A stretch of 64,000 bases of DNA, taken from assembly GCA_014925825.1 (NCBI GenBank), contig JACGCK010000201.1:16962-80961 (forward strand), written 5' to 3'. Both the position numbers and the translations under genes were made by a program. Positions 1 through 64,000 of this stretch are shown here, in pieces. Below the pieces are notes generated by a model. It was not told the DNA's origin, ran no database searches, and was given only the letters and a program-made list of their open reading frames with translations. Numbering within the stretch: position 1 is the first letter of the stretch; every line of letters begins with the position of its first letter. This DNA comes from Pholiota molesta. Taxonomy: Eukaryota > Basidiomycota > Agaricomycetes > Agaricales > Strophariaceae.

Positions 1-847
1 GAATAATAGCAGGAATCATCTGGAGACCCCAAGGGATTCGGAAAGAAGAAGTGCCATTGATGTAAGAGCAACCGAACTGAACGAAGTATTGCAGGAGGAT
101 ACCCCAAGTGATAGACCATTGTTGAAGAGAAACCATGCGTCCACGAATAGCAGGCGCTGTAATTTCAGACTGATAGATAGGAACGACGGCACTTGAAAGT
201 CCAACGGATAATCCTGAGATGATACGTCCGACCACGAGCATTCCTCGATTCTAGGAATGGCAGTCGATTGAGAGGAAATCATATGGGATGTAGCGGAAAG
301 TGCTTACGACCGACGCGCATTGGAGGATAGAACCGATAACCCAGATTAAGCCTGCCAAGATGATGGTCTTCTTCCTTCCAAGTCTGTCTGCCAACTGAGT
401 CACGGCGAGAGCACCGACAAGAGATCCAGCAGGCATGGCGGCAACGATAGCTCCTTGGGCAGATGGGTTGGGCTAACGTAATTATTGTCAGTTCCGCGAG
501 TAGAAAAAAGAGTCAATTGGACACACATTGCCGAAAGTAGTCAGATAGGCTTGATTCTGAAGGAGAATGGTGAGTTGATCATCGATGACGTCGAAGCTCG
601 TCAAACAACTTACGTTCAGGACACCGGACATGGACGAGATGTCCAAACCGAAAAGTCCACCTCCAATGCATGCAAACGAACCCACGACATACTTGGATAC
701 AGGTTAATTGACTTTCGTTAACCAGAGCAGCTGTTCCGACGTACAGGATTGGATGCGATTTTCGCATTATACGTTGTGAACTGAAGGAGAAGATGGGTAT
801 ATCACTATCAGACGGGCATAAAAAATACCATAAAAACTCACCACCAT
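1..847 (-). CDS. MFS sugar transporter, 5' part (runs off the left edge)
   Basis: Exons, read on the minus strand: 847-842, 780-745, 691-614, 556-527, 472-308 and 250-1, continuing beyond the window. The first exon is only six bases (Met-Val). The second encodes a short FTTYN-type leader, and the joined frame then reads through TM1 (VVGSFACIGGGLFGLD), as in fungal hexose/H+ symporters. Exon 5 holds the MFS motif A (QLADRLGRKK). Exon 6 holds GRIISGLSVGLSS and the EITAPAIRGRM loop typical of sugar porters. About 188 residues are visible of a family that is usually 500-550 long. Expected role, from the family: proton-coupled sugar uptake at the plasma membrane. The exact sugar cannot be told. 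An alternative start at 767 with a GTTAAC donor is possible but has the weaker splice site. Confidence 0.88.
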
Positions 848-3234
848 GATGACTTGCGCTACTCCCTGGCTCGAGCTTGACTGGTAGAGCAGAAGGCAAG
901 AGGTGGATATGCACACACGAAAATATTCTGAGTTTATAGTTCCTTCCCCGTGTCTGGTACCACTGATACCCCGCCTGGTAGCGATCGATTTAACCCCAAA
1001 GGGTAGAATAAGGGGTCATGAGATGACGATTGCCATACGCTGACGCTGCTACAAGGTGATGGAGAAGCTGATGTTTCTTCCGTATTCACATCAGAGCCAC
1101 CGAAAATGGACGCGGTTCATGGGAAGTTATCGGTACCGCTCCAACGTAGGTAAAATTTATGGGATCGAGTCCGATCTGAAGATCTGGGTTGCCGTTCTCA
1201 TGGGCATATGTAAGTGGGGAAGCTTGCAGAGTGGAACATTACTGTCGCTCCCGGAATACATACAGACGCGGCGAAGTTTCGGTGTATGCTCCAGGCCCTC
1301 CCTATTCTATATCCCTTCTTCTTGCGCGTTACAGGCGGACACTGGCGAGAGAGCACGAATCTTGGGCCCATGAAAGAACGGCAAAGCACTGTGAATGCGA
1401 ACTTTGTTGACTACGCGGTGGGGTGGCTAAGTTTGTCGGCTACCAAAGAAAAATCAGGTGCGCTGGACGGATGTGGGGATGGCCCCAAGCTAGGAGCTTA
1501 AAATTGGATGGCGGAGCTTGGCAGAGCGGTTGTCTCGACTCCAGACCTCTCCAGACGATGTGGACGAGTTGTCAAATGACAAATTCTGGACATGTGGTCT
1601 CCTCCGGGAACAAGCGGGCCGGCTTCCGCCAATACAATCTTCGTCGCGCTGTCCCAGAAATATCTCAGAAACAAACAAAGGTGGGATCTCTGTCCAACGA
1701 TTGCATGCATTTTTGTTGTGGTGCCATTCATAACAATTAGCTTCATTATATAGCCACCATCTTAGCAAGTCAATTAGCCACCCAGGTAATTATCCAAATG
1801 CTCGTACGCTGGCAATTATCGACCACACATTCTGTCTTGCACTCAACAGATCAGGTCAGGATTATGGATACTAACTCTTGCGTTATCGATGGTGCACCTA
1901 TGCTACGATCACACAAGAACATATCAAACGATGAACAATTTTGAACACTGCACTTGCTTCAAGACGAGGACTCAGGAACATCTCTATTTTTACAGATGGA
2001 CAAACTTGGACCACAATTTCGAGGGCTAAAATTAGCCCCAAAGAACACGCGGTGCGAAGTCAGCGGTCCCGACGTAGAGGCAGAAGGAGGCAGATACAAT
2101 GCATAGTTGTTTTGCGAGTGCAGGACGAGCTGTCTCTGAGTGATCACTGATAAGGCCGTCCGATCTTGTGGTGCGTACTTACAACCTACATAAATTAGCA
2201 CAGAATTACGCACCACAGAAACCCCTACCAGGCTGATAAACAATATCTGTCTGATAAGATTCCTTCCATCCTATACGGTTATTTAATGCCAATCTTAACA
2301 AGGTCTATTTTTCATAAGGTCTACTATCAACCGATTCATTGTGCTATCCCTCCTGAGAGAAGTGACCAGGCAAGTCCATATCGTACATTGCGTGCGTAGT
2401 GATTGGTTGGTGTAGAGTAATCGAAGGGTAGGTTCTGATATGGAATATATAGCCGCCTATGAAATGAGTGGCATCGTTGTTAGAAAGAGTGATGTAACAG
2501 TATTATCTTCTGCTGGCATCTGCCATCTACAGAGGTGTTCACGGGAGTTGATATTCTCCATATACTTCTCTATGAACGGAGCTTTAGTTTTTCTCTAAAT
2601 TGATGGGTACATAGCCAAAGCAATTCACCTGTCAATACCTAATTTCACCATGCGGTAGTGGTGTGCATTATAATAGAATTATTCTCCTCCGATTCTTGAC
2701 ATACATAGCTTTTATGAAACGACCTGGGAACGAAATCCTCGGTGATGAAATTTTGCTCAAGATAGCCAGAGGTAGGTGGGACCCTTTGGGACTTCTGAAG
2801 GATCAATTCAATCAAATCGCATATATTTGGAAAACTTCTTTCCCAAATAAGCGCTTGTTTATTTACGGACGGAAAACCCAAAACCCAATGCATGCCTCCT
2901 GTGTTCCAAAGCATGCAACCTAAAGACCTAATGAGTGACTTTGTGTCTGCCTTCCCAGCCATTACACCGTTTGGACTGATGGTAGATGTGTCTTAGATCG
3001 CATAGGCAGAGGACCTTGGTAACAGGCGCTTAGATTGAAATGTGTGTACTTATCGCGGTCGAAAACTACCTCCGAAAGTTGCACGCATTGTCAATGACTT
3101 TGGCTTCTGTTCTGCCTGTAGATTTTCCTGCGGAAATTAAAATTCTCTCGTCCAAACACCCAAATACGTTGAGTGTCAACATGATCACCGAGCGATAAGT
3201 GATAGTGAAAAGCTGTGAAATCAAGGCTGAGCCG
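848..3234. other. Intergenic stretch without a supported gene
   Basis: About 2.4 kb between the divergent transporter and terpene-synthase genes. Open frames are short, overlap on both strands and show no domain motif. It must hold the transporter promoter (left) and the synthase promoter (right). No repeat or RNA gene could be supported. Confidence 0.6.
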
Positions 3235-3242
3235 TATATAAA
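3235..3242 (+). promoter_or_regulatory. TATA box of the sesquiterpene synthase gene
   Basis: TATATAAA lies 79 bases upstream of the ATG at 3321, in a normal position for a fungal TATA element with a short 5' UTR. Confidence 0.55.
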
Positions 3243-3320
3243 GGTTAGGGGACATGCTCAGTATCAGCAACAGCCCTACAATCGTCCCCACTTAAAGCCT
3301 CAGCCTCACTCCAAGCAACG

Positions 3321-4607
3321 ATGTCTTCGACTACCCAGACAGAATATATGATTCCAGATCTCCTCGCCGCATGGCCGTGGGCTCGGGAAAAGAACCCCGC
3401 CTTGGATCAACAGGCTTTGGACGACGCCAATGCCTGGGTAGCTTCCCTCGATCTATTCGAGGCCCCACAACTGAAGAAATTCATGGCATGCGAATTTAGT
3501 GAGGCTTTGCATGCTTGAATTTCGAACTTGTGCATATGTCTAACTTGAATTTCTAGACCTACTAGCGTCCCTTGTTGGGCCCATTCGTGGAAAAGGTCTG
3601 CATCACATTTGGTTCGAAGCCATAATTAATTACTCATGGGACTATGTAGAACACCTGCGTATAGATTGTGATCTCATGAACTTCTATTTCGCATTCGACG
3701 AATATACAGATGTGGTCAACGAAGACGAGGCCATGAAGATTGCTTCCGACGTCATGCAAGCCTTTAGATATCAAGCATCTTCTGCGGGTAACTCCAAGAT
3801 CACCGAAATGGCGCGACAGTGCGTGATGTTCCCTTTCGTGCTCTTATTTCAAAATAACCTCATTTTCTAATTTGATTCAGGTTCTTCGAGAGGACTATTG
3901 CTCTGGTCGGCAATGACTCTGAGGGAGTGGACCACTTCATCGCAGATTTCGATGCATACGCGAAGTCCATCATACAAGAAGCCGACGATAGAGTCAACGA
4001 GCGGATCAGGAACGTGGAAGAGTATTTTATCCTTCGACGAGATACATGTGGTGGGAAGCCCAGCTTCTCGTTCTTCGGATTGGGTCTCTTCATCCCCAAG
4101 GAAGTCTTTGATCATCCCCTCATGGTATCGTTGACGGAGAGCGCAACGGATTTGATTGCAATGACCAATGTACGATTTCGAAACAACACACCCACCACTT
4201 CCTTTGAGCTTATCGTCATCGTCATCTAGGACTTGCATTCTTATGCCCTTGAGCACGCGCGCGGACTAGATGGGCACAATGTGATCACCGCGATCATGCA
4301 TGAGCATGCCATAGATCTTCAGGCAGCGCTGTTTTGGCTTTCTGGTTATGCCAGCAAGACGATCTCTAAATTCCTAACCGATCGCAAGGGTCTTCCGTCC
4401 TGGGGCGAGAAAGTCGACATCGCAGTCAACGAGTACATCAACAGGATGGGACGATGCGTCCGAGGGTATGATGCATGGAGCTACGAGACGCGCAGATACT
4501 ATGGAGGTAATGGCTTAGAGGTGCAGAAGACACGTAGGATTACCTTGAAGCCCCGTGAAATTGGCTACATTACTAGAGAGCAACTCGAGATAGGCTCCGC
4601 TGCATAA
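3321..4607 (+). CDS. Sesquiterpene synthase (class I terpene cyclase)
   Basis: Five exons: 3321-3498, 3557-3595, 3650-3818, 3881-4169 and 4230-4607, joining to 350 aa, the usual size for basidiomycete sesquiterpene synthases. The aspartate-rich metal site DEYTD is at about residues 89-93. The NSE triad (N225-D-L-H-S229-Y-A-L-E233) spans the exon 4/5 junction. The RY pair that senses pyrophosphate is at about 314-315. By family, the enzyme ionises farnesyl diphosphate with three Mg2+ and cyclises it in the cytosol. All introns are 50-62 nt with GT-AG ends and all phases agree, so the gene looks intact. The product skeleton cannot be told from sequence. No P450 or other tailoring gene sits beside it; the nearest companions are the sugar transporter and a damaged second cyclase 14 kb away. 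Confidence 0.92.
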
Positions 4608-5796
4608 AATTAGAATAATTCAACGATAGACTTGTAGCGCTTAGCTATTATCTTAGCCCGGGTTTTACAAAGGTTTTAGGGACTAATTACAATCGCAAAT
4701 CGATTTTCATTGTTAATTTGTTAATTTAAGCGCTCAGCGATAAACATCGAACGCACATTTCGCTGGAACTGTTCATGACCGGGACCAGCCGGCGTGGCCG
4801 GGTGAGCAGGAGCCGGTCCCGAACAAAGTGAACGTGGCAAACACATTTCAAGTTGTTGAACGCTGAGCGCGAGCCTTTCGAGTAACCTTCAGAGAACCTT
4901 TGCCGACCTGGTTCAAGGCTATAGATCTGTCTTGCGGCTTTTCTCATCTGAACCTACGACGACCACAACGACTTCACTAACAACATATATTTACCACCTA
5001 CAGCAACTTCACAACCTTGGCCTCTCGCTGACTTGCAATTTCAGCACCATTTTGCTTCCACCACGATCCAGTTTTCAAAGCCTCCCTCTCTCAGAACGGA
5101 CGAAGAAAAAGGGAAACCTCTCTGGCCTTATATGGCCTTGGCTCTTGACGAAGAGCCTGGAATATTTCTACTGACGAGCATAATGACCCAGCACATAACC
5201 AGGAGCTTGGTTCTAACCGTCATTCTGGCTTTCAGTCTCCTTCTAAATCCCTTTCTGGAGGCTGGATCTAATTCCAGTGCTCATATCTCTTCCGCCGTTT
5301 ACTTTCGGAATGCGCAGCAATCTATTGTTCCTTTTCTTCCATCCTACGCTTATGTCCGAGCTACCTTCACACATTATGTTCTTGTGTGGCGTACTGGTAC
5401 GATCGCCGATAATATTTCTCTTTGAGATCTACCTCGAGCTGCGCATGGCATCGGCGTATTCTTGACTGGGTTGATGACACGTTTGCTGAGAAGGTTTTGA
5501 TCCTTTTATTTCGGAGAACGTTAAGTACCTACTGCTGGCCTGCCAATTATTCCATTTTTAGATCCTATGGAAGCAACAACTGGCATACGAGCGAGAGCCG
5601 CGAACTCTGCTTCAGAGACCAATTTCAATCCTATACGCAAGCTCGTTGTGGGCCCCAAGTGGGCCCTAGTGCAGACCGAAATATTCGCTGAGTGTGAAAT
5701 ATTTGTAAGTCCGCATGTTTACCCGAATCAATCCCTACTCCTCTCTCTTAGCTTGCTCTTAGCCTTTTCCTGGCCTTTTCTCTCTGTTGACCGATA
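4608..5796. other. Intergenic stretch between terpene synthase and MYND gene
   Basis: Pyrimidine-rich sequence with short open frames, for example around 5033-5425, that have no recognisable domain. It probably holds the promoter and 5' leader of the downstream MYND gene. I see no repeat or RNA gene. Confidence 0.5.
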
Positions 5797-7054
5797 ATGT
5801 CTATTTCTCCGCACAAATACCTTTCCAAAGCCTTGATTTCTGATTCTGATCTTGAATGCGATGAGTTCTCAGAGCAATTTGTGGAAAAAATCCGCAACAC
5901 ATTGTTCGATGGCCATCAAGACCCCGATGAACCGCAAGCGGTCCAGCAATGGTTCAAAGCCGTCACGCAGGGTCCAAACGCCATTCGAAGCATGAGTAGG
6001 AACGATCGAATGAACAGCCGCCTCATATCCTGGAAGACGGGCAAGAAGTTCCTCGCTGAGAACCTCTTTTTCCGCACGGTCGATACGTCGCGACTCTTGC
6101 CGATGGCGCTGGCCGATTTCCGCATCCAATGGTATGCCCACAAAGAGAAATGGGCGTGGATCGATGGGCGTGAAGAGAAGAACGGACAGCCGCCCAGATT
6201 ACATTTCCAGCTCTTGACGCTGGCGGGACTCGTACGTGCTTTGCCTTTCTCTCTCTATTTCGTTGTTTTCATTGATAGGTGCACATTAGATGTTTCCGTT
6301 TCTCGTGATGCGAAATATGCATGACTACGGTGGTGGAGACATCCCTCTGATTGTGACTAATTGGCATGCAGACCAAACCGCCCGTGCACTCGACTATTGG
6401 GTGGAGATTAGCAAAGGCGGATTATCTGAAGATGAAAAACGCGAGAAATGTAGCTATCCTCTTCTCAATCTGCCATTTTACTGACCTAGTTTCTTGAAGT
6501 TCACGAAATGGATAGTTCTTGGTGCCTCCGCACCGAGCCTTGCTTCATGCAGGTCGATCTCCTTGTTCGCTCTCTGTTCTCCGATCCCGCTGTTGGATAT
6601 GTCCCGCGATTCATTGTTTTCGTATCAACCACTAAGAAAGGCAAAGCTTGTGCTCTCTTTGCTGATCCCTCTTTCCGCCCACCTCAAGAGCTTACAGCGT
6701 CGTACCCACGTGGATGCGGAGCTCGCAATTGCAAGGATCTAGACTGTGAATTCTTTGACTTCAATGCTTGTCGATCTTTAGCTGCAGGGAGCAAGATGGT
6801 GAGGAGGGATAAATTTCCGAAGGCCATTGTTCGGTGCAATGTGTGGACATGCGAAGTTGAAGAGAAGGAAGGTGCCAGCGGACCAAGCAAGTTCCAAACC
6901 TGCCAGAGGTGTGGGGAAGTCTTATACTGCTCAAAAATGCACCAGGTAAGTTATTCCACCGTGTATGTATTCAAATTTGAAAGACTCGCTCATTTAACTT
7001 CAGGAGCAAGACTGGAAATCGCATAAACGCGTATGCGAAGCGCGTCCTGCCTGA
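5797..7054 (+). CDS. MYND-type zinc-finger protein
   Basis: Four exons: 5797-6231, 6290-6449, 6500-6945 and 7004-7054, giving 363 aa. The third exon must start at 6500 (acceptor cttgaag); the earlier acceptor at 6489 would break the frame. The C-terminus holds a complete MYND finger at about residues 310-358: an early C-x4-C pair, then CQRCGEVLYCSKMHQ and a final WKSHKRVC split by the last intron. MYND fingers bind proline-rich partner proteins. The remaining 300 residues match no domain I recognise. Single-MYND proteins of this layout are numerous in mushroom genomes and mostly uncharacterised. An upstream coding exon near 5567 is conceivable but not needed. Confidence 0.85.
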
Positions 7055-7569
7055 AACTGTAAATTTCATTATTCATTTCGCGTATCAACTTGTGTTTTTT
7101 GCTTAAACGTTCATTAATCACACATATCTTGCCGTTGAGGCTGTCCCTCCTTCTCAGTGTTCTGCCACTCCAAATTAATTTGGTGGAGGTGTGCTCTCTT
7201 CCCGAGCATTCTGCGTTGTCTTCGGGGCACACAAATCCGTTCTCGGCTGCCCCAATGTCGTTGTTAAGTGGTCACAGAAGTGGGTGTTTCCGTTTTCGGC
7301 ACAGCCCATGGCCTCGAGGCCGCCTCGCCCCACTCCTCATGTTGCACATATGACTTCGGCGCCCTCGCAGCGTTTATATCCTGATCACCATATACATAGG
7401 ACCTTCGGTTCGGCGTTCGAATCCTGTTGTTCCACCCATCCGTCATACTGTTTCCATCCATTGATTCAGGAGCTGCTCCACGTTTGAGGCGCTCATTACC
7501 TTTCTCCTTCACTTGACCATTTTTCTCTTTATTAGCGCAGACCTTGCCTGCCTTCATTGATCCATATCC
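7055..7569. other. Intergenic stretch
   Basis: 515 bases between two tandem plus-strand genes. It should hold the 3' end of the MYND gene and the promoter of the next gene. Nothing else is visible. Confidence 0.5.
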
Positions 7570-9653
7570 ATGGCTGATTACCTCGACCATCGCTACTCGA
7601 GCCATGATCCTCATTCTTACTCAGGAGGACCGTATCATCCCAGTGCGGACGAGGACGTCGTGCATCGGACCATCACACGAGGCTCACATCAAAGCCAAGC
7701 GAGTGTTAGCGCCAGCACACGCTCGTGGGTGATGTCGAACCAGGCCAATCCGCCGCCGCCGCCAGTGGAGTCCAGCGTATCGACGACGTCGACCAAGCCC
7801 GTCCGTGCTTCGCGGCCGCTGCCGCAGCCCGACCCACATTTTCGCCAGAGCCGAGTGCCCGTCAACTATGGGATGGTCAACTTTGGACCCGATGGAGAGG
7901 AGGCCCATGACTATACTCATGCTGAATTCGACCAGTCAAGAAACCTCCCATTTGGATATTCTAATCAAACGACAGGACGGGTTGTACCCGAACACGTCGT
8001 CTCTCCGGCCCCTTCACAACCGACGAGGGAAGGTGGGCCATCCACTGGGAATCGCTCATTTGTTGGAGGTTTCTTCAAGGGTCTCAAGCGGTTGCCGAAG
8101 GTGTTCAAGGGAGGGAATAAGGGCGAAGAGCAACGTTTGCAGCGGAAAGGCACGTTCGGAACAGACGGAACGTCGCCGACAGCTACCGCCATGACCCGAG
8201 GCAATACGCTACCCCGCTATCTCTCCAATCCTTCAATAGGTCCTTCGAATCCCCAATTCGCCCACCGGCTGAGTATGGCCGTCGCCAATGGCTCTCTTCC
8301 TCCATCTGCCACTATACCTCCTGCAGAATTTCAGATTCGGAACAACCCTGCTGGCCCACAATTCCCTCTAGTTACCGTTACACCGCCTTCCGATGGTATC
8401 GTCGAGAGGAACACGCGGACTTCTACGATGGACCCGCTGCGGAATATCCGGGACAATTGGACGATATTTTGGAGCACGAACCACATATCAACGGAAGAAC
8501 AGCCACTGTTATGATCTACGGAACGGAGTCACAAGCGCCCACGATAACGACACATACGCCAACACCACGGCCTACGACTGCACCCACTACTCGGGTATCC
8601 TATCAGACTGAGCTACCTACTCGCGCGAGTGCACAAGCCCAACCGGACTCACAGATGCATGCACCTACTCCACTCGCTCCTATGTCCCCAATGCGCACCG
8701 GTGCCTCGATGCAACGAGCTATGCAATCGCCCAGCTCTCTCCTTTCTCCGCCCACAACATCTCGGTACACGATGTCCAGCGTTGCATCGCGTTACGATCC
8801 CTCCTTCGCTTCTGATCTCGGCCCAATCGAAAAATTCTTCAAAGGATTCTATAATCTTCCTTGGATCTCCCCCGACCGTGTTACTGTCGACTATCGACCA
8901 GGTGACTCGGATAGAGCCAGAAAAAAAGTGAAGGGCGGCATCAAAAAGCCCATGGCATCGTGGTACCGTGCCATGTTGACGAGATCGCGAATGAGTCGCG
9001 ACTTGGACCTACTAAGCAGTGGGACGCGATCCCATGGGACGGGCACCGTGACAGGGAACAGTATCTCCCAGCTCGGGTCTCCAACGTCACGACGATCTGG
9101 GCGATCGTCCAACCACAGGCGGACGCATTCTGGGAAAGCGAAACATCCACGGCGGAATCGCCGGAGAGTCATCTCCGATGCAACGACCGACACGCAACAA
9201 CCACGCAGCGCCAGCCCAATTATACCCGCCCCGTATCCTTACGCTTATCCAGCTGTATACCAATACCCATATCCTTATAACGGCTACGTTCCTGTCCCAC
9301 AAACGACGCCGCGTGGGCCACGCACCCATCATCATCATCGACGCAAAGCCTCGAAACATCCCGCTGGTGGCTACAGCGGTTATCAACCTATGGCCATGCC
9401 CCCGCCGCAACCTATGCCTCCGCCTCCTGGTGCGCCAATATACTTCATAACCCCTTCACCGCCTCAAAGCCAGACGGGGCCCCCCGAGGCAGGCGCCCAG
9501 GGCGGGGCACAGAAGGCGCAATATCAGCCTCAAGGTCCTATGCAGATTTCACCCGTCATTATGCATTATGTTCCGGGTGCCTTCAACCCGAACCCTTCTA
9601 TGGTGTCTCCCCCATTAACACCCCAACGGCAAGCAGCGCAGGCTCCGTCGTAG
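7570..9653 (+). CDS. Proline/serine-rich, largely disordered protein of unknown function
   Basis: Two exons, 7570-8272 and 8335-9653, separated by a 62-nt intron (GTATGG...TTTCAG), give 673 aa. The intron is inferred because the upstream frame dies at 8514, while the other frame is protein-like on both sides of 8457 (for example EYPGQLDDILEHEPH). Most of the protein is low-complexity: Pro-rich runs, a Tyr/Pro stretch, a His-rich patch and a basic Ser/Arg block. Two short ordered-looking segments share an aromatic-basic pattern: FVGGFFKGLKRLPKVFKG at about residue 160 and FFKGFYNLPW further on. No signal peptide or membrane segment is seen. I do not recognise a family; it resembles conserved hypothetical proteins of Agaricomycetes. 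Confidence 0.75.
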
Positions 9654-10735
9654 TATGTATGTATTTAATCTCATGTATAAGTATATTTAAGTATGACGGA
9701 CTCTTGAGCGAAGTGCATTACTGACGAATTTCATGACATCCAACGCCTTGTGTTTCTATTCATGTACAAAATGTGTAGAGCGCAGATTCATGCCCAGAAA
9801 TTAAACATTGTAAACTCTATGATTCTCATTCTGGAGTATAAATAACAACACGAATAAAGAGCAGAACCACAGCTGCTACTTAGATGCAAATATGCAGGGA
9901 CCAAGGGAAGATGATGCTTGCTATGTATAAAGGATCATAGAAATACGAGACAGAAATTGCATTATTTTTTGTACGCAGCTATCAAAGGAGAAATAGTCCA
10001 TCAAAACCTATGCCAAAGGATATAAAGGGGAAAAACTGGGGTAAATGCAGAAGGAATAGAAAAAGCGAAGGTATAAAAAGAAGAAAAAAGTGGTGTATTT
10101 AATAGGAAGAATAGTCCCAATAACAAAGCAAATTTTGAGATCGAGTAAACGAGTGTGATGACGATGGAAGCCGAAGTGTCGAAAGGAATTGAAGACATGA
10201 ACACATATATACGGTGATAGTGTGAGGATCTGCAACGAGAATGAATAGAGAACCCAGAGGTTTGATTCGCGCCGTGGTTATTGTTCGGTCGGGTACGACA
10301 AATCGCGTCGGCAGCGGACGCTCGGTGCTTACAAAGCACATAAAGGAGAGGGGCAATTAAAAAAGAGCAGGTAAGCGTAAGCGACAGTATAGTCCATTGC
10401 AGCGGAGGGTGGGTATGCAAGTTGCAGCGTGGCGCCAGGTGGATGCGGGGCGAAATCGTACATGTAAGTAGTTGTGAGTAAGGATATAGAGCATGCGGCG
10501 GGATGCGGACGGTCGTTCGATGGCAGGCATAAAGACGGATGGAGGAGCGATGACGAGTAGGACGGGTTTCAAACGAGTGAGACAAGTATATCGCTGACGA
10601 GCATGACAGCCAGGAGATGCCGGCGGTGGAGGAGGAGAGATGAGGTATCGATGAAGGTTGTCAGATAAAAGCACAATGGTTCCTGTGTGGGTTATACGGA
10701 TGAAGAGTGGAGCATTCGTCCAAGGAGGTGAGTGA
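9654..10735. other. Convergent intergenic stretch
   Basis: Lies between the 3' ends of the proline-rich gene (+) and the KRE6-like gene (-). It is A+T-rich with 3'-UTR-like sequence near 9660-9850. A minus-strand open frame at 10001-10585 has no domain signal and is treated as chance. Confidence 0.5.
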
Positions 10736-13700
10736 TTAGCAGCCATCATACTATAAAACAGCACCTCATTAGTACAAATCATATACTTCTGAGAAGCATA
10801 CATACCAGGGAATTTTTTGGCTTCTGGTAGGGCCACGTCGTAATGTTAGGATCTACAAACAGCCATCAGAACAAAGCGGCGCGAAGAAGTCAACAAAGAA
10901 CTCACTTGAATACGCCTCTGGGTGCGAGTTGATGTAATTCATAGTAGGATAATTAGGCGGATCGCATCCCACATTCGTCTGACCCTTCCTCTGGTATACA
11001 CGAACATAATCAAACTTGAGCTCTGCCGGGAATATCATCGTCGTCAGATCGATTGTCTGCCAATTTTCTGTAACGAGTACCTCAGTATATCTCAAAACAT
11101 TCAACGGTGTAAAGAAAAGAAAAACGCACGCGAAATACCCAAATTCAACACAACACTCATCGGCTCCTCCGGGATCAGCCTCTGCGACACGCCCGTCCCA
11201 TTGGGTAGGGGATCGGGGCCAACGGCGCCGGCTGTGATTTTCTGCGTCTGCTGCCCATCAACCTGCCAAGTAATCACCCCCGCATTCCGATCGTTCTGAT
11301 CTGCCCAGTACTCAAAACCTTTCCGCCAAACAAAACGTCAGCCCAACCCACCAACAAAAAAGGGAGACTCGGGAGAAACGCACCCAGCGTGTGGAACACC
11401 GCGCCCGACCCCTGGAACATGTCCGCGGGGAGCTGCGTGAGCCCCGAGATGCTCTGCTGCGCCGCGCTGCCCCTGAACGAGTTCGCGCGCGTGAGCGGGT
11501 TGTTCGAGTTCGACCAGTCCCCGGTATCGTTCAGATACAGGTAGTCGTGCGTGAACGGCGCGAACTGCGCGCTCTGCGACACGACCTGCACGAGCGGGAC
11601 GTCCTTGTCCTTCTCCGTCTCGAAGATGTCGATCTCGGGCGCACCGCGGCCGCGCGTGACGGAGGGGCCGGGGTGGTCGCCGCCGGGACATGTGCATGCG
11701 CTGTAGGATGGGCCACTGTCTGTTAGTTCATGCAATGGAGCTGAGGATGGCTGATTACGCACGAGACCCGCTGGCCGCTCAGCCAGCTCAGCTCAAAGTT
11801 GTTCTTCGCGCGCGACTGGTCCGAATGGAGGGCAGCCGCAGGGCCTGATCCGTCTTTCAGTGTCTGATTAGGGAACGTGCCGACATCGCAGGAATCGTAT
11901 CTGCGCCAGGCGAACAAAATCAATGTCAGGAACGTAGCTCAAACATCTGGGGATGGATGCGCAGTGGATACGCACGTATAAGGCCACATGCCGTCCGTCG
12001 CAGCTCCGTATCCTGGCCGACCGAGGTTGCCCATCGTCCACGCTCCAGGCCACTGCGCAACGCAAAAGATGATCAGCAACCCATTACCAGCTCCATCGAC
12101 ATATGAATAAACAGATGAACGCGAGACTCACGTATCCTTGCGTCGACTGATCCGGGCCCGGGAAGGTCACCGCCACCTCGATATACCCCGTCGTGAAACA
12201 GAACTTGTTCCACGACTGCAGCATCCCCGAGCGGTACCCCAGCCCGTGGTTCTGGTCCGCCGTGAACGGCGCCGTCGACCCCGGCGTGAGCCCGGGCTGC
12301 GTCGTGTTCACCGAGTCCATGGTGATCACCAGCGAGCCGCCGCGCGTCGTCACCTGCTGCGGGTCGTACCACTCCAGGTCCTGCGTCGAGCCGTACCACA
12401 GGTCTACCGCTTCCCAGAAGGGATCGTCGCCTGCAGAAGAAAAGTCGAATCAATGAGTACGAAGATCATAACCGATCAAAAAGAAGAGCAAGAAACGAAG
12501 ACGAAGGGAATGCAGATTCATGAGAAGAAGAAGAAGAACGGGCGCCAAAGAATGCTATAACCAAAACCCGACACCAAAGGCAGAATATGCGCCATCAAAA
12601 ACAACATGGAAAACCAAAAATAGGTCTGCAGTGCAGCCCTGAAATCACCACATCCTCGACATCACATCACGCCAACGCCCATCGCCGGCCAACGCCGTCA
12701 GCTGTCAGCCAGCAATGCTCCAGTCCCTGTGCGTCAGTGCATGTGCATGCCACGCCCGCCGCACATTCAGGCATCCGATGTCAGCGCCTGCTCCCCGCAG
12801 TTTGACCAGCGCTAGCATCGGCGCCTCCGCGTGCCCCACTCTCCCACCGCACTCGGAAAAAAAAACCCCGAATAATAGCCCACCAAACCCGCACATGAAC
12901 ACCTCCCACTACCAAAAAAAAAAGCCAAAAATAGGAAACAAAAAAAGGAACACCAAGGTCGCATGCACATCACCCGCCAGGGCCCACCGCCGCCGCGAAC
13001 CGAACCAGCTCGGTCGCATGCATGCGCGCATGGCACCGTCCCACCAGACGACCGCACGCCCATCAGATACTGTCGTCGCAACCGCACACCCAGTCAATAA
13101 GACACACACGGACAGGCAGGCCATGAATGCCCGCCCCGTACCCAGCACCCAACCAAAAGCCTGCGCACCACGGATCCGCCGCATCCAGAGCAACCGCACA
13201 TTCAGGTACGCCAGCGCCCGGTATCACCAACCCCACCCACCCCAACCCCGCCATGGCGCGTCCTCGCCGGCGTGGCAAATGCAGGCATGTGCCAAGGAAG
13301 CTGACTGACTGGCACGGGCACCCCTCGCCGCCAGCACACGCGGGTGTGGCATGTGCGGGAGAACCACGGGTGCAGGAAGCGGGGGCACTTCCCCGGCCCG
13401 GGTCGGTAATGAACACACCCAAAACAGGGAAACGGGAAGGCAAAATCCAGAACCGGTGTTGGAACTTGAAAGGGCGAGAAACAGCCGGAGGAAGTAGCCG
13501 CAACCGCAGGGATACGTGGTCGGTGGGAGGAGGGAGAAGAAGAGAAGCGGTGGGAATACGCAGCGCCGGTGGTGGGTGGGAAAGACATGCGGTCCAGAAA
13601 AGAAAGAAAAAAGAAGGAAGAAACGAACGAGGGGATGGGAAAACGGGCAGAAATAGAATGAGGTCATAGAACCAGCGCAACGAGGAAAAAGAACATTCAT

Positions 13701-15305
13701 CGTTGCATAGAGAATTCACCCAAGTCAAACGTGTTCCAAACGTGTTGCACAGTGCAAATCGAAAGCAGGTCAAAGGACAGCAAAAACAAAACAAAGAAAA
13801 ATGGAAAATCCAAAAGCCCAAATGAAAGCGAAAGACAGAAACGAAACGAAAGAGACAGGAAAGCAAACGCACCAGGGTAAAACGTCCGCCCATCCACATT
13901 AAACTCGTCCGAAAACACCAGCTCGTACTCATACCCGTCGAAGCCCTGGCGCGTCTTCGCAGCGCTCGGCGTATCCTTATCCACCGCGTCCGGCATCCCG
14001 AATCTAACACAGCCTTCAGTCCCTCATCCCAAAAAACGACAACACCCAAAAAAACGCGGATACGCACAAAACAGGCGCCTGCCCCGTCGCATTAATCCTC
14101 ACATTCCCCTCGATCGCACTATTCCTCCTCTCGTCCCTATAGAACGTCAGCACCGGGTACACGATGAACAGACAGAGCAAGGCGAGCAGCAGCGCGAGCA
14201 GCATCGCCACGTTCACGAGCCCGCGCCACGGGAAGCTCCGCGAGCCCTTGTAGCGCGTGCCGTCGGGGCGCAGCATGCCCACGCCCAGGGTCTTCCCGCC
14301 CCGTCCCCCGTTCCCCGTCCCATTCCCGGTCCCGTTACCATTTGCGTTGCTACCGCGCCCGGATGGAGAGTGTTTGTCGGTGAGCGACGCGCCGGGGTCG
14401 TGCAGCCAGTCCTCGTCGTCGAGCTCCCCGTCGTCCGCGGTCGGGTCGTACGCGTACGGCACGAGCCCGCGCACGCTCCCGCCCATACTGCCGAGCCCCG
14501 CGTCCCCGCCCATTCCCATTCCCACTCCCATCCCCAGCCCCAGCCCCAACCCCAGCCCCGCCCCCGCGGGGCCGGCGAGCGACGCGATGGAGTCCCCGGA
14601 CGACGACGCCACGCTGTTCCTCTTCGAAGTAGATCCGAACAGGCGCGGGGGCTGTAGGAGAGGCGAGCGGCCCCCGGTGGAGGAGGTGGAGGCGTGCGAG
14701 GACACGGTGCTGTCCGCGAGGCGGTAGAGCACCATGCTGCCCTGCGTCCCGAGCGACGCGGGGAACGCGGACGTGTGCGCCCCCATGCCGAGGCCGAGGG
14801 AGGTGAGCAGCACGCCGTCCGCGGAGACGCCACCGCCGTCCTGTGGGTGGGGCGCACCGAACTGCCCGGGGTTGCGGTTGAACGAGGACACGCGGGAGAC
14901 GGGGCGGGAGGAGGAGGCGGAGGCGGAGGGGTAGAATTGGGGCGGGCCCGGGTGCACGTGGCGCGGCGCCGTGCCCAGCGGCGACGCGGGGGTCGGCGCG
15001 AAGCCGCCTGCGCTCCCGCTGCGCCCGACGCCGGGCGGCATCGGGCGCTGCCCGGCGTGCGCCTCGATCCATTCCTGCGAGCTCATCTGGCGCTCCTGGA
15101 GCTGCGCGAAGGAGGGCGTGCCCGCGGCGGCGGGCGAGGCGAGCAGGCGGGCGTCCTCGCGCGGGGTGGGGGTCGCGATCACGGGCGTCGAGGGGGAGGA
15201 GCGGTACTGGTTGGGGTCGGGGAGGCGGGTGGGGGCGAAATCGGCGTAGTGCCCGTCGTTGTTGGGTGGGGAGGTGGGGCGCGGGGGCGAGCGCTGTGAG
15301 GCCAT
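10736..15305 (-). CDS. KRE6/SKN1-type beta-1,6-glucan synthesis protein (GH16, type II membrane)
   Basis: Ten exons: 15305-14068, 14003-13873, 12430-12132, 12052-11976, 11900-11763, 11715-11384, 11318-11130, 11067-10906, 10852-10806 and 10750-10736. Every phase agrees, giving 875 aa. The order is: a long low-complexity cytosolic tail with Gly/Met repeats; a signal-anchor helix at about 364-388 ([17 protein letters not shown]); then a lumenal SKN1 domain with [15 protein letters not shown], a [20 protein letters not shown] segment split by an intron, and the GH16-type acid cluster EIDIFE (about 655-660). The C-terminus ends NSLYDGC, as KRE6 homologues often do. Known role in yeast: Golgi/ER protein needed for cell-wall beta-1,6-glucan. 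Intron 2 is unusually long (see its own entry), and the last exon encodes only four residues. Confidence 0.93.
12431..13872 (-). other. 1,442-nt intron of the KRE6-like gene
   Basis: The intron splits the conserved [17 protein letters not shown] block, so there is no room for a missing exon. Donor GTGCGT and acceptor CTGCAG are canonical. The other introns of this gene are 47-79 nt. The interior is C-rich on the plus strand with poly-purine runs, and no terminal repeats, TSD or coding domain were seen. Confidence 0.8.
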
Positions 15306-15989
15306 CGTTGGGCCGTCGGTCGGTCGTCCGTGGGTGTTCGTCTGTCGGTCGTCGTCGATCGCGGGCGAGAACTGAGTTGAGCTGGCGCGTCTGTGTGCTC
15401 TGCTCGTCTATTCTCAGTTTACGCTCAGCCTCGTCGGGTGGCGGCGGCGAAGGCGGCAAAGGGAGGGAAAAGGAAGGGAAGGGGAGGTGGAGAAGAAGAG
15501 GGGTGGGGAGGACAAGAAGGGTGGGACCGTGGGACTCTTCTTCGCCACTTTGCGCTGGCGAACCATCGCCGACCCAACTCACATCCTCTTTATGTCAGCA
15601 GTTCGTTTTCGGACATACACCCAGCGCTTATGCACATCTCTCGCGCTTTTGCTCGACTACGCTCTGAATGCTTCCTAGAGCCCCCTATTACAGTGTCTCT
15701 CCAGGCCACCTACCATAGTACTGTCGCCTCTTCAAATCGGTCGCCTCTTCGGCATGGCCCCACAGGTGGCTTCGCTTAAGCCTGATAAGCGTATGTTCAT
15801 TTTTCCGCGCACAGGTCTCTAACGCCGCGTTTCAACGCGCGCACGCTGACTACTATGATATGCATCTAGTCGCTATGCAATATTCCTTTCCTTTTGTACT
15901 GACTAGACTGGCCTGAGCCACAGAAGTAACAAACGTCAACGTTAATTAATTCCGGCATCATCATTCATGCTCTGCGCCAACGCCCCGCT
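15306..15989. other. KRE6-like promoter region and intergenic stretch
   Basis: Upstream of the KRE6-like start codon. Purine-rich runs at 15420-15530 (plus strand) correspond to pyrimidine-rich leader sequence on the coding strand. No other gene is seen. Confidence 0.45.
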
Positions 15990-17480
15990 GCTGAAGTTCG
16001 GTGGATCGGCATGATTCGACAATCTGCACCACAAAGAAAGAAGCCGGTTTTTAGTTCGCTATTCACGCCACTCTCATATGGCGTCGTGCGTTTAGTACCG
16101 GAACACCAAAATCGGAAGAATGCAAGTGGTAGGTAGTACGTGAGCAGTACCTTCCGTGTTGGGCGATAGCATGCAGACGTCATCGCCACGCCTTATCTCT
16201 CCCATTCCTCCCCTTCTGCACACGCACTTCCTTCATTTCTCTCAGATAAACACAAAGGATAACAGAGATGAGATTATCAGTCGAGCTAATCTGTGATAAT
16301 GGTACATAGTATCCATCCTCGACTGCTCACAACATCATACTCAGCCATGCATGATCATGATCGATGTCATTTGTGATTCAGATAAGCACCTAAAAGTAGA
16401 TCAAATATAGTCCAGGTAAATACGAACCGTGATTCGCTCCCTCGACACCGCCGATCCGTGATACAACTCTGATATCTGCACACTTAAGCGCCACGCTAAT
16501 AACCGCCAGCAGTCTAAGCGCCCGTAAAATGCGCCACCTACGCGCGCTTATATCTGATATGTCCACACAGCGGAGTTCCTCGTCCACAGTCGTCCCATGG
16601 CCACTCTCCCCACCGCGCGCATTCATGCCCAGCGAAAACCGGTTCCGCGGGTGGATGAGTAGTTCTGCGTGACTCTGCTCGGCGCTGCGGCATATACGCC
16701 CTGAGCTGCAAATTCTTAGAATGCCGCAGATCGCCTTAGATGTCGTTTTCATGACTCGGAATGTGGATTGAAATCTTTGGAATTTCTGGTTCAACCACAG
16801 TCAAATCCGTGCACATTGAGGGTGTGACAATATCCCTAAGAGCTATCAATCCGACTCTCATCCATCCAGCTGCACGACATCCCGCAACCCATGTTTTGGT
16901 AAGTATGTAACTGCCCCGCTTTCTGAGCGCATATAATAATGACTTAGAGTCCTAGATTGGACTTGATCATGGTGTAGGTGAGTACCCTTACAGTATTCTT
17001 GCCAATGACTGTGATACCTGCAGTGTGCACACCCAAGCGCCACGCTAATAACCGCCAGCAGTCTAAGCGCCCGTGATATGTGCCCCCGACGCGCGCTTAT
17101 ATTTGGGGTGTCCACGCAGCGGATAGCAAAGTCATTGTCAACGCAGCATCGAGAGAAACGTGCCGTTGACACTGACAGCAGACAGTTCCTCATCCCACAG
17201 TCGTCACACTCACATCAAGATGTCCAAGATTGATATTGAATAGGCAAGTAAGTACTTGCCCTCCTCGCTGATTCGCTGTTTACGCCACTTGCATATGGTT
17301 TCATGCGGTGCGCTCCCCGGAATGCACCTGCCCGGCCGTCGGAGGGCTTGCAAGCATCCAGTAGCTGGCCAGTACCTACCTTCCGACGTGCGTGTGTTGA
17401 GCACTAGCACGCAGACGGCATCGCCATGCCTCATCCCTCCCATTCCTCCCCGTCTGCACACACACATGCATACTCCTTTC
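15990..17480. repeat. Diverged duplicated modules (two families, shuffled order)
   Basis: Module A occurs at about 16060-16240 and 17260-17470: it opens with TTCGCT, carries CATATGG and ends in a TCCCATTCCTCCCC block. Module B occurs at about 16445-16600 and 17010-17125: its core is AGCGCCACGCTAATAACCG, followed by a shared CGCGCTTATAT stretch and GTCCAC-CAGCGGA. The order is A-B, then B'-A'. A minus-strand frame through both B copies stays open (LLAVISVAL in each), but no start, domain or splice pattern makes a gene. Best read as remnants of an old mobile element or duplicated regulatory sequence. Confidence 0.6.
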
Positions 17481-18129
17481 CGAGTCGTTCTGGTCTATCA
17501 AAGGATAGAAGTGGGGTTCGGTGTAGTAGTGGCCTCTGGCCCGACTCGCCCGAGCTGACCGCGACTGGTTAGCGATTGGATTAGATTAGATATCATCGAT
17601 TCATCGGTAGCACATCGTGTCCGTTTGCAGACGCGCGCGGTGTTGTGACGAAGAGACTTTGCCTCTGCCTCATGCCTTGTCGACGCGTTCCCGAGCCTCG
17701 CCAGACCCCAAGCGGCTAGACTAGGCTAGTTTGGCCTACTCCACCAACGCCCACGAAAAAAAAATGGAATAGGAAAAATGGCAAGGTTCGGAATACTATA
17801 GACCAGGCGGTGATCTGGTCAACCGATAAGCCTGAGTGCGCTATTAAATATCACACGCTCCGAGTCAGATATTTCCCAGCTTTTGTCAATTGCCAGCCAG
17901 TTATTCTTTGAGGAGACGATAATTACAATGAGCGCAACCTTGCAGAACAACGCTACTACGCAGGGCCTCGGTGTGCTCGGCAGATGGGATTGCGGATTTC
18001 GTTGCGCCGCTGGCGCTTGTTGGACAAAAACCTCAGTCAAGCGTATCTGTGTTGATGGCATAAGTATAGTCGGCCTTCCTCGAAAATGCACTGCGTGGTT
18101 TCCATTAGGATTTGTCCCTTTTGGCATCG
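17481..18129. other. Intergenic stretch
   Basis: No domain-bearing open frame. It begins with A+T- and CG-rich filler and ends at the duplicated promoter block. Confidence 0.45.
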
Positions 18130-18337
18130 ATAATGTCAACGCGCAATCAAGGAGCAATCAAGAACGGCTTCTCAATCAAGGACAGTATCAATTGCACGGC
18201 ACTATCAGAGCAAAGAGCGGTTATAATGGGAGTACAGAGTCCCTCGAAAGGATTGGAAGTCAAGGCAAGGCAAGGGCAAGAACGGCTTCCCTGAAGATAT
18301 GTAAATCGTAGTACGACCCAATGGAGCAAAGAGAGGT

Positions 18338-18345
18338 TATAAAAG
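18338..18345 (+). promoter_or_regulatory. TATA box in duplicated unit 1
   Basis: TATAAAAG within the conserved GGTTATAAAAGAGGTGTAA segment, about 520 bases upstream of the next start codon. Confidence 0.45.
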
Positions 18346-18668
18346 AGGTGTAAACCTTTGTATCTGAAGTCGAATCCCATTCCATTCAACAACTACTTTA
18401 TTCTCTCTGGGCGCACCGCGAAGACTAAACTTGATTGAAGGGGTGAATTCGGCCTCCATTACGAGCAACAGTGCGACCACGCACAATCAAGGACGTCGGC
18501 TTCTCAATCAAGGACAGGATTAAGTGCTATTAATTGCATGGCACTATGAAAACAAAATGCGGTTATAGAGTCCCTCGAAAGCATCGGAAGTGAAGGCGAG
18601 AGCAAGGGGCAAGAAAGGGTTCCCTAAAGATCTGTAAGTCGTACGACCCTATAGGAGCAAAAGGAGGT

Positions 18669-18676
18669 TATAAAAG
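18669..18676 (+). promoter_or_regulatory. TATA box in duplicated unit 2
   Basis: TATAAAAG, 331 bases after the copy in unit 1 and about 190 bases before the ATG at 18865. It is the more likely of the two to drive the terpene-cyclase-like gene. Confidence 0.5.
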
Positions 18677-18864
18677 AGGTGTAAGTTTCTGTATCTGAAG
18701 TCAAATCCCATTCTAGTCAACGACTACTTTCCTCTCCCTGGACGCACCGCAAAGACTGAACCTGATCGAAAGGCGAACTCGGCCTCAGTTACGAGCAACA
18801 GTGCGCCCCCCTTTTGATTTAAGTTTTGAAAAAGTGTCCACTAACATAACAATATACTCAGTCC

Positions 18865-19970
18865 ATGGCCATGGAACATAGCGAGAAGCAGCTCATTCGC
18901 GGAATTGTAGACGGCCTTCTGCGGAAAATCAGATCCCCATTTACTGTGTTCCCTTACGCGCAAGACTTGCACAATCTCTGCTGCGCGTTTGCCACAGAAC
19001 ATGGATACCCGATGGGAACAGATCCCTCTGAACCCTCATTGCGACTAAGTATGCATGCCACCCGGAGTTATCTTGGCCTCCGTTTCTTATGGCTATATTG
19101 AGGACGACGCTACACGAATATTCATATCCATTAATTTACACGGCTTTCATGACTTATGTTGACGATGCCTACACCGAGGATAGCAAAGGTGTTTCAGTTT
19201 TCACTGAGCGATTCATACGCCGAGAAAAGCAGCTGGATCCTGTTCTCGATGGTTTCGCGAGTTTCTTGCTATCAATTCCAGATTACTATGGGCCGGTCGA
19301 AGGCAACATCATATTAGCGACCACTCTCAACTTCATTAGTTCGATGATATTGGATATACAGACTCAAGGTATCAAGGTAAGTAACTCTATTCAAGAATTC
19401 ATCTCCAAATTTGTATCAACTCTCATTTTTTGTAACAGGTTTCGTTACATGCAACACGCTATCCAGAGTTCATGAGGCTTATGAGTGGTTTGGCCCCCAG
19501 TTACATGATAATGGCATTCGCTCCAACCTTTCCAGTACAGACGTATATTCAGGTAAGTGACTCCCATCGGTTGAGACTGTAGGGTGCGTTTTAAACTTCT
19601 ACATCATGACTAGTGCATACCTGAAGGCGCAAGATATATAAATTTCGTGAAGTGAGTATCGATGTCCTCCGTTACTCAGCTCGAAACGATCACCCATATT
19701 TCCTGTCACAGTGACGTTATGTCCTTTTATAAGGAAGAGCTCGCCCACGACGCTTTGAATCATATCACTGTCGTTTCTAGAATCGGTGGCATTTCGAAGA
19801 TGGAGGTCTTTGAACAAGTGGCCAACGATGCCGTGCAAGCCCACGAGCGGGTGTGCAAAATCTTGGAAGCGGATCAGGAGGCCTACGAAGTGTGGCAAAA
19901 GTTCAAAGATGGATATGTCGGGTTTCATACATCCTCCAAACGGTACCTTCTTGATGACCTGATGAACTAG
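18865..19970 (+). pseudogene. Trichodiene-synthase-like terpene cyclase with two frameshifts
   Basis: Conserved segments lie in order: 18865 to ~19050, ~19053-19130, ~19131-19376, 19439-19552, 19614-19651 and 19712-19970. The last four join in phase. They contain YVDDAYTED, a DDxxxE-like metal site, and NDVMSFYKE, a textbook NSE metal site of the trichodiene-synthase (TRI5) family. The length, about 307 codons, fits the family. The first part does not stay in one frame. The frame shifts once near 19045-19055 (before MPPGVILASVSYGYI) and again near 19125-19133 (between RIFISI and YTAFMTY). No GT-AG intron I could place repairs either shift. It could be a recent pseudogene or two sequence errors, but neither site is a homopolymer. 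The expected activity of an intact relative is cyclisation of farnesyl diphosphate. Confidence 0.75.
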
Positions 19971-20459
19971 AGCGATGTGCTGTAGTTTTCATATGTTCAG
20001 TCAATGTCCAGTGAACGCACTTCCAATCCCAATAGCATAATAGCCTTGTCAACGCGGCTTAGGAACGTTGTACATTGGATTCCGGGTCGGAGTGTTGTCG
20101 ATGATGCTTAGCTTGAAAGGTGGTTGCTCTTTGGACTTTCACATGTTGTTCCTGCATATTCTTTCTCCCTGCTTTAACTGGCTTCGCACAATGTCAGTCC
20201 TTCGTTCAAGCAATGTTTTTTTGTAAATCGTGATACTTTGATTTTGAACTTCACTAGATAAATCGCTTCGCTCGATCCTGATAAGTACTTCCTAAAGAAG
20301 GGAAGAGTCAACAATACAAATATGAATACAAAAAGTAAGTACAGTCTTGATCATAGATCGATATCTAGTCCGAAATCGTATACATCCAACGTTATCCAAG
20401 GATTGAGATCATAAAGGTATGAACCTGATATATTACAATGTGAATTGGCGTTGCAGATC
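19971..20459. other. Convergent intergenic stretch
   Basis: 490 A+T-rich bases between the stops of the cyclase-like gene (+) and the metacaspase (-). It presumably holds both 3' UTRs. No further gene is seen. Confidence 0.5.
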
Positions 20460-23400
20460 CTATACGAAGCACGAAATACATTCAATGATACGACCAGCGT
20501 AATAAAACTGTAGGAAGATGCGCACCACAGGATGCGTCCCCGAAATCTGTGCCTTCTGGTGATATTTGGGTATAAGTGTTGCTCTATAGAGGTCAAAATC
20601 AATCTCCCGCTCGCGGAGAGTAATCAAGGAGCGTCGGCAGACCTTAGATGCTGTAATAGTTCGTCGTATGTCTGATTCTTATTCTGTTCTAAAATGTGAA
20701 ATATTAACATCCATCTCCACGCTTACCCGAATTATTCGTCTATAACTTCACCTAGAGCCTGAATGAAAGCCTGCATATAGATCCAACATCGATTAGCCAT
20801 TAGCAATACACATATAGCATGCTAAATACTCACCCAACTCATCGCACCCACCGCCACCCCTCCCTCTCGAGTATCCGCACTCGTCTCATCGTCTTTACAC
20901 GCGGCGAGGCAGATCTATATACACTTTGTCAATATTACAGCATAGAAGAATAGAATAAGTGAAGGATAAGCGGAAAATGTACCACATCACCAGGATCTGA
21001 GGTCCCTCGCTGCTGAGCGCGCTTGCTGATATGCCCCAGGCTTCGCAGCCTTCCGTGCGCCGAGTGCAGGTACGGTAAATCTAATCATAGGAAACATGAG
21101 TTCTGCGCGTATATAAAGAAGGAAGAAGCCTCGGGAAAGGGTGGACATAAACTGACCAAGTAGAGTTCCGGAATGACAAGACTATTAGAGAAGTGAGGAT
21201 AGATATGGATGAGCGCCGATCGTAAATTTTTGCAGCAGGTTTTACGCACGTCAAACAAAGCCTACACGAAAGTACAACTTATGAGCATCTCCAAGCATTC
21301 CAAGTGAAAATAGGACACACACCGTCAACCTCACTCCCGGTGGCAAATTATGGACAAGGGCTTCATGCAATTCCTACGTGACATTCACAGGACATGGAGC
21401 AGAACGAGAAAATAGAAAGTATGAGTTAAAGAACAAAGGAAAACGCTTTCACGAAGAGTAGCACGTACATCGTCAATAATGTCTCCTGGACCATCGCCGT
21501 GATTGTCGTCGTAATCCACTGGGAAGATGACTTCATCCATGCCATCCTTTTCCTTCCCGGACGCATCCGGCGATTGACCACCATGCCCGGAATCTGTCCG
21601 GATCAACAAACAAAACGACCAGAGTTCACATAAATTGAGAAAAAATACTTAACGAGGAGAGACGTACAGTGGAAGAACAGCGAATCATGCGGCCGCGCGT
21701 CGCTGATAAGCCACGACATCGCATTAAACATCTCCTTCCTTGTCGGCCGCGGCTGGCCAGGGTGCGAATACTTGTCATCAATGAGAACGAGGATATCCTG
21801 GGATTTGAATCCGTAGTTCTCTTGACGAGGGCGTTAGTATCGTATCGATCATTTAGGCGCAAACAGATGAACCTACTCACTGATCAAGAAGTCCCTCATG
21901 TTCTCCGCGTCGTTAGCACACCCGTGCAGCTCATCCTTCTGACCTATATAATTGATCCCGATCTACAGAGAGCATACAGATTAGTATCCTCCTACTCCAA
22001 TTTCATGATGCGAGATAGGTATGAACGACAACTAATAACAAGGAGGTTGCGTCTATCGTTGAACAACGCTGAACCGGAACAAGTAAGAATATCCGATGTC
22101 GCACTGTGGCCTTGACTTTCGGCAAAGAGGAAAATGAATCCGACACGGCACGACACCAGTGTTCAAAAGTAGCGCTCGTCTCTGCGCAAACGCAAGACCT
22201 TGGAAACTGCTCTCACGACAAGCCAGGAAGCCAGAGCTTTGGCCTGGCTTCGACGCTGGAAGTTCGGAGTTTCCGAATCCTATAATGCCATCCTCACGCG
22301 CGGCTCGGGCCATTTCGTAACAGCGCACAACCACGACTGCCCAGCTCTCCAAATCGGGACGTGATACCTAACAAAAGTAGGTCCATCGACCCAGCAGGGA
22401 AAGCGAAACTCGCTCTCCAACGACAGGCTAGATTCCTGCGTAAAGAGCATACCGATGATCCCATGAAACCGACCAAAGAAAGAAAAGCGACAGGTAACGG
22501 AAAACAGCAACACATGATACGGAACAAAGGAATGGAAGGAGACAGCTCACACAGACCGCCCTCTTCCTCCCCGTACACTTCGAGTAGAAGAAATTCGGCG
22601 CGGGCGGCAGGACCCTGAAGTACTTCGCGATGTCGTCCAGGATCCCCTCCCGCTGCGCGTAGTGCAGCAGCGCCTTCGTCGCGGGCGGCAGGTGCATGCC
22701 CGCGAGCGGGTCGCTTCCAAAAAACTGCGAATGAGCATCCGATGGCGGCGGTGCGCGCCCGCCGTGCGGTTGCGGTTGCGGTTGCGAGTATCCGTTCGAC
22801 GACGCCGGATGCTGCGCGTACGGCTGGTTCGAGCCCTGGCTGAGCGCGTGGCCGAGTGCGGATTGGGCGAGCCCCCCGAGGAACCCGTGTTTCTGCTGTG
22901 TACCGCTGTGCTGCGCATATGAAGAGGCGGCCTGCTGGCCCAGTTGCGCCATGAGCTGCTGCGGATTGGGCGCGGGATGGTAGTTGTCCTGCGAGGGAGC
23001 ATGGGAAGAGGCGTGTCCATGCGATGGCGCGTAGTCGTTCTGAGATGGGGCGTGCCCGTGGGGCGAAAGGTAATCATTTTGCGATGGGGCGTGTCCGTGT
23101 GGTGGGGGATAGTGAGTTTGGGACGGGGAATGTCCGTGTGACTGTGAAGGGCCCTGAGATTGAGAGGGGCCGATGTGTCCTGTATCAGACGTTGGATACA
23201 CTGAAAACTGGCCATTTTGGCGCGAGCGGGAGGCGTATTCGTCCCTCGCACTACTGGATGGTCCATGTGGTGGGGGATAATGAGTTTGGGATGGGGCGTG
23301 TCCGTGCGACTGTGAAGAGCCATGAGATTGAGAGAGGCCGATGTGTCCTGTACCAGACATTGGGGGATAATGAGTTTGGGATGGGGCGTGTCCGTGTGAC

Positions 23401-24208
23401 TGCGAAGGGGCATGAGATTGAGAGGGGCCGCTGTGTCCTATACCAGACATTGGAACCGAATACTGGCCATTTGGGCGCGAACGGGAGGCGTATTCATCCC
23501 TCGCACTCCTCGGTTGCCCATGCCGTGGAGGTCCCTCAGACGAATAACCCCCATCAGACGAAGCGTCCTCGCTGTCGGGCCGCCGGTGCGAAGATCGAGG
23601 ATGCGCTCTGCTCCGAGAATAGTCGGGTGAATCTCGGTGTCGTTGATCCATATAGCTGTCGTCGGAATCGGAGTCTGAGCGGCCCCTTGACCCATCCCGC
23701 GAGTCACGTCGATGACGACTCCACCAGTGGTCGTGCCGACGTCGAGGTCTTCTGGAACGCGTATCTCCGTAGTGCGCGTCACGTCGTCGCCCGTCGTCCC
23801 GTTCCGAGTCGCTATACATACCACGATTATCTGAGCGCGCGGATGATGCGTACCCGTCATCGTGTTTGCGATGGTCCCGCGAGCGATAGTCATAGTCTCC
23901 AAGAGAGCGAGATGGAGAGTCGTATGACCCTTGGGATAGTTCGCGCTTGTCATAGATCGGAGTCACCATCAGCACCTGCGGCATGGGGTAGAATCTGAGC
24001 ACACATATAAGCCATTCCTCCTCTTGTTCGGTTCGAACGTATGGTGGGAGTCTAAACGAAATGCTGACCTAGGAATAGGCTCATCTGGCGGCCTGCAATC
24101 TTGGTGTTAGCAAGGAGTATTCGCAAAGGCACAGTAACAAGAAGGTACGGACAGCAAGAGCTTCTGGCGCGATGGATCGAGCGTGATAACTCGAGAGGAG
24201 GATGCCAT
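20460..24208 (-). CDS. Type I metacaspase with a long HGHAPSQ-repeat prodomain
   Basis: Fourteen exons: 24208-24153, 24092-24069, 23994-22551, 21962-21881, 21820-21668, 21593-21469, 21373-21323, 21261-21250, 21181-21157, 21080-20986, 20914-20834, 20770-20752, 20688-20643 and 20583-20460. All phases agree, giving 778 aa. The prodomain (about 500 aa) is rich in Arg/Asp/Ser, then in repeats of the type SQSHGHAPSQTHYPP and a Gln/Pro tract. The peptidase domain starts at IGINYIGQKDELHGCANDA. The catalytic His is in HYSGHGGQ (about residue 590) and the catalytic Cys in DSCHSG (about 651). The C-terminus has the family block KYHQKAQISGTHP. Metacaspases are Ca2+-dependent Arg/Lys-specific cysteine proteases involved in stress responses and protein quality control. 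Odd points are a 12-nt exon (ALFD), a 588-nt intron, and a transposon complex beginning 180 bp upstream of the start codon. Confidence 0.93.
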
Positions 24209-24388
24209 GGTGGTCGGAGGGAAAGAGAGCGCTGTCAATGCCACTAGCGCGTCTACAATATGTATTCCAGCTGAACTGTCAAACATCGGCAAATACCTGA
24301 CGTCGACGAATCACAGCCGGTATAATTAAAGTTATAGCCAAGTTGTTTATAGTTGACGAATTGCTGCCGAACTAAATTAGAACCAATA

Positions 24389-24403
24389 CTGTACTATTAC
24401 GAC
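24389..24403 (+). mobile_element. Left fragment of a TA-target MITE (split by the outer transposon)
   Basis: CTGTACTATTACGAC is the first 15 bases of a MITE whose remainder is at 51564-51831. The flanking TA (24387-24388) matches the TA after the right end (51832-51833). The last 8 bases here are duplicated at 51564-51571, showing that the 27-kb element inserted inside this TIR. Confidence 0.8.
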
Positions 24404-24434
24404 AGGACCCCGGACAATAGCATAAAAGGCTCGA
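24404..24434 (+). repeat. Left TIR of the 27-kb element
   Basis: Begins AGGACCCCGGACAATAGCAT and continues to GGCTCGA. It is inverted relative to 51533-51563, with one mismatch (A versus G at base 21). Confidence 0.85.
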
Positions 24435-24452
24435 TCCCAAAAAAAAAATTTA

Positions 24453-24584
24453 TGTCCGGACAAGCTCACCCAAAAATGCCCTGATTTGTCCGGAAAGTAT
24501 TGGGCCTACCCCAAATTTTCCCAGAAATGTCCGGATTTTGGGATCTGACCAAATTTTTGCTCAATTTCCGTTTTTCTGTCCGGA
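24453..24584. repeat. Left subterminal TGTCCGGA cluster (4 copies)
   Basis: TGTCCGGA at 24453, 24487, 24528 and 24577. Subterminal short repeats of this kind are commonly transposase-binding sites. Confidence 0.7.
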
Positions 24585-24733
24585 TTTTCAGATCCAGCCT
24601 CATAAGAGTGGCGAAAATGGGCGAGAGCGCTCCGTATATGCAAGAGTTGAGCACATTAGATTAGCAGAACTATGTAACATCATAATAAAACAACTTTTAA
24701 GCCAGAAAGACAAGCAGGTCAATAACTAAGTAA

Positions 24734-27700
24734 TCAGTCTTCGAGCCGTCGCTTCCTTGAATTTTTCAGCGCGACAGCAAGAGACCTTTCACCTCTTTTC
24801 AGATCCTGGTATCGATCCAGGTCCGTCTGGGAGATCTCGATGGTATGCTGGGAAGTGAAGGGGATCTTTGAATCCAGAAGGCACAACAGTTCGAATGACG
24901 GCGAATGTTGAAATCTGTAAGTCTGCAGATAAGCCATCGACCCCGGAATCGCACGAAATTGCCGCGCGAAAAAGTGCTCAAATATCTGGAATCCAACATA
25001 GGAGACAGCAGCGATACTTGATGACTCGGAGACAGCGCAGTGCTTTCCATTCTTGCCGCCAGTCTTTGAATATAAGGCACAAACTAGACGTGATAATCAG
25101 CAACTCGGATTGAAGCTATGCAAGAGATAATTCATTTATATACCTTGACCAAGCATGACACCGGAAGTTGTCCAAACAACAGCCCAATCCTTCAATTGTA
25201 ACGGACGAAGTACTGATATCCGAGCAGTTATGAGCTCGTTGAGTCGAGGTACGGCAGCATTCGTCAGAATTCGCTTGCGACGCACTGCAGCCTGTAGTGA
25301 GATATCTCAGCCACAATGCCGTAAAACAAGGAAGTACACAGCTCACCGCTTTGGCAACAGCATCAGCACTTACGGCGGCATTTGCTGAACTACCAGCTGC
25401 GAGATCTGGTGCTGCTATGCCTTCTATCAGCCCACCTCGTCCACCAGGCGCTGGGGCTCGCCACCTCTGCTGTCACTCCAAGCCAGTCCCAACAGCCGCC
25501 GTATCTTGAGCTTCCTTCAATGCGATGTGCATCTCACGCAGAATTTGAGTGCGTAGAGCTGTCGACGCGTCATCGTTTGTCGATTTCGAGAGCTTCGTGC
25601 GAACTCCTTGAGCAGCTTGCTTTGTTTGGTGCTGGCGCCGCATCTGAACAAGAAGATCGAAATCGAGCCTGTCAAAGCTAAGCGATCCGTGACCCGGGGC
25701 AGTCAAAGACGTTGCTTGATCAGGTAGATGGAGGGGAGGAAGTGGCTGCTTGAACCGGTTTGCTACTGCATGGACTTGTGAGTATTCATTAGCAATTACT
25801 TCCTCCAGCCTTTCGGAGTCGTCTGCATCTGCAAAGTTGTGGCTGAGAAGAGAGTATATCATTAGCTTGCAAGTACTGCGTTTACACGAAAAGAAATAAA
25901 GATTTGACGTACACACGAGTAGCTTCCTCAGCGGCCAACGCGAGTGCTGCGGAAGTAAGGCGCATGCATGTCTCATCAACCTTTTCGCTTCGAGACACTG
26001 GGCTGTCTTCTTCGCGATCCAATAATTCTTGCAATTCATCGGCGACGTTGGAGCTGGCATTATCATAAACAGATGAGTCATAATCAGAATCGTTGTCGTT
26101 GTCATTCAAACTGAGTGGTGGGGCCCATGCATCAATACTAGGGAAAGGAAGTGGGTGAGCTGGACTATGCAAGGCATCTGCTTGAACACCCAAGAGAGCG
26201 ATGAGACTGTCAGCCTCCTGGAATGCTTCTTGAGAAGCAACTTGAATTTCCGCATCACTCGGGAATGTCGATAGAATGACAAGATTGAGACCGTGATTAT
26301 CGAAGTATGTATGTGAGTACCCAGATGCTGTTGCTTTTGCATTCAATGATTTCCCTCGGAGAACGGCCTCATGAAGCTTGACTCGAAGCTTAGGGATCAT
26401 GTAGATAAAGTCCAGGAATGTGAAATCCTTGACAATGTCGCGAGATTCCCCAAAGACGTGCTCGCAAGGCTCACTTGAGTGAAGCCATGGCAGTAATGGT
26501 ACCTCGCCTTGAAGCTCGTCACGATATATGATGATCAGTGCGAGAAAACCTTCAATGACTATGTGAAGGATGTCGACAGCTTCACGAGACAGGAAGTATC
26601 GGTCCTGAGGGTAATTGTGTTTCTGGAGATAGAGTTGCCATGAGTTGAGGAAGTATCGAGCTCGCAGGACCATTTTCACGCGTTCAATGTGAGGAAGGCT
26701 TCGATTTTGGTACGCGTCAACCAATTCCCCAAAAACGAAGAGATAGACAATGTCGCCGACGTAGTTAGGGTGATGGTCCGACAGATATTTGAGTGCATCT
26801 GCCGAGAAAAGTCGAACTGCCGCGTTATCATCCTGTTGATCCAGATTTTCGACATCCCGCTTGTAGAGAGGAGTACCATCGCCACGAGCGAGTTCAAGAA
26901 TGTGTTGATACACCATTGTGAAATTGCCGAAAGTGAGTAAACGTGCGCCAGAGAAGAGGTTATTTCGCAAGGTCTTGAGAGCATGCTTTGAATCCTGAAT
27001 CATACAGATCACATGTTCTCGACAGATGCCATAGGTGACATGTGTATCGGATCCTGGTCGAGGACTCTTGACCGTGTATGTTCGCTGTTCGCATTGTGCA
27101 AGGAAAAGTCGTTGGACAGCGCGTTCGACCTCAGTTCCATCACAAGCATAGGATGAGATGTATATATTTCGGTCGAAAAGGCCATCAATGACTTTCGTGA
27201 GCAGGGAAACTAGTGTTGGAGCATCGAGACTTGTCATTGGAAGTGCGGCGACGATGATGGGACTGATTTTTGGAATGGGGAGTGTTAGGCACCAAACGCG
27301 AACCTGAAACATAGTCAAAAAAAAATCAGAGATTTATAAAGGTAGATATAAGGCGAAAATACCTTTGTTGCTTTCTCTGCCTTCGCAGTCTCAATCACTT
27401 CTTTAACACTCTCAGGATCCGTCACGCGCAATGGACCATCCGTTCCACCAGCCAAAAAGTAAGAATTCTTATCTGAGTCCCAATAAAGACAAAAAGTTGC
27501 AAATAGTTTTGTATCGTCGCAGGAGAGAGCCAGAGGTCCGTCATAATCAAGGGATTTGAGATGATCTTCAACGAGCTCAAAATTTCGCTCAGTTATTCCC
27601 ATGGGAAAGCGAGGCTGGCGGGCTTCCTTTCGTCTGAGATGCAAGTAGTCAAGTCAGAGCATGAATGTAAGGAAACATTGAGATGCACCGTAGACTGCGC

Positions 27701-28391
27701 TCATCGGGCATCGGAAAATACAGTCTGAGCAACTTATATGCACGCGGGCTTTGAATACGAATAATGTGGCACATTTCCTCCCATGCTGGGGCGTATTGAA
27801 AATTTTGCTTGCCAACACCACGCTCTTCACGGTCAAATTTCTGTACCATCGCCTCGACAAGGCCATTAAAGACTTCATTATTGTATGAGTCCTTCTTGTC
27901 TGGATTGATGGCGCCTTCAGCAAATCGAATATAAGGGTTCAACATCGGATTCTAGAGTGCAATAAGAACATGTTTCAACTCATACAAGAAACCAATGACT
28001 TACAGGATGCTCAAGGATTGCTTTTACTCCCACTGTACGTGCATATATCTTCCCAAGCCCATGGCTACGATAACGGTGATTTGTATAGATAAAATTCTCA
28101 TCCTTTGGGGTCGGGCGGCGAAGAGCATTCTTGAAAAGCTTGCTCTTGAAGACTTGGGTACAGTCTGAGCATGGGCGGAGACGAGCAGGAGATGTGTCGA
28201 TTACGTTTTGTTGACAGGATACTGAGAAGACACGCAAATTCCCATGGTCGTTCTTCCATGTCCACTCAGCCATCTGTGTATCGAGTACGCGCTTCTTGTC
28301 TTTCTTCTTCTTCAATTTGCTGAACATCTTTGAAAACAGTTCTTTTGCAATGCCTGGTAATGACCTTCCACCTCCTCCTTGCACCGATGTG
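24734..28391 (-). pseudogene. C-terminal part of the Ulp1/P-element-like transposase gene
   Basis: Exons 28391-28004, 27951-27689, 27633-27363, 27303-25913, 25842-25347, 25291-25144 and 25083-24734 continue the gene that starts at 51213, on the far side of the 20.75-kb insertion. The exons near 27.6-26 kb have the order expected of a P-element/THAP9-type RNase-H fold: a first acidic site in LALSCDDTKL (about residue 924 of the rejoined protein), a second in SSYACDGTEVE (about 1029), the DSKHALKTLRNN helix that follows it in this family, and SEPCEHVFGES as a candidate catalytic Glu (about 1255). An in-frame TGA at 25475-25473 precedes a clearly coding continuation (RWRAPAPGGRGG, then KDWAVVWTTSG). 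The basic tail ends NSRKRRLED. The family call is inference from motif order; another RNase-H-fold transposase family remains possible. Confidence 0.7.
28384..28391. repeat. Target site duplication CCGATGTG, left copy
   Basis: Identical to 49144-49151 at the other end of the 20.75-kb insertion. Confidence 0.85.
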
Positions 28392-28413
28392 TAGGGATGC
28401 CGAAGTTCGGTTC
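28392..28413 (+). repeat. Left TIR of the 20.75-kb element
   Basis: 22 bp, exact inverted match to 49122-49143. Confidence 0.85.
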
Positions 28414-28554
28414 TGTTCGGTTCTCGACCCCTTCAGCCAGAACCGAGAACCGAACCAACAGAGAACCGACAGAACTGAGAACCGAACCGAAGCAGAACCG
28501 ACAGAATCGGTTCTGTCAGTTCTGTCCGGTTCTGGAACCGGTTCGAACTGATGA

Positions 28555-29640
28555 ACTGGCACAACGCGTCTCCACGCCGCACAGTGCTGCATATGCAGCA
28601 CTGATTGTACGTGTAGACGGTGAGTGTGCGTGGGTTGGAGTGGACGGCGCGAGTGCGAACACAAGCATGAACGCACCGCGCATGGATGACGCGGCATGCC
28701 GCCAGCGCCTCGTCTGTCCGCAACTCCGGCTTAGACTGTTGCATTCACAGTCCACCCGCATCGCGTCCTGCGCGGGACGACGTGGCGCGGGTGCGCCCGG
28801 TGGGTAGCCGTCGTCGTCGTGTGCGGGCATCGCCGCAGTCCACCCGCATCGCGTCCTGCGCGGGACGATGTGGTGCGGGTGCGGCCGGTGGGTAGCCGTC
28901 GTCGTCGTGTGCGAGCATCGCGGAACGACGTGGCGGGCGCGTGACGGGTGGGCAGGGGTGTTCGTGTGCCGCCGGATGACATGGTGGGCTGGGGGGGCAT
29001 TGTCGTGGTGTGCAAGCAGCACGGTGGATGATCGACATGCATGGGATGGAGCCACGAGAGGGCGGGCTCGTTGGCGGGCGATGCGTCGAACAGAGGTGCG
29101 AGGGTCAGCACCTCCACCGCGCCATACGCCACCACCATCCGCGCGAGCGTCTGCGTGATGTCCTCGACCGCACAGCGGCGGCGGGGGCACGTCGAATGCG
29201 AGGCTAACAAGCGGCGGTGGCTGCGGCTCCTCGTCGCCGTGCAAGGAAGCTGTGGGTAGGGAATGAGTGTCAGTGGCGAGCGAGGATGAAGGGCGTAGGG
29301 GGCGTACTGGTGGGTCTCCCACTCCCGGGGCTCCCCTTCCATTCCTACATTCCTTCGTCCATCGTCGTGGCGGGCGTCGTCGCGGCACAATGTGGCGGGT
29401 GGTGGGGTGGACGCGGTGCATGCGTGGGCGATGTGGTGGGCGGGTGACGTGGCGGGGGTCCGTCGACGTGGTTGGCGTCGTGGGCATCGTTGAAGGCTGT
29501 ATGTTGATGGTTGAAGTTCGATCAACAAACAGTCGATGCCGCATTTCGGCAAATGCCGTCACGTGCCGTGTTGGCGCCGTGCGCCAATTCTCGCCGGTTC
29601 TTAATGCGTTCGACATATCTCATGCAGTTCTGGGCCATTA
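28555..29640. repeat. GC-rich low-complexity segment with tandem ~88-bp units
   Basis: Two near-identical units (about 28745-28832 and 28833-28920) share CCACCCGCATCGCGTCCTGC and GGTGGGTAGCCGTCGTCGTC. Degenerate GGCGGG/GTCGTCG motifs continue to about 29480. Long open frames occur on both strands but are compositional. The segment has no counterpart at the right end of the element. It is followed at about 29690-29705 by a second, imperfect terminal-like sequence (GGTTCGGGCATCTCCA). Confidence 0.6.
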
Positions 29641-29838
29641 TATCTGAAAATTTCAGCATATGAAGCTCGGTTCAAACCGGTTCGAACTCGGTTCGGGCAT
29701 CTCCAGGATCCTCAGAACCGAGAACCGAACTGTACAGGCCAGTCTGTAGTTCCAATGGATTCACCTGTTATAACAATAAGCTATAAGGTGATGGATAAAG
29801 CCCAGCAAGTACAAGGGATGGATTCCCTACTGTACTGC

Positions 29839-29982
29839 TGTTGGAATTTATGAGCTTAGCGGTTAGCGTAGCACGTGACGTAGTTACCTGTAGGCACATT
29901 TTGGTTTCCTTTCTCTTCACTCAATTACTACGGCGTTCCCGCAATCCCACCTCGCAGCGACGCGACCCGACGAATTCCAACA
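29839..29982 (+). repeat. 5' LTR
   Basis: 144 bp with TG...CA ends. It is followed by TAATTGAGTGATACCC, where a primer-binding site would lie; the primer tRNA was not identified. Confidence 0.88.
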
Positions 29983-30054
29983 TAATTGAGTGATACCCGG
30001 TGGGGTATTGAAGAATACACGCTTGACGGCTCGCTCTCACGCCGTCTGAAGTCC

Positions 30055-30205
30055 TCTCTCACGGGGCACCTCGGAAGCCGCTTCACAGCGCACTCGGAAG
30101 CCGCCAGCTAGGCGCAAACTCGGAAGTCGCCAGTCAGGCGCACCCTCGGAAGCCGCCAGCCAGGCGCACACCCCCGGAAGTCGCTCCCCAGCGCAGAAAT
30201 TTGAA
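30055..30205 (+). repeat. Leader tandem repeat of the LTR element
   Basis: About five imperfect ~30-bp units of the form CTCGGAAGCCGCCAGCYAGG followed by CGCA, between the 5' LTR and gag. The function is unknown; it could be a packaging or dimerisation region. Confidence 0.6.
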
Positions 30206-30237
30206 GTCTCCGACATTGTCCGGAGCACGTGACCGCG

Positions 30238-31056
30238 ATGTCGTCCACGAAGGATTCGAAGCGTATCGCGAAGCTCGGTAACGACAACTACTATGCGTGG
30301 TCGTACCGGATGGAAATGCGGCTCCGCAAAATGCAAGTCTGGTCGCTCGTCGATGGAACGGAGAGTCGTCCGGATGGTTCGGATAGATCGAAGGTGGTGA
30401 AGGCTTGGAGCACCCGGATGGATTTGGCGCTCAGCGAGATCGTTTGTGAGGTCGAGGATGGGCAGTTGGTGCATACGCGGATCTCGAGGGATCCGGCAGT
30501 GGTTTGGGCGAGGCTGGAGTCGATCCATCTCTCGCAGGGTCTCGGAAGCGCCATTTCGACATGGCAGAAGCTCTTCCTGATGAAGAAGAACTCGACGACC
30601 TCGATCCAGGAGCACGCCGGCAAGATTCGCGAGCTCGCCGACCGTCTCACCCACCTCGATGACACACCCTCCGACTCACTCCTCGTTGCCGTCCTCATGC
30701 TTTCCCTCCCTCCTTCCTACTCTTCCCTCATCATCTCCCTCGACTCTCACTCCAGCAAGAACGATTTCGATTTTGTTGTCCAACGCTGCATGAATGAAGA
30801 AGCTCGACAGGCCGGGGTGGAAGCCACCAAGCAGGCTGAGCACGAAAACCGTAACGAAGCTTTCCTCACCGATGCGAAACCCCGACGCGATCGAAAAGAT
30901 ATCACTTGTTTCAAGTGTGGCAAGAAGGGCCACTATCGTAACGAATGTCCCGAAACGGACGAGAAGGCGAAGGCTGAAGAACCTGCCAGTGCGCAGACAG
31001 TGACTCTGAAGATGAAGGAGAAGGAGGAGGATGAGATCTTCACTGCGGTATGGTAG
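30238..31056 (+). CDS. Copia-type Gag polyprotein with CCHC zinc knuckle
   Basis: A single uninterrupted frame of 272 aa starting at ATG 30238 (MSSTKDSKRIAKLGNDNYYAW). The N-terminus has the YYAWSYRME pattern of Copia gag proteins. The middle is a UBN2/gag-like helical region (DPAVVWARLESIHLSQGLGS and LPPSYSSLIISLDS). The C-terminus has one zinc knuckle, CFKCGKKGHYRNEC (CX2CX4HX4C), followed by an acidic tail. Gag forms the virus-like particle that packages the RNA. The frame ends 97 bp before the 3' LTR with no pol downstream, so this is a gag-only element. The frame is intact and the LTRs match, so the insertion is recent. Confidence 0.9.
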   Translation: MSSTKDSKRIAKLGNDNYYAWSYRMEMRLRKMQVWSLVDGTESRPDGSDRSKVVKAWSTRMDLALSEIVCEVEDGQLVHTRISRDPAVVWARLESIHLSQGLGSAISTWQKLFLMKKNSTTSIQEHAGKIRELADRLTHLDDTPSDSLLVAVLMLSLPPSYSSLIISLDSHSSKNDFDFVVQRCMNEEARQAGVEATKQAEHENRNEAFLTDAKPRRDRKDITCFKCGKKGHYRNECPETDEKAKAEEPASAQTVTLKMKEKEEDEIFTAVW

Positions 31057-31153
31057 TCTCACGTTTGAGGGGGTACATTTAGGTTTTGTTATATTCTTTT
31101 TATTTCTCTTACTTTATTTCGATGATCCCTGCCCGCTTGCGCTCGAGGGGGTA

Positions 31154-31297
31154 TGTTGGAATTTATGAGCTTAGCGGTTAGCGTAGCACGTGACGTAGTT
31201 ACCTGTAGGCACATTTTGGTTTCCTTTCTCTTCACTCAATTACTACGGCGTTCCCGCAATCCCACCTCGCAGCGACGCGACCCGACGAATTCCAACA
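31154..31297 (+). repeat. 3' LTR
   Basis: 144 bp, no difference from the 5' LTR seen by eye. Confidence 0.88.
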
Positions 31298-33574
31298 ACT
31301 GCTGCTAGCCGATGGATGCGGCTCCATTCTGCTATCCATCCAGCTGTCCCCTCCGCGCTTGCACGTGCGCGCACGTGCCCGTATCCATCCATCTCACTCC
31401 ATTGCACACGCATTGCACCTCCATCCTCCTGCCCATATCCATTGCCCGACTTGAGTTGCGGCGCGTCGTCCCGCCTGGCGGGCGCCGCATCCATTACGCC
31501 AAAATCCATTGCCCATCTTGGGCGCTGCTCCATCCTCCTGCCCACGCCCTGCATCCATTGCGCCACGATCCATCCTCCCACCCACGCCCCGCATCCATTA
31601 CGCCACGCCCGCATCCATTGCCCGACTTGGGTTGCGGCGCGTCGTCCCACCTGGGCCCCGCATCCATTGCCGCCCGCATCCATTGCCCGACTTGGGTTGC
31701 GGCGCGTCGTCCCACCTGGGCCCCGCATCCATTGCCGCCCGCATCCATTGCCCGACTTGGGTTGCGGCGCGTCGTCCCACCTGGGCCCCGCATCCATTGC
31801 CGCCCGCATCCATTGCCCGACTTGGGTTGCAGCGCGTCGTCCCACCTGGGCCCCGCATCCATTGCCGCCCGCATCCATTGCCCGACTTGGGTTGCGGCGC
31901 GTCGTCCCACCTGGGCCCCGCATCCATTGCCCGACTTGGGTTGCGGCGCGTCGTCCCACCTGGGCCCCACATCCATTGCCGCCTGCATCCATTGCCCGAC
32001 TTGGGTTGCAGCGCGTCGTCCCACCTGGGCCCCGCATCCATTGCCGCCCGCATCCATTGCCCGTCTTGGGTGATGTTCCATCCTTGTGCCCACGCCCCGC
32101 ATCCATTGCGCCATCCATCCTCGCGCCCACGCCCCGCATCCATTACGCCACGTACGCATCCATTGCCCGAATTGGGTTGCGGCGCGTTGTCCCACCTGGG
32201 CCCCGCATCCATTGCCGCCCGCATCCATTGCCCGACTTGGGTTGCGGCGCGTCGTCCCACCTGGGCCCCGCATCCATTGCCGCCCGCATCCATTGCCCGT
32301 CTTGGGTGATGTTCCATCCTTGTGCCCACGCCCCGCATCCATTGCGCCATCCATCCTCGCGCCCACGCCCCGCATCCTTTACGCCACGTACGCATCCATT
32401 GCCCGAATTGGGTTGCGGCGCGTCGTCCCACCTGGGCCCCGCATCCATTGCCCGTCTTGGGTGATGTTCCATCCTCCTGCCCACGCCCTGCATCCATTGC
32501 GCCATCCATCCTCGCGCCCACGCCCCGCATCCATTATGCCACGTACGCATCTATTGCCCGAATTGGGTTGCGGCGCGTTGCCCCGCCTGGGCGCCACATC
32601 CATTGCGGCACGCATCCATTGCCCGACTTGGGTTGCGGCACGTCGTCCCACCTGGGCCCCGCATCCATTGCCGCCCGCATCCATTGCCCGTCTTGGGTGT
32701 GGTTCGAGTTCGATCCTCGCGCCTGGGCCCCATGTGCGTATCCATCCTGACTCCATTGTCCATAAACTGACTACACCCATATAGAGCTTCCTCTCCTTGC
32801 CGTGGTAGGAACTGCGGCTCGGATGATGTCAATCAGCCTATGCCCTAGCTTCACACATCCATTGGCCATGTAGGACACGTCATCCATCGTGCGTGGCCGC
32901 CCTACCTCCCCACATCCATCCCCCCTCTGATCACGAATCCAATCACTCAATACGGCGCGCAATCCAATGCGCACGGCCCCTGCCCATCACATATCCATTG
33001 CCCATATCCCGCACCCCATCCAGTGCACTGGACCGCGACTTGCGTTATCACCGCTCCTCTTGCGACTTTGATTCGCATCCATCCCATTCCCATCACCCAT
33101 CCATAGACCATATACTGCGCCCAATCCATTCTTGCCATTGTATCCATCCTTCTTCCATCATACATCCATCATCCATATGTTTTCCTTAAACGGCTTGAAT
33201 CATGCCTGTCTGCCGCGCCTTTGATTTGTATCCATCCCATCTGTACCCATCCCCCTCCCACGCGCTGTACCGCGGCACTTGGTGCCCCGCTCCGGATGTA
33301 TTGCAATCCATATAATTTGCGCTTCCCATTCCGGACATATGTAGATTATACCACTTATCATGTACCTTGCACACACCACCTTTCCAAGAAATATAAATAT
33401 AATATTGAACAAGATAATAAGAGCCACGAATTACACATAAGAGAACATAAACAGAGTACAAGATCAGATAGCCAGGAAAATAATATGGCAAGATACATAC
33501 GGCAAGATAGATAATGAATAACAAGATAACGATAAAGCAAACTGATCACAAGAAATGTCACATAGAGACAATGA

Positions 33575-36134
33575 TTACCTTCGTTGTCTTTTGCCTTCAC
33601 CCAAATCCCCACTACCACTAACATCCTTTCGTTTCTTTCCACCCACCATGTAACTTTCGACACATGAATGTAAATCGACCACTGCCGACTCCCACCGAGC
33701 ATCAGTGGTACGGGCTGAAGCCCACCATGCGAGGCTGGCGATGACAACAACTAACCCACTAGCGCCGTGCTTCCTCAGCATACAGACATCTTCATTCGGC
33801 TTTGCAGACGACAAGGGCAGAGGGAGGGTGTTGGGGACTGTGGAGCGCCTCCATGTTGGCTGGATGCTATTCCACCACGAGACCCACTCGTCGGCGAATA
33901 CTTGAACATCTGGAAGCGATGGTATTTGGTCATATCTACGCTTTTGGATCCAGTTTGAGAGTAAACCCGGGCGCAACGCAGCAGGCATGCGGTGCTGAGA
34001 GAGGGAACATTAACCACCGAGCAAGGTTCATTAGACACAAAAATACTTACTGCCGTTGTAGTTATAGCACCGTGTTCACTTTCGAACTTGATCCAGTCTG
34101 CGACGAATGTTTTCCAGATATCCGAGTCGACCGCTTCAGTGAGATATTTCGACGCATCCTCGAGCCATGGTGGAACAACCGATTTGACTGATCTCACCCG
34201 CGTAGATCGATCAGTTCGGCCTTCGGGAGTGGCCACATCCTCGTCGCTAGCTGCATTTGGAGCGGGCTGGGTTTGTGGGGCGAGAGCGTCTACGGAATGG
34301 TTTGAGATGTTGTTACCAAAGCCACGAGGCAGCTGCGTGCCGGCTGCTGCTGCTGCTGAAAGTCCAATTACAGATCCAATGGTAGGCATGGGAGGGGCGC
34401 CAAATGGAATGGCCAGGTGAACAGAAGCCATCGGCACGATATCGCCAGCGGCTTGAGTAATCGATGGATTGACCAGTGCGACTGTCCCAGTATCCGTTTC
34501 CAAAGAGGGCGTGCCATATGGGTTGAGATACGGGGTAGTCGCATGGGCTACGGGATATGTAGGCATTCCTAGGCACAAACTATCAGTCCGAAAGAATCAG
34601 TAAATGGACACAACTACGCACCGCTGGTGCTCGCCGCATTCTCAGCATTCCAGTCACCTCCATCCATACCATTGGATGTGTCTCCATCTAAGCGCATCCA
34701 ATCAGTAGTCCCTAGGATTTGAGACACTTCTTCATCGGTCATGCCAGCCGTTGGATCACGAACCTGCCCAACTGGCAAGGTTTTGAACAACCCCTGAGGT
34801 CCTGTTCCAGTCAGCCCGTCCGAGTTCCTGCCCGGAGCATCACCGATGGATTCGACGGGAGCATTGCCAAAGCCGTCAACAGGAGGCGAAACGATGGACG
34901 AGGAGTTCGTGGAGGTGTGGGAGTCGGAAGAGCCACCAACCAGAGGATCAACGAGGGATAAAGCAGGAGACACCGGGGAAGCCTGGCCGCAAGGCGAGTC
35001 ACTGTCTCCATGAGCATCCTTGTCCGATTCTTCATCACCGGGGGCTGGTAGAGCGCCGGCCTTTGGGGCATCACCGGGGGTAGCAGGTAGTAGAGCGCGG
35101 GACTGTCGTATCTCTTCCGCTATATGTAATTGATATATTTTAGTTCAACAAAGTAAGTATACACAGCTAAAGGAAACCTTACGATAGCAGGCATGCAAAA
35201 AGTCCGAGAAAGGACGGAGAACTCTCGTCTCATAGTGTGGAAATGCTTCTCCAAAGGACAGGGAACACGGGTTCCGACGAGAGTGCAAACTACATGTGAA
35301 GATGTCACCTTGAGCGTGGCGAGGATCGGGTCCACCAGCGAGCAGAGTAAATGACCATCCTGTCAATATTGATAGCTGTTGCATGAAATCGTCCGCTAAT
35401 TCAGGAATCTTGCCGATCGAGCTGAAAATCGAGATCAGAGTATGTTTTAAAAATAGTCAATCGGGCCTACAGCAAATATTCCTCCGGAGTGCGTTCAAGA
35501 GACTTGGCTTCCAAACAAGCAACCTCGCGATCCATCTCCGCCCTACGCTCTTCCCGCAGACGTTTGACTTCGGCTTTGACCTCTTCCGACTCATTCAGAT
35601 AGGCTTCTTGAGTGAGTTTATTCACAACCGACAGACGCATTTTGGAATCCACGCTCAGGGGATCGAGGTCCACCAAGGGCTTGACTCGATCCTTGAAGAA
35701 CACCTTCGAATAGATGTTCTTCTCAGACGGGAGACGGCTGGTTGTCGCGGTGGCATTGATCACCACTTTTTCTTTGGCAGTGCGATTGCGTTGACCGATA
35801 GGATGGTTATTAAACCAAATCTTGATTTTCTATAAATCCAATAGTTAGAATATGACAAACGCAATAAATAATCCAAACACACCTTTTTACGATCGAATGC
35901 CCACTCCTCAGTGGTCTGGAAAGGTAGTTGGACAATAATCTGAGGATCTGAGGAACTTGCAATTCCAGCCGCCTCGGCCGCTTGAGACGGCCACTGCTGG
36001 AAGAAAAGTCGGTAGCATTCAGTCCTCCAATCGCGAAGAGCATTGGCCCCGGCCTGTTTTGCGGCAAAATGCTCGGCACGTTTAGACATGAGAAATTCAT
36101 GCTGTTGGTTGGTGGCCCAAGACTTTGGCGCCAT
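33575..36134 (-). CDS. KDZ-element accessory protein with N-terminal WFNN motif (basidiomycete-specific)
   Basis: Six exons: 36134-35883, 35829-35471, 35421-35183, 35119-34622, 34568-34051 and 33994-33575. All are in phase and give 761 aa. The N-terminus is basic and helical and ends in a homeodomain-like KIKIWFNNHP segment split by intron 1. A charged helical region follows, then a compact block with ILTGWSFTLLAGGPDP, a low-complexity Pro/Ser/Gly linker, and a C-terminal block with LAWWA, WVSWWNSIQPTWR and a basic tail. This layout recurs in large families of uncharacterised Agaricomycete proteins. DNA binding by the N-terminus is plausible but unproven. It is divergent from the hybrid-binding-domain gene, and the 409-bp gap likely holds a shared promoter. 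The frame is intact, unlike the KDZ gene of the same element. Confidence 0.8.
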
Positions 36135-36543
36135 GATACGCGCAACGGATGCAAAAAAACTGCCGTAAGATGGATAGCGGGTAAAAGTTAAAAGTTTAAG
36201 CGACTATGAAAATTTCACTCATGTCCTGTGGTCGTCCGCGTAACCCCGAACAACTGTATAGCCCACCCTTGCATCCATCCTGCATCCATCCCCACTCCCC
36301 CTCTTCTTATTTTCCTCCATGGACTCCATGGCTCTTAGAAATAAATTTATCAGTCGTACCATCAGAATTTCCAATGGTACGATTAGCTCGTATATAATCG
36401 TGTGAACTGGAACTGTATAGTTAATTTCAGCGGGAGTTGGAAAAGCCTAAAAAAGGCCGACCCTGGATTCATCAGAGTCTATTCCAATACATTCCCCGGA
36501 CCCCACATTGCCTCCGCAATCGTCTCACCGAAAAACCGATCCC
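36135..36543. promoter_or_regulatory. Bidirectional promoter region
   Basis: 409 bp between divergent starts at 36134 (-) and 36544 (+). A TATA-like CGTATATAATCG at about 36388-36399 faces the plus-strand gene. Assigned by position. Confidence 0.45.
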
Positions 36544-39500
36544 ATGGCTCAGACACCTCGCACTAATCCAGACGGGGATAGACCCCAAACCGTTGACGAG
36601 CTTGTAGCGGCGCTCCTTGTCTTAGGCATCGACGTGCATTCCGCGCGCGATGGGAACGCTGCACGTGGTAAGTTCATTTCAGTAGATATAATCCTTTACC
36701 TGCATCTAACACATTTTCTGGCAGCCCGAGCACCCCCCAACGCTCCTGCTGGCGGCGTTGCCGCCAACAGGGCCAACAATGCAGCCAACGTAGTCGTCGC
36801 GTCTGAGAGCGCCACTGAGACTGCCACCACCACCGTGGCTCCCAGCACTGCCAGTAAGCCGCGTTTTCTCATAGTTTAGTTTCAACTTTTGACGGATTCC
36901 TTGTCTAGATGCAGATGCAGCCTCTGAGGCTGAGGGTGGCTCGACTGCTGCCTCCGTGGTGACCGATTGGGCAGATGATTGGGACGAGGATGAACAACCC
37001 CGTCGCTTTGGCGCGGCCCCCACTTCTGCAGCGGCCCCTACTCATGCAGCTGTCACCACTGGCACGGGCGCGTCCACCACGCTTTCCGGCAACGGGTACA
37101 CTTGCTCGTTTTGCCAGAACTTCAACACCGTTCGACCTTCAGAATCCTTCTATGTTGTCACAATTGGCCTTCAAGTGGGCATTTTCCACCAGTGTCTGCT
37201 AGTCTCATGCATGAACCCTATGGCTATTACCCGGATAAAAATATTGCATCCAGAGAGGTAACTACCCATCTCACCTAGCTGGCTTTGAATATTTCCGCCC
37301 ATTCCTAGTGCTCGCTGCTGATCGCTGGTGGCAGTGTTGTTGCTCACTGTGCTCAACAGTGTCGAGCACTGCTTGTCGCTGTTTTCAGGGTCGTCCCAAA
37401 AAGGAAGCAATCAAAAAAATTCCAAAAGAAGAATAACAAATTTGTAAGCTTTTTTCCCCATCATTTGTCAGCACTTGACCATCTATCATTAGATTTGACC
37501 CATTTTGGGACTTTCTGCTCATTGGCCCATCAAATATGCCATCAAGGACCAAACACATGACCTGGTACCTAACCACATGACCACACATGACTGCAAATGA
37601 GGCAGGGACCCTCCTAGGGGTGGGAAATGCCTAAAATAGCATTTTCCCAATATTATTGGAAATGCACCTGGGTAGCTGGGGCACCCTATATGGGACCCAC
37701 AGGGACCATATTATACCAAAGATGCGGAATTAAATTCTAAATCCACCTGTGAAAGATTCATATGGATAGCTTTATTGGTTCAGGCCCTAGAAGCGAATTA
37801 CTATTTGGGTGAAATATGCACACACATTGATGGCTGCTTTCCTCCGCAACCGCTGGGTCGTTTTCTATAATCAAAGCAGCTGTCTATAGGTATCAAACGC
37901 GCGCTTCTAACGCGTTCTTGATTATAATTTTCCGTCCGTTCCTCGCTCCGTAAAACGCTCCGGATATATTTGCGCTCGCACTGCATTAGCGCCGGCTACG
38001 CTTCTACTATCCGCGCGTATATTATACCATAAAATAGGTTAATAAAACACCTTTCCAACGGTACCCTACTCGTTGTGATTGAACCACTCTCCGAGGCCCT
38101 ATAAAGGAAATGGTTGTTTGTAAATAGAATATTAACCGCGGATCGCGCCGGAACGCGCGTAGGCTTGTTGGATTCCCTGAATTTACCGGATTTAATGACA
38201 CCCTGATTATAAGGATCAGACGCCGGGAAGGCACTGAACCGGACATGAGGTTGGGCTGGATATTGCTTTGCTGGCTGGAAGATGCTATTTTTAGCGCTGC
38301 CGAGCGCGGCCTCACCCAATCCGGGCATGAAATGGTGGCACTCTCCCCCTCCCCCTCATATTGGAAATTCATTTCCTCCCTCAATTCCTATCCAATTGCT
38401 TCGTTCTTTTTTCTAATATTCAACAGAAATATGGTACTATGGGTCTATACTATTTGTACAGCACTATAATACATGCAGCATTTGTTAATTCGATATCTCT
38501 GTATTTTGGACACTGCATTTGGGGTTTTCACTGTATTTATGATGCTTATTGGCACATATAGAGCGGTGGAAAGCTAGAGGTAAATACCTACTACAATTCC
38601 TGGTAGTTTAAAAGTTATCTGGATACTGTCTATAGATCCGCACCCATAAAGAGAGACATTACTGTATATCCTCTTTGATAAATCCATATCTCAACCAATA
38701 CTGTAGCTATAAACAAGTTAAAGCGTGCATTAAAGTATTAGACATGTCTTCTTTACTTCTGTTACTCAAGAATTCTCTTCTCAGAGCATTTCATTGGCCA
38801 TATGACAAGAATGGTTAAATATAGCAGAAATAGAGGTATTTGGCCTATAGCAATTCACATAAGCACTCTAAAATTCAATGGAGGTAGGATGTTATAGCTC
38901 TCATTAATACCTTCAATTCAAGATAGGCCGGAAGGAAATGGAGTAAGTGTGTGGAAATATATGGTGGAATTAGTACTCAAAACATCGGACTAGGTCAAGG
39001 CTATCTATGTTACTTATCATAGACATGTTTACATCATGTTTCAGTAGAATGTTTCCACCATATCTTTCCACTCACTCACTCTAATTCTTTCCGGCCTATC
39101 TCTAATCGTAGATATTGATGAGAGCTATAATATCCCAGCTCTACAGAATTTTAAAATGATTATGTGAATTGCTATAGGCAGAATACCTCTATTTCTGCTA
39201 TATTTAACCATTCTTGTCATATACCGATGAAATGCATTGAGAAGAGAATTGTTGAGTGGCAGAACTAAAGAAGACATGTCTAATACTCTAATGGATGCTT
39301 GAACTTGGCTATAGCTACAGTATGGCTGAGATATGGATTTATCAAGGAGGATATACAGCAATGTCTCTCTTTATGGGTGTGGAGCTATAGGACAGTATCC
39401 AGATAACTTTTAAACTACCAGGAATTGTAGTAGGTATTACCTCTAGCTTTCACCGCTCTATATGTGCCAATAAGCATCATAAATACAGTGAAAACCCCAA

Positions 39501-41087
39501 ATGCAGTGTCCAAAATACAGAGATATGAATAACAAATGCTGCATGTATTATAGTGGTTATAAGTGTATAGCGCATAGTACCATACTTATATTAAATATTA
39601 GAAAAAAGAACGAAGCAATTGGATAGGAATTGAGGGAGGAAATGAATTTCCAATATGAGGGGGAGGGGGAGAGTGCCACCATTTCATGCCCGGATTGGGT
39701 GAGGCCGCGCTCGGCAGCGCTAAAAATAGCATCTTCCGGCCAGCAAAGCAATATCCAGGCCATCCCCATGTCCAGTTCAGTGCCTTCCCGGCGTCTGATC
39801 CTATAATCAGGGTGTCATTAAATCCGGTAAATTCAGGGAATCCAACAAGCCTACGCGCGTTCCGGCGCGATCCGCGGTTAATATTCTATTTACAACAACC
39901 ATTTCCTTTATAGGGCCTCGGAGAGTGTTCAATCACAACGAGTAGGGTACCGTTGAAAGGTGTTTTATTAACCTATTTTATGATATAATATACGCGCGGA
40001 TGGTAGAAGCGTAGCCGGCGCTAATGCAGTGCGAGCGCAAATACATCCGGAGCGTTTTACGGAGCGAGGAACGGACGGAAAATTATAATCAAGAACGCGT
40101 TGGAAGCGCGCGTTTGATACCTATAGAAGCTGCTTTGATTATAGAAAACGACCCACCGTTGCGGAGGAAAGCAGCCATCAATGTGTGCGCTTATTTACCC
40201 AAATAGTAATTCGCTTTAGGGCCTGAACCAATAAAGCTATCCATATGAATCTTTCACAGGTGGATTTAGAATTTAATTCCGCATCTTTCGGTATAATATG
40301 GTCCCAGTGGGTCCCATACAGGGTGCACCAGCTACCCAGGTGCATTTCCAATAATATTGGGAAAATGCTATTTTAGGCATTTCCCACCCCTAGGAGGGTC
40401 CCTGCCTCATTTGCAGTCATGTGTGGTCATGTGGTTAGGTACCAGGTCATGTGTTTGGTCCTTGATGGCATATTTGATGGGCCAATGAGCAGAAAGTCCC
40501 AAAATGGGTCAAATCTAATGATAGATGGTCAAGTGCTGACAAATGATGGGGAAAAAAGCTTACAAATTTGTCATTCTTCTTTTGGACTTTTTTTGATTGT
40601 TTCCTTTTTGGGACGACCCTGAAAACAGCGATGAGCAGTGCTTGGCACTGTTGAGCACAGTGAGCAGCAGTGGCAGCTACAGTGAGCAGTAGCGCTGCCA
40701 CCAATGACCAGCAGCGAGCACCAGGAATGGGCGGAATTATTCAAAGCCAGCTAGGTGAGGTGGGTAGTTACCTCTCTGGATGCAATATTTTTATCCGGGT
40801 AACAGCCATGACTTCATGTAGAATATTAACAGACAAGGCTGGCATTTTCTCCGACTGGTACGTGATTTCTCTTATTCTGTTACTTGTTATCCCAAGCTGA
40901 TCATTCCTACAGGCACATCGCACAGCCCCTCGTTTCCGGGGTCAGCGGCGCCTGCTATCGCAGGTATTCGTCCATGGCTGCAGCTCAGGCTGCCTTCGAC
41001 GAAGCTCTCGCGGCTGGCCTTGTCATGGTGGTCGCCCCCGGCCCTGTCACTCTTCCACATCCCGCATGTGGAAGTCGCGGTGCCTAA
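36544..41087 (+). pseudogene. Hybrid-binding-domain (RNase H1 N-terminal / viroplasmin-like) protein gene, split by a foldback element
   Basis: Exons 36544-36667, 36725-36853, 36909-37186 with 40850-40857, and 40913-41087. When the insertion at 37187-40841 and one GCATTTTC copy are ignored, these total 714 nt, or 237 aa plus stop, in one frame. The protein has an Ala/Thr-rich N-terminal half, a WADDWDEDEQ acidic patch and a CSFCQNF Cys pair. Then comes a domain of the kind that starts eukaryotic RNase H1 and binds RNA/DNA hybrids: SFYVVTIGLQVGIF before the insertion, and PLVSGVSGACYRRYSS with AAFDEALAAG after it. No RNase H catalytic domain follows. The family is cellular and expanded in mushroom genomes. 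As assembled the gene cannot make the whole protein. Confidence 0.82.
37187..40841. mobile_element. 3.65-kb foldback (palindromic) element
   Basis: Two inverted arms of about 1.79 kb (37187-38971 and 39049-40841) around an ~80-bp spacer. By eye the arms are very similar but not identical. It is flanked by the 8-bp repeat GCATTTTC (37179-37186 and 40842-40849); a 9-bp reading, GGCATTTTC, is also possible. Termini are CACCAGTGTCTG and, inverted, CAGCCTTGTCTG. Each arm contains the same short frame (MQCERKYIRSVLRSEERTEN at 37986- and 40024+) and the same 60-aa frame near 37588/40419, but no transposase. Foldback or long-TIR non-autonomous element; superfamily (hAT- or Mutator-like) not resolved. 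Confidence 0.85.
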
Positions 41088-41221
41088 GTGCACGCCTTCC
41101 TGGTGCATGCAACTGCTATGTAGTTCTCGTCTGCAATGAATGTCCGTCTAGAAAATGTCTGATAAAAATGTACCGTGCTTGTTCATCTATGAAATATATT
41201 GCTTGTGCCCTCGACTTCCCT

Positions 41222-41896
41222 CTATGTGCCCTGAAAACCGTACTTGCCCTCTAAATATGTTTTGAACACATTCAGGTTATGACCATCCTCCAACAATGTA
41301 TACAAAATTTCATCAATCCAACTTATGACCATCCGTACTTCTCTGGAAAGCTCGTCAACTTGTTCCAATTCTGGACCCACTCCAGCAAGCTGAAGGACCT
41401 CGTTGTGGCATTGCGTTATCGCTGTTTGGACCTCCTCGAGTTGGCGAACGTGTCCGTCCAAAGGTTCTGAGTTGAGGGACAGCATGTACTGTTGGCAGGC
41501 ATCGTTGACGAAGGTTTTCGGTGATCCGTTGGTAATATTATTCAATCGCCTCTTCAGGCGCTCAGCATGTTCCATCCAAACAGTGATAGGACTACGTGTC
41601 TCTTGAGTGACGAGAGATATAGCTGCGCTCTCTCGCAGTTTGGCTGTACTTTAAACGAGAATCAATATAATCAGAAACGAAATAATATATCACATTGTAT
41701 ACTTTGGGTGTGTCTTTCTATATGTTTTGCGTCGCTGTGCATTAATTGCCGCCTTGGATCTAGAATAAAGTATAAGCAACAACAGCCAGAAATGTGTAGT
41801 ATTGCATAATAAGTACTTGTCATAGTGCCGTTTGCTCTTAGCACGGTTTGCTTCGCGCTGGGCCTCAACGGTCAGATGAATTTTCGTTCGACCCAT
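41222..41896 (-). CDS. Small coiled-coil protein of unknown function (KDZ-element accessory gene)
   Basis: Three exons: 41896-41817, 41759-41703 and 41648-41222, giving 187 aa in phase. The N-terminus is strongly basic (EANRAKSKRHYDK and INAQRRKTYRKTHP), resembling a DNA- or RNA-contact helix. The rest is helical and acidic, with a probable coiled coil (VRQLEEVQTAITQCHNEVLQ, then LEQVDELSREVRMVISWIDE). I recognise no named family. Its stop lies 135 bp from the end of the convergent hybrid-binding-domain gene. An intact frame between damaged neighbours suggests either selection or recent arrival. Confidence 0.7.
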
Positions 41897-42336
41897 GAGC
41901 GTTAGTGAGCAAGGATATAGAAATCGTGTTTGCCTTCGATGCAATCCGGTGCGTCGTCTGACTTTTATTTCTGGCAACTAGACTACTGCTCCAAATAGTA
42001 TCAACAGAAAGGTAATAATCCAAAGGCTCTGATTCTGATTTTATTACTCTGTTTGAATCATCCTACAATATATGCAGCATTTATTCTTTTATTTTCTGTC
42101 TTGGTCTGTGCGCACCAGGGCGGACTTAGTAATCTCGAGAAGCCAGAGAACCTGAGAATCTGGATGGGCAGTGGATGGGTCGCCTTATTTCCCCCCCCCT
42201 CTCTAACTCGAACCATATTTTTTCGCCCTGCCAAATCCTCTTTCCGTGTTGCAGCAACTGAAAACTCAGAATTTCTGCAGATGTGAGTACTTATTTTTTT
42301 TTGGTCAGACGATGCTGACGGCATCGCTAAGATTAG

Positions 42337-43119
42337 ATGTTGAACCTGGTGCAGCCTGACGCGAACCCAGCCGAAATTCAAATTCAAATCGATAAACAGC
42401 GGTTTGTCCACCGCATGGGACCATACTATCTCCAAGCATATTCTGAGGGCACAGCACAGGAGGCCGAGTTCTTCCAAGCCGTCTTCCGCCACCACTGCGA
42501 TCGATGGCCGGTCAACGCCAAGGACTATCCGGATCTGGATTTCATGAAGGCCGACCTTGAGAACCAACGCAAGGTATGTGTGTTTATTCATTAACGATCT
42601 ATTCTTAATTATTATCTTTAGGCTTTGATTCGGTTGATTAAGAGCTGGGCTGGTTTGGGCGCCTTCGCTGCGGACAAACATTGGTCCGAGTTGTTCAAAC
42701 GTAAGGTTGTTTCGGACACTAGTGATTCGCTGAGCAAGGAGGCAAGAACCTTCACTGTTGTTTGAAAACAATGTTATATTGGGCTAATTTTCTTTACTAG
42801 AACCAGTTGTCTGAGGTAACCAAGGAAGCAAACGAGTCCGACTCTGTTGGTGGCTCCATGGACAATCCAATCGACGTGGTTAGTGTTGGTATATTACCCA
42901 TTTTCACAGCGCTAACACAATTACATATATAGGATCTTTTTGCATCTCCGGGGAGGAGCCGCATGAATCCAATCAAAATTGTAAGGTTCTGCGTGTTCTT
43001 CCCTCTGATTTGAGCTGACCTACTAGTAGGATGCGACTCCATCCAAAGAGAAGAGGGGGGACAACGATGCTAATCATGGCGGTAAAGTCAATCCACGCCA
43101 TATCAATGTATTCAAATGA
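42337..43119 (+). CDS. Hypothetical KDZ-element accessory protein
   Basis: Exons 42337-42573, 42622 to about 42705, 42801-42878, 42933-42980 and 43030-43119, about 157 aa. It starts MLNLVQPDANPAEIQIQIDK, continues through RMGPYYLQAYSEGTAQEAEFF and RLIKSWAGLGAFAADKHW, and ends in a Ser/Asp-rich tail (SVGGSMDNPIDV, then DLFASPGRSRMNPIKI). The donor of exon 2 is uncertain: the canonical GTAAGG at 42701 breaks the frame, while GTTGTT at 42706 keeps it. I do not recognise the family, though the N-terminal pattern recalls proteins I associate with mushroom mobile regions. The gene lies 230 bp upstream of, and in line with, the KDZ transposase. Confidence 0.6.
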
Positions 43120-43348
43120 GCAGCTTCCGGCCCAGTTTCTATCTCCTAGCACCGTAGGTAACGAAGTGAATACTGTACACAAGCATGCATCCGTCGACGA
43201 GTAGTGTACCATTTGTGTAGAATTTGTAAATTGTGTAGTTATCTGATGTATCGTCTAAGTACGTGTACATGTATTGGTAATCAGATGTATACATTTGAAT
43301 ATTGACCGTCGAATTTGAGATGATAGTACTTCAATAACTATTAACGAG

Positions 43349-46300
43349 ATGCCCCCGAAGAAACGACCTCCAATTATCATGGATGTGCTGGCCAAGCCCA
43401 AGCCAGCGCAGCTTAAGCCACCCAAGCGCGAGACCCAAGACCGTCTTGAACGTCACATTTCCTATGTCAATGGGGAAAACGTATCCAGTTCATTTATCTC
43501 TATCCCGCCCTCCCCTCCTCGCGGTGCTCGTACATTTCAGATGGAAGAGCCTGCATCAGGCCCTCGACTTTGTTTATCCCAAGAACTGAAGACGACATCG
43601 AACGTGTCGATGACGAGACTCGATTACTTGAGATCGAAGGTTTAGGGCATCTCTATGACGGCTGGTCGACACAAAATCCTCAGGAGCCCGATGAACTACC
43701 TCCCGATTCCATGCGCAAACGCAAATGAACGGATGCCGTGGGTTCTCATTTTCAAAATCAAACAATGTATTGACGCCTTTCCTAGGATAATCCACTCCTC
43801 CTTTGGGTGCCTTATATTGATAGATACGTCGAGGAATTGCTTCGACATGAAGGACGTGGGGACTCCACTGGTGCTGACAGCTGTGCAACTGTGGACTGTC
43901 TTTCCCCCCAGTCTATCGCTGCACGGACTGCCAAGATCCACGCATGTTCTGTGCTGCATGCATTGTCGCACAGCATCGAAGTCTGCCCTACCATCGTATT
44001 CAGGTATGTGTGGTGTCCGGTAACACAAATATATTGCTAATTTTATGCTATAGCTTTGGAATGGACACTTTTTCGAAAAGACCACACTTAAATCCCTTGG
44101 ATTGCGCGTGCAACTTGGTCATCCGCTCGGAACTGCATGTCCAGTCTCGGTGGTACCATACAATGATGAGTTTACTGTCATCGATTGCGATGGCATTCAT
44201 CAGATCTCTCTTCGCTTCTGCGGGTGCCAACATTCTCTCCATCACACTGTTCAATTACTTCGTGCCCGGCTTTTTCCATCAACCACAACCGATCCTCGGT
44301 CTGCAGCAACGTTTCGTGTACTTGAAACATTCCAAATGCTGAGCTTTACCTCGAAAATTTCCGCTTACGAATTTTATAAGGCCATAGAATCGAAGACAGA
44401 TAATACAGGAACATCCTCCCCACCAGTAGGCTCTTTCTTATTTCTTAAATTTCCATTAATTGACTTGTATTTTTTAGGATCGCTACCATGTTTTCTTACG
44501 GGTTGTTCGAGAATGGAGACATGTACGCTTACTAAAGCGCATGGGTCGGGGCCATTCCAGCTCGGGCGTCAAGGGTACTAAAGAAGGCGAATGCGCGGTA
44601 TTGTGCCCGGCGTGTCCACTTCCCGATATCAATCTACCTCCTGACTGGAAGATGAGGCCTAAATCAGAACAGTAAGACTTCGCTGTGATGTATCCAAGAA
44701 TTTTACTGATGGATGTGTACCTATTTTAGGTGGTTGGATATGCTTTTTGTGGCTATCGACGCGAACTTCCGTCTCAAGCGACTGAATGTGTCAAGCCATC
44801 AACGGGACCCAGGACTTAACCATGGGTACGCATATGTCGTTGAAGAAACCCGTTTCAAAGATTATCTTTCGAAGTTCGACACACGCATCGGTCAAGAGAA
44901 AAGTTCATGTGTGGATCACGATGCAATTAAAGCAGCGATGAAGCGGGGCGGAGAGGGTACAGCTGCAAATGGTACTGGCACAGCCGAATGTGGTCGTCAT
45001 GATATGAAACGGGCTAATGGTGTTGGTGATTTGCAGAAGGGTGAACGGTAAGCAAAGATTTGATATCATTCGTTGACATTGGGGGCTAATGATGAATTTG
45101 TAGCTACGTAAACATGGATTATTTCTTGCTGTCTAGTTTGAAGATCAATACTCCCCCCGGCTAGTCGTATCGTATGACATCGCTTGTCAATGGTCGCGCA
45201 ATCTGTCCAAACGTGTTCAACTCTATCCTCCGAACCCGCTTTCTGATGGTCAAATGAATGTGACCACCCTCGTCCCAAAATTTCATCTTCCAGCTCATGT
45301 CCTAGAATGTCAAACCAGTTTCTCTTTTAATCTGGTCCCTGGAGTCGGTAGAACAGATGGGGAGGCACCAGAACGGGGCTGGTCAGAGATTAATGCCGTC
45401 GCAACAAGCACGAAGGAAATGGGCCCTGGTTCGCGTCGCGATACATTAGACGATCATTTCGGTGCGCGAAATTGGCGGAAAATTACTCAAATTGGTAAGT
45501 TTAAGTGTTCCCGTATATTTCTTCCTCGCTCTAAGCCCGAAGGACCTTTTAGCACCTACATTTGCACGGAAAGCAGTGGAGGCTTTGGCAGGACGCGAGG
45601 AATATGTGGCAGCTTTCCTCGAGTTCGATGCCGCGCTTTCGATCAAAGTAGACGATGGCCTCGTTCATGCCATAGTTCCGACAGATGAATGGACGATAAT
45701 GTGTCAGAAATGGGAAGCAGATCGTGCGCGAAATCCTAATCCCTTTGCAGTTATAGAAACAGGTAAGTTTTGGATCGACTCATTTGAATTTCAGCTAATG
45801 TTAGATATAACAGTCATAGATGAAAAGGAAGTCCGTCTTCGACTGGCGCAAGCAGACGCCGCAGCGATTTCTAAAGGACAGTTTACGGCAATACATGATA
45901 CTATCTCGCCAAGTGTCCTTATCTGTCAAGGCCTTGAAATCGAAGATCTGCAGTGCGTATCCTTTCTCAATCCATCAAGTGCTTAAATTAAACATGTTTG
46001 TTATTAAGACGCAAGTTAGCCATTGATACAGCTGAACTAGGGCCTCATTCAACGGATCTACAGCGGGCGAAGATTCTTGAGTGATCGAACTTCCTACGTC
46101 GCAAGATTGAGGCGTGGTGTGAGATACAGCATCTCTATGTGCCCGCAGTTGCTGTCTTACGCGCTCATGCTGATTCAGATGGAGGGGGATCACTGGCCGT
46201 CCACGATTTGCAGCTTCACCTCCCCTCAAGTATCATAAACTCCGTGGCGTGCAACCCGCGACTCATCGAAGCAGAGTGGCAGCTGCGATACGCAATGGCA

Positions 46301-47055
46301 GACCACACACTCAATATGCTCCGATCACATCTCCTCCTTCGCACTCGTCTCTATAAATCGAAGGACAAAGAGTCGCGTGGGCAAGCAATGAATACTCGAA
46401 GTCAAACCTTGATTAAGAACATTGAACAGCGTATCCGTTCCTCTGCTGCAAAATATCGCTATGTGCGCCGTGCGATGGTCGCCCTTTCGGCTTCTCGTGG
46501 GGATGACTCAGATACCTGGCAGGTTACCTTTAAGGAGTTAGATGACGATCATGTTCGTGGATTAGCATCAATGGATAGCATAGGGAGAGGCGAGGGGCAC
46601 AGATCACTCTCGTGGATCTGGAAAGTACAAGGCGCAGGTGATGGAGTTGACGAGGGGACACAGGATGGTGAGTTATAATCTCAAGCTTTTTTTTCTACTC
46701 CTGATGAAGCGAGATAGCTCTTCGCATTGAATGGTGTCGAGCACGTGCACGTGCTCATCGTTGGCAAGAAGAGTGTCTCCTTCTCGCGGAGGAGATGAAA
46801 CGGGTTCAAGCATACTTTGCATGGCGAGCAAAGTGGTGGACAGAACTGTCATTGAACCCACCAATGATTGGTGTTGGCAAGTCAATCGTTCGCACAGACC
46901 AGGCAATTGTTGACGGAAAGCATGCCTATGCCCTGCGCCAGGCTGAAATTCAACAGAAGATACAAGATTTTTGTCAGTCGAAGTGGGTTGGTCTGTCAGA
47001 GAAGCTGTTGACGATGGATGGCAGAGATGCTAAGATAATGGTAGAAAGATCATAG
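43349..47055 (+). pseudogene. KDZ (Kyakuja-Dileera-Zisupton) transposase, with frame lesions
   Basis: The conserved KDZ order is visible. N-terminal: DNPLLLWVPYIDRYVEELLR, then a CxC-type cysteine cluster (YRCTDC, RMFCAACIVAQHRSLPYHRI). RNase-H core: AIDANFRLKRLNVS, EKSSCVDHDAI, GTGTAECGRHDMKRANGVGD, ERYVNMDYFLLSSL, RLVVSYDIACQW, VPKFHLPAHVLECQ, and ERGWSEINAVATSTKEMGPG. C-terminal: SWIWKVQG, EWCRARARAHRWQEE, and KRVQAYFAWRAKWW. By family, a DDE-type transposase of DNA transposons common in basidiomycetes. Lesions are an in-frame TGA before DNPLLLW (about 43728) and one-base frame breaks at C6 runs 43904-43909 and 45153-45158. Splice sites of the first 400 bp are uncertain. Stop at 47053-47055. 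Confidence 0.9.
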
Positions 47056-47149
47056 ATTGTAGAATATTTTGACATAGTGATATATACATGTGAACAATTA
47101 AATAAGACATCGTACAGGCTGCAGGTGATGGGATGGGTCGCAGCCGCAA

Positions 47150-49015
47150 GGGGGTATGAATGCACCGGATACAGATCGAAGTCGCGGGCGGACGGGCATG
47201 ATTCAAGCCGTGGTTCGTACCGCGGTACGGCGCATGGGGGGGATGGATTAAGGAAAATATATGTATGATGGATGCATGATGGGAGAAGGATGGATACATG
47301 ATAATGGCGATAATGGATCGGGCGTAGGATATGGTGTATGGATGGGGATGGAGATGAATGGAAGCTGCAGGAGAAGCATCGATAACGCAAGCCGCGGTGC
47401 TTACCGTGGCAGGATGAGGGGGAAATGGATGGCGAGTCGTATATGAACAATGGATGTGTAGTTTCAGAGTTGGCGGAGGTGTGCATGGAAGGCCTGGGCA
47501 GATCGATGTGATGCAACCTGCGGTCTGAACCACGGCAAGGGATGGTGGAGCGGGGCACGGCATGGGGCACGGGATATGGGCAATGAATACGTGATGGGCA
47601 GGGGCCGTGCGCATTGGATTGCGCGCCGTATTGAGTGATTGGATTCGTGATCAGAGGGGGGATGGATGTAGGGAGGTAGGGCGGCCACGCTCGATGGATG
47701 ACGTGTCCTACATGGCCAATGGATGTGTGAAGCTAAGGCGTAGGCTGATTGACATCATCCGAGCCGCGGTTCCTACCATGGCAAGGAGAGGAAGCTCTAT
47801 ATGGGTGTAGTCAGTTTATGGACAATGGAGTCAGGATGGATACGCACATGGGGCCCAGGCGCGAGGATCGAACTCGAACCACACCCAAGACGGGCAATGG
47901 ATGCGTGCCGCAATGGATGTGGCGCCCAGGCGGGGCAACGCACCGCAACCCAATTCGGGCAATGGATGCGTACGTGGCGTAATGGATGCGGGGCGTGGGC
48001 GCGAGGATGGATGGCGCAATGGATGCAGGGCGTGGGCAGGAGGATGGAACATCACCCAAGATGGGCAATGGATGCGGGGCCCAGGTGGGACGACGCGCCG
48101 CAACCCAATTAGGGCAATGGATGCGTACGTGGCGTAATGGATGCGGGGCGTGGGCGCGAGGATGGATGGCGCAATGGATGCGGGGCGTGGGCACAAGGAT
48201 GGAACATCACCCAAGACGGGCAATGGATGCGGGCGGCAATGGATGCGGGGCCCAGGTGGGACGACGCGCTGCAACCCAAGTCGGGCAATGGATGCAGGCG
48301 GCAATGGATGCGGGGCCCAGGTGGGACGACGCGCCGCAACCCAAGACGGGCAATGGATGCGGGCGGCAATGGATGCGGGGCCCAGGTGGGACGACGCGCT
48401 GCAACCCAAGTCGGGCAATGGATGTGGGCGGCAATGGATGCGGGGCCCAGGTGGGACGACGCGCCGCAACCCAAGTCGGGCAATGGATGCGGGCGGCAAT
48501 GGATGCGGGGCCCAGGTGGGACGACGCGCCGCAACCCAAGTCGGGCAATGGATGCGGGCGGCAATGGATGCGGGGCCCAGGTGGGACGACGCGCCGCAAC
48601 CCAAGTCGGGCAATGGATGCGGGCGTGGCGTAATGGATGCGGGGCGTGGGTGGGAGGATGGATCGTGGCGCAATGGATGCAGGGCGTGGGCAGGAGGATG
48701 GAGCAGCGCCCAAGATGGGCAATGGATTTTGGCGTAATGGATGCGGCGCCCGCCAGGCGGGACGACGCGCCGCAACTCAAGTCGGGCAATGGATATGGGC
48801 AGGAGGATGGAGGTGCAATGCGTGTGCAATGGAGTGAGATGGATGGATACGGGCACGTGCGCACACGTGCAAGCGCGGAGGGGACAGCTGGATGGATAGC
48901 AGAATGGAGCCGCATCCATCGGCTAGCAGCAGTACAGTAGGGAATCCATCCCTTGTACTTGCTGGGCTTTATCCATCACCTTATAGCTTATTGTTATAAC
49001 AGGTGAATCCATTGG
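47150..49015 (-). repeat. Right arm of the long inverted repeat
   Basis: Inverted counterpart of 29752-33250. It holds the same 65-bp array (about 47880-48790) and the unoccupied version of the LTR-element insertion site near 48925-48935, with a single GCAGT (ACTGC on the other strand). The inner end fades into diverged sequence near 47150. Confidence 0.8.
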
Positions 49016-49121
49016 CCATGCAGCATCTGGTGAACTGTAGGCCAAGATACCAGAACCAGAACCGGACTGAACCAGAACCGTCGGTCCGGTTCGACCGGTT
49101 CCGGTTCTCTGCGCCAGTTCG

Positions 49122-49143
49122 GAACCGAACTTCGGCATCCCTA
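49122..49143 (-). repeat. Right TIR of the 20.75-kb element
   Basis: Reads CTTCGGCATCCCTA into the CCGATGTG duplication. Confidence 0.85.
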
Positions 49144-49151
49144 CCGATGTG
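49144..49151. repeat. Target site duplication CCGATGTG, right copy
   Basis: Directly follows the right TIR. Collapsing the pair restores the interrupted reading frame. Confidence 0.85.
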
Positions 49152-51213
49152 CGCCTGAGATACTGACTAACACGCACATCATCCGCATCGGTGATTCCTG
49201 GACATGGTGCATATTTCAATTTTTCAGGCTTCTTCTCGTTCTTTTTCCCAACACCGAAACCCATTGAAAATAGAGTATATGACCCGCTTTTGGCTTTACA
49301 TTCCTCCAGACAGTGCGTCTTCCATCGTCCAGTATTGTAGGGCTCCTTCATCAGGCGCCACTTCCCGCATTTCGAATGTCGCACACGACAAACATCCTCT
49401 GGGTCGAATACAGCCTTCGGATCGATGGCGAGTACCTTCTGCTTGAAAAGGTCGTAACTCTTCGGATCGATCACTAATGTGCCTTCAGAATGTTCCTGCC
49501 GTTTTTTACATGAGTAGATGGCAGACCTGCTGGTGCCTTCAACATGACCCCCATCGCCAACCTCACGATGCAGCTCCGCACTGGACGAACTGAAGTAGCT
49601 GTCATCCGAGGCGTCTCCGTCATCGAATGCAGCTGACTCTTCAGCCTGCAGGACGCGTTTTCCGTTTTCGTTGATACAGATTTCAACAGCTTGGATCGAG
49701 TTCGATGGGCCGTCTTCAGTCTCACCATCCGACTCAGAATAGTATTCGGTTGGGGGTAGGGTAGTCGTGGGAGGAAGGGGATTCAACAAGTTTGCAAACG
49801 ACATCCGTGAGTTCGCTTTCACCTCTTCCTTTACACCTTCTGATACATCTGGCAGCAACTCGTCCTCGAGCATTGGTACTTCTCGGGGTGTGCATGATGC
49901 GAAACGGATAAACCAGGCTAACCGGCTGTCGACAGCAGTATTTTGCTCCCAAAGAGGTGTGTTGAAAACCGCATGAGAGATCGTGTTAATGGCTATGATT
50001 CCGCAGGAATAGCTATCGTTCTGTAGGGCATGGGCTAAGGTATTTCCATCGACAGGAAACTTCTTGCCAAAAACTGATTTGAGCCATAACTGCAGGCAGT
50101 TGATAAACTTCATCGGTGCTCCAGAGGACTTGCCGTGGGCATGCAGCGAATCACCTTTGAAGCAAAGGGTCAACCACCGTCAGTCGCGTTCGATTTCACG
50201 ATGTCATTCAACTCACCAAAAGCAATCTGTTTCCTTTGGAAATCAACTAATCCAGCAACCCAATGGTTCGCATTGACATGTAGTGGAAAGTACAACTTCT
50301 CCAGCCGACCTTCTTTGGCGCTAACTTCGTACTGGCGGAAAGCTGTCGTCTTCCTGAGTGTCGTTGCAGCCTTGGCGTCGCTGATCTTGCCGATTTGATT
50401 TGCGAACGACAGCGATGCGATTTCGATGTGCTGTGCTGTTTCACCGAGATCGGTGGACTTTTGACGGACGAGCGCCTCAATCATCATATCGACATGGTTG
50501 TCAGATAACCATAACGTCCCCAATAGACGTGCGAGTTCGATGGTCGAAAGGTATTGATTGAGAGCCTTCATCCCCGAGTCCCATTCTAATGTCTTGAGTA
50601 GGTTTAAGGTGGCCAGAAGCAAGTCCTTCCGCTCCATACTACAACTGGGCCTTCTCTGCTCATTTTCGATCCATCGCAGGGCACTCATCCACTTCTTCTG
50701 TTTCTCAGACAGAGTGCTGATATATTTCCAGTAGGTGATCGCCCATAGTGGAAGTCAGTCTTGGCCATTGTTGAAACGAGGGTCAATGACAGATTTTGCA
50801 CCATCTAGCCAAGCCTGTCCAAGGTGGTCTCGAAGATTGTCGATGAATGTGCTTGTTGGTATGAGCCGGGTAAGCAAAATGCTCGGATCTATGGTCGGTA
50901 TGTCCTTGCTGAACCATGTCTTTGGCGCAGTGACTGTGATTTCTGACGGAATTCGGGGGAGTTCAATATCGATAATGTCTGAGACATGAACATCTGGAGA
51001 TGGTAATCTTGCTGCATCCAGAATGTTTGCTGGTATTGCGATTCTCTTGTCAAATTCCGAGAGAACAAAGTAGGGTAATTTCATGGTGTCGTATATCTTT
51101 CCCATACCAATCCATTGTTGATCATCGAAGACTTCTGGGATATCTGGGTCAAGGTCGTCAAGCATGGATCTGAGGCTTTCTGGGTGGAAAAACAAGGCAG
51201 ATGTTTGCGGCAT
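49152..51213 (-). pseudogene. N-terminal part of the Ulp1/P-element-like transposase gene (Ulp1-like protease domain)
   Basis: Exons 51213-50217 and 50154-49152; the reading frame then continues at 28391. A C48 (Ulp1/SENP-type) cysteine protease core is visible: His in NANHWVAGL (about residue 317), an acidic residue at about 324, Gln 377 in LQNDSYSCG, and nucleophile Cys 383. The 62-nt intron at 50155-50216 falls between QIAFG and DSLHAHG. Downstream is an acidic, Ser-rich linker. One in-frame TGA (50757-50755) interrupts an otherwise continuous frame (FNNGQD before it, LPLWAITYWKYIS after it). With one TSD copy removed, the total from start to stop is 5,307 nt, exactly 1,769 codons. Ulp1 domains cleave SUMO-like modifiers; their use in a transposase protein is not settled. 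Confidence 0.75.
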
Positions 51214-51385
51214 TGCCTGTTTCGCACCGGAATGGCATACAAATTTTTTCGCTTAAGTGGTGCTCTATTTACAAGATGGTCCGATGGATGTGTTTTTCCA
51301 CAATGCAATAGTGTAGTGGTTACAGTAGGTAGCCCTTGTACAATATAGTCGCTTGTTCGATCCCTCCTCCAGACTTGTCAATTTT
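51214..51385 (+). other. tRNA-like A-box/B-box module within the 27-kb element's end
   Basis: Between the transposase start codon and the right subterminal repeats, TAGTGTAGTGGTTA (about 51312-51325) matches a pol III A box and TTGTTCGATCCC (about 51352-51363) a B box, at a tRNA-like spacing. The flanks do not form an acceptor stem, so this is not a functional tRNA gene. It may be a tRNA-derived promoter or SINE scrap. Confidence 0.4.
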
Positions 51386-51526
51386 TGTCCGGACCGAGGA
51401 TCAGACTAGAAAACCTGGGACAGACATTTGTCCGGACGACGGATCCTACTTGACCCAAAATTTGGCCCATTTTTGTCCGGACTGGCGTCCGGCCTTAAGG
51501 GTCAAATTGGCCAAAATCTGTCCGGA
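51386..51526. repeat. Right subterminal TGTCCGGA cluster (4 copies)
   Basis: TGTCCGGA at 51386, 51429, 51474 and 51519, mirroring the cluster at the other end of the element. Confidence 0.7.
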
Positions 51527-51532
51527 ATGGTG

Positions 51533-51563
51533 TCGAGCCTTTCATGCTATTGTCCGGGGTCCT
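51533..51563 (-). repeat. Right TIR of the 27-kb element
   Basis: Ends GTCCGGGGTCCT, immediately followed by the ATTACGAC target duplication. Confidence 0.85.
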
Positions 51564-51831
51564 ATTACGACCCCATGTTCACGTAACGCGTAACGCAGGG
51601 GTCAAAATGAACTTAGGTGCCAAAATGTAACGCGTAACAACCACAAATGAACATGAGTTAGAAATTTTTGCAAATTTTTTCGTCCATTTTTGCCCAAATT
51701 GAGGGAGATATGAACTAATTTTCGGATTTTTTTTGGTCTGTAACCCTCAAAAAAAAATTATGAACATGTATACCAGTGAACTTAGTGTGTAACGCGTAAC
51801 ATGGTGTGAACATAAGGTCGTAATAGTACAG
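51564..51831 (+). mobile_element. Right fragment of the TA-target MITE
   Basis: Its right end is the inverted complement of the left end: CTGTACTATTACGACC, two mismatching bases, then ATGTTCAC (26 bp in all). The interior is A+T-rich with inverted TAACGCGTAAC motifs and no coding potential. The rebuilt length is 275 bp with TA duplication, as in Tc1/mariner-type non-autonomous elements. The family is inferred from the TSD only. Confidence 0.8.
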
Positions 51832-51833
51832 TA

Positions 51834-52539
51834 CAATAGCCATTCTCACCGGGCGCCTGCGATATGGATAACAGAGTATAATGCATAGCTCTAAGCATAA
51901 GACAATTGAAACGGTCATCGAGCACTATGCGCATCGGCGCCAGCGCTCAGGAACTCTTAGTACCATCTATACATTATTGCGTCAATGAAACAGTTCTAAA
52001 AATTGAGCCTGACCGGGATGGGACCCTCAACTCATGCCTTCATGCCTCGACTTGTTCTCGACTAGGTATTCCCTCCGAAGGAGCTTCTTTTATTTCAGAG
52101 ACTGGAGCTGGAGTGCCCTGTGATTGATAGTTTGGCAAATATTCAAGGCTCTTAGCTCAATTGTCCCACATGTATTGGGAATGCGCTGGAGCATCTAACG
52201 AGGTTACCTTCGGCTGCTTTGTTCTCTCAGAGCGGATGGTCGTTCATTGGATTTTAAAGGAGGGATGTGGAAGTGGTGGTTCAGATAGGTCCCGTAATGA
52301 GCGAAGGAGTTCGGGAGAAAACGCGTCGTTCCTTTTATCTGGGTTTTTTTTTGGTACAATCTGACGTGTTGATTCCCTGGTGCGGTGGCAGGTTTCGAGT
52401 CCTCGCGATGGTCCACATTACCTTTCCTGCGTATTCGGGATAATCAGATTGCTACCTACGCTTAATTAATTGGAATATGGATGAACTCATCAGATAACAG
52501 GGTCCGGAATCGTTATTGATAAAAAACTGAATAAATGCT
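51834..52539. other. Intergenic stretch
   Basis: Between the MITE and the 3' end of the flavin-binding gene. No domain-bearing frame. A B-box-like GGTTTCGAGTCC near 52391 stands alone. Confidence 0.45.
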
Positions 52540-53424
52540 CTACTTTGAAGGGCCCGCTTTCGCCGCCACCTGCTCCGAGTATGCCTGTCGCGACCTATTC
52601 CCGTCATCGACCCAGTTCTGAATGTATTCTGGCACCTGCACGAGATTCTCTACTGCCGGCACTGGGTTCCCGTACACAGTCGCCGCGGGGACCACGCCCG
52701 TCCAGACGCGCCTCCTCACTTCATCGTTCGCCAGATCCGCCTTGTCGTTCCCAGCCGCGTACCCACGAACCTTGGCGCTGGCGCTCGCCACATCGACGCG
52801 GAGCACCGTCGTCGCTTTCAGCTCGGCCTCCGTCGGCGGCACGCGCGTGTTCTCCCACCGCGCAGGCACGAGGTTGTCCGTGATCCGCTGCAGCGCGTAG
52901 CTCTTCTCCGCCGCGTCCGTCACGGCGACCGCGTAGCCGTGCACCACGGCGCTGCGGAAGTTGCAGCTGTGGTTGAACGGCGTGAGCGCGAGGACGACGC
53001 CGTCGAACAGGGTCGCCGCGACGCAGACGGGGGCGCCGGGGAGCCCGGTCATAGGCTGGTCCGCCGCGTGCGTCGTGTCCGGGAGGCGCATGAGGCGCGA
53101 GCCTGCATGCCCGTGGAGGTAGATGGCCACTGCGGACGTTTCCGCGGCGCCCGGGCGGTGTAGGCGCCTGTGCACCCAATCATGGGCAAGACGGTGGGGA
53201 ATGGGTCGTCGTCCAGGGGCGAGGGGTTGAATGATACATGGACGACAGGCGCAGCGTCGATGATAGCATGGACTGTGGCGTGGTCGTACACAGCTGGATG
53301 GACGGAAGCGTAGTCAGTACGTAGATCGCACATTGGGAGTGGCGAGCCTCGGCCACGAACCTCTTTGCCTGTATCGGTTGACAGTGCTGCGAGGGGTTTT
53401 GGCGTACTCTTCCGTCTCTGACAT
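52540..53424 (-). pseudogene. Flavin-nucleotide-binding protein (PNPOx-like fold), one apparent frameshift
   Basis: Exon 1 is 53424-53361 (MSETEEYAKTPRSTVNRY) and exon 2 is 53293-52540. Together they are one base short of 273 codons. The upstream frame carries YDHATVHAIIDAAPVVHVSF and TVLPMIGCTGAY. The downstream frame carries AIYLHGHAGSRLMRL, CVAATLFDGVVLALTPF, HSCNFRSAVVHGYA, RWENTRVPPTEAEL and EVRRRVWTGVVP. These blocks, in this order, identify the pyridoxamine-5'-phosphate-oxidase-related FMN-binding family. The frames meet at the GC-rich CCCGGG stretch near 53150-53155, where one more base would restore continuity. The gene is therefore either newly broken or carries a sequence error. 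The physiological substrate is unknown. Confidence 0.75.
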
Positions 53425-53815
53425 TGGTGGCTATCGCTAAGGAGCAGAATGACTCACAATTCAACTTTTTGGACGATTTATGGATCTCATGTGGTGAGGC
53501 GGATCTCCGCTTCCTTGCGCTATGTACATGCCGATATGCATATCCGGGGTTATAGGGTTGTACGTAGATCACATCAAGATCATCGAGATAATTATACGCA
53601 TCAGATTAACGGTGATGAATTGTTGATAATATCGATAAAGGCGTATCTTGAGCGTATGTGTGTCTGGAGTCTGGTGGTGGACGATGGACGTGGACGATAC
53701 ATGGTTACATTCCGGAACGCGTTGGTTTAATGGTTTTCCCATCATATGCGGCCCGAAAACTCCGACCGTTGTAACCAACTCAACACCAACGCTCTCGCTC
53801 TGCCTTGATATCACG
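53425..53815 (+). other. F-box gene 5' region, one of three related copies
   Basis: The segment about 53690-53790 (GTGGACGATAC, then TGCGGCCCGAAAACTCCGACC, then CAACTCAACACC) recurs in diverged form at about 55318-55430 and 60650-60740. The plus-strand frame is open upstream of 53816, but ATG 53816 starts at the position shared with the paralogous F-box genes. Confidence 0.5.
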
Positions 53816-55210
53816 ATGCCATCATCGGAATCCAGAAGCTCGACCAAGAGCCCAATAGGCGCGGTTCCTTACGACGTTCTCCTCGACATTTTCGTCCATT
53901 GTCTTCCCCAGGATCGCCTCGAGATTCGCCAGCCCAACACGAGCATCGCACCCATACTCTTATGCCACATCTGCTCTTCTTGGAGAACGATCGCACTCGC
54001 GGCTCCTATCCTGTGGTCTCACCTGTTGTATCGCGTCCCAGTATGGGAGATGGATGATTATCCGGGAAGTTGGGCATTGCTCGAAAGGGAGATCGAGTTC
54101 ATTCGGTGGTGGAAAAAGAATCAGGGCTTAATTTCGCCATTTCTCCGCCTTGATATCGAGAGACACGATGACGAGTCACGAACTCCTCTACCTATAATGG
54201 CTCTTGTTATGGATTTGGGGCCCACGGCGCAGCACCTAGAAATCGATCCGACCATATGGGACCGAGTTCAAACCAGAGAATTGAGTTGGACTTATGACAC
54301 TTTTCCAAACATCCACACTCTGGTGATATATCCATCGAGCTACCCCATAGACCACTGTTTCTGGCATACTTTCCCACTACTACGACGTCTAGCCATTGTT
54401 AAAGATGATATGTCCCTCCAAGATATCACTATCCCTGCTCAATGGTCGACATTGACCCACCTATCAATCACCACTGTTTATATCTCTCCTGATTTTTGGG
54501 TTTCCTTAACATCGGCCGTTCCATGCTTACAATGGGCGTACATTGGTTTTCAGGATCGATTTGAGGAAGACAAATACATAAACCCTATCAAACGTACCCT
54601 TCCGCAACTCTCCACCTTGTTTATTGAATCCGGCGCCCACGATGACTGTTCAATCAGTCCACTCTTTATAGGCCTTCATTTACCCGCCCTGAACTACCTT
54701 TTTCTATCATCTTTCGTCAGGGCATGGTGGGACCATCGCGGCATGGCTGATGTCGCTACCGTCTTGCAGTCCGCTCCTGCACTCAGAAATCTAACCCTAC
54801 GGAAATGCGACTACCTCTCTCCCGCCGAAATAGTTGTAGCTATGGGGAGCGTCCCTGTGGCCGGAGGCGTTGGGCCCATCTGGAATTGTTCACCTCACCT
54901 AGCTCATCTACAACTTGAGCTGCTTATCCGCCGCACCCGCAGTGAAAGCGAAGTAGAACAAGAGCTGGATAGCTTTGCTCGCGGTTTCTTCTTTTCCAAT
55001 CGTAATCGCTGGCTGGACCTCGACAACTCCGCATGCCCAATTAAAACGCTCACAATAGCATCGCCAAGTTATATTTCTGACAGTAATGCTGACGTCAAAA
55101 CGTCGAGTATTCGAAACGTTGGGAATGCGTCCAATATTGCTTTGCAGGTCATCGCGGAACCATCTACTGATTTCGAACACTGTTGGAAGGAATGGCGTTT
55201 AGGAAATTAG
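53816..55210 (+). CDS. F-box-like protein (basidiomycete family)
   Basis: A single-exon frame of 464 aa from ATG 53816. The N-terminus has the F-box-like block VPYDVLLDIFVHCLPQDR, followed by the mushroom-typical LLCHICSSWRTIALAAPILW. The rest has irregular leucine-rich patterns (LPALNYLFLSS, APALRNLTLRKC, SPHLAHLQLELL), as in substrate-recognition domains. By family these proteins dock substrates to SCF ubiquitin ligases, and mushrooms have hundreds. The start is placed where the paralogues at 58364 and 63.7 kb start (MxSSxSRxST-SPI). No introns and no lesions. Confidence 0.85.
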   Translation: MPSSESRSSTKSPIGAVPYDVLLDIFVHCLPQDRLEIRQPNTSIAPILLCHICSSWRTIALAAPILWSHLLYRVPVWEMDDYPGSWALLEREIEFIRWWKKNQGLISPFLRLDIERHDDESRTPLPIMALVMDLGPTAQHLEIDPTIWDRVQTRELSWTYDTFPNIHTLVIYPSSYPIDHCFWHTFPLLRRLAIVKDDMSLQDITIPAQWSTLTHLSITTVYISPDFWVSLTSAVPCLQWAYIGFQDRFEEDKYINPIKRTLPQLSTLFIESGAHDDCSISPLFIGLHLPALNYLFLSSFVRAWWDHRGMADVATVLQSAPALRNLTLRKCDYLSPAEIVVAMGSVPVAGGVGPIWNCSPHLAHLQLELLIRRTRSESEVEQELDSFARGFFFSNRNRWLDLDNSACPIKTLTIASPSYISDSNADVKTSSIRNVGNASNIALQVIAEPSTDFEHCWKEWRLGN

Positions 55211-55734
55211 AATTCTGCATGTACAATGTACTTTATCTGCCTGATATCCAAAATGTATTAATCGATTGAATGCCTTTGTTCAGTCGATTGCTAAGGCGTA
55301 GGCTACATGGACGCAGATGGAGGTTGGTGGTGGACGTGGACGATACGGTTACGTTTTTGGAAGGTGTTGGCTTTCCCCGCAAAAGCGGCCCGATCCCATG
55401 TGCTGTTGCCACCAACTCAGCACCTTGAACTCCTGTCCTTCCCAAGCCCTTCGAAGTTCTCATTCAATCCAGTCCACTCCAACCGACCATTCCCTTGAAC
55501 TTTGGTTATTCTATGTCGAGGAATGATTTGACCAGAAAAAGCAGAGCTAGGCTACTGCACAAGCCTCCGTTTATGTCGAAGGTCTGATAATTGATTCCAT
55601 ATGTCGTTCGTTCGTACGTCGTTCGTCGAAAAGTTGCTCTATTGCTCAGCATCCTAAACCCAACTTACGGCGCATTAGGGAGAAGAACGGCGCTTGGAGA
55701 GATAATGGCTTTACACCCATGATTTTCTGTATTC
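55211..55734. other. F-box-related flank remnants
   Basis: Diverged repeats of sequence found again at about 60600-60870: GCGGCCCGAT..., AAAAAGCAGAGCTAGGCT, and TACGTCGTTCGTC. They mark the left edge of a ~3-kb duplicated block. Confidence 0.55.
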
Positions 55735-56330
55735 ATGAAAATGTTCAAGAACGGTGCACCGCCCATTCTCCTCCTCGCCGATCTGAGTTCACGGGCACTC
55801 ATGACGAGGGTCGTCGACGGATTCTTCGGGACCGCGTCAGCCGGCGGCGCGGGGAAAAACCCGCTGACACGCGATGAGCTTGTAGTGCTCAGTCGCCAGC
55901 TGTTGCATACCGCTTTGCCGCTTTACTGGTGTGAAGGGGGAAGCTGGGCAGTGTGACGCAGGGGGTGTAAGTATATCGCACTTCGGGGAAGACCAGGGAC
56001 AATGTGGTGAATAGCCTGCTTGGGATCCATGCGCAGGTGTGAGTCGTGTTCCTCTCCTTGTCTTTGAGCAGTAATCATTGCTGATACATGCGAAAGTCAG
56101 TTCGTGCCAGCAGACCCACTGGCTCGCCACATCCCAGCTGACATGCCCTCGCTCCTCGAGGCCGCAGTGCAAGTGGGCTGCGTCTCCACTTTTTCCGTGG
56201 TCATTCATGATCCGTTGCAGCCCCGAAGACTACTCGAACCCCGTACGACCCCGCTCCAAGGTCCGCGCCACGTCGCCAGTGCGTGCGCACCGTGATGGCG
56301 CCCCGCAATTTCCCTATGGCCATTAAAGGT
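55735..56330 (+). pseudogene. Degenerate gene fragment, possibly of a HECT-type ubiquitin ligase
   Basis: Short protein-like pieces lie in order: LMTRVVDGFFGTASAGG, LTRDELVVLSRQLLHTALPLYW, NSLLGIHAQ, QFVPADP, and HWLATSQL in another frame. They are separated by stops and frame shifts. The order recalls the region before the HECT domain of UBE3/HUL5-type E3 ligases, but the match is weak and from memory. No complete exon structure can be built. Confidence 0.3.
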
Positions 56331-56912
56331 ATGCTCATACATATCCACATTGACTGCTACTATGCACCGCTGATCCTACTACGTTTCTCAGAATTTGGTG
56401 TTTCGAAGACCGTGACTCTTATCCCCAACAGCAGCAACGCAGAGAGAACCGACTAACCTACATCTACCTCGTCTCGGAGCAAGCAGATCAAGCAGTAGAG
56501 CAAAGATGATGAACTAGAAATGGTTCAGATACAAATTCAAATGCACGCGCGTCTACCTTGTACTTGGTGGCTCTGCCGACAAAGCTTAATGCATAACGAT
56601 ATTTCGTCACTTGATCCCGTTTCATCTTTCTGAAAAACTCCGAGTCTACGATTAAATAAAAATTTGGCCTTACGAAAACCATCGACTTTATCCCCAACGA
56701 CAGCAATGTGGCAGCATCATCAAAAGGTGCGATAGGAGGTTCAATACAAAGGAAGTGTATGTTTCGAGCTATTTTGTAGTAGGTGGCTCTCTGCGCGCAG
56801 CCGTTCGTACCACGAACACACTATACAAAGTTACCACAAGAACAACGGTTGAAAGTTGGCGATTGAATGGGAAAGTAACGACTTACGAATTGTAGGAATA
56901 GTTTCGGACCTC
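56331..56912. other. Intergenic stretch, duplicated elsewhere
   Basis: Contains CGAAAACCATCGACTTTATC (about 56677), which recurs in diverged form near 61869. Otherwise no gene is seen. Confidence 0.45.
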
Positions 56913-58364
56913 CTAACAATTTCTCGAACCCCATTCCATCCATGCGTCAGTATCATCCTCTGTCCCAGAAGTAATCTTGATAGTAATTGACACCCCTTCT
57001 GTCGGAATACTCGCCATCGTCAATTCCCTGATAGTGTCCAAATCCAGGTGCCGGGAACAGATGAACGAGACTGTCTGAATGGGACATGTGAGGTTATCGA
57101 GAGCCAGCCAGCCAGGATTGGGCAGGAAGAAATTGCGAACGAAGGTGTCTATTTTTCTTCCTGTAGCAACGAAGTCGTGGCCACGGGGCAGGTCGAGCTG
57201 TAGTTGTTTTAAATGAGGCGCGTGCGTCCAGATGGGTTCAACATCCCCGATTGCTGAGAGGATGGTGGGATAACCGGGTTTGTGCAGAGAGAGAAATCCA
57301 TGACCGTATCCACGGAGGGCGAGCGTTGTTACGGCCGGCGTGGATTGCAGCACAGTGTGAAGCTCGGAAATAGTGTGATGGTCCTCCCACGAGTCCACCA
57401 AAGATGATAGTGATAGCATTTGTAGGGCTGGGAGATAAAGACTGGTAAAAAGCGCAGCGAATGGGAGCGCTACGTACTGGATGCCGAAATCGCCGCAAGT
57501 AATAAGCAACGTAGAAAGTTGGAGGTGGGTATATTCAGCGGGAGGCTTTGTATAGTCCTCGCCGTCATATTCATCATCGACAAGGTCAAATTCAAATTGA
57601 ATGTCTGCCCATTGGAGACCTGGAAGACCCCGAATGAAGGAATACCAGGAAGGCAGAGAAATCACCATCTTATGCATTGATAGATGGGTCAACTTCGACC
57701 AATGGTTTGGAATAATGTGGCCAGGGAGCAGAAAACCACCATTCAAGGCTAGGCGTCGTAGTGAGGAAGTATGAGTTGACATAAGCCCTATGAGGACTTG
57801 GGTATGATGCAGATATGCGTCATGCTGATATGTCACAAGCGTATGTAGGTCTGGGAAAATAACCATGTTTTTGACTGCCAACTTATCATGGATTTGTTCT
57901 GACAATCGCGGATGGACTTGCAGGTACTGCGCCGAAGTAATATATTCTATAAGGAAAGCTATTCCGTCTTTGGCGAGCGGAATCTTCCACGTTTTCCGTT
58001 TGATATCGATATCCAGGTGGAGAAACGGCGCCATCGAGCCCTGGTTCGTCTTCCACCACATCACGAAGTCGATGTCCTTCTGGCGAACTGCCCAGGATCC
58101 GAGTTTGTGATCGGTGTAGTGTGCGCTGATGCGATACAACAAGTGAGACCAAAGGGAAGGAGATGCGAGTGTGATCGTTCTCCAAGATGAGCAGATCTGG
58201 CAGAGCAGCATGGGTGCAATGGTTGTGTTTGGCTGCCAGTGAGCCGGTTGTGTCTCAAGAGGACGTCGTGGAAGACAGCGGCTGAAAATCTCCCTGAGAA
58301 CGTCGTATGGAACCTTGGTAATTGGGCTCCTAGTCGAATCCCTGGGTCTCGACGATGGAATCAT
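56913..58364 (-). CDS. F-box-like protein (paralogue 2)
   Basis: A single exon of 483 aa from ATG 58364 (MIPSSRPRDSTRSPITK). The frame is open further upstream, but the start shared with the other copies is preferred. Blocks: VPYDVLREIFSRCLPRRPLE, LLCQICSSWRTITLASPSLW, then leucine-rich patterns (LTHLSMHKMVISLPSW, SLYLPALQMLSLSSLVDSWE, LKQLQLDLP). Full length and lesion-free. It is much closer to the pseudogene at 62242-63737 than to the plus-strand copy at 53816, so the minus-strand pair arose by a recent ~5.3-kb-spaced duplication. Confidence 0.85.
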   Translation of the reverse strand: MIPSSRPRDSTRSPITKVPYDVLREIFSRCLPRRPLETQPAHWQPNTTIAPMLLCQICSSWRTITLASPSLWSHLLYRISAHYTDHKLGSWAVRQKDIDFVMWWKTNQGSMAPFLHLDIDIKRKTWKIPLAKDGIAFLIEYITSAQYLQVHPRLSEQIHDKLAVKNMVIFPDLHTLVTYQHDAYLHHTQVLIGLMSTHTSSLRRLALNGGFLLPGHIIPNHWSKLTHLSMHKMVISLPSWYSFIRGLPGLQWADIQFEFDLVDDEYDGEDYTKPPAEYTHLQLSTLLITCGDFGIQYVALPFAALFTSLYLPALQMLSLSSLVDSWEDHHTISELHTVLQSTPAVTTLALRGYGHGFLSLHKPGYPTILSAIGDVEPIWTHAPHLKQLQLDLPRGHDFVATGRKIDTFVRNFFLPNPGWLALDNLTCPIQTVSFICSRHLDLDTIRELTMASIPTEGVSITIKITSGTEDDTDAWMEWGSRNC

Positions 58365-58466
58365 CCTGGTGGTGGAGTTATTGACCGTCTGAATGCTATG
58401 TGAGAACGCGGATATGACGATGGGTTGAAATTGAGATGTGACACATACAATGTGGTTTGACACCAA

Positions 58467-60599
58467 CAGCGTCGCTGGTTAGCCGGTTATTTTGGCTGGT
58501 CAATTACATGAAAGGCCGACATGCCGCCGGCGTAGCAAAGTCTGTTGTGGCAGTGAAATGCGATTAGAATACTTAGTCTCGACTACAACGATACTGGCTA
58601 GTCTCTCTAGACAGACCAAATAATAGATGATAATCGATCTATAAATGCTGGCAGGCAGTAGGTATTTTGTGTTACAACTTACAAGCGACGTAGACCGCTG
58701 TTCAATCTTATTTATCTGTCTTAATCGTTCTGAATCATATATATTTCAAAGGGTCATCTTGTTAGGCAATTATCTCATGCTGGGTGTGGTTGGGAGAGTG
58801 GAGAATGTCGATCAGCGGGAGTGGACAAAATCTTCCTTTTCCATCGTTTCGCATTACCGAATCAATACGCCATGGCGCCTAGCGGGTGGGATTCAGGCGT
58901 TAACGGTCCGATTCGGAATGGGTGCGGTGAAGTTGAGCTGTAGAAAGAGAAAGCGTAGGTGCGTTACTGAGCTGACCTGGTATCCGCGGGGTCGGTCGAC
59001 GAATACGCCAGCGCATGGGGCTGGCGCTCCGCGAAACTCGGGTATGGCGGGGCAAGAGAAGAGCAGAGGCAGCCAAACACAAGCCCCGGCGAAAGCTCCT
59101 CGCTGGAATTCACCCCTGGGAGTAAGAAGACGGCCTATCCAGTTCTCGACATTGAAGCGTGGTTCCGAGGAGACCTTGGGTGAGGGGTGATGCAATAATG
59201 GTGTGCCGGCGGGAGGGGCGTCCAGGGAAGGAAGAAGGGCGGGAATGTCAAATAATTTGTGACAAGGAACGCGGACATCGACGTCAATGAAACCATTGTA
59301 AGCGGAGCTATGTAGGAGCTCCAGATAGTCTATCATCGCAGTGGCGGTCGGTGTATCACATCGAAATCCATGACCTGAGTAAAGCGGTTGGTCCAAGTCA
59401 ATCACAGGAATATATAACGACGAGTTTCCACATATAATCATCGAAAATACAAGAATGGGGAAAGGGAATATGGAAAAGGGAGGGACCCTTTCACGCGGTC
59501 CCGATATGACATGCACCAATGCCAGAACCGAAGACTGGATCTGGATTCCTTCAAGAACAGCCAACAAACAAGAAGGGCATCACGTGAATATGAAACCATT
59601 CGAATGCATTAAAATAAAGAAGCGGCCTATTGAAAACAAAAGCAGAGCCAATCGCTGGGCCGAGCAAATCTGCCTGGTCCAGCGGCGTGGCTGCGTGGCT
59701 ATGTGGTCCACAGAGCGCACTGGCTCGACGGTATTTTTCGCGATCACTTCTTTAAAAAATGCCATCGCCGAAAGGTGTATGTTCACAAATAGGGGCCTTG
59801 AACGAAAAAAAAAGACCTCCATTGAAGAGGAAGAGAGCAGAGGACGCACCGGGCGTACTTGCAACGAATACAGACCCGAGGCGGGAAGCGAAACGAGGTA
59901 AGCGAGGGGTTCTTCTGACCAAAATTCCACTCTAACGAGCAGAGAAGTTCACCGAGATGCATCGCCGGAGCAGGTTCTACACACCAGCTCAGCAGTGGTC
60001 CATAAACGTCATCAAGCAGAGAAAGGTAAGTAGCGCTCACCGTTCATCATCTTCTCTGAATCGAATCACACGCGCTTCATAGCAGGATCTCTCCTCCCTA
60101 AGCGATCTCTGTAGGCAAACGTCTCGCAGCCCGACAAGGGCACATCCAGGGCACATCACCCGTTTTGGACAGTCTTCAACGCGCTCATCATAAGATATCC
60201 TATTGCCCCAAAGTCTGGTCAAAAGAAGAGGTGAGCGTCAATTGAACATTAGACTTTGAATCCGGGCACTTACATCTCTGAGCGCTATTCAGATGGTTCC
60301 AAAGTGCTTGTAGGGAATTGGACGATTACGGAGATGCGTCGTTCCAGGAAGTCCAGAGATTATCGCTACACGTACGCAATCCTGGCAAGTCAGAATAGCA
60401 ATAGAGGAAAAGGACTAAACGTTGCTCCTGTAGATAGGGAGCATGAGTGGGACACTGAGGGTTACACAGATGAACTACTAGAATCATTAGTTCTTCAGCG
60501 AGTGCGCGCTAATCCGTTCATCAGAGAGGTTTCGCAAACACGACCTCCTTGTCTGGGAGTAGATTAGACGTGGATGAGCTCAGCTCTCTGCAGATGGAT
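58467..60599. other. Intergenic region with one unrecognised minus-strand frame
   Basis: A minus-strand frame at 58911-59567 has a protein-like stretch (YLELLHSSAYNGFIDVDVRV, then NWIGRLLTPRGEFQRG) with a possible acceptor before GHGFRCDTPTATAMI. I do not recognise it. Fragments near 60040-60230 (minus) such as PDFGAIGYL look like relics. None supports a confident gene. Confidence 0.35.
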
Positions 60600-62241
60600 G
60601 TTGAGAACGTTGAGCAATGAGAGACCGTGACATGGTACGTGAACAACCGAACACACCTGATTCAACATCAGAAGCGGCCCGATAACTCCGATCACCCCCA
60701 ATTGCTGAGAAATGCTGTTGTCACCAATTCAATTCCTCAATCCCACCCAGATCCCACCCGTTTCCTTTCGTTCTGGTATCCTATGTTGGGAACATGATTC
60801 GAGCCGAAAAAGCAGAGCTAGGCTGCTATACGAGCGTCGAAGGTCCAATTCCGTACGTCGTTCGTCACTCTACCTCCCTGCGTACTAGACTCAATCGACG
60901 CGACGAGGTTCTTAGGGAGAATCATGTCATTCGGAGAGACAACAGCGTTACGACCATGATCTTTTACGTTCAAGAACTGTTCTAACGGCTTGGGATCTCG
61001 ACTTGATCGCCTGAACCTTCGCCTCGACCCCCCCAAAAACGGTTTTCTTCTGAAGCAACATGACCTAGCTGCCTGTCGCCACGGCTGCTGCCCAGACGAA
61101 GAAACTTATCCACGCTCGCATCTTGGGCTATCTCATCGACTTCAAGTCGTCGTGTCTAAAGGCGAAGGGCTGGCGGTGGGGGTCTGAGAGACCGACATGT
61201 ATGTTCTCCTACTCTTTCTGCTATTTTCTGGATATCTGATAATTTCATGTTAGTCATGCCGAAGCTAGAGTCACCAAAGACTACACATCAACGTCCTACG
61301 ATGACCATGAATCGCCCGTGTACGATACCATCCAAGAGATATCTAAGGCGACCTTCGTGAACAGTCCGTTAACATTCCTCCCATTCTACATTAAATCGCT
61401 GCCTTATGATTCCACTTATTCAGGGCCCTGATGCACGATGGATATCAACGTCCTTGCTGGAAAGTACGATTTGCAACCCATACAACTAAACTCCGACCTT
61501 CGGGAGCGTTCGAATACGGACCCAATGACAAGGATGATACCGATGCAGTGCGCGCACACATTCACGAGTCCGAGTACCCATCTATGGAATCATATTCAAG
61601 AAAGGTACGCTTCGCCACTCACCTTCCCCGACTCTGAACATATGATTCACCTACATCCAGCACGACTATGCTGCATCCATGTACGGCGTCACGCGTCACG
61701 GCCTGCTTTTGACACATATCCCTTCGAAGACATCAACCAGCGCCAATATACATTTTCTGGGGAACGCGAGACGCGAACTTCCCTTTTGACCGAACTATGA
61801 AGGTATGTCTGACGATGCGCGCCCAGTTATTGGCACGGTCTCGAAGGCCTGTGGTACATACCTGCTTTACGAAAATCATCGATCGTATCCCCACTGGCAG
61901 GAAACTTGTTGTTTCTAAGGGTGCAATAGGATGTTCAGTCAACAGACAGCGTAGATATTTCGTACTAAACATTTATCCTTCCTATTTCACTTCGAAGTTC
62001 GAACGCAGAGTAATTCGTAGTACTTTAGGAGTCAGATCGTAACCAGGTATATATTGTTGACTGTATGAAGAGGGCTTCAAGAACTACAAGAAGCGAACTA
62101 TGTTGGGCAGGTTGTGGCTATCACGACGGTGGCCACGAACGTACTGGACAAAGTTGTTATAAAAAGATCGAGAATTTGTTAATCAAATAACGATTTACAT
62201 ACCGTAGTAGTTTCAGAAGTCCTAATATTTTCGGAACCCCA
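60600..62241. other. Duplicated, degraded block related to 55.3-56.9 kb
   Basis: It shares AGAAGCGGCCCGATAACTCC, AAAAAGCAGAGCTAGGCT, TACGTCGTTCGTC and CATCGA-TATCCCC motifs with the 55.3-56.9 kb block, in the same order and the same orientation relative to the following minus-strand F-box copy. Coding fragments are out of frame. Confidence 0.5.
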
Positions 62242-63737
62242 TTACATCCATTCAGATGGGCCAGCATCTCCTGTCCCAGAAACAATATTGAAGACGATAT
62301 TCGATTCAGACGCCCCTCCTATGCGACTCAGAATACTTGACATCGTCATCTCCTTGATAGCGTTATGAATGGCGGACAAACCCATGCGCGTGTATAATGT
62401 GACCCTTTGAATGGAGCATGTAGGGATATTGAGAGCCAACCAGCGACAATCGGGCCAACAGATATTGCGAACAAATGCGTCTAGTACTTTCCCTGCTTCA
62501 AGTTGGGCTTCGCTGTGGACAGAGACCCAGGCGACCCAGGGCAAGTCGAGTTCTAGGTGTGTCAAGTGAGGTACGTGGCTCCAGATTGGCTCAATATCTA
62601 CAGTGTCGGAGAGGTAGGCGGGACGACTAATTTTGCGTGAGGAAAGAGTTGTATATCCACCGAGATGTAGCGTTGTCACGGCCGGTGTCGAATGAAGCGC
62701 AGTGTAAAGCTCGGAAATAGTATGATGGTCCTCCCATGAGTCCACCAAAGACGTTAGCGATAGCGTTTGTAGCGCTGGTAGATAAAGACTGGTAAAAATG
62801 AAAGTAAGCGGGAGCGCTTTGTAGTTGCTGCCTTGTTCACCGCAGTAAGTAAGAAACAATGTAGAAAGTTGGGGAAGGGTATATTTAGTGGTAGACTTTG
62901 TATAGTCTTCAATTTTGACATTTATGTCGTGGAACTTGAGACTAATGTGTGCCCATTGGAGTTCTGGAACAGCCCGAATGAGGGAAAACCAGGAAGTCAT
63001 AGAAATTGCGACCTCATTCATTGATAGATGGGTCAACTTCGACCAGTGGTCTGGGATCACGGCGTCCACGGGCAGATGTAACCAGTCATGGCTAAACGTC
63101 GTAACGGTGGGGAAGTAGTAGTTGATAAAAGCCCTATGAGGACTTGGGTATGATGGAAATATTGGTCGTCCGATATACCACAAGGGTATGTAGGTCAGAA
63201 AAAATAACCTGGTTTCTGACCGCTAACTTGTCATGAATTTGTTTCGATAATCGCGGACTGACTTGCAGGTATTGCGCCGAGATCATATATTCTAGAAGGA
63301 AAGCTATGCCGTCTTCGGCCAGCGGAATGTCTTGCGTTTGCCCAAGCTTTTGCGCGTCCAAATCGATATCCAGGTGGAGAAACGGCGCCATCGAGCCCTG
63401 ATTCCTCTTCCACCAAATCATGAAATCGAGGCTTTTCTGGCGGACTGCCCAGGATCCGAGTTTGCGATCGATGGACTGTCCCATGATGTAGTATGCCAAG
63501 TGCGACCAGAGAAGGAGATGCGAGTGCGATCGTTCTCCAGGATGAGCAGATCTGGCAGAGCAGCATGGGCGCAATCGTTGTGTTTGGCTGAGCCTCTCGA
63601 ATGTCAAGAGGACGTCGTGGAAGACAGTGAAAGAAAATTTCCCTGATAACGTCGTATGGAATCTCGGTTATTGGGCTCCTAGTCGAATCCCTGGATCTCG
63701 ACGATAGCATGGTCATAGTGGTAGAGTTATCGACCAT
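62242..63737 (-). pseudogene. F-box-like pseudogene (paralogue 3)
   Basis: Closely parallels the gene at 56913-58364 but breaks frame twice. Near 63510 one base is missing after ALASPSL relative to paralogue 2. Near 63170-63180 the frame carrying SDLHTLVVY gives way to the one carrying FINYYFPTVTTFSHDW. The C-terminus also stops early (GPSEWM). The N-terminus is MLSSRSRDSTRSPITE (ATG 63710); an upstream in-frame ATG is at 63737. Likely inactive. Confidence 0.8.
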
Positions 63738-64000
63738 TGAAGCCGTGGAAAAATAGGAATATGGTGGTGGTTGAAGATCGCAAGGCCTGAACGCAACCGG
63801 TTAACGTTTAACCGGCTATGATAGACTCACCTTATTGGCGCAATAATATCCTCAGATCTTTGCCACGCTTACTTATCATACAAGTTGGTGTTGTATCCAC
63901 CATTTGCTCACTTTCGCGCCACAATCTTCATTTTACATAAATACTTTGCTCGACTCATCCACATGTAAAAGAAAATAATGGACCATAAGCAAGGTGTTTG

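Follow-up and report, generated by a model that had tools for sequence, protein, structure and literature searches.

Six transposons nested on five levels in Pholiota molesta, with a Kyakuja-like KDZ transposon inside a small hAT-like element

The 64,000-nucleotide stretch of Pholiota molesta DNA analysed here (the window, on contig C115 of a 65.6-Mb assembly in 625 contigs) contains a real stack of transposons, six elements on five levels, where an earlier note made from the letters alone had counted five elements on four. From the outside inward a TA-MITE contains a Ulp1/P-like element, which contains a hAT-like element, which contains a Kyakuja-like KDZ transposon, within which lie both a foldback element and a gag-only LTR element. 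Boundaries, target site duplications (TSDs) and family copies were directly observed, and each of the five inner insertions is backed by an empty site, a restored reading frame or a restored domain. That the whole five-level structure records successive ordinary transpositions is, in our judgment, very probable. The 625 contigs, together with the long KDZ arms, which differ from each other at just 3 of 634 bases, could be taken as grounds for an assembly artefact, but exact TSDs at family-specific ends are not expected from chance joins and subtraction of the inserts restores frames plus one domain; we consider such an artefact extremely improbable.

The four TSDs that the earlier note had named were all exact and in place, as was the TA pair, and copies found elsewhere in the genome begin or end at the same bases as those of the window. 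The note had proposed that copies ending at different bases would speak against it: the outer ends stand, and the KDZ transposon proved to be no part of the family having TAGGGATGCC ends. Its claim that every boundary has its own ends holds for the MITE, the Ulp1/P-like element, the foldback and the LTR element and fails for the KDZ transposon, which had been given the ends of its 1,447-bp host element. Hence, the note had too few levels, an incorrect length for the KDZ transposon and one element in the wrong family.

The outermost element, a MITE of 279 bp (both TA counted), is found in two parts at 24387-24403 and 51572-51833, with the TA duplications at 24387-24388 and 51832-51833. Upon rejoining, the two parts matched an uninterrupted copy on contig C2 at 99.3% over 279 of 279 positions with no gaps. 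The MITE query gave 38 matches in the genome and the three other copies read all had TA on both sides. Among ten open frames taken from outside the nest, Pfam gave a single weak match.

The Ulp1/P-like element that interrupts the MITE lies at 24404-28391 and 49152-51563 (net length 6,400 bp), has the ends AGGACCCCGGACAATAGCAT and is flanked by exact copies of the TSD ATTACGAC at 24396-24403 and 51564-51571. Its left kilobase had nine matches in the genome, that of the window included. The copies on contigs C4 and C457 share their first base with the window element and have the TSDs AATCAAGG and TCTACACG; thus, all three copies read have 8-bp TSDs, a length common to other superfamilies too. 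Both of these copies are short and resemble internal-deletion derivatives.

The gene of this element (25473-51213, minus strand) is split by the level-3 insertion. Our spliced model of the fusion protein has 1,560 residues and one in-frame stop (50755-50757), and removal of 28392-49151 restored a 479-residue frame within it. The model matched Peptidase_C48 (E 1.8e-10) and yeast Ulp1 (E 2.8e-6). A paralogue on contig C113 has an uninterrupted frame of 1,396 residues and aligns along the model at 35% identity with no break at the insertion site, and therefore the protease-like and transposase parts are one protein there. Pfam gave no family for the paralogue, Peptidase_C48 included, and its N-terminal part gave no protease when compared with solved structures; the His, Asp and Cys of the window's Ulp1 part nevertheless align with identical residues in the paralogue. 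By its matches to Peptidase_C48 and yeast Ulp1, the Ulp1 half of the Ulp1-P-like assignment made in the earlier note is right.

The P half was less firmly placed. The P-transposase family PF12017 scored below cut-off in the window model (E 0.048, 14.5 bits versus a cut-off of 23), PF21787 gave E 0.13 in one of 14 members, and none of the P-transposase Pfam models matched the C113 paralogue. We therefore use the label P-like and do not call the element a member of the P superfamily. With neither structural model, the first of which was too poor (pLDDT 48.1), did Foldseek reach E ≤ 0.001 for any match, and sequence plus profile searches of solved structures returned nothing relevant. The P affinity is thus plausible and has moderate support, but is unproven. 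Compared with the P element of Drosophila (PDB 6pe2, 6p5a), the level-2 element differs by its N-terminal Ulp1 peptidase and by a protein that scores below cut-off on the Pfam P models. In a narrow literature search for P element transposase and Ulp1 together the sole match concerned HUH endonucleases.

The element that splits this gene is the one whose ends had been misread. The earlier note described 28392-49143 as a 20.75-kb KDZ element bounded by CCGATGTG duplications and TAGGGATGCC repeats. The duplications are exact (28384-28391 and 49144-49151), but together with the TAGGGATGCCGAAG inverted repeats they bound a 1.45-kb non-autonomous element rather than a KDZ transposon. This element, of 1,447 bp net and a member of a multicopy family, lies at 28392-29734 and 49040-49143, and the KDZ transposon occupies 29735-49032 within it. 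When the left end of this presumed KDZ element was used as a query, at least 87 matches were obtained (40 of 135 candidates scored). A genome scan with the 17-base end gave 26 matches versus none for the reversed pattern, and these formed 12 inverted pairs plus two singles. The ends of ten pairs were only 1,358-1,605 bp apart; those of the window pair were 20,752 bp apart and those of a pair on contig C624, in which a foldback begins 163 bp inside, were 5,325 bp apart.

The empty site is seen in the copy on contig C257, where the left part of the small element runs at once into the right end via CCGAACTGTAGGCCAAG. With the KDZ transposon removed, the window aligned with C257 across the site over 1,003 bp free of gaps at 97.7% identity, and a further 442 bp also aligned at 97.7%; an 88-bp tandem repeat has one unit fewer in the C257 copy. 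A comparable joint is present in a copy on contig C78, which is about 70-86% identical in pieces. Given this read-through and the short pairs, the ends and CCGATGTG belong to the small element. The C257 empty site and a second, inner TSD, AACTGTA, raise the count from four levels to five.

If the KDZ transposon were one 20.75-kb unit flanked by an 8-bp TSD and bearing TAGGGATGCC inverted repeats, in a nest of four levels, this would account for ends and a CCGATGTG duplication that are exact and that enclose a KDZ gene. We rejected that reading, which is contradicted by a C257 copy continuous across the KDZ site, by the short spacing of 10 of the 12 genome end pairs and by the inner 7-bp TSD flanking the KDZ part; it is very improbable. 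Equally improbable, in our view, is that the 1.4-kb copies arose from a large KDZ element by internal deletion. DNA transposons commonly give rise to shortened forms in which both ends are retained, and the short level-2 copies on C4 and C457 look alike in this respect. However, the C257 joint has exactly one AACTGTA versus two in the window, where they directly abut the CA..TG ends, and C78 shows the comparable joint. Among the 12 pairs (interiors read: C257 and C78), no other KDZ copy was found that shares these outer ends.

The small element as we define it has 8-bp TSDs in all three copies read (window, C257 and C78). hAT transposons of the Ac type make 8-bp TSDs and the ends of Ac begin TAGGGATG. 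The level-3 element is alike in both respects, and for these reasons we call it hAT-like. It differs from the Ac type in being only 1.45 kb and in the lack of a hAT transposase within the 12 pairs: 51 genome matches to PF05699 were found, none of which fell inside the end pairs when the lists were compared by eye. It is therefore termed hAT-like only and not a member of hAT.

The KDZ transposon itself (29735-49032, plus strand) begins CAGG, ends GGTG, and is 19,298 bp as found or 14,171 bp once the elements inserted in it are subtracted. The 7-bp TSD AACTGTA lies at 29728-29734 and 49033-49039 and is present once in the C257 empty site. As the right-end DNA had no other copy in the genome, the KDZ ends rest on one empty site. 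The transposase region (44054-45688, plus strand) has a CxC2 domain at 44054-44581 (E 2.3e-43) and a KDZ domain at 45137-45688 (PF18758, E 2.2e-37). The genome contains 128 matches to the KDZ domain, often several per gene, an abundance that parallels that of Marasmius oreades, where KDZ elements are described as a large share of DNA transposons (PMC8290104).

The ends of the KDZ transposon are CA..TG without terminal inverted repeats, and they differ from each other at 10 of the outermost 17 bases. The arms are inverted copies starting at base 18, and arrays of 65-bp repeats follow deeper inside. The left array (29752-33026), interrupted by the LTR element, has 27 GCATCCATTG sites (CAATGGATGC on the minus strand), and the right array (47555-49015) is its mirror with 19 CAATGGATGC on the plus strand. 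No CAATGGATGC sites were found elsewhere in the window, and these arrays are putative transposase-binding sites. Kojima 2025 (PMC12730594) gives the Kyakuja transposons of Agaricomycotina a 7-bp TSD and CA..TG termini whose outermost bases form no inverted repeats. The window element is alike in its KDZ-domain transposase, TSD length and ends, and differs from the Kyakuja of that text by the inverted subterminal arrays; the terms "subterminal" and "tandem repeat" are absent from the main text of that paper. The Kyakuja families treated there were, according to the same text, selected for carrying TET. Tet_JBP gave five matches in the P. molesta genome, none of them on the contig of the window, in a search that distant TET types escape. 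We regard the element as probably Kyakuja-like, rather than of Zisupton or Dileera type, a placement made by KDZ domain, 7-bp TSD and ends.

One of the two level-5 insertions is the gag-only LTR element reported in the earlier note, which stood as described. It lies at 29839-31297 (plus strand; 1,459 bp), and has two identical LTRs of 144 bp each and exact copies of its 5-bp TSD ACTGC at 29834-29838 and 31298-31302. The entire element holds one long ORF, a gag of 283 residues without pol (30205-31056, plus strand; Retrotran_gag_2 E 7e-30, zf-CCHC E 3.5e-6). Upon its removal the left KDZ arm matched the right arm at 186 of 187 positions past the outer 17 bases. An LTR-gag query gave 23 genome matches, two of them near full length besides that of the window, and all three elements read had 5-bp TSDs (CTAGG and TCCCG in the copies on contigs C79 and C444). 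With its two LTRs, 5-bp TSD and Copia-type gag ORF the element is alike to the TR-GAG elements, and no difference from these was noted.

The other level-5 insertion is the foldback of the earlier note (37187-40841; 3,655 bp), a near-complete palindrome, 92% self-aligning over its positions 7-3649, with the exact TSD GCATTTTC at 37179-37186 and 40842-40849. It splits a KDZ-borne gene (36893-41087, plus strand) encoding an RNase H1 N-terminal (Cauli_VI) domain. With the foldback and a short intron removed the domain was detected at E 9.7e-12 (profile positions 2-44); the right half by itself covered profile positions 20-44 and stayed below cut-off at E 0.0028, while the left half gave nothing. 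Two genes had been said to become continuous when the insertions are subtracted, and both this gene and the Ulp1/P-like gene do so. However, they had been called host genes, and both are transposon genes.

The foldback query gave at least 42 genome matches (40 of 192 candidates scored). A preference of foldbacks and LTR copies for KDZ elements was considered, but a comparison by eye of the foldback matches with the KDZ list showed no clear pattern. Eight further foldbacks had both ends read: three had 7-bp TSDs, two had 8-bp TSDs and three had no exact TSD. The element resembles known foldback elements in its long near-complete palindrome and many copies and differs from them in CA..TG ends that resemble Kyakuja ends: one foldback end matched one Kyakuja end and the other foldback end the other, in both cases at 9 of 12 bases, a level reached by only 24 and 38 of the 8,805 CA-starting 12-mers in the window. 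The end pattern had at least 103 genome matches versus eight for the reversed pattern, among the matches listed. Foldback-related ends on contigs C2, C22, C127 and C175 are homologous from CA inward, and a KDZ gene is located 8.7 kb from the C127 end.

These ends suggest that the foldback may be moved by Kyakuja-type enzymes. The alternative is that the foldback is of hAT type and has no relationship with Kyakuja, a reading to which we give considerable weight although we do not favour it. Three of the six exact TSDs, that of the window included, have the 8 bp it calls for, and a foldback-ended element enclosing a KDZ gene was not traced end to end; the other three exact TSDs are 7 bp, and both the CA..TG ends with 9 of 12 bases shared with Kyakuja and the closeness of the related C127 end to a KDZ gene speak against it.

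In this very probable reading as successive transpositions, the 6.4-kb element with 8-bp TSDs and a Ulp1 peptidase fused to a P-like transposase entered the 279-bp TA-MITE, and the 1.45-kb non-autonomous hAT-like element then landed in the Ulp1/P-like gene. The ~14-kb Kyakuja-type KDZ transposon (7-bp TSD, CA..TG ends) entered the hAT-like element, and the foldback and the gag-only LTR element entered the KDZ transposon, the order between these two not being readable. Each piece was presumably moved by its own enzyme or by that of a relative.

Nested insertions in fungi are of a known and common kind and the stack is a tidy example. Beyond that, the analysis contributes amended boundaries, a candidate fusion of Ulp1 with a P-like transposase, and mirror-image repeat arrays densely packed close to the ends of the KDZ transposon. 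We offer tentatively, and with rather more doubt than belief, the combined proposal that the level-2 element represents a fungal P-superfamily branch having a Ulp1-fused transposase (window and C113), that the CAATGGATGC arrays are Kyakuja transposase-binding ends and that Kyakuja enzymes move the palindromic foldbacks of this genome. A guest element can be credited with ends that belong to its host: were a transposon library drawn from no other locus, it would list a false 20.75-kb KDZ element with the wrong ends and TSD. With its boundaries readable, the stack gives the relative order of most of the six insertions; the corrected KDZ ends agree with Kyakuja ends, and the mirror-image arrays provide a testable hypothesis of binding sites.

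The mirror-image subterminal repeat arms of the Kyakuja-like KDZ transposon are nearly identical in their outer parts, where 31298-31931 and 48300-48933 are mismatched at only 3 of 634 positions, whereas deeper stretches of the left and right arrays are 95-97% identical. It is possible that the arms were recently homogenised. The transposon also contains additional open frames at 33186-36203 (minus strand) and 41225-42783, and a Pfam search of the scanned frames at these positions gave nothing above the cut-off. These could be either cargo genes or chance frames. Beyond the nest, the open frame at 14019-15407 (minus strand) gave a weak SKN1/KRE6 match (Pfam 27.8 bits, below the cut-off of 30) and is perhaps a host gene.

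Elsewhere in the genome, short copies of the level-2 Ulp1/P-like element on contigs C457 (L002) and C4 (L003) retain about 870 bp at the left end but 215 bp at the right, and are bordered by 8-bp TSDs. These copies are non-autonomous derivatives. On contig C624 (L047, 141551-146875), a further hAT-like copy contains a foldback, which begins 163 bp in from that copy's left end. Genome scans for KDZ sequence and hAT-like ends also located, at 13832-16264 of contig C400, a hAT-like end pair (14147-15604) flanked by two KDZ match pieces, 13832-14017 and 15644-16264. In this arrangement the hAT-like element lies within a KDZ gene, the nesting order opposite to that of the window.
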